NCBI RefSeq assembly: GCF_032854445.1 | Contig: NC_088305.1 | Coordinates: 1,121,001 to 1,185,000 of the forward strand | Length of the DNA: 64,000 nt | Reading direction: 5' to 3' | Source of the DNA: Liolophura sinensis | Lineage: Eukaryota > Mollusca > Polyplacophora > Chitonida > Chitonidae | In this document: piece after piece, positions 1 to 64,000 of the stretch | Layout of the letters: every line of letters begins with the position of its first letter | Numbering within the stretch: position 1 is the first letter of the stretch | The notes under the pieces: model-generated | The model's input: only the letters and a program-made list of their open reading frames with translations | Databases searched by the model: none | What the model was told of the DNA's origin: nothing | Program-made: the position numbers and the translations under genes

Positions 1-734
1 CATGAAGCAGAGCGCCAGATGCTCTGTACGCTCTGCCCGTATTTACTTACAAGAGAAGAGGCCTTTTGTCAATTTCCACAGCATCATTTCCCATGTCTTT
101 AAGCAACATGGCATATAATAATAAACGAATAATACATAAATTGTTACGCAGGCGTAAACTTCTTTCAGGATTCTGGCATGAGTGTCTGAGAATGCACATT
201 TGTATGAATCTCATTTCAAAGTTTATTTGTCCACTGATTATCTGATGCTCGACTTATTGACTTCACACGTGTGTTTTGCGTATCCAAATTAGGTAGCAGT
301 TTCTTCACAAAGAGTCATGGGACTAGTTATCACTGAGGTATAATGATTCGCATTTTCATGTTTAATCAACCCAGTTGTAATTGCATGCTATACAACGACG
401 ATCGAAGATAAGGCTGAACACCCATAGCAAGTGTTGCTTTGAAATTCAAAAATTTTGCCTAATTTTACTTGTTGCTGTTTTACACCCCTGTCTGATATTA
501 TTCTGTATAAATACCGTCATTTAAACATTTGACAAGTGACACACTTTGCAGCTGTTTTGCGATTGGTCTCAAACTTTGCAAAAGTAGGCCCTGTTATTGT
601 CTTTTTTTCCTTTTTAATTTTAATTTCTTTTCTTTACAATAAGAGTAAAATGCTGCATGAATATTGCTTCATTTACCACGCATTCGTTTCCGTCCATGTA
701 TGGCGTTTATGATTTATATTGTTTTTGCCACCAG
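1..734. other. Upstream intron or flank, nothing recognised
   Basis: AT-rich, non-repetitive sequence left of the first recognised exon. I looked for an exon carrying the preceding part of the monooxygenase domain and saw none. Confidence 0.5.
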
Positions 735-794
735 GGGGATTCATTAATGACAGAATGTACGTATGATTCAAGGAACAGAACCAACATCACAGTG
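735..794 (+). CDS. DBH/MOXD1-like exon A
   Basis: Twenty codons, GDSLMTECTY..., between a CCACCAG acceptor and a GTAAGA donor. It matches the GD-x-L-x-TEC-Y strand that precedes the CuM methionine motif in this family. It starts in phase 0, so at least one further coding exon lies upstream; I found no convincing candidate in 1-734. Confidence 0.8.
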
Positions 795-3700
795 GTAAGA
801 CTCTTGTTTTCTGTCAGCGTATAAATCAGGAGGAAGTTAGCGTGCTAGCGCGGAGAAATGGGCAAGGAAACTCACACCAATGCGGTCGCTTTGAGTTCGA
901 GTCCAACTCAGGCTTTCGTCCTCTCTGCTCGTACGTTGGAAGATTTTCTAGCAACCTGCGGATGATCGTGGATTTCCCTCGGGCTCTGCCCGGTTTCCTC
1001 TCAAAATAATGCTGGCCGCCGTCGTACGATTGAAACATTGTTTTACGTACGGCGTAAAACACCAATCAGATTTTACCTTCAATCTGACCAAAATACTGAC
1101 TATCGACCGTTTAGCGATGTGTCGCCCCCGATATTCATGACTCCATTTTCACCGTTTCCGAAGTTTTACCTTTGCAAAGTCTAGCGTACATGTGATGTGA
1201 CAGAAAGGTTGTTGAGATCGACTATTAACCCCATGAAACAAAGGAACAGTATGGAATGGCCTATGTTAGTATTGTGAATTATAATGGTTATGGAGACTTC
1301 TCTTGGACTGGCCTCCTCGAGTCAGTTGTGATAATGGGCTCTATACATTGCAGATCTGGCATTAATGAGAAATGCGTATTTGTTGGCAATTCCAGGGCGG
1401 TATGTCCATGAGAGATGAGATGTGCATGAGTTACATCCTGTATTACCCCAAAGTACCTCTGACGTTTTGCACCAGCAGCCCGAAAGTCACTGACGTCATC
1501 AAAGTTAGCGAGGTATCCTCGGTCTACTGGGGGTAAATCTCTCCTCTCGATTGGTTTATTTATTTACTTATTTATTTATTTATTCATTTTATTTTTTTAT
1601 TTATTTATTTTATTTGTTTATTTAAACTTCTTTATGATGGCGCTTTCGAATTTTTCAGCGTCTTCGAGTTTGCTTACTTGAAACAACATCACAAAGATAA
1701 AACAATATGCTTTCAAACGTCATGTGTGATACTTTATGTCGATGTGTAGATACTTCTGTTCTGGGGCAGTTTTTTTCTTTCAATTCTTCATTAGGTTGCT
1801 TCTAGTTTTATTTTTCAACGGATACATGTGGCATACCATGTGCAAGTACAGCAAAAAAAACACTCCCCAGCTTTCTTCCTATGCTATTAAATTGACTTTA
1901 AACTGCTGACTTCCTAAGGTCCCAGTCCGTCAGCCCGAGAGTTAAGTATCCCTGCTGCGGTCACGTCTATAGTTATAGTTGTCACAACAACGTTGGCGGG
2001 GGTGGGGTATAGTCTGAAACAGTTGCTCTCAGCTGGTCCTGCGTTCCCATAGCTCTAATAGATTCTTGTATGCTACATGTGTGCCTATAATTATGGCAGA
2101 TATATCACGTAGACTTCCATACAACCGACTCTAATAGACTCTGGTATGTTACATGTATGCCTATGATTATGGCAGATATATCATGTCGACTTTCATACAA
2201 CCGACTCTAATAGACTCTTGTATGCTACATGTATGCCTGTGATTATGGCAGATTTAACACGTAGACTTTCACACAACCGACTCTAATAGACTCTTGTATG
2301 CTACATGTAAGCCTATGATTATGGCAGATATATCACATAGGCTACCATACAACTGACTCTAATAGACTCTTGTATGCTACATGTATGCCTATGATTATGG
2401 CAGATATATCACATAGACTTTCATACAGCCGACTCTAATAGACTCTTGTATGCTACATGTATGCCTATGATTATGGCAGATATATCACGTAGACTTCCAT
2501 ACAACCGACTCTAATAGACCCTTGTATGCTACATGTATGCCTATGATTATGGCAGATATATCATGTCGACTTTCATACAACTGACTCTAATAGACTCTTG
2601 TATGCTACATGTATGCCTATGATTATGGCAGATATATCACGTAGACTTCCATACAACTGACTCTAATAGACTCTTGTATGCTACATGTATGCCTATGATT
2701 ATGGCAGATATATCACATAGACTTCCATACAACTGACTCTAATAGACTCTTGTATGCTACATGTATGCCTATGATTATGGCAGATATATCACGTAGACTT
2801 CCATACAACCGACTTTAATAGACTCTGGTATGCTACATGTATGCCTGTGATTTCTTTAATGAACTTCTTCATTAACATGATGTCTGTATTTTTACAGCCC
2901 GGACATCGTTGTTTTCCCCAAGTCCTACCAAGGCTTAACACTTGTGCAGGCAATGAACGATGTTGACTGGTCAAACCCAGACATAGTCCAGAGATATACA
3001 CGGGATATAAGCGGCTCCGAAATCATCGCCAGATGTCTTTATTGTAATAATAACGGAACGTATCAGGTAGCTTGCTTTTGTTGTTTCATCACGAAATAAA
3101 CCCAAATTAAAATACATGTTTAATTTCCAAATCAAAATTTAATGTAAATGTATTTTGGTTTATCAGTGACCAACAACTATTTTGCAGGGCCCAGTTTTTG
3201 TAAAGTGTATTAGCTAATACTGATTTTAAGTCATATTTTATATAAAATTTTTAGCCAAACTCAGCATCTAGTGCAGTTCTCTGAAGTCCAAGTATAACAA
3301 CAGCAGTTTTAGTTAATCTGTATTATAATGTTATACATTTCTGGGCTAAGTACAGAATTGAAAAATTGGCGTAAATCTAATCTGGTATTAAATCTTAAAC
3401 CAATTTTGAACAACCCGGCCCTGATGTAAGAAATGTCCTTTAGCGCGCGATGGCTATTCTCTCAAAATACCAGACTGTCTGGCCTTACCCATCGTCGAGC
3501 TAACAGTCTGGTAGAGGAACATTTGGAAGGAATGAAATGATGAAACATCAACACATAATTATTCAAACCGATAGTTTCCAGAAATCCAGATTGACAACAA
3601 ACTCGCATAACAGTTTGATTGCGGTATGGGACAGGGCAGTCAGACTTTACAGACGTACTTGCTTCAAAATTCTTTGTATACTATTTTATTCTCCCTTTTC

Positions 3701-4270
3701 AACTGTTTGTCAGCCACAATGAAAGCATCATAAGACCGTGTGAGGTTTTTTTTTTTGAAAGAAATAAATGAATTTCTGAGTCGTTTTACTCTTTAAACAT
3801 CTCTACATTTTGCGGGGTGGGTGGAAATTATACATTCATGTGATAAATTCTCTGTTAATTCTTTATCCGAAATGACCAACTTTTGCTCAGCTGTGTAACG
3901 GCATTAGATAATCCTTCCACCGGTACTTTTTTTTTCAAAGCGGAAACTGGAGCAGAAATCAAGAACAAATCTAGTACCTGTACTCTTATGTGTGTCTCTA
4001 GATTTAGTCTGATAATCCAGAGATGGCCCTCAAAGAATAATTTACCGCTATATTATTTGAAATGGACAAACATTCGTGTACGTTTTATGACCAAAATGGA
4101 AATAAATTCCTTATATGCATCTTGAATTTCAGACAGACAGAAATCTAGTCCGGACTACGCCCGTCAAGCAGCCGTACCGTCCCCAGGGTGATGTCTGCTC
4201 GCATGCTTCATCCATTCATGAAATGCCCAAATGGATTGTACTATGGACCTTGTTGTCTTTGTTCTCATGA
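735..4270 (+). CDS. DBH/MOXD1-like copper type II monooxygenase, C-terminal four exons (5' part missing)
   Basis: Exons 735-794, 1396-1532, 2898-3066 and 4133-4270 join in frame (phases 0, 2, 0) with GT-AG introns and end at a TGA. The 166 residues fit the C-terminal copper (CuM) domain of the dopamine beta-hydroxylase / MOXD1 / PHM family, which hydroxylates small substrates in the secretory pathway using ascorbate and copper. Key evidence is ECTYDSRNRTNITV followed directly by GGMSMRDEMCMSYILYYP; the Met of DEMC is the family's CuM ligand. The tail ends in a short hydrophobic run (WIVLWTLLSLFS), compatible with a membrane or GPI-type anchor as in MOXD1, but this is only suggestive. The N-terminal domain and the HxH copper ligands are not seen and should lie left of the window. 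It could equally be called DBH-like; MOXD1 versus DBH cannot be settled from this part. Confidence 0.88.
828..1070 (+). mobile_element. tRNA-derived SINE, family 1, diverged copy
   Basis: Lies in the DBH-like intron A. It shares with the best copy (31938-32208) the B-box-like GAGTTCGAGTCC, the CAACCTGCGGATG body, the GGGCTCTGCCCGGTTTCC hairpin, ATAATGCTGGCCGCCGTCGT and the end GGCGTAAAACACCAATCA. The A-box end is degraded. Confidence 0.8.
1396..1532 (+). CDS. DBH/MOXD1-like exon B (CuM methionine motif)
   Basis: Forty-five codons plus two bases. The donor is taken as GG|GTAAAT at 1533, not the earlier GAG|GTATCC, because only the later donor keeps the frame into exon C. The exon carries GGMSMRDEMC with the expected copper-binding Met and the LYYP motif. 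Confidence 0.85.
1555..1625. repeat. (TTTA)n low-complexity tract
   Basis: Run of TTTATTTATT units in the DBH-like intron B, possibly a relic SINE tail. Confidence 0.8.
2050..2852. repeat. 76-bp tandem array in a DBH-like intron
   Basis: About ten copies of a 76-bp unit containing ACTCTAATAGACTCTTGTAT and GCCTATGATTATGGCAGATA. Ends about 45 bp before the exon C acceptor; no homology to the flanking exons was seen. Confidence 0.95.
2898..3066 (+). CDS. DBH/MOXD1-like exon C
   Basis: Acceptor TTTTTACAG, donor CAG|GTAGCT; 56 codons after the split Gly codon. Contains LVQAMNDVDW, similar to the LSFMDAMNKFKW stretch of MOXD1, then a Cys-containing segment (ARCLYCNNNGTYQ). Confidence 0.8.
4133..4270 (+). 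CDS. DBH/MOXD1-like terminal exon
   Basis: Acceptor TGAATTTCAG; 45 codons and TGA. QPYRPQGDVC resembles the MOXD1 tail (YKAEPLVC), followed by a hydrophobic C-terminus. No clear AATAAA follows within several hundred bases. Confidence 0.75.
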   Translation, partial: TDRNLVRTTPVKQPYRPQGDVCSHASSIHEMPKWIVLWTLLSLFS

Positions 4271-5049
4271 GATAATGTTAGATTAGTACCTTCTTATTCA
4301 TCGTATACAACAATAATACCCAACTGAAGAGGTTTGAAAGCAACACGATATTCAGCTCTAGTCTGTCCGTGGTTTATTTGTGGTCGGTAGTCGAACTGAG
4401 AAAAGGAAAGGGAAAGTGAATTTTTAAAAAATATTCTAGGGGAGTGATCACCATGTGTACAAACCACGTTCAGAAGGTTGAATGCTCGAAGCCAGCTACG
4501 TGTGCGCTAGAGGTGAGCCTGTGGCTTGCGCCCGAAAACCTTCAGTCAGGTCAGTTCAGCGTGCTTCTGGACGATAACCATGGTGTGGATAGGAAACCAT
4601 ATACCTACATGTATGTGAACACGTGTTTAGGCGTACTCAAAGCGGTGTTCATTTTGTTTACCAAGGAACAATAGAAACATACGACCACTGGCTGTGTACA
4701 CATATTTTACAGACTGAAGTGCATAGGGATTTTAAGGTATGCATGATAGCAAGCGCGATAGTCTGTGCCACCATCAGTTACTGTATGTACGTCCTGTGTA
4801 CATAGAGTATAGACGCAGGCCTAATTTTTATGCTATCCAGGCTGTGGGATGATTTTACGACCGCTGGCGTTCCATGGCGGGAAATTCATTGATAGTTCGA
4901 CAATCTCTACATGCTGTGTGTACATCGTCCAGTTTTCTGTTGGTACTTCATTCAGTTAAAATCTGTTATAGTCAAGGTGACATTTTATGCAACTGTTTTC
5001 ACATTTATCCTCATGCTTGTAATGAATGTAATTTGGTCTGGCCTAAGAG
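4271..5049. other. 3' flank of DBH-like gene, unique sequence
   Basis: No coding signal or repeat recognised. Short open frames here have no family features. Confidence 0.5.
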
Positions 5050-6290
5050 CATAACGGATGTGTACATTTGTCTACGGTATACCGGTACTCCGTTCCAGTG
5101 AATGCAGGTTTTATGTGCAGTTTTGTTTACGGTATGCAGGTGCTCTGTTTCTTTGAATGCAGGTTTTTAAGCGCAGGTTTGTCAACAGTATGGTGCACCG
5201 GTGCTCTGTTCCATCGAATGCCGCTTTTCATGCCCAGTTTTGTCTACAGTACGGTGTACCAGTGCTATGTTTAATCGAATGCAGGGTTTCATGCGCAGTT
5301 TTGTCTGCAGCACGGTATACCTGTGCTGGTTCCATCGAATGCAGGTTTTTAGGCGCAGGTTTGTCTACAGTACGGTATACCGGTACTCTGTTCCATCGAA
5401 TGCAGGCTTTTAGGGACAGTTTGGTCTGCACTATGGTGCACCGTTCCTCTGTTCCTTCGGGTGCAGGTGTTCAGGTGCAGTTTTGTCTGTAGTATGGCGC
5501 ACGGGTGCTCTGTTCCATCGAATTCTGGTTTTTATTCGCAGGTTTGTCTGCAGTGTGATGAACCGGTGCTCTATTATATGGCATGCTGGTTTTTAGGGGC
5601 AGTTTTGTCTACAGTATAGTGTACTGGTGTCTGTTCCATCGCATGCTGGTTTTTAGGGGCAGTTTTGTCTACAGTATAGTGTACCGGTGTCTGTTCCATC
5701 GCATGCTGGTTTTTAGGGGCAGTTTTGTCTACAATATGGTGTACCGGTGCTCTGTTCCATCGAATGCTGGTTTTTAGGGGCAGTTTTGTCTACAGTATAG
5801 TGTACCGGTGTCTGTTCCATCGCATGCTGGTTTTTAGGGGCAGGTTTGTCTACAGTATGGTGTACCAGTGCTCTGTTCCATCGAATGCAGTTTCCTGTAC
5901 AGTACCATGTACCGTTCTTCTTTTCCATCAAATGCAGGTTTTTTATGTGCAGTTTTTTTCTACAGTATGGTGTACGGGTACTCTGTTCCATCGAATGAAG
6001 GGTTTTATGTCTAGTTTTGTCTGCAGGATGTTGTACCGGTACTCTGTTCCATCGATTGCAGGCCTTTATGTGCATATCTGTCTACTGCAGGCCTTTATGT
6101 GTATGTCTGTCTACAGTATTTGATACCGGTACTCTGTTCCATAGAATGCACTCCTTTATGTGCAAGTTTGTCTTCAGTATGGTGTACCGGTACTCGGTTC
6201 CATCGTATGCAGGTTTTTTTTTGTGCAGGTTTGTCTTCAGTATGGTATACCGGTGCTCTGTGTCATCGCAGGCACGATTCCATGGATATT
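5050..6290. repeat. 60-bp tandem array
   Basis: About 20 diverged copies of a 60-bp unit with GGGGCAGTTTTGTCTACAGT and CTGTTCCATCGAATGC. Because the unit is a multiple of three, open frames appear on both strands; they are repeat artefacts. Confidence 0.93.
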
Positions 6291-6334
6291 ACATGCTGTG
6301 TTTTTTTCAAGTGGAATCTGGCCACCTTTATCAT

Positions 6335-7950
6335 TTATTATTTTATATGACATTTCCACCCAGCTCCCGCCCCACCTGTATCATATATGACATTTCCACC
6401 CAGCTTCCGTCCCACCTGTATCATACATGACATTTCCACCTAGCTCCTGTACCACCTATATCATGTATGACATTTCCACCCAGCTTCCGCCCCACCTGTA
6501 TCATATATGACATTTCCACCCAGCTTCCGTCCCACCTGTATCATACATGACATTTCCACCTAGCTCCCGCCACACCTATATCATGTATGACATTTCCACC
6601 CAGCTCCCGCCCCACCTGTATCATATATGACATTTCCACCCAGCTTCCGTCCCACCTGTATCATATATGACATTTCCACCCAGCTTCCGTCCCACCTGTA
6701 TCATACATGACATTTCCACCTAGCTCCCGCCACACCTATATCATGTATGACATTTCCACCCAGCTCCCTCCCCACCTGTATCATATATGACATTTCCACC
6801 CAGCTCCCGCCCCACCTGTATCATATATGACATTTCCACCCAACTCCCGTCCCACCTGTATCATACATGACATTTCCACCTAGCTCCCGTACCACCTATA
6901 TCATGTATGACATTTCCACCCAACTCCCGTCTCACCTTTATCATATATGACATTTCCACCCAGCTCCCGCCCCACCTGTATCATATATGACATTTCCACC
7001 CAGTTCCCGTCCCACCTGTATCATACATGACATTTCCACCTAGCTCCCGTACCACCTATATCATGTATGACATTTCCACCCATCTCCCGCCCCACCTGTA
7101 TCATAAATGACATTTTCACCCAGTTCCCGTCCCACCTGTATCATATATGACATTTCCACCCAACTCCTGTCGCACCTATATCATGTATGACATTTCCACC
7201 CAGCCCCCGCCCCACCTGTACCATATATGACATTTCCACCCAGCTCCCGCCACACCTATATCATATATGACATTTCCACCCAGCTCCCGCCCCACCTTTA
7301 TCATACATGACATTTCCACCCAACTCCTGTCGCACCTATATCATGTATGACATTTCCACCCAGCTCCCGCCCCACCTGTATCATATACGACATTTCCACC
7401 CAGCTCCCGCCCCACCTGTATCATGTATGACATTTCCACCCATCTCCCGTCTCACCTTTATCATATATGACATTTCCACCCAGCCCCCGTCCCACCTATA
7501 TCATGTATGGCATTTCCACCCAGCCCCCTCCCCACCTGTACCATATATGACATTTCCACCCAGCTCCCGCCCCACCTGTATCATGTATGACATTTCCACC
7601 CAGCTCCCGTCTCACCTTTATCATATATGACATTTCCACCCAGCCCCCGTCCCACCTATATCATGTATGGCATTTCCACCCAGCTCCCAAACACCTGTAT
7701 CATATATGACATTTCCACCCAGCCTCGACCCCACCTGTATCATATACGACATTTCCACCCAACTCCCGTACCACCTATATCATGTATGGCATTTCCACCC
7801 AGCTCCCACCCACCTGTATCATATATGACATTTCCACCCAGCCTCGACCCCACCTGTATCATTACGACATTTCCACCCAGCTCCCGTCCCACCTGTATCA
7901 TGTATGACATTTCTACCCAGGTCCCGTCCCAACTTTATCATATTTGATTT
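6335..7950. repeat. 40-bp tandem array
   Basis: About 40 copies of a regular 40-bp unit (CATTTCCACCCAGCTCCCGC, then CCCACCTGTATCATATATGA), abutting the 60-bp array. Higher-order alternation of TCATACATGA, TCATGTATGA and TCATATATGA variants is visible. Confidence 0.95.
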
Positions 7951-8735
7951 TTTTGAAAGTGTATGATACTCAAACATTTGCTGTATTTAGTTTACGGATT
8001 GGTTCCATTAAGAAGTCGTCCATAAAAGGTGGAAAGTGGCGGAATTTCTTCCCTGTATGGCGGTGGGAAAGCGAATATAGCTGGCGAGGGAAGTGGATGT
8101 TCGATCGGTTGTATTGTCGAGCGGGCGTGAAGCCCTGAACATTGGTTCATTCCGCGCAAAAGTTAAGCATAGAAATTCTCTTCTTGTGTCGATACTATAC
8201 TTCAAGTGGATTGAGCGCAGGTCATTTTAAAAAAAAAAAACGAGCTGTTGATGTGTGACGTCAGTCTGAGTCGGTGTCTGCATGAACTCCACCCAATAGA
8301 AGCGGGTTAGTGCACTGTAAAACCTGTTTATACAGTGATTTTCATGGGATAGTTGTTTTGCAGCTGATGTGCCATTGGTCGTGAATGAATGACGAATATT
8401 GGAATAGCCTCTTTGCTGGTGAAAAAAGGTGGCATCTTATTATTCCGTGGAACCAGACGAGAAGTCTGTAGCTACTTCGTTAGGGACAGCAATTCACCGC
8501 GTGGTAAACTCAAAATGGAGTTATGTTCTTGTTTTTCAATGATTTTGTTAATTATAAGTTAGAAGACTTTTTTAATAGGACCATTGTAAGAGTCATTTGT
8601 GTTTTTAACATGTGCAAATACACGTACTTGTATAAATCTCAAGGTTTAACAGAATACGGATAATATATGAAATGATTTGGACTGAAATTATGCAGTTACA
8701 TATCAGATGGCCTCGTTGTCACACTAGCATATAGG

Positions 8736-8772
<37 letters not shown>

Positions 8773-9025
8773 GTGTGTGTATGTGTGTGTATGTGTGTGT
8801 GTGTGTGTGTGTGTTTGTGAACATATTCTTGTATTGGCCTGTCATATATATATATATATAGAGTATCTCAGTTACATATTCGTCAGAAAAAAAAATCATT
8901 TTCTCACGCATGTGTATACAGTGTTACCCCATTACACAAAACGCCCACTGACAATGGTTAAAAATGGGACTGAAACAGTATTAATGCTAAACACAATCAA
9001 GGGTAGTGTATATACTGGGATATAT
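7951..9025. other. Intergenic sequence with AT and GT microsatellites
   Basis: Mostly unique. An (AT)n tract at about 8740-8768 runs into a (TG)n tract to about 8816, with a second (AT)n at about 8846-8860. No gene seen. Confidence 0.7.
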
Positions 9026-9029
9026 TTAT

Positions 9030-9270
9030 TTATTTAATCCATTGGTGTTTTACGCCGTACTCAAGAATATTTCACTTATAGGACGGCGCCCAGCATTAGG
9101 GTGGGAGAAAACCGGGCAGAGCCCGGGAGAAACCCACGGCCATCCGCAGGTTACTTGCCGACCTTCCCACGTACTGCCGGAGCGGAAGTCAACATGACTT
9201 GAACTCACAGCTATCGGATTGTTCAGAGGCTCTTGTTTCATTACGCCGCGCTGGCACACTAACCACCTTG
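9030..9270 (-). mobile_element. tRNA-derived SINE, family 1, minus orientation
   Basis: The reverse complement carries the family body from the tRNA-like head (near 9270) through CCCGGGCTCTGCCCGGTTTT and ATTCTTGAGTACGGCGTAAA to an AAATAAATAAAT tail. Confidence 0.85.
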
Positions 9271-9304
9271 GTCTCAGGGTTCCCCAGTGTGTGAGTTGTC
9301 TACC

Positions 9305-9530
9305 CATGGACACTGACTGTATTTCATTTTCACAAGCCCGGATTACGTTCCATTGACACTGACAGTATTTCATTTTCACAAGCCCGGATTACGTTCCATT
9401 GACACTGACAGTATTTCATTTTCACAAGCCCGGATTACGTTCCATTGACATTTACAGTATTTCACATTCACAAGCTTGGATTACGTTCCATTGACACTGT
9501 ATTTCATTTTTACAAGCCCGGATTACGTTG
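9305..9530. repeat. 46-bp tandem array
   Basis: About five copies of a 46-bp unit containing CATTTTCACAAGCCCGGATT and ACGTTCCATTGACACTGACA. Confidence 0.92.
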
Positions 9531-11594
9531 CCATCCCATTTCAGCACAGCAGATTGCTCATTTCCGCACTGCGCCGGGACCTTATAAAAACGGTACTTTC
9601 CCATGCAGTGAGAGCGGAGGAATCTGCTAATTCCCTGCCCAAGATCGGGTTTGACCTCACATTTTTATGTCTCAGCAACTGAAAGGCAATTGGCTCTAAA
9701 CGTTAGTCCACGCCCGCTGTCGGGCTCTTTAATATTCTGTAATCGACGATTGAATATGTCTCATTAAGGGTAAGAACTTAACTACCGGTATCACAAAATC
9801 CGCTGGTCCACGGCATAAATCCCGCAAAAAACAAAAAAATCAGACGAAACAAACACATCTTGCCTTGCTTAATACTCGACACGAGGCCGAAAGGGGTGAA
9901 CATAGCATTTTTTATTCGATTGTCGGGATACACAAAAGGGTCCAGATCACAGTTGAACACACCGTTTTCTTGTGACGTTGCTTGTGCAAGTACTAGGTAA
10001 CTGTTTTTGAACACAAACACGCCGGTAACTGTGATGTAATAAAACAAAGAACAAAAAGTCCATATCTTTGAACTGATTTGTTACAGGAGGAAATGAGTTT
10101 TTTCAATTTCCGATGCATTACCATTTCTTATTGGATTGATGCGTTACTATTTCTTATTGGATTGATGCATTAAAATGTTTTATTCGATGGCTGCATTACC
10201 ATTTCTCACTGGATTGATGCATAACCATTTATTACTGGATTGATGCATTACCATTTCTTATTGGATTGATGTATTTCCATGTCTTTTTCGATTAGTGATT
10301 TGCCATTTCTTATTCGAATGATGCTTTACCATTTCTTATTGGATTGATGCTTTATCATGTCATTCCTATAGTAATAGGTGGCCAGTATTATGGTGGGAGT
10401 AAACTGGACACATTCCGGGGGCAAACCCACGACCATTCGCAGGTTACTGCAAGACTTTCTAACACTACCATGTACTGTGGGTCATGTCTTATTATATTTC
10501 CCAATACACGCAGTTTTGCTGGCCTAATTAAATGTTGATCACCAATAGATCATGAAAGTGTGCATGTAAAAACTTCGAAAGTTGTAAAAGTTTTAGCGAT
10601 GTGCATACTGGTGCAGTATGAAATAAAGGACCTCATTCAATGATGAATGGTTCACAGCTGGTTTAGAAAAAACTGGTGACGGGTTAGTGGATTCTGGAAA
10701 TCCAAAGACCAGAACAACTACAGGAAAGGAAAAGCAACAACAAAAAACTTAGGAGCTCACTATCTCAATCCATTAAGGTGTCAATCTCAGCTGTGGCTTC
10801 AAGTTAGTCGGGTATACCTTCCGAGTGGCCGTATTCGCATGGCTAAATCTGCTTTCCTCTGGTTTAATCCATTAACCAGACTGTCGTGATACTCATGTAA
10901 GTCTACTATTTTTTATGGCATAAAACACCAGTTAAGCAAATACACGTACACATGCATGCATGTAACTTCAGCTTAACTTCAGTAATATGTGTTACATTTA
11001 ATATTTAATACATGTCAATATATATATAAACTGTGACATGAATCATTTCATCTTACTTTAGAAATGCGTACAAGTTCTATACAATCTGATAAATTAGTCT
11101 CGTTCACAATCACTGGCCTTCTGAGTTTTTTTATTAGCGTCGAACAGGGTTTCATATGCTAAATAAGTACATCATATTTATCGCTGACAATTTGCAGGAA
11201 TACAGTGTAGAGATGTGATCTATTTAAGAATTGTGACGAGGAGAATCGGATGTTTCTTAATTGCTTCACAACAATGTGGGAAACATAAAATCAGCGACCA
11301 ATGGTGTTGGTCCATTCAGGGAATGGAATGTCTAGACTAAACAGAAGATCTTCACCAGGTACCCGACGAATTTCTGCTTTAATGCCACAGCCGAAGCAGC
11401 GAGTTGAATTCAACTCTGAGAATAAAATCTCCCCTGATTTCAACTGTCCGTGCCAGCGAGGGCCCAAACTTTGCAGGTAGATTTGGTTTAATCACCCGAA
11501 AGTCATGAAAGAATGTCAAACACTCAGAAACGTTGTTTAGTGACTCAAGATGCATCAAAGTTCTCTATTTTGTATTATTTCAATTCCTCAAGTA
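9531..11594. other. Intergenic sequence with two repeat pieces
   Basis: A roughly 26-bp array (unit GATTGATGCATTACCATTTC plus TTATTG, about ten copies) spans about 10085-10350. A minus-strand fragment of SINE family 1 lies at about 10372-10460. TTTATT at 11130-11135 (AATAAA on the minus strand) could serve SNF8 but is about 1 kb past its stop. Nothing else recognised. Confidence 0.6.
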
Positions 11595-11800
11595 CGATGC
11601 TAGCCCTATGTGCGTGGCGGAGTGCCTGGTGTAAAACCATACAACCTTTGGCCAATTACGAACAAGTTTCCCCACGTGTGGAGGTGGTCTTTAACAAACA
11701 TTTGTCTGCCTAAACGGTCCTACAAGCACCATCTGAGAGCGGGGAAATCACAAATTCCCTAACCAAGGCCGACATTGAACAAGGTTCTCACACACATTGC
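11595..11800. repeat. Dispersed repeat, family 2
   Basis: Shares phrases such as GGTGGTCTTTAACAAACATT and CGGTCCTACAAGCACCATCT with 26450-26830, and a taaaccact...ccagttactgacgaactttccc phrase, interrupted and diverged, with about 16810-16915, 47370-47480 and 51560-51620. A short non-coding dispersed element; ends unknown. Confidence 0.6.
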
Positions 11801-12139
11801 TGAATGCACAGAAATGCAAAAATAACATTGAAAAATAGAAAAAAAATCCTGGCTGGCACCTCTATTTGTCCATACTGTACCATCTGTGGCACATAAGCTA
11901 CAATGACATACAACCTGCAAGTATGTACATTTTCATAATAAATAAGTCCTGGGCCATTTGCAGACATTTCCAGTTATGCGTGAACATTTTTTACACTAAT
12001 AACTGTGGACGCTGGACATCCGAAGCAGCAGAGTTCCAAAAGATTTGTCTCGTCAACCTTGATGTGTCCCAAATGCACCACACGATCCTCACTGGCATGA
12101 CTGGAGTCCTTCCGAGAGTCAGCAGAATTCCATTTAACC

Positions 12140-12253
12140 TCACGAGGCTGCAGCAGAAGCTTTTAGGTCTGTGAAAAGCCCGGGGAACCAGTATTGCCTG
12201 TCTGTTGGGGACTGATCATCCACCCAGGCCAGTCCTTCTCTTACCATGTAATC
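12140..12253 (-). CDS. SNF8: SNF8 exon 8 (terminal)
   Basis: Residues 214-250 and TGA; acceptor TTGTTTGCAG. Ends [11 protein letters not shown], then [17 protein letters not shown]. Confidence 0.95.
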   Translation of the reverse strand, partial: DYMVREGLAWVDDQSPTDRQYWFPGLFTDLKASAAAS

Positions 12254-15200
12254 CTGCAAACAACACACACATATTAGCTCTCCCTCAATACCACAGTGAG
12301 CTTCCATGAATACCTGTGGACAGGTGAGAAGATACACATGGCAAAATCAATCATGGTCCACCCACACCTGTTCCTTGAAGACAACTTGTTGAAGATTTCA
12401 CCCATAATGGTTGTGAGAAGCTTCAGAAGTTAAGTAAGTGTTTACTTACTGATTTAATTGATTGCTGTTCCATAAATAAGAAGAATATTTCGCTTATACA
12501 ACGGCACTCAGTTTTGTGTTTAGACAAAACCAAGTCAGCCATTGCCCGGGTACACCACTAACATCTGAAACACTTCGCCTTATACACAAGGGTACTTCAG
12601 ATCCAAACAGTTGGAGAAGCTATAGAAATTATTTATTTATTTATTGGATGGGTGTTTTATGCCGAATATTATACTCATACAAAGGCACTTTATTTTATGG
12701 TTATACAAAACCAAGTCAGCCAGTGCCCGGGGGAACCACCCACCACTGGAAAACTTTGTTTACCCTAGAGTAGAACACTCTAGCTGGAGAAGCTAAGGAA
12801 ATTATTTATTCACAGGATTGGTATTCTATGCCGAACTCAAAAATATTTCGTTTATACGACCGAGGCAAGCATTATAGTGGAAAGAAACAAGACAGAAGCA
12901 TGTCTTGGTATTATATATTGTCAGCTGGACTTTTCCTGGTAGAGTGGTATACAATGCCCCACTTTTACATCACTAGTCCTTCACCAATGATAGTGGCTTA
13001 TGTGGGTGACCATACAAGGCAGCAGGACTGTTGCTGGCAGAATGGTCTAGGGTGCTCCAGTTTTACACCACTAGTCCTTCACCAATGATAGTGGCTTATG
13101 TGGGCTACCATACAAGGCAGCAGGACTGTTGCTGGCAGAATGGTCAAGGGTGCTCCAGTTTTACACCACTAGTCCTTCACCAATGATAGTGGCTTATGTG
13201 GGCTACCATACAAGGCAGCAGGACTGTTGCTGGCAGAATGGTCAAGGGTGCTCCAGTTTTACATCACTAGTCCTTCACCAATGATAGTGGCTTAGGTGGG
13301 CGACCATACAAGGCAGAAGGACTGTTGCTGGCAGAATGGTCAAGGGTGCTCCAGTTTTACATCACTATTCCTTCACCAATGATAGTGGCTTATGTGGACG
13401 ACCATACAAGGCAGAAGGACTGTTGCTGGCAGAATGGTCTAGGGTACTCCAGTTTTACATCACTAGTCCTTCACCAATGATAGTGGCTTAGGTTGGCGAC
13501 CATACAAGGCAGAAGGACTGTTGCTGGCAGAATGGTCTAGGGTACTCCAGTTTTACACCACTAGTCCTTCACCAATGATAGTGGCTTATGTGGGCGACCA
13601 TACAAGGCAGAAGGACTGTTGCTGGCAGAATGGTCTAGGGTACTCCAGTTTTACATCACTAGTCCTTCACCAATGATAGTGGCTTATGTGGGCTACCATA
13701 CAAGGCAGCAGGACTGTTGCTGGCAGAATGGTCTAGGGTGCTCCAGTTTTACATCACTAGTCCTTCACCAATGATAGTGACTTATGTGGGCGACCATACA
13801 AGGCAGCAGGACTGTTGCTGGCAGAATGGTCTAGGGTACTCCAGTTTTACATCACTAGTCCTTCACCAATGATAGTGGCTTATGTGGGCGACCATACAAG
13901 GCAGCAGGACTGTTGCTGGCAGAATGGTCTAGGGCGTTCCAGTTTTAAACCACTAGTCCTTCACCAATGATTCAATATGACAATAAGTTATGAAAAAAAG
14001 CCAACTGTCTTGAGAATGACCATTGGATTAGGTGTGAACCTCTTGTCTCCCGAGGCCTGAGGGTAGAGGGCTAATAAATAATATAAAATGTTAAGATAAC
14101 ATCTTACCATGGCCCTATGGGCGCGTCCACTCTCCCAGTTTAGCTCCTTGACAAGCTGTGACACCGTCACAAATCCTGTACCCTGAAAATACACACAAGT
14201 GTGGCATACATGTCAAGTGAACACATCTTTCAAAAACCCATTTTAGCGCTTCAGAAAACACTGCATTAATCTAAACATTGTGTAACCATAGCTGCACCTC
14301 GTTAGTCATATATAAAGCTTGAAAGTACTATGTTTCAACTAATACTGAGGGCAAATTACATTTCTATAAATGTAGAGTGTAGCACAGCTACGTATATAGT
14401 ACTGTCAAAACATGCCAACAACACCAAGCAGTACAGATAATGTCAAAAGTCAAAACATCACAGTATATGCTTAAAACTTAAAAACTGATGGCATTTGCTT
14501 CACTGATGATCAATACAACTTGTAGAAACAATGAATCAGTTTGGGAATAATTGCACACTGGCAACATATTGTAAAACATTTCCTCCACACACACTTCGCA
14601 ATACTAACATAAACAGAGCATTCAACATCAATACTGTTCAGCATTAATGAACTCTTTATATTTAAAATATTAAAACCATAAACACACTGTTCATTATTTC
14701 TTACATTAAACCTTATTGATACATTATGTATTTTCCAATAGTAGTACACATGTATGCTGTCGCTTTTTTTATCGTAACATACATCAGCTTGCTGTAGGAC
14801 AGTGGTATGGTCCATAGTTAGCTCCCCTGGAACAGACTGGACTAAGAAACTCCCTCCCACAGGAATCACAGAGAAACCGTTACCCAGCACTTTAAGTTTA
14901 CGGATAGCTCGTAAAAGGTCATCCCTGTAACCAAAACAACATTCCACAGGTCATCAATGAAACCAAAACATTCCACAGCTCATCCCTGAAACCAAAACAA
15001 CATTCTACAGCTCATCCCTGTAACCAAAACAACATTCCACAGCTCATCCCTGAAACCAAAACAACATTCTACAAATCATCCCTGTAACCAAAACAACATT
15101 CCACAGCTCATCCCTGAAACCAAAACAACATTCCACAGCTCATCCCTGAAACCAAAACAACATTCTACAAATCATCCCTGTAACCAAAACAACATTCCAC

Positions 15201-18200
15201 AGCTCATCCCTGAAACCAAAACATTCCACAGCTCATCCCTGAAACCAAAACAACATTCTACAGCTCATCCCTGAAACCAAAACAACATCTACAAATCATC
15301 CCTGTAACCAAAACAACATTCCACAGCTCATCCCTGAAACTAAAACAACATTCCACAGCTCATCTCTGAAACCAAACCAACATTCTACAGCTCATCCCTG
15401 AAACCAAAACAACATTCCACAGCTCATCCCTGAAACCAAAACAACATTCCACAGCTCATCCCTGTAACCAAAACAACATTCTGCAGCTCATCCCTGAAAC
15501 CAAAACAACATTCCACAGCTCATCCCTGTAACCAAAACAACGTTCTGCAGCTCATCCCTGTAACCAAAACAACATTCCACAGCTCATCCCTGAAACCAAA
15601 ACAACATTCCACAGCTCATCACTGAAACCAAAACAACATTCCACAGCTCATCCCTGAAACCAAAACAACATTCTACAGCTCATCCCTGTAACCAAAACAA
15701 CATTCCACAGCTCATCCCTGTAACCAAAACAACATTCCACAGCTCATCCCTGAAACCAAAACAACATTCTACAGCTCATCTCTGAAACCAAAACAACATT
15801 CCACAGCTCATCCCTGTAACCAAAACAACATTCCACAGCTCATCCCTGTAACCAAAACAACATTCCACAGCTCATCCCTGAAACCAAAACAACATTCCAC
15901 AGCTCATCTCTGAAACCAAACCAACATTCTACAGCTCATCCCTGAAACCAAAACAACATTCCACAGCTCATCCCTGAAACCAAAACAACATTCCACAGCT
16001 CATCCCTGAAACCAAAACAACATTCCACAGCTCATCCCTGAAACCAAAACAACATTCTACAGCTCATCCCTGTAACCAAAACAACATTCCACAGCTCATC
16101 CCTGTAACCAAAACAACATTCCACAGCTCATCCCTGAAACCAAAACAACATTCTACAGCTCATCCCTGAAACCAAAACAACATTCCACAGCTCATCCCTG
16201 AAACCAAAACAACATTCTACAGCTCATCTCTGAAACCAAAACAACATTCCACAGCTCATCCCTGAAACCAAAACAACATTCCACAGCTCATCCCTGAAAC
16301 CAAAACAACATTCCACAGCTCATCCCTGAAAGCAAAACAACATTCCACAGCTCATCCCTAAAACCAAAACAACATTCCACAGGTCATACATACAACAAGA
16401 ACATAATATGAAAACCCATACATATGAATCTTAGCAAAGATCAAAGCGAAATAAATTTGTCACAACAAAGCTGAACAGTTCTAAATAAATTGAAGTTCTA
16501 GGTCAGAGCAGTTGTCACGTTTACCGTCACATTCAACATCACTTCTGTCATATGACACTGTCTATTTGAAGCAGGCTGGAGCCAATGAAAAAATACTCAA
16601 GTGCATATATTTGTTGTGCTGCCTTGACGGAACCTATACAGGAAAACTGTTCAAAGCCATGTTATATCACTCAAAACTCAAAAACAAGTCTCATCATGTT
16701 TTTTTTGCACTTTTACTGGAAGACAAATCCTGAAATCAACCAAACTTGCCATGTATCTTTTACCTCCATGCTTAACTAGTTTTCACTTACATAATGACCT
16801 CTAGTTTGATGCCTGAAGTAAACCACTCACCCTTTGCCAGTTACTAACAAACTTTCCAATGTGGGATCATATCATATTGGCAAAAGGCCGACATTCTCAA
16901 ACAAAAACGTCAGGTAAGATCACACAAGAGATCACTACTGACGGCTTCTTGCCACCCAGCACACCCCAACACGAGAGATCTCTACTGACAACTTCCTGCC
17001 ACCCACCATACCCCAACACAAGAGATCTCTACTGACGGCTTCTTGCCACCCACCATACCCCAACACAAGAGATCACTACTGAAGACTTCTCGCCACCAAC
17101 CATACCCCAACACGAGAGATCGCTACTGACGGCTTCTTGCCACCCACCATACCCCGACACAAGAGATCACTGCTCACGGATTCTCGCCACCCACCATACC
17201 CCGACACAAGAGATCACTGCTGATGTTTTTTTGTCACCCACCACACCCCAACACAAGAGATCACTGCTGACGGCTTCTTGCCACCCACCATACCCCAACA
17301 CAAGAGATCACTACTGACGGTTTCTTGCCACCCACCGTACCCCAACACGAGAGATCGCTACTGACGGCTTCTTGCCACCCACCATACCCCGACACAAGAG
17401 ATCACTACGGACGGCTTTTCGTCACCCACCACACCCCAACACAAGAGATCACTACTGACGGCTTCTCACCACCCACCATACACCAACACAAGAGATCACT
17501 ACTGACGGCTTCTTGCCACCCACCACACCCCCACAAAAGAGATCACTACTGACGGCCTCTCGCCACCCACCATACCCCGACACAAGAGATCACTACTGAC
17601 GGCTTCTTGCCATCCACCACACCTCAACACGAGAGATCACTACTGACGGCTTCTCACCACCCACCATACCCCCAAAAAAGAGATCACTACTGACGGCTTC
17701 TTCCCACCCACCATACCCCAACACAAGAGATCACTGCTGACGGCTTCTTGCCACCCACCACACCCCAACACAAGAGATCACTACTGACGGCCTCTCGCCA
17801 CCCACCATACCCCCAAAAAAGAGATCACTACTGACGGCTTCTTGCCGCCCACCACACCTCAACACGAGAGATCACTAATGACGGCTTCTTGCCACCCACC
17901 ACACCCCAACACGAGAGATCACTACTGAGGGCTTCTCGCCACCCACCATACCCCCACAAAAGAGATCACTAATGATGGCTTCTCGCCACCCACCATAACC
18001 CAACACAAGAGATCACTACTGACGGCCTTTCGCCACCCACCATACCCCGACACAAGAGATCACTACTGACGGCTTCTTGCCATCCACCACACGCCAACAC
18101 AAGAGATCACTACTGACGGCTTCTTGCCATCCACCACACCCCAACACAAGAGATCACTACTGACGGCCTCTCGCCACCCACCATACCCCCACAAAAGAGA

Positions 18201-21200
18201 TCACTAATGACGGCTTCTCGCCACCCAGCATACCCCAACACAAGAGATCACTACTGACGGCTTCTTGCCATCCACCACACCCCAACACAAGAGATAACTA
18301 CTGACGGCCTCTCGCCACCCACCATACCCCCAAAAAAGAGATCGCTAATGACGGCTTCTTGCCGCCCACCACCACACCTCAATACGAGAGATCACTACTG
18401 ACGGCTTCTCACCACCCACAATACCCCAACACAAGAGATCACTACTGACAGCTTCTTGCCACCCACCACACCCTAACACAAGAGATCACTGCTGACAGCT
18501 TCTTGCCACCCAGCATACCCCAACACACGAGATCACTACTGACGGCTTTTCGTCACCCACCACACCCCAACAAAATAGATCACTATTGACAACCTCTCGC
18601 CACCCAGCACACCCCAACACGAGAGATCTCTACTGACGGCTTCTTGCCACCCACCATACACCAACACAAGAGATCACTATTGACGTCTTCTTGCCACCTA
18701 CCACACCCCAACACAAGAGATCACTACTGAGGGCTTCTCACCACCCACCACACCTCCACACAAGAGATCACTAATGACGGCTTCTTGCCATCCACCACAC
18801 CTCAACACAAGAGATCACTGCTGATGGCTTCTTGCCACCCACCACACCTCAACACGAGAGATCACTACTGAGGGCTTCTTGCTACCCAGCACACCCCAAC
18901 ACAAGAGATCACTACTGACGTCTTCTTGCCACCCACCATACACCAACACAAGAGATCACTACTGACGGCTTCTTGCTACCCAGCACACCCCAACACAAGA
19001 GATCACCGCTGATGGCTTCTTGCCACCCACCATACCCCAACACAAGAGATCACTGCTGATGGCTTCTTCTCACCCACCACATCCACCACAAGAGATCACT
19101 ACTGAGGGCTTCTCGTCACCCACCATACCCCAACACAAGAGATCACTGCTGATGGCTTCTTGCCACCCACCACACCACATCACAAGAGATCACTACTGAC
19201 GGCTTCTTGCCACCCACCATACACCAACACAAGAGATCACTACTGACGGCTTCTTGCCACCCAACACACCCCACCACAAGAGATCACTACTGACGGCTTC
19301 TTGCCACCCACCACACCTCAACACAAGAGATCACTACTGACGGCTTTTCCCCACCCATCATACCCTAACACAAGAGATCACTACTGACGGCTTCTTGCCA
19401 CCCACCACACCCCAACACAAGAGATCACTACTGACGGCTTCTCACCACCCACCACACCTCAACACAAGAGATCACGAATGACGGCTTCTTGCCACCCACC
19501 ACACCCTTACACAAGAAATCACTACTGACGGCTTCTTGCCACCCAGCATACCCCAATACACGAGATCACTACTGACGGCTTCTTGCCACCCACAGCATAC
19601 CCCAACACAAGAGATCACTGCTGACAGCTTCTTGCCACCCACCACACCCCAACACAAGAGATCACTACTGACGGCCTCTCGCCACCCACCATACCTCCAA
19701 AAAAGAGATCACGAATGACGGCTTTTCGTCACCCACCACACCCCAACACAAGGGATCGCTACTGGCGGCTTCTTGCCACCCACCACACCCCAACACAAGA
19801 GATCGCTACTGACGGCTTTTCGTCACCCACCACACCCCAACACAAGAGATCACTACTGACGGCTTCTTGCCATCCACCATACCCCAACACAAGAGATCAC
19901 TGCTGACGGCTTATTGCCACCTACAACACCCCAACACAAGAGATCACTGCTGACGGCTTATTGCCACCTACAACACCCCAACACAAGAGATCACTACTGA
20001 CGGCCTCTCGCCACCGACAATACCCTGACACAAGAGATCACTACTGAAGGCCTCTCGCCACCCTCCACACCCCCACAAAATAGATCACTATTGACGGCCT
20101 CTCGCCACCCACCATACCCCCGCAAAAGAGATCACTAATGACGTCTTTTCGCCACCCAGCATACCCCTACAAAAGAGATCACTACTGACGGCCTCTCGAC
20201 ACCCATAACACCCCAACACAAGAGATCGCTACTGACAGCTTCTTGCCACCCACAATACCCCAACACAAGAGATCACTACTGACGGCCTCTCGCCATCCAC
20301 CATACCCCGACACAAGAGATCACTACTGACGGCTTTTCGTCACCCACCATACCCCGACACAAGAGATCACTGCTGACGGCTTCTCACCACCCACCATACC
20401 CCAACACAAGAGATCACTACTGACGGCTTCTTGCCACCCACCATACCGCAACACAAGAGATCACTAATGACGGCTTCTTGCCACCCACCATACACCAACA
20501 CAAGAGATCACTAATGACGGCTTCTTGCCACCCACCACACCCCAACACAAGAGATCACTAATGACGGCTTCTTGCCACCCACCACACCCCAACACAAGAG
20601 ATCACTACTCATGGCTTCTTGCCACCCACCATACCCCAACACAAGAGATCACTACTGAGGGCTTCTCGCCACCCACCATACACCAACACAAGAGATCACT
20701 ACTGACGGCTTCTTGCCACCCACCACACCTCAACACAAGAGATCAATTCTGATGGCTTCTTGCCACTCACCACACCCCAACACAAGAGATCACTACTGAG
20801 GGCTTCTCGCCACCCACCACACCCCAACACAAGAGATCACTACTGACGGCTTCTTGCCACCCACCACACCTCAACACAAGAGATCACTACTGATGGCTTC
20901 TTGCCACCCACCACACCCTAACATAAGAGATCACTGCTGACAGCTTCTTGCCACCCAGCATACCCCGACATAAGAGATCACTACTGACGTCTTTTCGTCA
21001 CCCACCACACCCCAACACACGAGATCACTACTGACGGCTTTACGTCACCCACCACACCCTAACACAAGAGATCACTAATGACGGCTTCTTGCCACCCACC
21101 ATACCCCAACACAAGAGATCACTACTGACGGCTTCTTGCCACCCACCACACCCTAACACAAGAGATCACTGCTGACAGCTTCTTGCCACCCAGCATACCC

Positions 21201-24200
21201 CGACATAAGAGATCACTACTGACGTCTTTTCGTCACCCACCACACCCTAACACAAGAGATCACTACTGACGGCTTCTTACCACCCACCATACCCCAACAC
21301 AAGAGATCACTACTGACGGCTTCTTGCCACCCACCACACCCTAACACAAGAGATCACTGCTGACAGCTTCTTGCCACCCAGCATACCCCAACACACGAGA
21401 TCACTACTGACGGCTTTTCGTCACCCACCACACCCCAACAAAATAGATCACTATTGACAGCCTCTCGCCACCCACCATACCCCCACAAAAGAGATCACTA
21501 ATGACGGCTTCTTGCCATCCACCATACCCAAACACAAGAGATCACTACTGACGACTTCTTGCCATCCAACCATACCCCAACACAAGAGATCACTGCTGAC
21601 AGCTTTTCGTCACCCACCACACCCCAACACAAGAGATCACTACTGACGGCTTCTTGCCACCCACCATACCCCGACACAAGAGATCACTACTGAGGGCTTC
21701 TTGCTACCCACCATACCCCAACACAAGAGATCGCTACTGACGGCTTCTTGCCACCCAGCATACCCCAACACAAGAGATCACTGCTGACGGCTTCTTGCCA
21801 CCCACCACACCCCAACACAAGAGATCACTACTGACGGCCTCTCGCCACTCACCACATCCACCACAAGAGATCGCTACTGACGTCTTCTTGCCACCCACAG
21901 CATACCCCAACACAAGAGATCACTGCTGACAGCTTCTTGCCACCCACCACACCCCAACACAAGAGATCACTACTGACGGCTTTTCGTCACCCACCACACC
22001 CCAACACAAGAGATCACTGCTGACAGCTTTTCCTCACCCACCACACCCCAACACAAGAGATCACTGCTGACGGCTTCTTGCCACCCACCACACCCCAACA
22101 CAAGAGATCACTACTGACGGCTTCTCGCCACCCACCATACCCCGTCACAAGAAATCACTACTGACGGCTTCTCGCCACCCACCATACCCGAAGAACAATG
22201 CCACCTGAGGAATCTGGAAAATTTCCTCTCCGAGGATGGAACCGATATTGTCTGACACATGACCTTGACCAGCCATGTGATCTAGTTCAAATCTTGTACC
22301 ACAAAGCTCTCCCTCCAAGAGAAAGTTTAACGTATAAAAGTTAACAGATTTTGGGGGATTTCATGCTTATAACTTCAACAATGTCAAACAATGTAATAAA
22401 GATATGTGTTTGAATGCAAATTTTTTACTGGAATCAAAGCAGATTTTGGTATACAAGAGTTATAACAAGCATCGTACAGTATATTCCTAGTTTCGCATCG
22501 ACCGTTAAGCCCAGATATACTCACGTGCTAATGTCTTGTCTGCTTCTTCCTCCAGTGGCTGTCAATTTCCGCTTCAGTTCATCTATTCCTATCAAACCTG
22601 AAACAGTCAAACATGCACATTTATTTTTTTCAGCTATGGCAAAGCCTTACACCAAGGACGTTATGTTTTACTATTAATCTGTCTGTTTGGGGGTTGACAG
22701 CTGAGTGGTTAGTCTACCAGCACAGCTCAATGACTCAGAAGCCTCTCCCCATTGCTATCACTGTGAATTCAAGTCCAGCTCAAGCTGGTCTCTTCTCCTC
22801 TAAGATCTGCCAGTAACCTGCGAATGGTCATGAGTTACCTCTGGGCTATGCCCAGTTTACTCCCACCATAATGCTTGGGGTTGTCGTATAAGCAAGATAT
22901 TCTTAATCCATGATCAAATAAATAAATAATCTGTCTGTCTGTCTGTCTGCAACTTTACAGAAAAAGTTAGCACTTGGCTTTTGGTAAAAACTTGAACTCC
23001 CTTGGGCCTAGCAAGAAACAATTAAATTTTGGTTGTGATTTAGATCAACAATCTTCCCTGTCCACTACTAAGATTAACCAACACCTTACTTGTCAGACTT
23101 AAATACAGTGGGCGAGTTCTGGTATGACACGCCCACTCTCCTGGGTTCACACTACGTCTTAGCTGGGGAGTGAACCATGGTACAGTGGCTAGAGCCAATT
23201 GGCTTTCAGTTGACACCACTTTGAGACACGATTCAAATCCCACTCTCACCGGTTGAAGGGTCTCAATGGTTGTAGAGATCGAAGACATTGATGTTGCTGT
23301 TTGTGCGTTTCAACGTTTGTTCAAGACCACTTGTGTTACGGTACATGGATATGATGTGCGTACGTGTAGTTCACATGTGGGAGTGAGTGAGTGAGTGCTT
23401 GGGGTTTAACGAGGTCACATGCGGGGGAAGGTGAGTGAGTACTTGGGGTTTAACGAGGTCACGAGGGGGAGTGAGTGAGTGAGTGCTTGGAGTTTAACGA
23501 GGTCACATGTGGGAGTGGGTGAGTGTGTGCCCGGGGTTTAACAAGGTCACTTGTGGGAGTGAGTGAGTGAGTGAGTGCTTGGGGTTTAACTAGGTCACAT
23601 GTGGGAGTGACTGAGTGAGTGCTTGGGGTTTAACGAGGTCACGTGTGGGAGTGAGTGAGTGAGTGCTTGGGATTTAATGAGGTCACATGTTGGAAACTTT
23701 GTCATTCACTTGCCAAAGGTAAATGGTTGCATTACCCCGGAGACCGCCAGTGTTTGTGAAAGTGAAAGTGAAAGTCCTTAGTATTGTGTTACACAACAAT
23801 GACGCGAGACAAATTCCAGTCTTGTATGTTTACTTATTTGACTGGCATTAAAGTGAACATAAAGTGAGCCAATATAGCTGAATTAATTTATGAAGTTGTA
23901 TTCCAGAAATACTCTAAAAACATTTTTAAATTCTACACCGCTTATTAAGAAAGTAAATCGCAAACAATCGTCAGTACCTTGCCACTCATTTGGTGACGCC
24001 ATTTTGCCATGTTTTATGGTTCCATCGGTATAAAACAATGTGACGAAGAGAAAATACAAACAAAAACGCCTGATACCTAACCAAAGAGTATCATAGGGTT
24101 TGTATATGTATATGGAAATGAAGGAGTTTTCCAGGAGTTTTTTGTCATTTTCAAGGTTAGCTTAAACATCACATGCTGCAAATTATAGATTATATTTTAA

Positions 24201-27200
24201 GTCTGAATTATAGGTGCTTTAATTTACATGCATGTCTATTGAATAGTACGCTTGCTTTTGCAAGAAATATCTGCCCTTCACCTCTGTAATGCGACACATT
24301 CTTTGACCCCACCTTGGCTCAGTTAAAAAAAAGGGACGCCAGTCACTTTAGCCACTCATCAGATTTTGTAGTGAATACTATTTTTCTTTAGCCATACTTC
24401 CTTAGCAGCCATGACTCCCGTACGTCTCCTCCTGTAATTCGTTTTTATCTGCCTTGGTGTAGCTGCTAGAATCAGTTTGGTCTCTTCCAGCTATATCTGG
24501 AGTTTATCAAACACTACGTTTAGAACAATTGCCCTCAAAATAATGGATGAATGCTTGGCAGCATGTTTTTGTTTCTTGAGAGAAAAAAATCAATCCTTTT
24601 TTCAACCTATCTGTAGGATCCTAGTAAAATGTAATTTCCTCAATCAGAAAAATTTGTTACAAAATTAATTTGTACATTCAGTTTATTTAAATGCAACATT
24701 ATGATCAGTACATTGGAGTAACACATTCTGACAGGAGAAAACCAGACGGCGTACACATTTATGTAACGTTACATATTCTGAAAGATTTAATTTACTTCGG
24801 AGTCAAAAAAAAAATAGTTTATGAAGTGGAAAAGCTTCAATTTTTTTTGGGAGGTAACTTCATTTACAGGTGTAACTCTACCTTGATTTATTTCCCTTGT
24901 TTTTTTTTTTGTTTTTTTTACAATTGGTGATGAAAGGCATCCCCCAAAATGCCGTGATTTGCAGTCGTTATTTAATGAAAATGATTTCAAGTGTTATTTA
25001 ATGTAATTCAACTTACAACAATGATTAACCCCCTTTGTAGATTTCTGTCATGTAATCGCCATACAACTGTGTTGTTGCTGTTTCGCCAAGATGAGGCTGT
25101 TTGAAATGAAAGTAAGTGGATTATCTCATAAGAAAAATTGCGAAAATCTGTTAAAAACCCCAGAAACCCCAGTTTCCATTTTTTCTTAAGTAAATAAATT
25201 TGTCGCCAAAAACATTCACATTTTTTTCAAATTTTATCGCCACTTCAAAAAATTGTTCTAAATTTGCGACAATGGCGAGCGACAGCGGAAGCCCTGATTA
25301 TGGGAGAATTATCAGCGAGCTCCCGATATACAGGCGCAGAGGTCAGCAGACAATATTTAACTTCGGGACAAACTAAGATTTTCAAGAAGTTTACAGAAGT
25401 ATTTGTCTTTTTTAAGGACTTTCAAGTACCTGAAAAAGAAATTTTATTTTTCAAGCACTTTCAAGGAGTTTTATGGACTCTGTGCACCCTGTATCAGCTC
25501 TGTTGCATGTTCAAGGTCTGATGTTTCTTTTAGTTTGGCCCTCAGTAAAAGCGTGATGTTCGTGAACACATGCGTCATGTTTTAGCTTTCATGCTTGTCA
25601 TTGTCCTGCATAGGTGTAAGCACTTGGTTTATCTCACTGTACCGACTTCAAGGAATTTACCGAACATAGTAGGACCTTCTGATTAATCAGACTCTTTCTT
25701 TCCGATTTTGGGACGATATTTTCATAATAAATTTTCGTGCAAAACCGCCTGAAATGTACTACCCTTGTTTGCTAGGTACCTGAAAAACCTCCTGACATTC
25801 ACTGTAGAGCGGCAGCCAAAACAGTAGGAGCTGGATTTGAACACACGACCTCATGGGTCAAGGATCTCACTGTTGTGAGGAGCCAGCACATAAACCCTTA
25901 CAGCCCCTAGTATAATCACAGCTCTCTCAGGACTTCACTTTCAAAGGAATCCAAGCCAATTCACATAAAAACAATAACTCAAAATTATGAACACAGGATC
26001 TGCAAAGTCTACTTAGCTATATACCATGTCTGCACACAAAATAAGATGTTCATTTGGGAGCAACACCTTTGTGGTTCTGGATTCTTGAGGATTCCTGTGA
26101 AGCGAACCCATGACAGTACAATTTGATTCTGGACACAATAGATATGACAAAAGTACATGCCTGTATGCCCTGAGGAACATGTCACCCTATGTACTAACCT
26201 CCATTCCTGTGGCTGGTAGCCAGGCAGACTTCTATGATCTGTACACCCAACTCGTAATAGAAATCCCCCACACCCAGCATCTCTGCCCAGAAGCCTTTAC
26301 TCGCTGTGTAACAGTAAAACACTTATTTATTAATAATTTCATTTGTTAACATGAATAAATAATTTATTAATTTATTATTGAGTATTTCATTCATTTATTT
26401 ATTTCAGTGTTTAACCCATTACTCGAGAATTTTTCATTTGTAGCATGGCGGACAGATTTATGGGTGGATGAAAGTGGAAAGCCTGGAATAAACCACTCTG
26501 GCAAGTTACTGACGAACTTTTCCACATAAGATGAACACAAATGCACAGGTGGTCTTTAACGAATGTCAGACTGACCAAACGGTCATATAAGCATCATCTG
26601 CCACTTTTTATCACGAAGGATCCATGAGCTGTCAAAGAAAGGGAAAAATTCACTGACCACGGCAATATACTAAAGTGCTGCCTCAGTGAGACGCCATGCA
26701 GGCTAAAGACAGCACACATGATGCCTCACTCAATCACAGTACACTGACCATGAAGTCAATGAATACATGGGATATCAACCCATGGTGATCAGTGGGCACC
26801 AAATCAGGGAATTACAAAATTATCGCTTATAAATTTCTTAGCATATCCCCACCACATGTGGGCCATAATGGGAAACAAGGCCAAAAATGAGTTGTGCAAT
26901 GTCGTAATGCAGAATGGACAAAGAAACCACAAACTGAATGCCTACAGGCCAACGGATCCACTCCAATGGAGGCACACATTTCCTGAAACTGAACACGAAA
27001 TGTCGAATCCTTCTTTATGTCCCCTTTGTGTTTGCTGGCAAAGTCGGCTAGGTGAGTGCGGAATGTTTCCATTTGCTTGGCCATCTGTAAACAGAAAATT
27101 TTATAGTTTAAGTGTACCTGAATTAAAAGTTAAGTTCAAAAATGTCACCTTCTTGCTTTCTCATAATCACATGTACCTGATTAAAAGTTAAGTTCAAAAA

Positions 27201-29006
27201 TGTCACCTTCTTACTTTCTCATAATCACATGTACCTGATTAAAAGTTAAATTCAAAAATGTCACCTTCTTACTTTCTCATAATCACATGTACCTGATTAA
27301 AAGTTAAATTCAAAAATGTCACGTTCTTGCTTTCTCATAATCATAAAATCACATGTACCTGATTAAGTTAAATTCAAAAATGTCCCATTCTTGCTTTCTC
27401 ATAAACATAATCACATGTACCTGATTAAAAGCTAAAGGAGAAAAAAATTTAAATTTCAGTCAAATACCACTGAAAAGAGTATGCATTTCCTTGGTATTGC
27501 ATCATTATAATTAACTCCAACGATTTCTAAACATAGCTGATCTTTAAATTTTTGTTTTTAAGAATTCGTGCACAACTTCCCTATATCCCAGCGAGATGTA
27601 CTCCATGCCTGCAAAAAGGCTAACATCAAACTAGTCGAGTGACTAAATGTTAGAAGCGCATCACGTCGGTGGTCTAATGTACCACATTCTTGTTTCTCAA
27701 GATCATGCTGTTTTGAATTTTACAAGAGAGTATGAAGACAATTACTCAAGTAGGAAGTTAATTATTGCAAGACGAATGTCCCCGAAAGATGTCATTATTT
27801 GTTGACCTCATTTTTAATCATCCTTTCTTTGCATCACAAATCAAGGTACAGTGCATCACCATAGTTCTGTGATGCATCAAATGAAAGTTTTCAATCATCG
27901 GGACAACGACGGGAAGTTACGAAAACTTCAATTTGACTCAGAAAACATTAGAATGGGAAATAAATTATCGACACGCCATGTAGCCGAGTTCGTCAACAGA
28001 TTTAGTCATTTAAGATATTTTGTATTTTATTTTTCACCAGTTTCAACAGTTCTCAGCGAACCGTCATCATTTAACCTCCCTGTAACCTGAACAACCTGTT
28101 TGCAGCTTATTTCAAGTCCTGCCTACCTCTGCAATTTGATACTCATTCACTAGACTTACCTATGCGATTTGACATTTATTCACTAAGCCTACCTGTGTGA
28201 TTTGGTGCTCATTCACTAGACCTACCTGTGGGATGTGATACTCATTCACTAGACCTACCTGTAGGATTTGATACTCATTCACTAGACCTACCTGTGTGAT
28301 TTGATACTCATTCACTAGACCTACCTGTGTGATTTGATACTCATTCACTAGACCTACCTGTAGGATGTGATACTCATTCACTAGACCTACCTGTAGGATG
28401 TGATACTCATTCACTAGACCTACCTGTGGGATGTGATACTCATTCACTAGACCTACCTGTGTGATTTGATACTCATTCACTAGACCTACCTGTAGGATTT
28501 AATACTCATTCGCTAGACCTACCTGTGCGATTTGATACTCATTCACTAGACCTACCTGTAGGATTTGATACTCATTCACAAGACCTACCTGCGCGATTTG
28601 ATCAGCAGATATTTCTGAACCTTTATCCTTGTAACGTGCCTGAAAGTGAAACGAGAAATCACAACTGAATGAAAAGGATGTGTATCATAGGCCCATACTG
28701 CCCAGTGCAGTGACAGTACTGCATTGGCTGTGTCAGCCTTAAGTTAAGTCAATCTTTGGTTCTACGACTAGACCAGTAAACTAGTGCCCTTACAAGTTTA
28801 CCAACTTAATGGTGCCGTGGTCGACAGGTCGACATATGGACGACACGATTGAGTGTTCAGTTTTCGACACATAACAAGAATTTAGAATTATGAATGCTTA
28901 ATGTTGCTTTGCTGACATCAATTTACGTTAAAATAACGCAAGAGATAATTACCTGGGCAAGATTTTTGTTCTTTATGGCACCGACTCCTGCACCTCGCCG
29001 CGGCAT
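12140..29006 (-). CDS. SNF8: SNF8 (VPS22/EAP30), ESCRT-II complex subunit, complete 8-exon gene
   Basis: Exons, 5' to 3' on the minus strand: 29006-28953, 28639-28589, 27084-26946, 26303-26199, 22597-22525, 14924-14783, 14182-14108, 12253-12140. Joined they give 250 residues and TGA (human protein about 258). SNF8 is the core of ESCRT-II, which sorts ubiquitinated membrane proteins into multivesicular bodies at the endosome. Diagnostic stretches are [11 protein letters not shown] at the start, [104 protein letters not shown] and [10 protein letters not shown] followed by [10 protein letters not shown]. The order is an N-terminal helical region then two winged-helix domains. All junctions are in frame with GT-AG ends. 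Introns 2 and 5 hold tandem arrays built from the gene's own splice sites. Confidence 0.97.
12440..12910 (-). mobile_element. Cluster of three partial SINE family 1 copies in SNF8 intron 7
   Basis: Three truncated minus-orientation pieces begin near 12449, 12629 and 12800. Each starts with a tail/GTTTTATGCCGAA-type end and runs into a GGCACT-TTATGG-AAACCAAGTC variant of the family body. The first two share CAAAACCAAGTCAGCCA, so one probably arose by duplication. Confidence 0.65.
12973..13975. repeat. 98-bp tandem array in SNF8 intron 7
   Basis: About ten highly similar copies of a 98-bp unit containing CTAGTCCTTCACCAATGATA and GGCAGCAGGACTGTTGCTGG. Ends about 130 bp from exon 7; no exon homology noticed. 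Confidence 0.95.
14108..14182 (-). CDS. SNF8: SNF8 exon 7
   Basis: Twenty-five codons, [20 protein letters not shown] then AHRAM; acceptor TATTTTCAG, donor ATG|GTAAGA. Part of the second winged helix. Confidence 0.95.
14783..14924 (-). CDS. SNF8: SNF8 exon 6 (acceptor amplified upstream)
   Basis: Residues 142-188, [17 protein letters not shown] then [18 protein letters not shown]. The acceptor TTTTGGTTACAG|GGATGA at 14925 is the first of about 45 tandem copies lying upstream in intron 5. The open frame extends beyond the acceptor, but those codons have no SNF8 homology. Confidence 0.95.
14925..16386 (-). repeat. 32-bp tandem array made of the SNF8 exon 6 splice acceptor
   Basis: About 45 copies of a 32-bp unit. 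On the gene's strand a unit reads GGATGAGCTGTGGAATG then TTGTTTTGGTTWCAG, and the next unit again begins GGATGA. The real acceptor is TTGTTTTGGTTACAG|GGATGACC. Both TTACAG and TTTCAG variants occur in the copies, and nearly all keep AG|GGATGA. The copy nearest the exon shares GATGACC with the exon; the others have GATGAGC. Confidence 0.95.
16387..16914. other. Short unique spacer within SNF8 intron 5
   Basis: Separates the two arrays of intron 5. The last 100 bp resemble dispersed repeat family 2 (CCAGTTACTAACAAACTTTC). No exon seen. Confidence 0.6.
16915..22190 (-). repeat. 5.3 kb array of a 47-bp G-rich unit in SNF8 intron 5
   Basis: About 112 copies of a 47-bp unit; on the plus strand AGAGATCACTACTGACGGCT, then TCTTGCCACCCACCA, then TACCCCAACACA. 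The SNF8-sense strand carries GGGGTATGGTGGGTGGC in most units, with four G runs. Variants (TTCTTGCC, TTCTCGCC, TTTTCGTC, CTCTCGCC) recur in mixed order, indicating unequal exchange or gene conversion. Confidence 0.96.
22525..22597 (-). CDS. SNF8: SNF8 exon 5
   Basis: A 73-bp exon: a split Gly, [23 protein letters not shown] and two bases of Thr. Acceptor CTGTTTCAG, donor AC|GTGAGT. Phase fits exon 6 across a 7.6 kb intron. Confidence 0.9.
22690..22938 (+). mobile_element. tRNA-derived SINE family 1 in SNF8 intron 4
   Basis: Near full length: tRNA-like head (AGCTGAGTGGTTAGTC, then GTGAATTCAAGTCCAGC), family body and (AAATA)n tail. Confidence 0.8.
23100..23330 (+). mobile_element. Possible second tRNA-headed SINE
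   Basis: A B-box-like GATTCAAATCCCACTC follows an A-box-like AGTGGCTAGAGCC, as in a tRNA-derived head; the rest is unlike family 1. Ends not resolved. Confidence 0.4.
23370..23690. repeat. 44-bp GAGT-rich tandem array
   Basis: About seven copies of a unit of roughly 44 bp with GTGCTTGGGGTTTAACGAGG and variable (GAGT)n. Confidence 0.9.
23691..26198. other. SNF8 intron 4 remainder
   Basis: Mostly AT-rich unique sequence. A minus-strand tRNA-like piece (GTTCAAATCCAGC on the reverse strand) lies at about 25790-25900, probably a SINE. No exon recognised; the SNF8 frame needs none here. Confidence 0.6.
26199..26303 (-). CDS. SNF8: SNF8 exon 4
   Basis: Residues 83-116. Acceptor TTACACAG, donor G|GTTAGT. 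Reads [20 protein letters not shown], then [14 protein letters not shown]; near-identical to the vertebrate segment. Confidence 0.96.
26400..26830. repeat. Dispersed repeat family 2 in SNF8 intron 3
   Basis: Longest copy of the family also seen at 11595-11800. It contains AAACCACTCTGGCAAGTTAC and TGCCTCAGTGAGACGCCATG; the reverse complement of the latter relates to GGCGTCTCAGTGAAGCAGCA at about 43030. Confidence 0.6.
26946..27084 (-). CDS. SNF8: SNF8 exon 3
   Basis: Residues 36-81 plus one base; acceptor CTGTTTACAG, donor T|GTAGGC. Contains [18 protein letters not shown], one of the best conserved parts of the family. Confidence 0.96.
27110..27430. repeat. 58-bp tandem array in SNF8 intron 2
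   Basis: About six copies of a 58-bp unit (ATGTACCTGATTAAAAGTTA plus TTCAAAAATGTCACCTTC), starting about 25 bp upstream of exon 3. On the gene strand each unit has an AATCAG|GTACATG string resembling a donor, but it does not copy exon 3. Confidence 0.92.
28130..28588 (-). repeat. 33-bp tandem array made of the SNF8 exon 2 splice donor
   Basis: About 13 copies of a 33-bp unit directly after exon 2. On the gene strand each reads ATCAAATCnnnCAGGTAGGT, then CTAGTGAATGAGT. The real edge is ATCAAATCGCGCAG|GTAGGT. The unit is a multiple of three and in phase with exon 2, so the first two units are open; a TAA appears in the third copy (near 28497). Confidence 0.95.
28589..28639 (-). CDS. SNF8: SNF8 exon 2 (edge of a splice-site array)
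   Basis: Seventeen codons, [17 protein letters not shown]. The donor CAG|GTAGGT at 28588 is the first of a run of near-identical donors repeated every 33 bp downstream (28140-28588). Confidence 0.92.
28953..29006 (-). CDS. SNF8: SNF8 exon 1 (start codon)
   Basis: ATG at 29006-29004; 18 codons reading [18 protein letters not shown], as in the MRRRGVGAIAKKKLAE start of the vertebrate protein. Donor CAG|GTAATT, phase 0. Confidence 0.93.
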
Positions 29007-31937
29007 GATGTTAGCTTTATTGCCTTGCTTTCTTCCAAATCAATACATGGGCTTTTATTTATTTACCCAGGAAGTCAAATGGCTGGTTGGTGAACTGTGC
29101 ACAAAACGGTGACGTCACTGAAACATACGTGCTCGCGCTGTAAACATTTTCCCCACCATTAGCCTCCATACAATTGGACAAAGTTGTGTGATCATCACTC
29201 TCGCGTGATATATGCGTCATAGGGTCCTTGGTTATTTCTTAACAGCTCACAGACGTTCCGAGCCATTAATCCAAAATGCCAATTCCCCAAAACAGCGTTT
29301 AAACTCCGATGTCCAAAGAACTAAGACAGTTAATGTAGAACAAAAATAAGGACCTAACAAGTCCACAATCAGTTACATGTAGATTAGGGGAAGTATTAAG
29401 TGCCCTGGGGCTGGATTCATGAAGCTCACTAAGCTTTGTAAGTTTGCTCTTACATACCATGACGACGTATGTTGTAGAGATATAAAGTGCACTTAGCTAA
29501 GGGCTACTTAACACTAAGTATGATAGGATTAGGTATAGTTATAGACCCACTACGCTTGGGTCCCGTTTCACAAAGTGCGCGTAGCGCTACGTCGTCGTAA
29601 CTACCATGACGATGTAATACGTACAGCACTGGTCGCCTTGGAAGTTAAAGGCACGTAACGTTACGTGCGCTATGTGACGCCCTGTGGTGGAGCAGAGTTA
29701 CAGCCCTTAGTCTGCCGAGTCTTACCAATGCTTATTATTATTATTATTATTACATTTTAATGGCTTTTTTTTTTAAATTAAACACCATCACTTCCAAATT
29801 ACGTAGGCCCTACATATGCATACGATTTCAATTTTGTTCTGGGGCCGGTTTCATGAAGCATACTTAGTATTGAGTTGCTCTTAGTTAAGCGCACTTTATC
29901 TCTCTACAGCATATGTCGTCATGGTAGTTAAAAGCAAGCCCTCAGGCTTGTGGGGCGTGAGGCCGCGTACGTGTTCGGATCATCTGCATCAGAGCTCAGC
30001 AGGAACCAATTCCACTTCCAGGAACCAATACATTTTAGGCACAGTTAGCTTGCCTCACGATGTACCCTCATGGAATCATAGCTATATACGCCCATCTCCA
30101 CAATTAACAAAAACGGATATAATTTTGTTGAAAATGGGCGGAATGACCTCCAACTTGAACTTGGTTAGTATCTTGTCTCTGTGAAATGATACAGTATACC
30201 ATGTTTTCAATTCGAATAACCAACCGTGCGTTTTGCAGAAATCTGGAAAACTGTAAGGCCAAGGCATGCAGTTTTTTTTTAACTGTCATGATTCGCGCGA
30301 AATTCAAACCTGATCAGCAACTCGTTATGTTGCAAGCTATGTACAAAGTTTCATTCTAATATGATAGACTGTTCTGAGAACTGTCTGGGAAACTGATTCC
30401 TGACGGACTGAAACACTGACGGACGGACAGACAGACAAGACGTAAAACCTTCCGGTACCGCGGTAATGCCGATAGGGTAGGCCTACTAGAATAATGCCCG
30501 CTCCGCTGTGAAAACTAGACTCGTTTCAAATGAACGTGCCTACGACTCTCAAATTATCGTTTAACAAATGAAAACAATACCAGTCGTTTGCAATATCGCA
30601 GGAAAAAAAATCAGTCACTGCTATTCGAAGGCAGTCGATTTGTGGGTACGGTCCCTTACTGAGAGTACCAACTAACCCCAAATAAAGAATAACAGCAAGA
30701 ACATTTGTCATCAGTGAGTAATCTTATTGTTACACAGCACTCAATAAGTTTAGTATGACACATCAATCTAGGTCTGGCAGTTAATTCTGGTTTAAACACA
30801 TTATTACATATATCATAAATAAATACAAAGGAAAGGCAGGTACAAATCCTTATAGAAGAGAAATCTGGACCGTGACGAATCTAATATTTCCAGCCTTTCT
30901 TCAGATTGCCTGACGGGTCAATTGACAGCTACCTGCAGATCGACAGTTCGGGTTCAAATCCTCATTACACTCCGTATGTATGGTTAGTCTCGTATATAGG
31001 CACACCTGTCTCGCTTTACCTGATAGTCAAGTCGACAAAATGCATCCACTGATAGTGCAAAACACTAGGGCATTGAGGTTATGAAACTTGTTAAGGGTGT
31101 CTTGATGTGGAATTTGTCAGGAAATGTGCCTATCTGTATTTGTGTCCCTATTTCACACAGCACAACAATCAACCCATCAAAGTAATCCTCAGAACACAAG
31201 GTATGTAGATCATATCAAGTCCGTGCTACACATTAATTAAAGCCTAATTGTTTGGTGTTATCTCGTAAGGCAATGAAATGGACAAGAACATGTAGAATTT
31301 TATAAATGTTTATAATACAGTCTATGACACAACACAAGCCTTGTACATCCCTGCAAGTCACCTTACCAACATGTTTTGAAATCTCGGACAGTGTCGAATT
31401 CATAATCCGAAATTTTTGGTTTATGTCGATTACATTCCTTCAGCCGTTTAATAATATAAAATATGATGTTTTGGAAAAGCATTAGTGGGGTCCCCTACAT
31501 TACCACTTGATGGATGATTTACATGTATGTGAGAAATACAAAGATGCGCACGTTTTCGTCCCTGCCGTTGTCTTTGTACATAATTACATTAATCTTAATT
31601 ACTGGTGGTTTTATATATGTTGTATATATTCAATGTTAATAACGATTATTTTGAGCCTTTTATTGTTGGGTTTTATTTAACTCATTATTTAACAAATTTG
31701 CACATATCTGACATCAGGGGACCCTTAACGAACTACGCCTTCTGCACGTGAGCCGGACGAACTAGTGGCGCTTAAACGGAAAACTGTTTAGCTACTTGAA
31801 TTACGCGAGTTGCACCCGTCAACATTATATGTTCGTGAAGTCACCGTAACAAGTAAAAAATGACGCCTAGCAGAATAAACACTGCTGAGCAGAAGTGCGT
31901 ACGAGTACACACATGCAGGCAATATCAATCAGATTTG
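29007..31937. other. Intergenic region between SNF8 and the SINE at 31.9 kb
   Basis: Upstream flank of SNF8 (putative promoter side; no TATA box recognised). Contains a pair of inverted repeat arms (about 29455-29510 and 29875-29930) and a lone B-box-like GGGTTCAAATCC at about 30949. No gene recognised. Confidence 0.55.
29405..29935. mobile_element. Possible non-autonomous inverted-repeat element
   Basis: ACCATGACGACGTATGTTGT and AAGTGCACTTAGCTAAG at about 29456-29502 reappear as the reverse complement, with changes, at about 29877-29925 (CACTTTATCTCTCTACAGCA, GTCGTCATGGTAG). Each part is also preceded by a similar GGGGCTGGATTCATGAAGC direct copy (29408 and 29840). Confidence 0.5.
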
Positions 31938-32208
31938 GGGGCCTCCGTGGCTCAGTCGGTTAAAGCGCTAGCGCAGCGTAATGACCCAGGAGTCTCTCAC
32001 CAATGCGGTCGATCTGAGTTCAAGTCCAGCTCATGCTGGCTTCCTCTCCGGCCGTACGTGAGAAGGTCTGTCAGCAACCTGCGGATGGTCGTGGGTTTCC
32101 CCCGGGCTCCGCCCGGTTTCCACCCACCATAATGCTGGCCGCCGTAGTATAAGTGAAATATTCTTGAGTACGGCGTAAAACACCAATCAAAAAAAAAAAA
32201 AAAAAAAA
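31938..32208 (+). mobile_element. tRNA-derived SINE family 1, best full-length copy
   Basis: Head GGCCTCCGTGGCTCAGTCGG is tRNA-like with an A box (TGGCTCAGTCGG); the B-box-like GAGTTCAAGTCC lies about 60 bp on. Then come the family body (CAGCAACCTGCGGATGGTCG, CCCCCGGGCTCCGCCCGG, ATAATGCTGGCCGCCGTAGT), GGCGTAAAACACCAATC and an 18-20 base poly(A). The flanking ATCAATCAGATTT before the head and after the tail looks like a target-site duplication, suggesting a recent insertion. Confidence 0.92.
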
Positions 32209-32524
32209 TCAATCAGATTTAACTACTGTTATATTCACAAGTTTTTAACTGTTCTGTCAGGTATCCCGAGACAGGTTTTTTTTTTTCGAGACTTGATAGG
32301 TTTATGACTTTTTGAGAATTAAAGCTTCTTGTTCGTTGTGGTACTGGTATTGCCTTTCCGAGACAGAATTATTATTCCTCTTGAACCACTACATGTATTT
32401 CACCAGCTCTAAGGAATGCAGCATACATACAGTGTAACAATGTGATAAAAAAATTTAGCCCTTGCTGGGCATATTTTGAGATTGTGTGAAGAAAATGAAA
32501 CACAGCAGACCCCAAACAGAACAC

Positions 32525-32645
32525 TTCAAACTCACATAAGAGCCAACACTCCAAACTCACATAAGAGCCAACACTTCAAACTCACATAAGAGCCAACACT
32601 TCAAACTCACATAAGAGCCAACACTTCAAACTCACATAAGATTCA
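32525..32645. repeat. 25-bp tandem array
   Basis: About five copies of CACTTCAAACTCACATAAGA plus GCCAA. Confidence 0.9.
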
Positions 32646-33099
32646 GACTTCCTATGAGAGCTCAGCCTGAAAAGTGCTTTTTTAAAAATAACCTTCGATA
32701 TAATTAAAGTCATACAGAATAGAGTAAATCCAGAGCAGCGGCGACAGTGTTATAACTCGCAAATGGTCACACGTAACCGGTGAAATATGGCCTCTTATCA
32801 ATTCAGATCAGTTAGGGTTTTATTCTAGCTGTTCATGTTTATACTAAAATAGTCGCAAGCTACCTACACGCTATTATTATTATTAGAAATATTAGAAAAT
32901 AAATACAACTTACACATGGACTGTATCGGTTTGATATCTTTAAGAATCACCATAAGATACATTCATTTCATATACAAGGTAGATTCTGCCCTAAACAAAA
33001 CACTGCAATACTGTTTACCTAGAAAGGTACGGCTCAGCAATGTACCAGTTGTTTCTACTTCATATGTTCCAAAGTATGAATTAAATTACTGTTAGATAT

Positions 33100-33408
33100 C
33101 TCAATCTGACCTAGGTGGAGCTTTATGGTGCATATACAGGTTTATCAATCTGACCTAGGTGGAGCTTTATGGTACATATATAGGTTTATCAATCTGACCT
33201 AGGTGGAGCTTTATGGTACATATATAGGTTTATCAATCTGACCTAGGTGGAGCTTTATGGTACATATATAGGTTTATCAATCTGACCTAGGTGGAGCTTT
33301 ATGGTACATATATAGGTTTATCAATCTGACCTAGGTGGAGCTTTATGGTACATATATAGGTTTATCAATCTGACCTAGGTGGAGCTTTATGGTACATATA
33401 CAGGTGTA
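33100..33408. repeat. 44-bp tandem array, nearly identical copies
   Basis: Seven copies of a 44-bp unit (CAATCTGACCTAGGTGGAGC, then TTTATGGTACATATATAGG). Copies are almost identical, so the expansion is recent. Confidence 0.95.
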
Positions 33409-34079
33409 TGAATTTACACATGCGTGTACATAAAATAGCGAATTTCACAATCATTGTACATGTACACGTACCAGCAATCTTAACCAAAGCAACTGTAAGC
33501 AAAGTCAGTCTTCACTTTAAATATGATTCCAGTCAAATTACACAACAAAATGACAAACAAAATTTGTTAATACTTCTGCATCAGCCGATTTAGTTTGGAG
33601 CTAACATCAACCCTATATGTACATGTATTTTGTTGTTTTCTGTCAACATGGCAAAGAAATTCCGATCTGTATCACAGTCAGAACTTCCTGAATCACGGTT
33701 TTCGGTGCATTAAGTTGAACATCCTGACCGCCCCCTCCACCCCCCGAGTCCAACCAACGATTCATCAACTGTTTCCTGTTGCCTTTGACCAAGGAGAACT
33801 TAAATTGTAACTGAAAGTAAAATTCATCCTAAGTCAGTTCTTTGTTACCAACATACATACAAAAGCCAATTCCATGTCCAACTGACGGTTCACTAATTAG
33901 ATTTTCTTACCTTCCTTAAATTCAATTCTGACTATAATATTCACATAGTGTCTTAAGTGTGCTTTTCACCTAAACTGATCTCAATTCCAGCCCTATCTGA
34001 ACCCCCAAATAATCTTTCAGACTGCCCACAGCCATAGTAAACACACTACTGACACTGTCTGGATGTTCTGGCTTTACTG

Positions 34080-34770
34080 GAAGCTCTTGTATTGTTTTCT
34101 GTTGTCTTTGAATTCACTACGATTATCTCACTTCTGACTCCAACCATGCCATCTGGAAGTTTATGCATTGTTGTTTGTTGTCTCTGAAATGACAATGAGG
34201 AACTCACTTCTGACTCCACGCAGAAGTTCATGCATTGTTGTTTGTTGTCTCTGAAATTGACAATGAGGAACTCACTTCTGACTCCACGCAGAAGTTCATG
34301 CATTGTTGTTTGTTGTCTCTGAAATTGACAATGAGGAACTCACTTCTGACTCCACGCAGAAGTTCATGCATTGTTGTTTGTTGTCTCTGAAATGAAAATG
34401 AGGAACTCACTTCTGACTCCACGCAGAAGTTCATGCATTGTTGTTTGTTGTCTCTGAAATGACAATGAGGAACTCACTTCTGACTCCACGCAGAAGATCA
34501 TGCATTGTTGTGTGTTGTCTTTGAATTGGTAAAAGGGTCTCAATTCTGACTCCAAACAGAAGTTCATTCATCGTTTTCTGTTGTCTTTGAACTGGCAGAG
34601 AACTCACTTCTGACTTCAAGCATCAGATCATCAATTGTTGTCTGTTGTCTTTGGATTGGCCGAAAAGATCTCAATTCTGACTCCAAACAGAAGTTCATTC
34701 ATCGTTTTCTGTTTTCTTTGAAGTGGCAAAGAGACAGTTCATGCATTGTTTTACATCATCTCTGAAAAGA
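34080..34770. repeat. 68-bp tandem array
   Basis: About ten copies, the inner ones highly similar, of a 68-bp unit with GTTCATGCATTGTTGTTTGT and AACTCACTTCTGACTCCACG. Confidence 0.93.
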
Positions 34771-34849
34771 CATGATGAAAACACTTCTGACTCCATGAAA
34801 AAGTGTTTATAGAAATATGTGTTCATAGTTCAGCATCTAGCCCAGGCTG

Positions 34850-35260
34850 CTGCAGGTGTCGTGGTTTTCTAGCTGAGGTGTTGGTTTCCAGCTGAGGTTG
34901 TTGGTTTCTCAGTTTCTAGACTACTCAACCAATTGTCTAGCCCAGGCTGCTGCAAGTGTCGTGGTTTTCTAGCTGAGGTTTTTCTGTTTCTAGCTGAAAG
35001 TGTTGGTTTCTAGCTGAGGAGGCTGGTTTCTAGCTGAGGTTGTCAGTTTCTAGCTGAAAGTGGTGGTTTCTAGCTGAGGTTGCTGGTTTCTAGCTGAGGT
35101 TGTTGGTTTCTAGCTGAGGTTGATGGTTTCTAGCTGAGGTTGTTGGTTTCTCGCTCAGGTTGCTGGTTTCTAGCTGAGGTTGCTGGTTTCTAGCTGAGGC
35201 TGTTGGTTTCTAAGTTTCTAGACTACTCAGCCAATTGTCTAGCTCAGGCTGCTGCAGGTG
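34850..35260 (-). repeat. 20-bp tandem array related to the PARP gene's stop-codon repeat
   Basis: About 14 copies of a 20-bp unit which on the PARP-sense strand reads ACCTCAGCTAGAAACCARCA. Its core CAACAACCTCAGCTAGA closely matches CAACAGCCTCAGCTAGA at the PARP stop codon, so this looks like a decayed derivative of that edge. Confidence 0.85.
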
Positions 35261-35529
35261 CACAGAACCCATATTCATTAAGCAACTTAAAACTTAAATC
35301 ATAAATGACAAGTGCCTAAAATGCCAGAGCAGTAAAGAACTCAAACTGTGGTTTGTAAATTGTTCTTTTAAACTTCCTGGAGAGAAACAATTTAATTGCT
35401 GCTGTATTTGAATTCTGACTTAAAGGGGGAACCTGCCGGGGAGCTGTTGACGTCTTAAGACGCTTGATAAATATGGGTACAGGCTCACAGGCTGTTTTAG
35501 CCAATTGTATATTGTAGCTCATGGTGTTG

Positions 35530-35940
35530 TATGGCCTGTTTTATCTGGTTGTTGCGGCTTTCTCAGTTCAGAGGCTGTTTCAGCTGGTTGTCTAGCTCTC
35601 GTTGCAGGTATCTCAGTTTATAGACTGTTTCAGCTGGTTGTCTAGCTCTAGTGGTTGACGGTTTCTCAGTTTACATGTATAGTCCGCTTCAGCTGGTTGT
35701 CTAGCATTGGTTGTTGTCAGTTTCTCAGTTTCTAGCCTGTTTCAGCTGGTTGTCTAGCTCTGGTAGTTGACAGTTTCTCAGTTTACATGTATAGCCTGTT
35801 TCAGCTGGTTGTCTAGCTCTGGTGGTTGACAGTTTCTCAGTTCACATGTACTTGTATAGCCTGTTTCAGCTGGTTGTCTAGCTCTGGTGGTTGTGGGTTT
35901 CTCAATTTACATGTATAACCTGTTTTCGCTAGTTGTCTAG
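35530..35940 (-). repeat. 58-60 bp array, diverged relative of the stop-codon repeat
   Basis: About seven copies of a unit with GCTGGTTGTCTAGCTCTGGT and GTTTCTCAGTTTACATGTAT. On the PARP strand AGAGCTAGACAACCAGC resembles the TCAGCTAGACAACTGGC junction of the neighbouring array. Confidence 0.8.
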
Positions 35941-36345
35941 CTGAGGCCATTGTAGCAGTTGAGTATGGCTGGTTGTCTAGCTGAGGCTGTTGTAGTAGTT
36001 GTCTAGCTGAGGCTGTTGTAGCAGTTGAGTATGGCTGGTTGTCTAGCTGAGGCTGTCGTAGTAGTTGTCTGGCTGAGGCTGTTGTAGTAGTTGTCTGGCT
36101 GAGGCTGTTGTAGTAGTTGTCTAGCTGAGGCTGTTGTAGTAGTTGAGTACGGCCAGTTGTCTAGCTGAGGCTGTTGTAGTAGTTGAGTACGGCCAGTTGT
36201 CTTGCTGAGGCTGTTGCAGTAGTTGAGTACGGCCAGTTGTCTTGCTGAGGCTGTTGCAGTAGTTGAGTACGGCCAGTTGTCTAGCTGAGGCTGTTGTAGT
36301 AGTTGAGTACGGCCAGTTGTCTAGCTGAGGCTGTTGTAGTAGTTG
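35940..36345 (-). repeat. 40-bp array made of the last codons and stop of the PARP gene
   Basis: About ten full or shortened copies directly downstream of, and overlapping, the PARP stop. On the gene strand a unit is CTGGCCGTACTCAACTACTA, then CAACAGCCTCAGCTAGACAA; the genuine coding end is GGCCATTCTCAACTACTACA, then ACAGCCTCAGCTAG. Each full copy repeats the codons for LNYYNSLS and the TAG. Confidence 0.95.
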
Positions 36346-36529
36346 AGAATGGCCTGGTCAAGGTTCATGTCAGCTTGAGTCACATGATGCCTGGCCAACA
36401 TCACATCTTCAATCTGTGTGACCTGGATGAATTCAGCGACGAGTTGAGCCTTCACCAGCTCCACAGGGTCCTCCTTGAGGAGGCTCAGGGGCTTTGGCTT
36501 GGCAGATGATGCAGTCCCATGGGTATTAT
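36321..36529 (-). CDS. PARP/UBA gene terminal exon (UBA-like domain)
   Basis: 68 codons and TAG. AQLVAEFIQVTQIEDVMLAR, then HHVTQADMNLDQAILNYYNS, has the three-helix pattern of UBA-like domains (F-x3-T-x2-E-D, then the L-D-x-A-I-x-x-Y-Y helix). The stop-codon segment is tandemly repeated downstream. Confidence 0.9.
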
Positions 36530-39500
36530 CTGAATACACAACAATAAAGTGTACAGTGTGTATTTATTTATTTATGTGCTTCAAGTTTTCCACGGTCAGT
36601 TTTATGAGTGGGGGAAGCTGCTAGGTGCTGTCGACCAAGGCATTATAGACAATGAGAGCGGGGCAATCCAAAAATATGAATTCCTTGTTCAAGGCAGAAT
36701 GTTCACATAGGAGGCCATCACAAATTTAAAACATGTAGACCAACACGGCAGCAAATTAGCAAGTATACTTACCCACAAGGAAAACATCTTTCTTTCCACT
36801 TGGGCTTGAAATCTGTAAAGAGAATGATCAACCACATCTTTAATCTTTTGGTTTGATTGTTCAAGTATATTTCACTTCTACATGAATGATGCCAGATGGC
36901 AATCAGGTTTAATGCAGGGGGAGAAAACCCGGTTAACCCTACATACCTAAAGCCACAGATGAATTTGCGTGGAGGGAGGGAGGAAGGGGGGAGGACTTGG
37001 GAAGACCACCCATTGCATATGTAGTGGGTCAAAAAGCGACACATTAGCCAAGGGAACCAATGAGGGGACCAGTCACATCTGTATAGTATATCAGAAAGTG
37101 TCACAAGACACTTCCCAGTGCAACACTGTGACCTCTGACCTCATTATGTGTGATGTGCACAAGGTGTATTTACGCTATGTGAAATTCCTCGAACATTTCG
37201 CACTGAGAAAATCGAATTTCAGTGCAGTTTATGCATTTTGAATTTGAGTTTTGGAGAGAAAACTGTCTGATATAAGGGCTTCACAAAAAGTTGAACTTTA
37301 TCAACCAGTAATGATTGCAAGGGAGCATAACCCAAACCGCAACCAAAAATAAATGTGATATAGCGCAATTTAGCGTAGTAAACTGTAGCGGGAGCTCGGT
37401 GTAACATTACGATTTGCTGAACTGCGCATAAACTGGTTTTATCCACTGAGTGGCAGAGAAACTAAGCACATAATAGACAAGCTATATACTCAAAAGGTAG
37501 ATAAATGCACATGAATTAACAAATTAAATCACAATGAGATCAAAGTGTCCTGACACTTGAAAGCAATTCAAATAATTTTCAAAATGCAATAAGGCTATTC
37601 GAAGTTAACTTTGACAAAAAGCAAATTAATCCCAACCACTAGACAAAATTAAGCTATTCTGATAGCAAAAGGGAAAGAAACCTACCTGTACACTTTTCTC
37701 TAATTGTCTTTGTCGTCGAATCTCCTCTCTAACCTTCTTTAGTATCTCAACATGATCATCTTCCCCTACACTCAGAGCATCTGTAAACACAAAGCAAATT
37801 CACAACCTTCAACTATGAAGACGAGATTTTTCTTTAGTCTCTCTAATTGATCATCTTTCCTTATGGCCAGCACATCTATCAACACAAAGCAAACCCACAA
37901 CCTTCAACATGAAGACAAGATTTTTCTTTAGTCTCTCTAATTGATCATCTTTCCTTATGGCCAGCACATCTATCAACACAAAGCAAATCCACAACCTCCA
38001 ACTATGAAGACGAGATTTTTCTTTAGTCTCTCTAATTGATCATCTTTCCTTATGGCCAGCACATCTATCAACACAAAGCAAGTCCACAACCTTCAACATG
38101 AAGACGAGATTTTTCTTTAGTCTCTCTAATTGATCATCTTTCCTTATGGCCAGCACATCTATCAACACAAAGCAAATCCACAACCTTCAACTATGAAGAC
38201 GAGATTTTTCTTTAGTCTCTCTAACTGATCATCTTTCCTTATGGCCAGCACATCTATCAACACAAAGCAAATCCACAACCTCCAACTATGAAGATGAGAT
38301 TTTTCTTTAGCCTCTCTAATTGATCATCTTTCCTTATGGCCAGCACATCTATCAACACAAAGCAAATCCACAACCTCCAACTATGAAGACGAGATTTTTC
38401 TTTAGTCTCTCTAATTGATCATTTTCCCTTATGGCCAGCACATCTATCAACACAAAGCAAATCCACAACCTTCAACTATGAAGATGAGATTTTTCTTTAG
38501 TCTCTCTAATTGATCATCTTCCCTTATTGCCAGCACTTCTATCAACACAAAGCAAATCCACAACCTTCAACTATGAAGATGAGATTTTTCTTTAGTCTCT
38601 CCAATTGATCATCTTCCCTTATGGCCAGCACTTCTATCAACACAAAGCAAATCCACAACCTTCAACTATGAAGATGAGATTTTTCTTTAGTCTCTCTAAT
38701 TGATCATCTTCCCTTATGGCCAGCACTTCTATCAACACAAAGCAAATCCACAACCTTCAACTATGAAGACGAGATTTTTCTTTAGTCTCTCTAATTGATC
38801 ATCTTTCCTTCTGGCCAGCACATCTATCAACACAAAGCAAATCCACAACCTCCAACTATGAAGACGAGATTTTTCTTTAGTCTCTCTAATTGGTCATCTT
38901 TCCTTATGGCCAGCACTTCTATCAACACAAAGCAAATCCACAACCTTCAACTATGAAGACGAGATTTTTCTTTAGTCTCTCTAATTGATCATCTTTCCTT
39001 ATGGCCAGCACATCTATCAACACAAAGCAAATCCACAACCTTCAACTATGAAGACGAGATTTTTCTTTAGTCTCTCTAATTGATCATCTTTCCTTATGGC
39101 CAGCACATCTATCAACACAAAGCAAATCCACAACCTCCAACTATGAAGACGAGATTTTTCTTTAGTCTCTCTAATTGATCATTTTCCCTTATGGCCAGCA
39201 CATCTATCAACACAAAGCAAATCCACAACCTTCAACTATGAAGATGAGATTTTTCTTTAGTCTCTCTAAATTGATCATCTTCCCTTATGGCCAGCACTTC
39301 TATCAACACAAAGCAAATCCACAACCTTCAACTATGAAGATGAGATTTTTCTTTAGTCTCTCTAACTGATCATTTTCCCTTATGGCCAACACATCTGTCA
39401 ACACAAAGCAAATCCACAACCTTCAATTATGAAGATGAGATTTTTCTTTAGTCTCTCTAATTGATCATTTTCCCTTATCGCCAGCAGATCTATCAACACA

Positions 39501-42500
39501 AAGCAAATCCACAACCTTCAACTATGAAGACGAGATTTTTCTTTAGTCTCTCTAATTGATCATCTTTCCTTATGGCCAGCACTTCTATCAACACAAAGCA
39601 TATCCACAACCTTCAACTATGAAGACGAGATTTTTCTTTAGTCTCTCTAATTGATCATCTTTCCTTATGGCCAGCACTTCTATCAACACAAAGCAAATCC
39701 ACAACCTTCAACTATGAAGACGAGATTTTTCTTTAGTCTCTCTAATTGATCATTTTCCCTTATGGCCAGCACATCTATCAACACAAAGCAAATCCACAAC
39801 CTCCAACTATGAAGACAAGATTTTTCTTTAGTCTCTCTAATCGATCATCTTTCCTTATGGCCAGCACATCTATCAACACAAAGCATATCCACAACCTTCA
39901 ACTATGAAGACGAGATTTTTCTTTAGTCTCTCTAACTGATCATCTTTCCTTCTGGCCAGCACATCTATCAACACAAAGCAAATCCACAACCTCCAACTAT
40001 GAAGATGAGATTTTTCTTTAGTCTCTCTAATTGATCATTTTCCCTTATGGCCAGCACATCTATCAACACAAAGCAAATCCACAACCTTCAACTATGAAGA
40101 CCAGATTTTTCTTTAGTCTCTCTAATTGATAATTTTCCTTATGGCCAGCACATCTACCAACACAAAACAAATCCACAACCTTCAACTATGAAGACCAGAT
40201 TTTTCTTTAGTCTCTCTAATTGATCATCTTCCCTTATGGCTAGTACATCTATCAACACAGTCAACACAAAGCAAATTCACAATCTTCAGCTATGAAGAAA
40301 AGACTATTCTTTAGTCTCTCTAATTGATCATTTTCCTTATGGCCAGCACATCTATCAACACAAAGCAAATCCACAACCTTCAACTATGAAGACGAGATTT
40401 TTCTTTAGTCTCTCTAATTGATCATTTTCCCTTATGGCCAGCACATCTATCAACACAAAGCAAATCCACAACCTTCAACTATGAAGACGAGATTTTTCTT
40501 TAGTCTCTCTAATTGATCATTTTCCCTTATGGCCAGCACATCTATCAACACAAAGCAAATCCACAACCTTCAACTATGAAGACCAGATTTTTCTTTAGTC
40601 TCTCTAATTGATCATCTTCCCTTATGGCTAGTACATCTATCAACACAGTCAACACAAAGCAAATTCACAATCTTCAGCTATGAAGAAAAGACTATTCTTT
40701 AGTCTCTCTAACTGATCATCTTTCCTTATGGCTGGAGAATCTATCAACACAAAGCAAATCCACAACCTCCAACTATGAAGACAAGACTTTCAAATTCAAA
40801 TGAATGTGTCAGCTTATATCAACTCCTAAATGTTTACCCTGTCCAACATAAAACATCACAGGGCCCTGCATGGCCAAGTGGTTAACATGCTAGGAGACTC
40901 TCATCAATGTGGTCACTGTGTGTTCAAGTCCACGTCATACTGGTTTCCCCTCCTTTAGTATGATTGAATGTCTGCCAGCATCCTGCAGATGGTCGTGGAC
41001 TTTGACCTGTTCCTCGAACCATAAGTGAAATGTTTGGTATAAAACTCCAATCAAATAAATAAATAAAACATAAATGAACCTAATGTATATGGTAGCACAG
41101 TGTTAAAACTCATTTTGTTCAATATACTGACCGCCATTGTATAAGGGAAATATTCTTCAATATAGGGTAAACCACCAATCAAATAAATACATAAGAAATC
41201 AAAATGCTGTACCTTGATTGTGACTGAAAGGAACAGTAGCGGGTGGGTCTGGAAAAGAGGAATCTGGGTGACCATCAGCCACAGAACTGGGGCCTACTGT
41301 CACAGAACTGGGCTCCGCAGTCACAGAATTGGGGTCTACAGCGACAGCACCATGGATATTCTCATAACCGTTCACAGAGTCACTGTCTTGAATCACAGAA
41401 TCACAGTCTGAATCCTCATCTGAAACACTCCTGTCGTCCCCATAAGGCTGCAAATGATTCTGAAACCCAGTCTCACTTGTAACACTCACATCAGTCTCCT
41501 GGGCCTGACTACTTTCTGTGTCTGAAGGAGATAAAACTGAGGGGATAGTAGTTTCCTCAGAGCTGGTTGCTATGGTAATGCCGTTGTTGATGTCAACATC
41601 GTTCAGAGACACTGGAACTGGCACCCACTTCAGCTTAGTGCTCTTTACGTCTGTGGTTGTTACCTCTCGTTCAACTGTTCCAACTATGGAGTCAGTTGCT
41701 GTGGTAACTGGTTCATCACATGACTCTCGGCAGGTTATGATGTACTCCGTCATCGCCCTACGATTCTCATATATCACGAACTCATTGAAGTCTCTAGGAC
41801 AGCCCTGCGGAGCCAAACACAAAGTTACAACCACAAACTGTATAAAATGACCTAAAATTTCACAAATAACCAAGTTGGACATATTGCCAGATACTGAGAG
41901 TTCTACTGATCTCAGAAAGGTGTTTTAAGGTTTGTGTGGAACGTGGGATTATATCCTACAGCAGAAATGCAAGGTGTGACCCCATGAGTAATATTTTTGT
42001 AAACTTATCATCCTCTACACAGTAAAACTGCACTTTTGGTGATTTATCATTTTTATTTCATTTATTTTATTATTTATCTATTTGACTACTGTTTGACTAC
42101 TAACACCACACACTACAGTTTCCCCCCTCAGGCATGCCAGGTGGAGGTAAACTGGAGTGTCCTAACTTACTGAGGACTCTACATAGGACTGACAAAGTTG
42201 TCATTGACAAAAATAGTTATTCAGTGTATAATTTGGGATTTGGACATTTGTTTAAATGTACAGTGTAAACATAGATTATACCACCAATTACAAGCTGTTT
42301 CATGATTATGTAGTTCTGTTAGTTGGGGCCAATCTCACAAAGCTTCTGAACCCAACTAACAGACATTAGAGGGTCATGTAGCCAACTAACAGACATTGGA
42401 GGGTCATGCAGCCTACTAACAGATATTAAAGGGTAATGCAGCTGGTTAACAGACATTAGAGGGTCATGTAGCCTGCTAACAGACATTGGAGGGTCATGCA

Positions 42501-45500
42501 GCCGGCTAACAGACATTACAGGGTCATGTAGTCGACTACTGTAAGCATGACAAAAAGTGATTACGCTATTTCACAAAAATGAAACCCTCTACAGCATTCT
42601 GGCTAATGATGGTAATTGTTAAATTAGCTTCAAAATATAAATCAACTAAACTACCAGGTATAAAAAAAAAACTCCGCAAAAATTTTTTGTTTTCGACACA
42701 GCCTGTAGAAAAGTTGATTTGTTCTATTGATTTACTTACCGTATACAGATGTGACTAATGATTTCAGGCTAAGGATTTCATGCTAACTTTTAACATCCAA
42801 AACAAAGAACTTTAGACTTTAGCGGGTCATTCAACCGACTAACAGCCAAACATTTTATCTGTGAATGGTAGATCCAGGGTCAATCCTGGGTCAGGGTCAC
42901 ACGTAAGACCTTAAAAGAGGAAATTGTTACTTCCTTACTTGGCATTCAGCATTAAAGGGATAGTGCAATGACAGGTTGACCCATATCAGTATAATGGCTC
43001 GGGCGGGGTGGCTTACTTGCCTTCGGTAAGGCGTCTCAGTGAAGCAGCACTAGATAAAAGAGTGGTTGAAATCCATCCTGCAAAAAGATGGCACAATGCA
43101 TGCACTCTGAGGATTCCTTCATTGTCATATGATTGAAACACTGTTAAATATAACGTTAAAACCTAAGCACGCACTCACGCTTTAACAACGTACAAATCAT
43201 TTGGAGCCTTATTTTCATAAAAGTAAATGTATAAATTCCACTGAAAAAAGGCGCCTTGTTTGTTGAAAAGGTTGAAGATTTAGGGTATACCTTCACAGTA
43301 TTAACTGGATACAACAACGCATAATGTAAATCTTCCCCTTTATTAAGCTCTAACACATTTTTCTTCAGTGGAATTTATGCATACAATTATTATGAAAATG
43401 ATGCCACAATGATGTGTTTATGTCACAAGATGCAAGATTCCAAAAACTGGGCAAATTATTTCACTACACCTCATAGTTCTCTCGGAAAGTTTGTTTCAGA
43501 AGCAGTGGACAAGGTTGAAGAATTCAGGTATATGTACCTTCACTGAATCATAAAATTTCCTGCCACCAGAGGGCTTTTCTTTAGCAGGTTCTCTTTTCAG
43601 AGCTGAATCACTTTGTCCTCTAGGATAGACCTATAAAACAGAGGAAAGAAACATCCACTTGCATCAGAAGAGTTTCAACATAACACCCGTCTGGTGTTAC
43701 TGCTTTTAACTTATGCTAAACAATACATGCAGTGTTTTATAACTCTTTAAATTTACCTTAATGGGATACAGAATCGATTCTGATTGGGTGGTGTGAGAAA
43801 TAGGCATGTTCAGGTTATGCACAGCCTATTTCCTTTTTTTTTTAGTTTTTGATACAAACAATCTGTAAGTCTTACATATGACAATATCACATTGCAAACG
43901 TGTGCTTTGCAGACAAGGTTCCCCTTCTACTGGGTTACCCATGTTAACACGTGGAGTTAATGAGACAGTCACAATGTCTGATTCTGTCAACCTGACCACA
44001 GAGTTTGCGGAACAGATACATGCTTACATGATTAGCACTACATGCTAAAAGGATGCATGGTCTCAAATCAGGACAGTGACAGACTTCTGTGATGGTGGTG
44101 CATCTTTGAACACTGTAGGTGGGGGGAGGAAAATGGCTTCAGTCCATGTACTCTAGCCATGTGTGCAAAATTAGGCCGTCTTTTTGCCATCTTGACTGTG
44201 AAAACTGCTCAATGCTACGAGTATATTTTCGACTACAATCCTACAAAAATTTGAGTATTGGTACCAGAAAAAGACAAAACTGAGTTTTTGTAATCCGTCA
44301 GGGCTTTAGGTTCAACTGGAATCTGGGAATCTGCTACATGCCATGACTTCCATACAGCAAATTTACGGGAATCTAATTGGATTCCCAGATGAAAGTCACA
44401 AAAATAATGTTCAAAATGACCAAGTTTTCTCAAGCTTCCAATTCGTAACTATACTTCTTCTCAGTCAAACTTTTTACGTTATTTTGAATGGGCGTTGTTG
44501 TTGCTCGTGACTTTCAAAAGATACATTGGAACGTGTACACTGATGAACAGAGTTCAAAATAAACTGTGAACTAATTTTTAAATGAATCACTGAACTGTTG
44601 GTTTTATCCTACATTACAAGTAAATTCTTTAGCATAAACTAACTGACAAATAATGAAATACAGCAGGAGTCAAAATAACTGCTGGCCTGCTGATACTGAA
44701 AACTTTGACATGGTGGCAAAAGTTGGGACTAGAAAGTCTGGCAGGCCAAGCTAAATTTGATCAGCAGAGAGGGAAAATAAGGGCTTTAAATCTGTACACA
44801 AACTCTGATGAATTAGGGTGTGGTGGGTAAACAAAGTGGGAGTTCATTCGTCTTTAGTTTAATCGATCTTTGGCAACCCGGAAAAGTGAAAGTTTCTGGT
44901 GAACGTTGCTATGATACAGGCTATCCCATTGGCTGCGTCTCTCCTGGGGAATAATGAGTCCTTGGTTTTTAGCTGAATTTTACCACTGAATACCCAGTCT
45001 AAAATCAACGTGTATAAATCCCTGAACATATCAATCAAATGTCACAAAAAAAAGACTCCTTAGTGGACTTGTAGGGTGGATGAATCAATCAGAATCAAAT
45101 GTGTGACATGAAAAATGCAAAATTTTAGGTAAAATACAGTTGTACAGACCAGCTGATATATGCTGTGTTCATTTCAAGAATTACATGTACCTTTGTGTCT
45201 CCCAGGACAACTCTACACTTCAGGATGCAGACAGTTTGTTCTTTACTCTTCACATACTGAAGACACTTCCTGGGATTGTCACTGAAAAGTGAAAAGCAAA
45301 CATTTTATTCATCTACATCTAGCAGTACGGTTAACAGTGCTCATTCATGTCGTCTAACCTCTTGTCTTCCATTAATAAAAAAATTTGCGAAAATTTGCCA
45401 GTCATTTGCCGTTCAGTTCTTTACCTTGGTTTCCTCCAGCCAAATACAAATAGTCAATTCCTCAGTACGGCATTTCAATATTAAACTATACATATTTACA

Positions 45501-48500
45501 TATTTGCATCACAAATATTATCTAAATCACCGAAACACTTCAGTGGAATGCACGCATACATGTATACCCCAAGGTCATCGTCACAGTTGTAAGAGATAGT
45601 GTGTTCTCTCCCAAAATCTCCCTTTCTGCTCAGTCAGAATTCAGATTCTCCTCACAGACAACTCACTTACCTGAAGTATATCCCTCTCCCAAAATCTCCC
45701 TTTCTGCTCAGACGTTGATCTAGACTCTCCTCACAGACAACTCACTTACCTGAAGTATATCCCTCGCCCAAAATGTCCCTTCCTGCTCAGATGTTGATCC
45801 AGACCGTCCTCACAGACAACTCACTTACCTGAAGTATATCCCTCTTCCAAAATGTCCCTTTCTACTCAGACGTTGATCCAGGTTCTCCTCACAGACAACT
45901 TCCTTGGCCACTTTAGTCCCATGGTACAAATATCGCTCATTGATGGCAAACCCTGCACACAAATACATGAAGAGTAAACTACTGCTTATACAGCCTGGTA
46001 TGTTACTTGATCATAAATATACGTAGAATTCATTACAATTTTTTAAGCTCCAAGGATTCCTCATTCTACATTCTAGATTTTCTTTGTTATTTGATTGATT
46101 GAATGAATGATTGATTGATTGCCCTTAAATGTCATTCTCAATAATACTTCATTATATGACAGCAGCTGACATTACCTTCAATATACTGCATATGACAGGA
46201 GCTAATGTCAATCCTCAACATATTATTCTGTCTAATATATTATTCTAAAACTTTCTGCCTTCAACGGTCTTCCTGTAATTCTTAAGTGTTATCCCATGCT
46301 TTTCTAGCATATTCTGTGAGCATCATTCTGTGTGGGCTTCAAACTAAGCCTTTTTTTTGAAGCCCTAAAATTGGCAAACCCAACCAATGTATAGTAAATG
46401 ACCTAAAGTTTCGCAAGTGAATTACTGTCTTTTATTTTCACACGATCTGAGTTGGCGGCAAAATGACAAGAAGAGAGCGATTAACCCCAGATTGTTTCAT
46501 TACCCTGCACGGGCACTTGATAGCTCTGACTGCTAATCCTTGCCACGTGGGGTCAAGTCACTGACACTGAGGTGTGCAGGTCACCCGACTAGTAGGCCTA
46601 CATGTACATCTCTAAACATACCCATGAATGAAACCGAAGAAAGTATCAAGACAGGAAATGTCAATTACAAATCTTGAAATTCCAAACACTGTCTTAAAGC
46701 ATGCATAACAACTGTGAATGCCAAAGTTAGGCCTACATGGAAGTCACTACACACGGTCATCTGGTGAAAGGTTGTCTGCTGAGAGCCCTCATAATGCAAT
46801 GAATATATGTACAAATGTATTTCAGTTAAAGGCGAATTTCACTGAGAAATATCTGTCACCAGCTTCCCATGTCCAGGTACATGTAATTCCAAAATGTATG
46901 TCAGTCTGGATGCGTGTTTTGTTTTGTTCCAATCAGAACTGTCCTCCTGTTGCAGGGGAGTTACCTGTTCTGGCGTTATGAAATCAGGAACCCTCGATTA
47001 AACATAGAAAACGCAGTTTCCAAAAACTACCACGATTAACTTTGATCAAGGTGCGCCTTTGGTGAAGTAAACCGTTATGTACTAAATTCATTATGATTAA
47101 AACTGAGGAAAATATGAATTGTTGGTGGCAGGAGCATAGACTGACAGCTAAGTGAAGCGTGGGCTTGTTTATTACATTACGGAACTGTTCATATAACCCC
47201 CTGACCAAAGCCGATGCACTCCCGCGGCGCCAAGTCTGTAAGAACCACAATCAACCCAGTGATTCTCAGGGCAAAACTTTAGGTCATTTACCATAGTTTA
47301 TCCCCAAAATCAAATCAAAAGGTGCATAAAATGCACTGAAGTTGTCACATGTATGATGATGATGATGGTCAGGTTCACTGGTGAAGCCAACCTGAATGGC
47401 TGGAGTAAACCACTAACCTTTGTTAAGTATCTGTGGTCGGCAAACCAGCGAAAGCTGGCTTCAAACATGAGACAAGGGCCTGAAGTCTGGAGCAAAAATG
47501 ATGCCTTACACAATAAATCATTTTACACGACTTATCAGATAATATAATATATAAGAACTCTCTGTCGGAGACTCATGAATGCTAACTACAGTTGGCTGCA
47601 GCCAGTACCTGCAGTACTTTTTGAGATACCACCTCTATCATTTACTGTACGGTAACATTGTTTTCCCCATTATTGGACACTCATACTTCCAAACTCACCA
47701 TTTCGTCTATTGTCCATGTGTTCTTTTTCTTTCCTGTAACGATCCAACAACATGAAATTCTGCAATCTTTCAATTGACACCACACTGAGAGAAGCCTTCG
47801 AAAATTCCCTACAAATAGTGTCATATTCTGCAACCCCAGGAGACAGTGTGACAAGCACGTAGTCCGCATGTGGAGCATCCGACCCACGCGCCTCACAGTC
47901 CCACGTTTCTGGTATACCATTATCATCTAGTGGAGACGGTACGAGGCACATCTCTACGTCGATGTTGTCATCCTGCAGGACGTCCTGCTCAAACTGAAGA
48001 TGAGACGCAGGGCTACACTGTTTCCCTTTAAGAACTTCAGCTAGCTCAGGATTGACAGAATCGCCATCAAGAAAAGCCACAGCCTTGTCGGAATACTTCT
48101 CCTGTGCTGCTCTGCGAGATTTCCTCTGCAGCTGCCTTTTTCTCCGTCTCGACTCCACCCCGGACAGTTGTTGTGGCCTAGTCGTTTGCAACTCTAACAC
48201 CTTCTTTAGCTCCTCACTTTTCTCCTCATCAGATGAGGTGCTCCGATCACTGTCCATGTCCACGCAAGGCCAGCTGTCAGCACTGATCCCCTCAACCTAT
48301 ACCAGCAATACAAAACAACAACTGTGGAAAGGCTGTACGTACTGATTTATTGATTTCATTATGTTTATTTGATTGTTGCTTAACTTTATGATGCACTTTA
48401 TCTAATGGAAGTCAGATTAAGGGGCGATGGAAACTGCTGTGACAACAGCGAAATTCATAAATATCCCTGTCCAAGACAGGATTTCAACCCACACCTTATG

Positions 48501-51500
48501 TTACCTGGCAACTGGAAGACAAACATCTTAACTACCCAGTCAGGGCCTGCAGTGGCCTGAGTAGTTAGCCTGGCAGTGAGACCCAGGGGTTCAGGGGTCC
48601 AGCTCATTTTCACTTCTCTCCGGTCATATATGGGGAAGGTCAGTCAGCAACCTGCAAACCGTTTCCTCCTACCATAATGCTGGCTGTCGTATTACAAAAG
48701 TGAAACATTCTTGAGTCTGGCATAAAACACTAATCGAATAAATAACTACCCAGTCACAACTCGCTCCAAATTTATTACACATACATGCACAGTACATTAA
48801 ATTTCACACTAGAATAAGCTGCACATTTCGCTTGATTCTAAAACTGAATGTAACACAAATTAACAAGGTTCTGAGTAAACTCTGCAATTTTTCTCCATGC
48901 TCAATTTCTTCATTGTTTATTTACTCTACAATCTTTTAGTAAAACTTTTATTCAAGAATATTTCTCTTTTGTGACTGCGGCCAGCATTATTGTGGGTAAA
49001 AAGACAGGTAGATATTGGGGATCATGGGCAGGTTGCTGCCAGACCTTCCCACTTACAACTGGAAAAGAAGCCAGCTTGGGCTGGACGAGCTCAAAGCGAC
49101 TGCAGTGGTGAGAGGCTCCAGGGTCATTGAGGCTCCCTGGTCACAAGCAAGCTAAGCATGATTGCCGCAAAACTACTGATATGTCACGTGATATAACAGG
49201 ACCTATTTAGTTTGAGAATATGACAATGCTAACATTGTAAGCTACACATCACAGATTGGCCACTGCAAGCCTCACTCGCCTGTTGTTGTTGTTGGAACAG
49301 TCAGTTCATGCTTCCCTAGACTAAAGTCCCATCCAGACTATCCAACTTTTCTTGACTCAACAGCAAGTTGAATGCTGTTGAGGTAAGTTGAATGTCCGTC
49401 CATACTACAAATCAAATACTTCAACATTGTCCAACACTGCTGTCGTGTGTTGAGCTGTGGTTTTTCACCGAACTTTCAATAAATTGCAGGGAAATTTCAA
49501 TCTTTCTCTCCAGTGCATGAAACACAATGATTTTCTTTTGTCCCTGTCTTTGTAATCTTCAGAGAGAGTGTTGTACAGGCAAGTGTATCAACAAAACTGT
49601 CTCAATGTGAGATCAGTTTCTCTCTTTCCCCTTTGGCGCCGCCATTTTGCTCAGGTCACATGTATTAAGACGGTCACATTATTTCTACACATCTGCTGAT
49701 TGGCTTCTTTTACTTAACTTCACTCAACTTGTTGACAAAAAATACACATGCACATTTCCAATTCAACCGTGTTGGATAGTGTTGAGTGGTGTTGAACAAA
49801 GTTGAGAGCCCGCCCAGATTACTCAACGAGTCTTAACTTGTCCACTCAACTTTAAGGTGTCTTGTTGAGTCTACAAGAGTTGAGTGATGTTGGATAGCAT
49901 GTGGCTTAATACAATGGATTACAGCACAGAGAGCAAAAAAGGAGCAGTGACTACTTAGTTTGTGAACATCCTATTGGTGAAATCCAGTTTTTTTCAGTCA
50001 GGGTTTAATTCCCACTGTTCATGTATATGCTTAGAAAGCAGCAAGTAACATGTCCCATATGTTTATTTATTGGATTAGTGTTTTACGCCATAAAATATTT
50101 CACTCATCCACCGACTGCGAACATTATGGTGGGAGGAAACCGGGCACAGCCCGGGGGAATCCCACGACCATCCGCAAATTGCTGCAAGGCCTCCCCTCAT
50201 GCAGCCCGAGGGGAGCGTCCCCTACCTAGCACCATGGTTCAATCAGAATTCGGCTAAAAAAATGCACTCATGTTAGTTGCAATTTATGAGACATCACTGG
50301 TCTAGTATTACTCAAAACGCTTTGTTGTCATCACATTTACGACAATGATACTTTTTTTGGTATGGATACTCATCACACAGGATGGCCATTTTTCTGCCTG
50401 ACTCACCAGTTGTTGTTGTTGCTGAGTTTTAATTCCTTCCTGTTGACTTGCCCAAATTACCTCTTCTAACTGCAGCTGTGACGCCACCTCCTCATCTCGC
50501 GTCTGTACCTCTTCTCCCCCTTGGGGCACACCACCTACCTCAGCTCTCCCAGTAATGGACAGAGACTCCTCCAAGGCAGCTTTTAGTTGGGCCTCATACC
50601 ACAAGTCGTCTTCATCTGCGTAGGAATTATTTATTTATTTAATGGTTGTTTTATGCTGCTCCTGGGTCATTGTGCTGCACTCGCACACAAACCACTAGGC
50701 CACACATGGGAATTATTTATTTCATGTGATTTATTTGAATGGAAACTGGCCCCACACCCAAGAATAGGGAGTTTTGAGACTGCAGACTTTTGTAGCTGTA
50801 GGTAACAGTCCTGTTCTAACCTCTGGTCCTGTTAAACATGTTAGGCAACCTCTGCCGACATTAATTTACCAGCTTCCTCTCCAGCCGTAGGTGGGAAAGT
50901 CTGGCACAACCTGCAGGTGGTCATGGGTTTCCCCCGGGTTCTGCCCGGTTTCCTCCCACCATAATGCTGGCGGCTGAAGCATAAGTGAAATATTCTTGAA
51001 CACTACGTAAAAAAAACAATCAAATAAATAAATAAATTGATTTAACGATTACCTATCTCAGTGTTCCAGAGACGAAATGTTTTTCACATACCCATTTTAT
51101 GGTAAATGTACACAGGATTAGTTGCCACAAATGACAGGTTACAGGATGATAGGGTGCAATGGTTTAGCCAGGGGAATATATCTCACTGCCTTTGGCCTGA
51201 TTTCAAATTCTGGCTAAATCTACATGTACAGTACAGCCGAGCATTTTTTATCCATAGTGATAAAAGAGTTTGAACTGTCCTGTATTGTTCACTGTACATG
51301 TATGTGCAGTCCTAGTCATGACAGCTAAGTGATCTCTTGCCCCCCCCCCCCACCCTTCACCATCACCCCCCCCCCCCATCTAAAGTTCTCATCTAAAGTG
51401 GAATTATTTAGGACAGTCACCTGCTGAGTCAATACTTGCCATGAAATAGGTTATTTGTATGTCTGTATATGAAAATGTCTGATTTACACATGTAATCCCC

Positions 51501-52130
51501 ATCTGCTCACCAAAACGGCCAGAAAGAGAGTGGAAAACTGCTTGGCAGATACCTAAAATGCTCATAGTAAACCACTGACCTCTGGCAACTATCTGATGAA
51601 CTTTCCCATTTGACACAGATTTTCAACCACAGTCAGCTATGACCTACACAGGTGGAAGACAAGAATAAATATCCAGTGAACTTCACTTAAGACAGTGTGT
51701 ATTAATATCTAAAATCCCTTGCGAGCCCTCCGGAATATCTGTTGCCACCACAACTCCAAGAACAGTGGATGAAGGGACCACAAACGTACCGGGATACGCA
51801 GTAGCTGCACGCAACCTGTCTGTATGCTTTTTGGTGTTCTTTACTCAGGAAAGGCTATCTCATGAGGTAACTAGAATATACAAGTATTTGATCAGTGAGG
51901 AGTTTTGGGTGCTGCTTGCCTTTGATGACCAGCTTCTCACAGGTTCACTAAGAAAAGTTGATTCTCAAAAGAATTCAGGTTACTCTACTGTGGTACGTGA
52001 CGGCACCAAATTTTTTACAAATTCTCGTATCAGCATGCATACCTGAGGCACCATCAGTTACAAGATCCAACAAATTTTGACTGTCATCATAGAAATCCAC
52101 TTGCTCACTAAGAGGTCTTTGATGTGACAT
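36321..52130 (-). CDS. PARP-family ADP-ribosyltransferase with N-terminal UIM and C-terminal UBA-like domain, complete 10-exon gene
   Basis: Exons, 5' to 3' on the minus strand: 52130-52043, 50615-50407, 48296-47699, 45952-45829, 45281-45191, 43630-43538, 41804-41213, 37780-37686, 36812-36773, 36529-36321. They join in frame to 712 residues and TAG. Start: first ATG after an in-frame TGA, reading MSHQRPLSEQVDFYDD. Residues 34-48 (LWYEAQLKAALEESL) fit a ubiquitin-interacting motif (A-x3-S core). Residues 147-166 are very basic (ESRRRKRQLQRKSRR...), a likely nuclear signal. Residues about 255-426 are the PARP catalytic fold: SIERLQNFMLLDRYRKEKE, YLYHGT (His309), GHFGRGIYF (Tyr338), FYDSV, and NEFVIYENRRAMTEYIITC (Glu409), giving an apparent H-Y-E triad. 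An acidic, Ser/Thr-rich linker follows, then a helical segment (606-630) and a UBA-like tail (672-712). I do not recognise a named orthologue. Confidence 0.93.
36773..36812 (-). CDS. PARP/UBA gene exon 9 (40-bp microexon)
   Basis: Thirteen codons plus one base (ISSPSGKKDVFLV); acceptor TCTTTACAG, donor G|GTAAGT. Phases fit both neighbours; with a length of 3n+1 it cannot be skipped without a frameshift. Confidence 0.75.
36813..37685. other. PARP/UBA intron 8
   Basis: Unique sequence with a G-rich stretch at about 36971-36996 (plus strand). No exon or repeat recognised. Confidence 0.5.
37686..37780 (-). CDS. PARP/UBA gene exon 8 (charged helix; parent of a satellite)
   Basis: 31 codons, ALSVGEDDHVEILKKVREEI then RRQRQLEKSVQ, probably helical. 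Acceptor GTGTTTACAG|ATGCTC, donor CAG|GTAGGT. The 5' half and acceptor resemble the 95-bp satellite upstream in intron 7. Confidence 0.87.
37781..40790 (-). repeat. 95-bp satellite derived from PARP/UBA exon 8, in intron 7
   Basis: About 31 copies of a ~95-bp unit beginning at the exon 8 acceptor. On the gene strand a unit contains GCTTTGTGTTGATAGATGTG, then AAGGAAAGATGATCAATTAG, AGAGACTAAAGAA; exon 8 with its acceptor has GCTTTGTGTTTACAGATGCT, then GGGGAAGATGATCATG and TTGAGATACTAAAGAA. Copies are 90 percent or more alike by eye. A ~104-bp variant with a GTCAACACA insertion appears twice (about 40230 and 40640), evidence of segmental duplication within the array. Confidence 0.95.
40860..41068 (+). 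mobile_element. SINE family 1 copy in PARP/UBA intron 7
   Basis: Starts GGGCCCTGCATGGCCAAGTG (tRNA-like head), has GTGTTCAAGTCC and CCTGCAGATGGTCGTGG, and ends AAATAAATAAA. A second 3' tail piece follows at about 41128-41192. Confidence 0.75.
41213..41804 (-). CDS. PARP/UBA gene exon 7 (end of catalytic domain and acidic linker)
   Basis: 197 codons; acceptor GGCTCCGCAG, donor G|GTACAG. Starts GCPRDFNEFVIYENRRAM; the Glu of NEF aligns with the catalytic Glu in PARP1 (NEY) and tankyrase (AEY). The remaining ~170 residues are Asp/Ser/Thr-rich and probably disordered. Confidence 0.92.
41805..43537. other. PARP/UBA intron 6
   Basis: Includes a 30-bp array at about 42350-42540 (unit CTAACAGACATTAGAGGGTC plus ATGTAGCCAA, about six copies), a dispersed-repeat piece at about 42990-43100, and an inverted repeat at 43208-43405. 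Otherwise nothing recognised. Confidence 0.6.
43205..43408. repeat. Inverted repeat (foldback) in PARP/UBA intron 6
   Basis: CCTTATTTTCATAAAAGTAA...ATAAATTCCACTGAA at about 43207-43246 is an imperfect reverse complement of TTCAGTGGAATTTATGCATA...ATTATGAAAATGAT at about 43364-43402. Arms are about 40 bp with a loop of about 115 bp. Confidence 0.75.
43538..43630 (-). CDS. PARP/UBA gene exon 6
   Basis: 31 codons; acceptor TGTTTTATAG, donor AAG|GTACAT. Ends RKFYDSVK, the YDS motif of PARP domains. Confidence 0.88.
43631..45190. other. PARP/UBA intron 5
   Basis: Unique sequence throughout as far as I can see; no repeat array and no additional exon needed by the frame. Confidence 0.55.
45191..45281 (-). 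CDS. PARP/UBA gene exon 5
   Basis: Acceptor CACTTTTCAG, donor AAG|GTACAT; completes YFSDNPRKCLQYV and continues with CILKCRVVLGDTK, typical PARP core strands. Confidence 0.92.
45605..45828 (-). repeat. 79-bp tandem duplication of the end of PARP/UBA exon 4 with its donor
   Basis: Donor strings on the plus strand (cttacctgaag) recur at 45670, 45749 and 45828, an exact 79-bp spacing. Each copy carries sequence like TGTGAGGAGARTCTGGATCA upstream and GGGATATACTTCAG|GTAAGT, i.e. the exon 4 part for EENLDQRLSRKGHFGRGIYF plus the donor. The outermost copy decays after about 60 bp. Confidence 0.94.
45829..45952 (-). CDS. PARP/UBA gene exon 4 (His and Tyr of the catalytic triad)
   Basis: Acceptor GTGTGCAG, donor AG|GTAAGT. 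Encodes FAINERYLYHGTKVAKEVV, then GHFGRGIYF. Its last ~70 bp with the donor are tandemly copied three times just downstream (45630-45828). Confidence 0.94.
45953..47698. other. PARP/UBA intron 3
   Basis: Unique apart from a dispersed family 2 piece at about 47370-47480 and an (ATG)n run near 47353. No exon seen. Confidence 0.55.
47699..48296 (-). CDS. PARP/UBA gene exon 3 (basic region, start of catalytic domain)
   Basis: 199 codons; acceptor GGTATAG with a weak pyrimidine tract, donor G|GTGAGT. Holds the basic cluster and, at its end, VVSIERLQNFMLLDRYRKEK, the conserved first strand and helix of PARP catalytic domains. Confidence 0.9.
48546..48750 (+). mobile_element. SINE family 1 copy in PARP/UBA intron 2
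   Basis: tRNA-like head (GGCCTGAGTAGTTAGCCTGG), family body, GGCATAAAACACTAATCGAA and AATAAATAA tail. Confidence 0.78.
48930..49150 (-). mobile_element. SINE family 1 copy, minus orientation
   Basis: The reverse strand carries the tRNA-like head near 49150 (TGGTGAGAGGCTCC region) and the family body down to a TTTACTAAAAGA-side tail; internally diverged. Confidence 0.65.
49326..49905. mobile_element. Possible MITE-like non-autonomous DNA transposon
   Basis: The left end CCATCCAGACTATCCAAC and the reverse complement of the right end (CCACATGCTATCCAAC) are similar; both continue inward with TTGACTCAACAG-like and CACTCAACTC-like strings. TTGAGT/ACTCAA motifs recur through the 580 bp. No open frame. 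Confidence 0.5.
50058..50255 (-). mobile_element. SINE family 1 copy, minus orientation
   Basis: Well-preserved body (GGTGGGAGGAAACCGGGCAC, AGCCCGGGGGAATCCCACGA) after an ATTTATTGGATTAGTGTTTTA tail side; the head is truncated. A further short truncated piece lies at about 50625-50712. Confidence 0.8.
50407..50615 (-). CDS. PARP/UBA gene exon 2 (ubiquitin-interacting motif)
   Basis: 69 codons; acceptor CCTACGCAG, donor CTG|GTGAGT. The UIM-like helix is followed by an acidic, Gln-rich segment ending in QQQQQL. Confidence 0.85.
50868..51040 (+). mobile_element. SINE family 1 copy, 5'-truncated
   Basis: Body CCAGCCGTAGGTGGGAAAGT through CCCCCGGGTTCTGCCCGG to AATAAATAAATAAA; the tRNA head is degraded. 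Confidence 0.8.
51041..52042. other. PARP/UBA intron 1, remainder
   Basis: Two poly(C) tracts at about 51340-51378 and a dispersed family 2 piece at about 51560-51620. No exon recognised. Confidence 0.6.
52043..52130 (-). CDS. PARP/UBA gene exon 1 (start codon)
   Basis: 29 codons, MSHQRPLSEQ..., donor G|GTATGC. An in-frame TGA 15 bases before the ATG fixes the start. A TTTTGTAG at about 52179 could be a 5'UTR acceptor. Confidence 0.8.
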
Positions 52131-53642
52131 TCTCTGCTCCAAATCTCATCTCATCTGCATCTCCTGGCCCTTCATCTACAAAATCGATCAGTGAAACACA
52201 CCTTACAACACATCCACACATGCTACTACAGTTGCGAATGTAAGTCTCAAATCGAACAACACGTTTGGAGATATACAGAGAGAACCTGCTTCTAATGTGA
52301 CGGATCCATGGCAAAGAACATTTACCACATCTTCACAGGCACATTCAAATCTTCCCTAGCGTAAATCGATGTCAACCCAGTGATTTCCATAATTAACTCA
52401 CCTGTTCTGAATCTCACCAGACCTTAAACGATCGATGACAACAGCACAAATTCACAAAATAAATAAATTTACAAACACTACACCCACTGTGGCCATAAGC
52501 CTTCTATAACCATTTTGATAACGTGAACAACAACGAACAAGACTGAAGTGATTAACGACATCTGACCTCAGGGACAGGGAAGCAGCCAAATGGGTTACTA
52601 CAGACTTGCCTAGTGTTACCATAATGATTGCAATAGGTGGGCCCTTTGTTACAATATGTGGCAGACAAAATTCAAGAGGATGCTTGTACAGTCTCGCATG
52701 TCTAACATCTATTTAAGACCAACTGTCTTCCACCAATATAAAGCGCACACTAGTTTAACTAATTTAAACAATGAGATCTACTTTCAACAATATATCACCT
52801 GCCTCAGGTAAATATCAGAAATTGTCAAAAACAGATTTCAACGTTTAATTTAACTGAACTAATTGCACAGCACACATCTGTAGGAATTAATGTTTATTAG
52901 TAATTTGCCGAAGGTTGACTGTTTTCCCCTGGGAAATCAACTTGTCTGGCATTTGTAAGGCTGTGGGTGCTGTCTGACATCAGTTCAGTGAAGAAGCTGC
53001 TTTTCACAAGGTACAACTGTCACGTACTAACCATAGACAGCACCCTAGTCTTTACAACAACCCATCTGACATCTATCAAATCACGGATATCTACTCAAAT
53101 AAATCCATTAATTTTTTTTCTCTGATATCAGTGTCTCTGGAATAACACTTCCTGTCATAGCTCTTTGGAGCCCACAGAGATATATACAAGATTAAGTTCC
53201 AATAAAAAAAACATTCACACCATACGTTTACCAATAATTCTACGTGTTCCACAGCACCTGCGTATATGAAAATGGGATTCCCCTATCAAAGTTCCTGGTT
53301 TCGATGTAAAGTTCCCTTCTCGGAATCTTGGTTTGGGGGCATTCAAAACTTTACCACCGCCTTACTCAAATAATGATGACGTGCAATAATGAGTCGGTAA
53401 AGAAATTAAAAAAGTATAACTTCAAAATTAACCGAAATGCTAGATGATAAACCAATATTGGGAATTCATGTAAACGGTTTTTATAAATACATTATGTACA
53501 AAGGCTTTCGAAATAAAGCAAAAACATAAATGTCTTTTCAACGATATTAATTCAAAATACAATACGAAATGAAACCATGCTTTCCGTTTTATATACCGGT
53601 TCCTATTTTTGAATTAGGCGGGAATCGCTGTCATACATAAGC
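52131..53642. promoter_or_regulatory. Head-to-head intergenic region between PARP/UBA and UBE3D
   Basis: About 1.5 kb separate the two start codons, which point away from each other. The region therefore holds both upstream regions, possibly with a 5'UTR intron for the PARP gene. No TATA box or CpG-rich block was recognised. Confidence 0.5.
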
Positions 53643-53761
53643 ATGGCGGATGCAGAACATGCGTCAAAGTCGCCAGTTGGAGTTTGCTCCGGACGGATAC
53701 TGCTGTTCGCAGAAGTCAAACAGCTTCTTTCTGCAGTTCAACTTGTCCTTGACACTCAAAA
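53643..53761 (+). CDS. UBE3D: UBE3D exon 1
   Basis: ATG in GCATGGCGG context; 39 codons plus two bases, donor AA|GTACGT. Confidence 0.88.
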
Positions 53762-56700
53762 GTACGTAAATGGATAAACCATTTTGCCATGACAAAGCGA
53801 CTTGGTCTGATTATTCGTCTGACTTTACCCACCTGCTTTGTGTGGGGACAACAACAACAATCAGCATTTCCGAAATAGTAAAACGCTGCCACCAGTGACA
53901 GTGATAAAACTTCGCTGAAAAGAACCCTTTGATTTAAATTGTTGTAATCTGTCACTGTCTATAGTGGTAAAGAATGTAAATTTAGGAAACTAAATTTAAA
54001 TCCGTCCAGGTTTGTTCTACAGAATCATGCCAAACTATAGCCCCGAAAGACACCAGCTCCTTTTCTTATATTGGCCTAGCGTCGTTGGACGGTATTAATT
54101 TCGTTCTCAACAAAGGTCCAGGCTGATTCTCTTTTCTCTACGTCGCAATGAAGCTTTGTTAGTTTTGTGTTAACGTCCATGTTCATATTTAGACATCTTT
54201 TTCAGTGCCCTGTTTATGCAAATGAAAAATCTACACTGTTGGGTTGTCCCCTCTGAATAATATTCCATCTCTTTGGCTTTTTTTCTGTGACATTTTAATC
54301 AGGTTCAACACTGGAGGATTCAGGAATGTCAATATCACATTCACAAATTCCCAGATATCAGTCCAAGTTGATGACAAGACTGTCACCTTCCATTTTGACC
54401 AGTTACGTCTCTCCCCCGTTTCCTGTAATGGACTGATCTGCTTGCCTAATGGAGAAATTCAGCTGCGCATGCAAGTATCGGGACCAAACATTGGCTGCCA
54501 GGCTAACACGAGTCAGAAGTCTCATCACCAGCGACAGTTGGTGGAAAGGCTGCAAAAGAAATATCATCTCTGTGCCTGCGTGATGTGTGGCCAGAGACTA
54601 CTGACAAAAGACTGGTAGGTTGAATTATGTCTGCTGCTGTTGACATTGGAATCAATAATAATGTCAGTGATTCATGGAGTGCAGATATACCACATTTATT
54701 TTTATGAAATAAGAAGCCTGATGGGAATTACCTCCCTTGTTACATGACAGCAATTATGATGTAATGTGAGATTAGTTTTTGAGGCATGAAACTATGAAAA
54801 GTGAGATCTCGCCATTTAAAGCACTCTCTATGTAGGTTCTTTCACAACAGTGACAATTAGTTTCTAGGCAACAGGATGTTTTAAAAAGCCTGCGAGAGCC
54901 ATGGAAATGTCAAGAAGTCAAGTTTTTCAGCTAAAGTTGACTATACATGTATATCTGACTGGGTTCGCTGAAGCTGACTTGAATTTAATTAAGGACAGGA
55001 TTTTTAAATAACCTCCAAATGGATTTGGAAAAAATATACAGCGTTAATCAGGGCTTTCCAAATAAGTTTACAAAATCTGGCGAAAAGCTAGACTAGTGAT
55101 TTCAGTTTTGAACTTGCCATTAACCATTTTATTGGGGTCCCACCTATATGTAGCCACAACCTACTCCTAAAGACGCACCTTTTTAAATGGGAGAGTGACC
55201 CAGAGGGAGGTAATTCAGTGTGGCCCTGTTAAATGAGACAAAGTTATATCAGAATCTCAGCAAAGTTGTGGCTTGTCCAGGGCAATAATCAATATTGTCC
55301 AAAATTCAGCCAAACTGAACACGTAATGGTTAAAGATTGTGTTTACTTTTATTAATGTTAGGTTTTAAACTGGGTGACTCATGATTTTTATCAGTGGCTT
55401 TATTATATATGTAATATAGTAATATATGATTGATTTCACCAAAAATTTGGTGTGTGAAAATGCTCTTTCAGAAGCACATAGAGGACTTAAAAGGACAATT
55501 TTTTCTTAAGAAATTAATGAGACGTCACAAAAAACTTTTAATTAGTCTTATCAGGTGGATGAATCAATCCCAGTCAAGCAGTAAGTTGCAAATTAAGCCC
55601 AAAACTCAGTATTTTCCAATACTTCCTTGAATTTAACCTGAATTGTGGATCCAGATAAAATGGTCTCTGGTGATTGGCCAAATTCATCACTAGGAGCCAC
55701 CACCCCCCACGCCCCCCATCCCCCCACCCCACCCCTCACCTCAACCACCCCCTTCCCGTCCATGAGCCATAATCCTAAATGCATATGCATTAGGCATATA
55801 GATCTATGAATGCATTTGCCAAATGGACCTTGAAACAAACTATTTCAAGCAAAAGGTAAGTATGTGATGGCACTGATACCCTTGGATGTTTTAAAACCGT
55901 TTTAGACGGTTGGAAATTTTTTTTTATAACTTATCAAACTATTTTCCTGGACAGTGTTTAATGGTCTTTCATCCGTTACATACTTAATTTAATTCTAGTG
56001 TTTTCTTTGCATTTAAGTAGCTTGTGCTTGTCTCTGACAGTTTGACAACAGGAAGTGTCTCTGTTACTTAAGAGTGTTTATTACCTCTCACATCACATGA
56101 CTCGCTTCATCCCTACCACTGCCCCAACCATAAACCTTGTTACTGTACTATAAGACAAGTTTACTTTATTGGGGTGCATTAGGTTTACAATAAGTAAAAC
56201 ATATGGCTTTGTTTTCAGCAAATTTAAAAGAGTTCTTCCATTGCCCTCGGAAAATTGGAACGATTTGGCAGATTCTTGGTTCTGTCATCGCCATGACGAC
56301 CAATCAGGCGCTATCCCGAATACATTATTGCCAAGAGAGTCTGACTGCCTGGTTGGAGAATTGTACTGCCTGATCCACAAGTCCAAATTGGCTGTCAAAT
56401 CGTATCAGATTTCTGCAAATCATTATCTTCAGTGCTGTAGGTGCAGGAATCCTATTGGAGAGCTCTACAAAGGGAGGCCACTGTGCAAAGGTAGGTTTTC
56501 ATTCGTTCTTCCAGTCATTGTATTGTGTAGATATATAATGTTTAAGAGCTGTTGTTTAAACAAGACATAAAAATACAATGAAACAATTCTAAAAATCTAT
56601 TACAAAATGTAACAAAAAGTCTTTCAGTTTGCATTTGTGTCATACCAATCTTGTCCCATTCAGAGCATGTTGTGAAAACATGACATCAGAATAGTCCATT

Positions 56701-59256
56701 TTGACCCACTTAGAGATCTTACTAATTAAACCTTTTGAAAATATTTATTTCATTCATACTGTTTCTACACTACTACCCCTGACTTGTACATGTATGCATA
56801 GACAAGTAAGAAGTAATTGGAACTCTCCTGTGTTGTAAATTAAATCAGCACCATGCTTGGATACATGCTGGATTCTTCTCCGGCCGTTTGTTGAAGGTCT
56901 TTCAGCAACCTGTTAAGGGTCTTGGGTTTCCCCCTGGTTTCCTCTTACCATAATGTGTGCCGCCATCGTATAAGCGAAATATTCTTCATTACGGCGTTAA
57001 ACACCAATGAAATAAATAAACAAATAAAAATCAAGCTTGGATACATAAACAGATGTTTGCAGCTTTCATGTTATGTGCATCTGAAAAAATACATTGTTTC
57101 TGTCAATTTCATACATTGATTTAATACAGTATATAACAACAACACATTTCTCCAAAATTTCAAACATTATTGTATACTGTGGTATACTTCAGCAAGGAGT
57201 GGTTTTACTGCACTTACAAGGAAAAAGCCAACATCTGGTGTGTACATATTGAGACATCTTCCATTGATGTGGTGTGCATATCATCAGTTCAGAATTACGC
57301 TGCCAAAGGCCTGTGGTTCTTCCAGCCGTAAGAATGACAGTTGTCGTGTGTGTGAACAGATCAATTGTATGGTGTTTACACACTACACCGAAACTTAGTA
57401 TTCTGAGGTTTTGTTATGACCACATTATCAAAGAGCCTCTATTATTATGTAGTCCAGATATAGCCCAGGAAAGCTCGGGACACAAGTATGGCCCAGATAT
57501 AGCTCAGGACACAAGTGTGGTCCAGATATAGCCCAGGAAGGCTCAGGACACAAGTGTGGTCCAGATATAGCCCAGGAAAGCAAGGGACACAAGTGTGGTG
57601 CGGGTATAGCCCAGGAAAGCTCAGGACACAAGTGTTGTCCAGATATAGCCAAGGAACGCTCAGGACACAAGTGTGGTCCAGATATAGCAGAGGGAAGCAA
57701 GGGACACAAGTGTGGTCCAGATATAGCCCAGGAAAGCTAGGGACACAAGTGTGGTCCAGAAATAGCCCAGGAAAGCTCAGGACACAAGTGTGGTCCAGAT
57801 ATAGCCCAGGAAAGCTCAGGACACAAATGTGGTCCAGATATAGCCCAGAAAAGCTCAGGACACAAGTGTGGTCTGGATATAGCCCAGAAAAGCTAGGGAC
57901 ACAAGTGTGGTCCTGATATAGCCCAGGAAAGCTCCGGACACAAGTGTGGTCTAGATATAGCCCAGGAAAGCTCAGGACACAAGTGTGGTCCAGATATAGC
58001 CCAAGAAAGCTAGGGACACAAGTGTGGTCCGTATATAGCCCAGAAAAGCTCAGGACACAAGTGTGGCCCGTATATAGCCCAGGAATGCTCAGGACACAAG
58101 TATGGTCTGGATAAAGCCCAGGAAAGCTTGGGACACAAGTGTGGTCCGGATATAGCCCAGGAAAGCTCGGGACACAAGTGTGGTCCAGATATAGCCCAGC
58201 AAAGCTCGGGACACAAGTGTGGTCCGGATATAGCCCAGGAAAGCTAGGGACACAAGTGTGGTCCGGAAATAGCCCAGGAAAGCTCGGGACACAAGTGTGG
58301 TCCAGATATAGCTCAGGGAAGCAAGGGACACAATTGTGGTCCTGATATAGCCCAGGAAAGCTAGGGACACAAGTGTGGTCCGGAAATAGCCCAGCAAAGC
58401 TCGGGACACAAGTGTGGTCCAGATATAGCTCAGGGAAGCAAGGGACACAAGTGTGGTCCTGATATAGCCCAGAAAAGCTAGGGACACAAGTGTGGCCCAG
58501 ATATAGCCCAGGAAAGCTCGGGATACAAGTGTGATCCGGATATAGCCCAGGAAAACTAGGGACACAAGTGTGGTCGTGATATAGCTCAGGAAAGCTCGGG
58601 ACACAAGTGTGGTCTGGATATAGCCCAGAAAAGCTCAGGACACAAGTGTGGTCCAGAAATAGCCCAGAAAAACTCAGGACACAAGTATTAACATTTAGGA
58701 TGGTGGTCTTGTTTTCCAATCTTTCCAAAGTTATGGACCTGTTACTTAGTCTTGTCCTTCAACTAGCTGGTGTTCGCCTCTGTGGCCATACATCGGGTAT
58801 CTGCCAGCAACCTGAGCATGGTAGTGGTTTCCCTCGGACTGTGTCTGATCTGCTCTGGGCTTTGTCTGGTTTCCGGTTGTCATGATTATAATGCTGGCTG
58901 TTGTGATACAAGTGAAATGTTCTCGATTACACTGTAAAACACCAGTTAAATAAATATGCTAGTCTTGATTCATACAGTTCAGTATGACTTACAGTGAAAT
59001 AAATAAATGATACAAATAAATGCCAGTGGCAGCCTTTGATTTTGGTATGTAATGCAGAGTGAGGCGTGAAGCATCGAGAAGCATAAAGAATGATTTCTGA
59101 ACTGTTCTGTGTTCTTCCTCTTTCAGAAAAGGCAGCATGTCTGGAGGAAAAGGTTGTATATCCAGACACAGTAAAACTACATTATCACAGTATTTCACTT
59201 TCCAGTGAGGAGAGGAATACACACAGAAAAGCTGTGGAGTTATCAGGCAATGAAAG
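53643..59256 (+). CDS. UBE3D: UBE3D (UBE2CBP-type HECT-like E3 ubiquitin ligase), 5' four exons; gene continues past the window
   Basis: Exons 53643-53761, 54303-54614, 56219-56490 and 59127-59256 join in frame (phases 2, 2, 1, 2) with GT-AG introns and give 277 residues, about 70 percent of the vertebrate protein (about 389). UBE3D is an E3 ligase described as binding the E2 UBE2C. Signature: CVMCGQRLLTKD then KFKRVLPLPSENW (vertebrate CQSCGEVIIKDRK...RVLPLPSENW), ESDCLVGELYCLI, and CCRCRNPIGELY. Cys132/Cys135 and Cys216/Cys219 form two CxxC pairs, probably a zinc site. The N-terminus (GRILLFAEVKQLLSAVQLVL) aligns with the vertebrate start, supporting the ATG. The C-terminal exons should lie beyond 64000. 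Confidence 0.95.
54303..54614 (+). CDS. UBE3D: UBE3D exon 2 (first CxxC pair)
   Basis: Acceptor TTTTAATCAG, donor TG|GTAGGT; 103 codons ending CVMCGQRLLTKD. Confidence 0.93.
54615..56218. other. UBE3D intron 2
   Basis: Unique sequence with a C-rich tract at about 55700-55753. Nothing else recognised. Confidence 0.55.
56219..56490 (+). CDS. UBE3D: UBE3D exon 3 (LPLPSENW and second CxxC pair)
   Basis: Acceptor TTTGTTTTCAG, donor G|GTAGGT; 90 codons with the family's best-conserved block. Confidence 0.95.
56868..57030 (+). mobile_element. SINE family 1 copy in UBE3D intron 3
   Basis: Body from CTCCGGCCGTTTGTTGAAGG to ACGGCGTTAAACACCAATGA with an AAATAAATAAAC tail; head truncated. Confidence 0.8.
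57440..58690. repeat. 39-bp tandem array in UBE3D intron 3
   Basis: About 32 copies of a 39-bp unit (CCAGATATAGCCCAGGAAAG, CTCAGGACACAAGTGTGGT). As 39 is 13 codons, a 427-codon frame stays open on the minus strand (57445-58728) with a 13-residue period (DHTCVPSFPGLYL). I treat this as a by-product of the repeat. Confidence 0.95.
58780..58955 (+). mobile_element. SINE family 1 copy, diverged
   Basis: CCAGCAACCTGAGCATGGTA ... ATAATGCTGGCTGTTGTGAT ... CTGTAAAACACCAGTTAAAT; the CGGGCTCTGCCCGG segment appears duplicated and altered. Confidence 0.7.
59127..59256 (+). CDS. UBE3D: UBE3D exon 4
   Basis: Acceptor CCTCTTTCAG, donor AG|GTATGA; 42 codons (KAACLEEKVVYPDTVKLHYH...). Less conserved, but phase and splice sites fit. 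Confidence 0.8.
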
Positions 59257-59809
59257 GTATGAACGTGTTATGATAGGTGAGTATTGGGTTAGAACTCGCT
59301 GACAGTGAGAGCTACTGTACCGTGTTACCTGTCAGAAATGTCAGGATCCTCAGGCAGGCGATCAGTAAATTAATCAAAAGTTGAGTAACATTTTTGACAA
59401 GCCGAATGATACCGTAGCTATGTCCAAACTCCCCTATCTTCAGCCTGAATGTAAGTTCTAGATCATGCTCCCATAAGTTTATGTCAGCACATCTGTATAT
59501 ACGTATATGTGTATATATTGTATACAGTATCGCAGAGCACTCAAGGCTTATCGTTATTATTAATATTAAAATCCATCAATACCTGTTTTATTTGCCCCAG
59601 CTCACTTAAAGCATAAAACATATTTCCCTTCCATCATAATGCGGGCCGCCATTGTAAAAGTGAAATATTCTCTAGTCCGGTATAAAACACTAATCAATCA
59701 ATCAATCAAATAAATAAATAAAAATAAATCACATAAATACAGAATGTTTTTTGGAACAAAGAAATGAAGAAATCTGAGAAACCTCTTTCCTTAAGCTTTT
59801 CACAAACTA
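59257..59809. other. UBE3D intron 4, first part
   Basis: Unique sequence plus a SINE family 1 tail fragment at about 59625-59730 (GCGGGCCGCCATTGTAAAAG to AATAAATAAA). Confidence 0.6.
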
Positions 59810-61424
59810 CACTGTTGCCCAAAATGATGGAATAAAATATTTTGTACCAGATTTTTCCAAATTTGCACCAGATTTTCCCTGAAGATTTTGGGCTACCAAG
59901 AAAATTCTAGACAGATTTACCATCTTCGGTTAAAGGTGGAACCATTTGCAATGTTCAAATGTCCAGAGAATGCAAAATGGTGAAAGGAATACAAAACCAG
60001 AAGATTTACCTTCAATTGTTGAGATTTAATGTGACCATAAGATTCAAATGAAAACAGATGAATCGATGAATTTGACAAATGGGAATGCACAAATAAAGTC
60101 TCAGCAACAGATTAAAAGTTTAGTAACGTGTGTGACCACCTATGGCACGAATGAGGACAGGGAGACGCCGCGGCATGCTATCGACAAGGTTGTTGATGAC
60201 GTCAACGTGCATGGCGTCCCACTCTTCCCTCAGAGCCTGTGTCAATTCTTGCAGGGTTTGAGGTGCATTGTCCCGGTCCTTGATCGTACGGCCAAGGACA
60301 TCCTAGGCATGCTCGATGGGTTCATGTCAGGCGAACAAGTTGGCCATGGGAGCTGCTCTACACCCTAATCCCAAAGAAATTGTGTGACGATGTTGGCCCT
60401 GTCTGGCCTGGTGTTGTTGTCTTGAAGCCCAAAGTTGTTGCCGTGGACTTGTCTTGCATGTGGCAAACAGTGTTCCTGTAAAATATTCGGATACACGACG
60501 GGGTTGATGAAAAGCTCTGTTTTTCTACCATGATGAATGCCACCCCACACCATCACTGAACCGCCACCACCTTGACGGGACTCCCGGACACAGTCATCGT
60601 GGAGGTTCTCGCCAGGCAATCTCCGAATCCTTTGTGGTCCATCTTGTCGGTCAAGGATGTATCTGCTTTCGTCAGTGAAGATGATGTGACGCCAATGGCC
60701 GACCTGTAACGCCCGATGCCCCCCTAGCCCAAAAGAGTCATACTACACGATGCGGAGCAGTCAGACGTGGACATGTGACCATCCGTCTTGCTTGATGCCC
60801 TGAATCAATAAGTCGTCGATTCACGGTTTGGCGTGAAACACGAAATCCCATAGTGTTGCCTCCACAAGAGACGGAGATGGCTGACTGGCATTCTGCGGTT
60901 TGTTCAACACAGGTGTATCAGTCTCCTGTCCTGTTGTCTTGTGGTCGAACGTGGACGCCCTGTTGACTTTCCTGACGTTAACTGATGTACCTCTCTGACA
61001 CGTTTCAGAATCTTAGAGACTGCACTTTGTGATATTCCTGCAAAAGTGGCGATATCGGCCTGTTTAAATCCTTCCCGTCTTAGGGCAACCACTCTCCGAT
61101 GAATCGCTAGTGGCATAGGAGCAGGCATGACACTGAACTTCTATACCAAAATTTGCGTCCATGAAATCAGGGATGGCCTAAACTTAAGGCCTGTTTATAC
61201 AGAGGTGCAGCCAGAGAGAAAGTCCGAAAGTTGAATTGTGTCACTTTACATGGCTCTCAACCGAAAGCCCTTCCACGTAACTAAATTTTTGGCTTCCACT
61301 TACATAATGGGTCCTTTGTATAATAGTTAGGAAGAGCCGAGTGTATTGCAGGGAGGACCAAATACTGGTACTTTCCAGAAGTGTAACCTGAATTTATTTT
61401 ATTCCATCATTTTGTGCAACAGTG
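59810..61424 (-). mobile_element. Tc1-like DNA transposon, full length by TIRs, inactive
   Basis: About 1615 bp between matching terminal inverted repeats: the left end CACTGTTGCCCAAAATGATG and the reverse complement of the right end CACTGTTGCACAAAATGATG continue to match to about 30 bp with one mismatch. A TA dinucleotide flanks each end (59808-59809 and 61425-61426), the usual Tc1/mariner target duplication. It sits in UBE3D intron 4 and contains a broken transposase on the minus strand. Confidence 0.9.
60120..61128 (-). pseudogene. Tc1-like transposase, frameshifted
   Basis: Starts at ATG 61128 with an intact HTH region (GFKQADIATFAGISQSAVSK, then GRPRSTTRQQDRR). The frame breaks near 60904. 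Later pieces in other frames show GGGSVMVWGGIHHGRKTELF, ILQEHCLPHARQVHGNNFGL and SPDMNP, all typical of Tc1-family transposases, ending GGHTRY and TAA at 60120. At least two frameshifts or stops separate the parts, including one after SPDMNP where the last catalytic acidic residue should follow, so it cannot encode an active enzyme. Confidence 0.9.
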
Positions 61425-61639
61425 TAGTTACTCTAACTAAGTTTGAACAGCATTGTACTCCGTTGTACAGCGGAGGTAGTAATCCATTGTACAGCGGAGG
61501 TAGTACTGAATTAGACTTCCATGCACTCTTTAAACTTCTCACCTGGAAATTCATTGCCATTGCCACAAGATTTTGTCAAATTTTTTGGGGCCATTTTTAA
61601 CCAGATTGATTACCGTGGCCTCACCTGTCAAACAGGTAA

Positions 61640-64000
61640 CCTTTCCTTGCCTGTGTGATCAATGTCACTCTGTGCAGTACAAGAGAACAACAGTCGACTC
61701 AGCTTGGTCCCCAAACTGTGTAGTCTGACATTATCCCTGCCTGTAATCTGACGTTTATCCCTGCCTGTGTGATCATGTCACTCGTGCAGTACAAGAGAAC
61801 AACAGTCGACTCAGCTTGGTCCCAAACTGTGTAGTCCTGACATTTATCCCTGCTGTAGTCTGACGTTTATCCCTGCCTGTGTGATCATGTCACTCGTGCA
61901 ATACAAGAGAACAACAGTCGACTCAGCTTGGTCCCAAACTGTGTAGTCTGATGCTCATCCCTGCCTGTAGTCTGACGTTTATCCCTGCCTGTGTGATCAT
62001 GTCACTCGTGCAATACAAGAGAACAACAGTCGACTCAGCTTGGTCCCAAACTGTTGTAGCCTGACGCTCATCCCTGCCTGTAGTCTGACGTTTATCCCTG
62101 CCTGTGTGATCATGTCACTCGTGCAATACAAGAGAACAACAGTCGACTCAGCTTGATCCAAACTGTGTAGTCTGACGTTCATCCCTGCCTGTAGTCTGAT
62201 GTTCATCCCTGCTTGTATGATGATGTCACTCGTGCAATACAAGAGAACAACAGTCGACTCAGCTTGGTCCCAAACTGTGTAGTCTGACGCTCATCCCTGC
62301 CTGTAGTCTGACGTTTATCCCTGCCTGTGTGATCATGTCACTCGTGCAATACAAGAGAACAACAGTCGACTCAGCTTGGTCCCAAACTGTGTAGTCTAAC
62401 ATTTATCCCTGCCTGTAGCTGACGTTTATCCCTGCCTGTGTGATCATGTCACTCGTGCAGTACAAGAGAACAACAGTCGACTCAGCTTGGTCCCAAACTG
62501 TGTAGTCTGACGCTCATCCCTGCCTGCAGTCTGACGTTTACCCCCTGCCTGTGTGATCATGTCACTCATGCAATACAAGAGAACAACAGTCGACTCTGCT
62601 TGGGCCCAAACTGTGTAGTCTAACATTCATCCCTGCCTGTAGTCTGACGTTTATTCCTGCCTGTGTGATCATGTCACTCGTGCAATACAAGAGAACAACA
62701 GTCAACTCAGCTTGATCCCAAACTGTGTAGTCTGACGTTCATCCCTGCCTGTAGTCTGACGTTTATCCCTGCCTGTGTGATCATGTCACTCGTGCAATAC
62801 AAGAGAACAACAGTCGACTCAGCTTGATCCCAAACTGTGTAGTCTGACGTTCATCCCTGCCTGTAGTCTGATGTTCATCCCTGCTTGTATGATGATGTCA
62901 CTCGTGCAATACAAGAGAACAACAGTCGACTCAGCTTGATTCCAAACTGTGTAGTCTGACGCTCATCCCTGCCTGTAGTCTGATGTTCATCCCTGCTTGT
63001 ATGATGATGTCACTCATGCAATACAAGAGAACAACAGTCAACTCAGCTTGATCCCAAACTGTGTAGTCTGACATTTATCCCTGCCTGTAGTCTGACGTTT
63101 ATCCCTGCCTGTGTGATCATGTCACTCGTGCAGTACAAGAGAACAACAGTCGACTCAGCTTGGTCCCAAACTGTGTAGTCTGACATTTATCCCTGCCTGT
63201 AGTCTGATGTTCATCCCTGCTTGTATGATGATGTCACTCGTGCAATACAAGAGAACAACAGTGGACTCAGCTTGGTCCCAAACTGTGTAGTCTGATGCTC
63301 ATCCCTGCCTGTAGTCTGACGTTTATCCCTGCCTGTGTGATCATGTCACTCGTGCAATACAAGAGAACAACAGTCGACTCAGCTTGGTCCCAAACTGTGT
63401 AGTCTAACATTTATCCCTGCCTGTAGTCTGACGTTTATCCCTGCCTGTGTGATCATGTCACTCGTGCAATACAAGAGAACAACAGTCGACTCAGCTTGGT
63501 CCCAAACTGTGTAGTCTAACATTTATCCCTGCCTGTAGTCTGACGTTTATCCCTGCCTGTGTGATCATGTCACTCGTGCAGTACAAGAGAACAACAGTCG
63601 ACTCAGCTTGGTCCCAAACTGTGTAGTCTGACGCTCATCCCTGCCTGCAGTCTGACGTTTATCCCTGCCTGTGTGATCATGTCACTCGTGCAATACAAGA
63701 GAACAACAGTCGACTCAGCTTGGGCCCAAACTGTGTAGTCTAACATTCATCCCTGCCTGTAGTCTGACGTTTATTCCTGCCTGTGTGATCATGTCACTCG
63801 TGCAATACAAGAGAACAACAGTCGACTCAGCTTGGTCCCAAACTGTGTAGTCTGACGCTCATCCCTGCCTGTAGTCTGACGTTTATCCCTGCCTATGTGA
63901 TCATGTCACTCGTGCAATACAAGAGAACAACAGTCGACTCAGCTTGGTCCCAAACTGTGTAGTCTGACGCTCATCCCTGCCTGTAGTCTGATGTTCATCC
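61640..64000. repeat. 112-bp satellite running off the window
   Basis: About 21 copies of a 112-bp unit (GTGATCATGTCACTCGTGCA, ATACAAGAGAACAACAGTCG, ACTCAGCTTGGTCCCAAACT, GTGTAGTCTGACG). Within each unit a TCATCCCTGCCTGTAGTCTGA / TTATCCCTGCCTGTGTGATCA pair is an internal half-repeat. Lies in UBE3D intron 4; right end not seen. Confidence 0.95.

Follow-up and report, generated by a model that had tools for sequence, protein, structure and literature searches.

Minisatellite-like tandem copies that lie over an exon-intron boundary have been described in amphioxus under the name of mirages, in the genes for Adh3, the globins BflGb6 and BflGb9, troponin C and PGBD5 (PMC3087553; PMC3902484). According to these accounts, mirages cover 5' or 3' splice sites, have units of 10-160 bp and keep the AG or GT in many of their copies (PMC3087553; PMC3902484), and the RT-PCR results in one of them suggest that splicing is regular (PMC3087553). 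In the Rogers model, as cited in PMC3087553, introns are gained when exon sequence with AG|GT is duplicated in tandem, and a case of such gain has been presented for potato RdRp (PMC4974935). Internal tandem repeats in human segmental duplications are described as minisatellites with units of 30 bp on average, which can sit on an exon-intron boundary (PMC2812944). A limited literature search found no report of mirage-like arrays in molluscs, the reports found being all from amphioxus.

The window analysed here is a stretch of 64,000 nucleotides from the genome of the chiton Liolophura sinensis (ex "japonica"), and all coordinates below refer to it. It holds an SNF8 gene and a PARP/UBA gene, both on the minus strand. 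The EAP30/SNF8 identity of the former is indicated by Pfam matches on exons 3 and 4, and a tblastn search with human SNF8 as query matched exon 6 (14783..14924, minus strand; E 1e-17), which is below the Pfam cut-off for EAP30 when taken alone, and, weakly, the short exon 2 (28589..28639, minus strand; E 0.1), whose splice sites were read from the sequence. Exon 8 gave no Pfam match, and a look-up of solved structures with the short exon 7 returned weak SNF8 matches. In the neighbouring gene, joined exon translations match the PARP catalytic domain (PF00644, E 2.1e-17), and the catalytic exon, placed by translation at 45829..45950 (minus strand, start approximate), is exon 4 of the first-pass annotation, whose numbering of the first PARP exons is kept. 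Exon 8 of this gene (37687..37780, minus strand, end approximate) is defined by an open frame and splice sites. The last exon (36321..36529, minus strand) carries a UBA_4 domain (Pfam E 5.7e-06) and, as read from the frame, the stop codon; the solved-structure look-up gave nothing useful for this short exon.

Five arrays in these genes had been reported in the first-pass annotation to hold copies of the adjacent exon boundary, and TRF recovered all of them with the unit lengths given there (33, 32, 79, 95 and 40 bp), while unit-by-unit listing confirms the adjacent exon edge in each, namely four splice sites and one stop codon. The donor array of SNF8 exon 2 (28122..28602, minus strand) has a 33-bp unit made of 14 exon and 19 intron bp, with the exon end at 28589 and the donor GT at 28588; each of the 15 rows listed between 28602 and 28140 keeps the GT, as do 13/13 aligned extra copies. 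At the acceptor of SNF8 exon 6, which starts at 14924, a 32-bp unit of 26 intron and 6 exon bp is present in about 46 copies (14919..16387, minus strand), and AG is kept in 44/45 aligned extra copies. The donor array of the PARP/UBA catalytic exon (45606..45900, minus strand) has a 79-bp unit in which 72 exon bp are followed by GTAAGTG, that is, the donor with 7 intron bases; GT is kept in 2/2 aligned extra copies, after which a third, broken copy follows. The largest unit, of 95 bp (49 intron and 46 coding bp), forms 32 copies at the acceptor of PARP/UBA exon 8 (37735..40790, minus strand; exon start 37780), and all 31 aligned extra copies keep AG. The fifth array (35930..36354, minus strand) runs from 36354 downwards over the PARP/UBA stop codon with a 40-bp unit comprising the last 31 coding bp, TAG and 6 following bases; of the six units listed first, four keep TAG, and the array grades into more decayed related arrays. 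The five arrays had also been said to start at the exon edge and to run away from it. The four splice-site arrays begin 6-72 bp inside the exon, and the direction is true by definition, as an array seems to grow away from the exon because the copy adjoining the exon is the one that is counted as exon.

When the five units were searched against the genome as one joined query, with very common words skipped and only the best candidates scored, 68/68 matches fell inside the window. Thus, a dispersed repeat family comprising the five units, named in the first-pass annotation as an alternative, is rejected, and the units are of local origin. Since the unit lengths differ and no mutual relation is visible among the arrays, they probably represent independent events, in line with the earlier proposal. 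The SNF8 introns also hold background arrays which, judging from TRF and the exon positions, have no contact with an exon edge, for example a 47-bp unit in 112 copies between exons 5 and 6 (16922..22189) and a 98-bp unit in the last intron (12922..13971).

The chiton arrays resemble the amphioxus mirages in being tandem minisatellite-like copies over an exon-intron boundary, seen both in the window and in 14/71 arrays of the genome sample described below, in affecting both boundaries (two donors and two acceptors in the window; 10 and 4, respectively, in the sample), and in keeping AG or GT in 144/149 extra copies. They differ from mirages in their mollusc host, in the unrelated genes that carry them and in the one array over a stop codon; their frequency per exon edge has also been sampled (14/430), and they are known from the sequence of a single assembly. 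As the host is a chiton and not a cephalochordate, we class them with mirages by structure and not by descent from those of amphioxus. A lancelet origin of the sequence, which the mirage literature had brought to mind, is contradicted by a mitochondrial gene order of molluscan type and, weakly since the control of that search gave no match either, by the lack of a GFP-family match. They share with the human internal tandem repeats the position of a minisatellite on an exon-intron boundary; the human repeats are reported to alter gene structure in recent paralogs (PMC2812944), whereas the deduced chiton proteins look unaltered at the edges examined.

The frequency of such arrays was estimated on 215 conserved exons of the same genome (430 edges, 278 kb, 71 arrays), taken from chaperonin, proteasome, kinase, kinesin and AAA domain matches. 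The match lists consist of scored candidates (the best 131 of 842 kinases, 19 of 135 AAA and 122 of 207 kinesins). We retained 55/138 kinase matches, their selection being aimed at matches of about 330 bp or less as longer ones are probably intronless, 127/132 kinesin matches, of which 73 were drawn at random, and 47/50, 21/21 and 19/20 matches in the other families. The edges are predicted, not annotated; 330/430 were set by splice-site scoring near the ends of domain matches and 100 at the match end itself, and nine edges near arrays (L005, L045, L100, L108 twice, L137, L154, L160 and L162) were corrected by eye after viewing. The main criterion for crossing was an overlap of at least 5 bp by an array with a period of at least 15, where 8 and 10, respectively, had been planned beforehand; all edges were counted, the plan having been limited to domain-internal ones; and the kinesins form a second sample that was added once the result of the first was known.

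By this criterion, an exon edge is crossed by 14/71 arrays, at 10 donors and 4 acceptors, and the pattern is therefore not confined to the two genes of the window but recurs elsewhere in the genome. The crossings belong to chaperonin (2 loci), proteasome (1), kinase (5) and kinesin (6) exons, with none among the 19 AAA exons sampled, and self-alignment adds two more, at a second exon edge in L099 and at an acceptor in L100.

The first-pass annotation had suggested that anchoring at exon edges exceeds chance and had proposed a comparison with randomised positions, which was run in a 215-exon version; its outcome depends on the control. When each array was reduced to one founding unit and placed at random, 14 crossings were observed against 6.9 expected, an approximately two-fold excess (p = 0.005). 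Eight settings of this collapsed test gave 11-15 observed against 5.6-6.9 expected (p 0.002-0.017), among them the planned settings (11 against 5.6, p = 0.017), and omission of the by-eye edge corrections gave 15 against 6.9 (p = 0.002). Against plain intronic points, however, there is no edge excess: with probe offsets of 100 and 200 bp and a radius of 300 (planned, 150, 300 and 450 bp and 700), a nearby copy was found at 13/330 edge probes and at 19/330 and 24/330 intronic probes. The collapsed excess means that array placement may not be fully random, and a two-fold seeding bias toward edges is possible.

Exon edges could accordingly be preferred starts of tandem duplication, for example through chromatin or replication features at exons, so that the excess would be truly mutational. 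We consider this doubtful, though it is the most serious of the alternatives. Besides the overall collapsed excess, it can draw on the agreement in direction between the two samples, the kinesin sample giving 6 crossings against 2.3 (p = 0.014) and the first sample, with edges corrected, 8 against 4.6 (p = 0.07), which taken alone is not significant at 0.05. The initial uncorrected run of the first sample had 9/57 crossing arrays against 4.6 (p = 0.03), one of the nine (L100) being a false crossing, and in these uncorrected data the crossing class held 10 arrays (one crossing by less than 5 bp) against 2-8, with a mean of about 4, per 60-bp bin out to 600 bp. In the 40 kb of the two window genes, 4/15 arrays cross one of 30 splice edges where 0.74 are expected (p = 0.005), a test that is post hoc because the window was chosen for this pattern; its array list was compiled by hand from TRF, merging overlapping rows and omitting one 43-bp array as well as two short ones within a coding exon, and the positions of some PARP edges are approximate. 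In addition to the intronic control, the break points count against preferred starts. The exon share of the unit ranges from 0.08 to 0.85 in the 14 crossing arrays, with a mean of 0.38 and hence no skew to the exon, and no fixed break point is apparent among them (KS p = 0.11). Neither a break point fixed at AG|GT nor an exon-side hot spot is supported by this spread. Breaks scattered across the unit give no indication that slippage took place at the edge, and the earlier suggestion of replication slippage at exon edges is thus unsupported.

The fate of the extra splice sites bears on a second alternative, in which selection favours or protects arrays where a spare splice site lies next to the true site. 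GT or AG survives in 144/149 aligned extra copies, and so extra splice sites are not purged; when measured against the exon copy, the splice site is also better kept than average (p = 0.008), a comparison biased by the constraint on the exon copy. Within copies, however, retention of the splice dinucleotides does not significantly exceed that of other dinucleotides (mean percentile 0.59, p = 0.086, 14 arrays), homogenisation alone accounts for the high retention, and any use of the spare sites is hypothetical. We therefore think such selection, which had been offered as a second explanation of the pattern, improbable, and it is not borne out by these data. The extra donors equal the true donor in score in several arrays and fall below it in others, such as L159 (2.1 against 4.4), but they exceed it in L035, where three of four copies score 7.0 and the true donor 4.2, and in one copy in L162 (6.6 against 3.6). 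As extra donors are sometimes stronger, use of the exon-proximal site, if it occurs, cannot be a matter of strength alone.

It is very unlikely that the arrays are left over from the birth of the introns themselves, through tandem duplication of an exon stretch with AG|GT. Their units do combine exon and splice signal, they share tandem duplication bearing splice signals with the Rogers model and the potato RdRp case, and such a model has been proposed for the amphioxus mirages (PMC3087553). However, all four splice-site units include 7-49 bp of intron sequence and the intron therefore existed first; a new intron lying wholly inside duplicated exon sequence, as intra-exonic intron gain requires, is found in none of the four window cases. 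Moreover, the arrays make up only part of longer introns, for example 1.5 kb of the 7.6 kb that separate SNF8 exons 6 and 5, so that unlike in the described intron gains an existing intron is enlarged and no new one is shown. False tandem copies made at exon edges during assembly can be nearly dismissed, for despite a mitochondrial contig (C99) whose tandem mitogenome copies are probably an assembly effect, the copies differ mutually by substitutions and indels, arrays of diverged units extend to 3 kb, and the assembly is reported to be built from HiFi reads (PMC11068029).

Taken together, we consider it likely that the chiton arrays are splice-site-spanning minisatellites of the mirage kind that arose by near-random duplication with no special anchoring mechanism. 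A tandem duplication would begin at a more or less random place, and where the duplicated unit happens to straddle an exon edge, the resulting array would carry copies of the splice site, to which slippage or unequal exchange may add further copies while homogenising them. The splice site adjoining the intact exon would still be used, as the continuity of the deduced protein suggests, and the extra copies would remain intronic; in the stop-codon array, they would lie behind the first stop. Because the extra copies would thus stay outside the coding sequence and leave the protein unchanged, we infer that the arrays are tolerated like any intronic array, that is, that they are neutral, and that their mutational mechanism is the one outlined here.

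That such structures also occur in a phylum far from amphioxus, and that about 3% of the exon edges sampled here carry them (14/430), suggests that they arise generally as a side effect when minisatellites are born in invertebrate genomes rich in repeats. The chiton arrays also provide many natural constructs that would set nearly identical splice sites in competition at varying distances from the exon. RNA reads on such arrays could directly test how proximity governs the choice of splice site, and the arrays mark places where new splice sites or exons could arise. More tentatively, and with the odds against it, exon edges may be favoured starts of minisatellites, such that about one splice edge in 30 carries an array of intact decoy sites, some of them outscoring the true one, and the spliceosome would have to select by adjacency to the exon. 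If that were true, exon definition and the earliest stages of new splice sites could be studied in a natural experiment spanning a whole molluscan gene set.

TRF recovered each of the five arrays at the unit length stated in the first-pass annotation (33, 32, 79, 95 and 40 bp), and a unit-by-unit write-out bore out its further claim that each contains the edge of the adjacent gene. The genes were identified using Pfam (EAP30, PARP and UBA_4) and tblastn with a human SNF8 sequence. Exon 2 of SNF8 ends in ATCAAATCGCGCAG, followed by GTAGGT, and the 33-bp unit of its donor array comprises 14 terminal exon bases and 19 intron bases; TTTTGGTTACAG directly precedes exon 6, whose acceptor array has about 46 copies of a 32-bp unit carrying the acceptor and six exon bases. 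The PARP catalytic exon ends in ACTTCAG followed by GTAAGTG, and its 79-bp unit consists of 72 exon bases and GTAAGTG. PARP/UBA exon 8 is preceded by TTTACAG, and the 95-bp unit of its array, with 46 coding bases, has 32 copies (3 kb); the exon's coding half is 76% identical to the array consensus and the intron half 94%, a drift of the coding half that is expected if only the exon copy still codes. The unit of the PARP/UBA stop array contains 31 coding bases, TAG (retained in four of the first six listed units) and six further bases. Across 34966-36354 (minus strand) this array grades into a succession of decayed, shorter arrays (TRF units of 26, 59 and 20 bp) which, by eye, have a CAGCTAG-like core in common with it and look as if they had budded successively from one another. 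Within the long PARP/UBA open frame, two TRF rows report 21-bp tandem repeats (41276-41414, minus strand); as this period is a multiple of three, the gene probably also has a translated minisatellite.

The first-pass annotation had allowed that the units might belong to dispersed families. A single query joining all five gave 68 matches in the 609.46-Mb, 632-contig assembly, every one inside the window, which occupies 1121001-1185000 of contig C11, in a search that passes over very common words; the units look local to the window.

How often such arrays occur elsewhere in the genome was estimated from two samples. The first comprised 142 matches to exons from four protein families, taken with 800 bp of flank at either end; the second, added once the first result was known, comprised 73 of the 127 matches to kinesin exons, with flanks of 330 bp. 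Together these make up 215 exons with 430 edges at 162 loci (about 278 kb); the edges are predicted, none being annotated, with a scored splice site for 330 of the 430 and nine corrected by eye. At a period of at least 15 and a TRF score of at least 50, the loci contain 71 arrays, 14 of which extend at least 5 bp over an exon edge, ten of them at a donor and four at an acceptor (L024, L035, L045, L047, L052, L065, L098, L099, L108, L113, L150, L154, L159 and L162). They lie at chaperonin, proteasome, kinase and kinesin exons; none of the 19 sampled AAA exons has one. Self-alignment added two further edges, one at another exon of L099 and one at the L100 acceptor, so that about 3% of the sampled edges carry such an array. 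L099 and L100 are neighbouring stretches, apparently of the same CCT chaperonin gene; two exons of L099 each carry an array across an edge, while in L100 arrays closely flank the exon on both sides.

Whether edge crossings exceed chance, as had been suggested, is answered differently by two controls, each of which matters. When every array was collapsed to one founding unit and placed at random, the 14 crossings compared with 6.9 expected (ratio 2.0, p = 0.005): 8 against 4.6 in the first sample alone (p = 0.07) and 6 against 2.3 in the kinesin sample (p = 0.014). Eight settings, which included runs that kept the by-eye corrections and runs that dropped them, gave 11-15 crossings against 5.6-6.9 expected (p = 0.002-0.017; p = 0.017 under the pre-planned settings). 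The window, which was chosen for this pattern, has 15 arrays and 30 splice edges; four of these arrays span such an edge, where 0.74 would be expected (p = 0.005). Exon edges may be favoured about two-fold as places for array seeding. However, when 60-bp probes were tested for a copy no more than 300 bp away, a score of at least 40 was reached at 13 of 330 exon edges, as against 19 and 24 of 330 points lying 100 and 200 bp intronward; at the shuffle threshold of 24 the counts were 28, 30 and 38. Exon edges are therefore not repeat-richer than introns, much of which is filled by expanded arrays that account for the high intronic counts.

The best account is neutral, namely that near-random tandem duplications which happen to span an edge are tolerated. 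Duplications would begin at almost any site, and those across an edge would persist because the exon-proximal splice site stays in use; duplication mechanism, proximal-site choice and neutrality are what we infer. The exon share of the unit ranges from 0.08 to 0.85 (mean 0.38) with no clear departure from uniform (KS p = 0.11, n = 14), which suggests that the duplicated stretch falls at any position across the edge. GT or AG is retained in 144 of 149 extra copies (18 arrays, 14 sampled and four from the window), and in the 14 arrays with at least three copies, retention of these dinucleotides within the copies does not significantly exceed that of others (mean percentile 0.59, p = 0.086). Measured against the exon copy, retention gives p = 0.008, a comparison biased by selection on the exon copy itself. 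Extra donors outscore the true donor at L035 (7.0 vs 4.2) and L162 (6.6 vs 3.6), which makes these loci good test cases for position-based splice-site choice; other extra donors equal or fall below it (for example, 2.1 vs 4.4 at L159).

Other features were noted in passing. An array of 112-bp units, inside which TRF also reports a 24-bp repeat, occupies 61644-64000 and reaches the window end. An open frame at 60907-61140 (minus strand) with a PAX/HTH_23-like DNA-binding domain is apparently a piece of a decayed DNA transposon, and those at 829-1065, 32000-32212 and 50844-51002 (minus strand), which by eye have phrases such as RGKPTTIRRLL and GGQHYGG in common, appear to be copies of one dispersed short element. 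The mitochondrial contig C99 (L001, L002 and L003) has seven COX1 matches spaced about 15.5 kb apart, indicating mitogenome copies in tandem that probably arose in assembly, and a long TA-rich repeat adjoining COX3; its gene order, on our own reading, is the ancestral molluscan one.

The assembly was first described as Liolophura japonica in the portion of its paper available to us (PMC11068029), which contains nothing on edge-spanning arrays, and the species name has since been corrected to L. sinensis (PMC12441733). Term look-up in two chiton genome papers (PMC11545220 and PMC12005716) likewise found no mention of them, the former attributing 9.21% of its genome to TRF repeats, and a limited search of open-licence literature found no report from chitons or molluscs. 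Tandem repeats at human exon-intron boundaries are already known, as excerpted from PMC2812944. The chiton arrays are of the same structural kind as the mirages of lancelets, minisatellite-like tandem copies spanning the exon-intron boundary, as these are described in the accessible parts of PMC3087553 and PMC3902484, and they extend this known structure into a new phylum.
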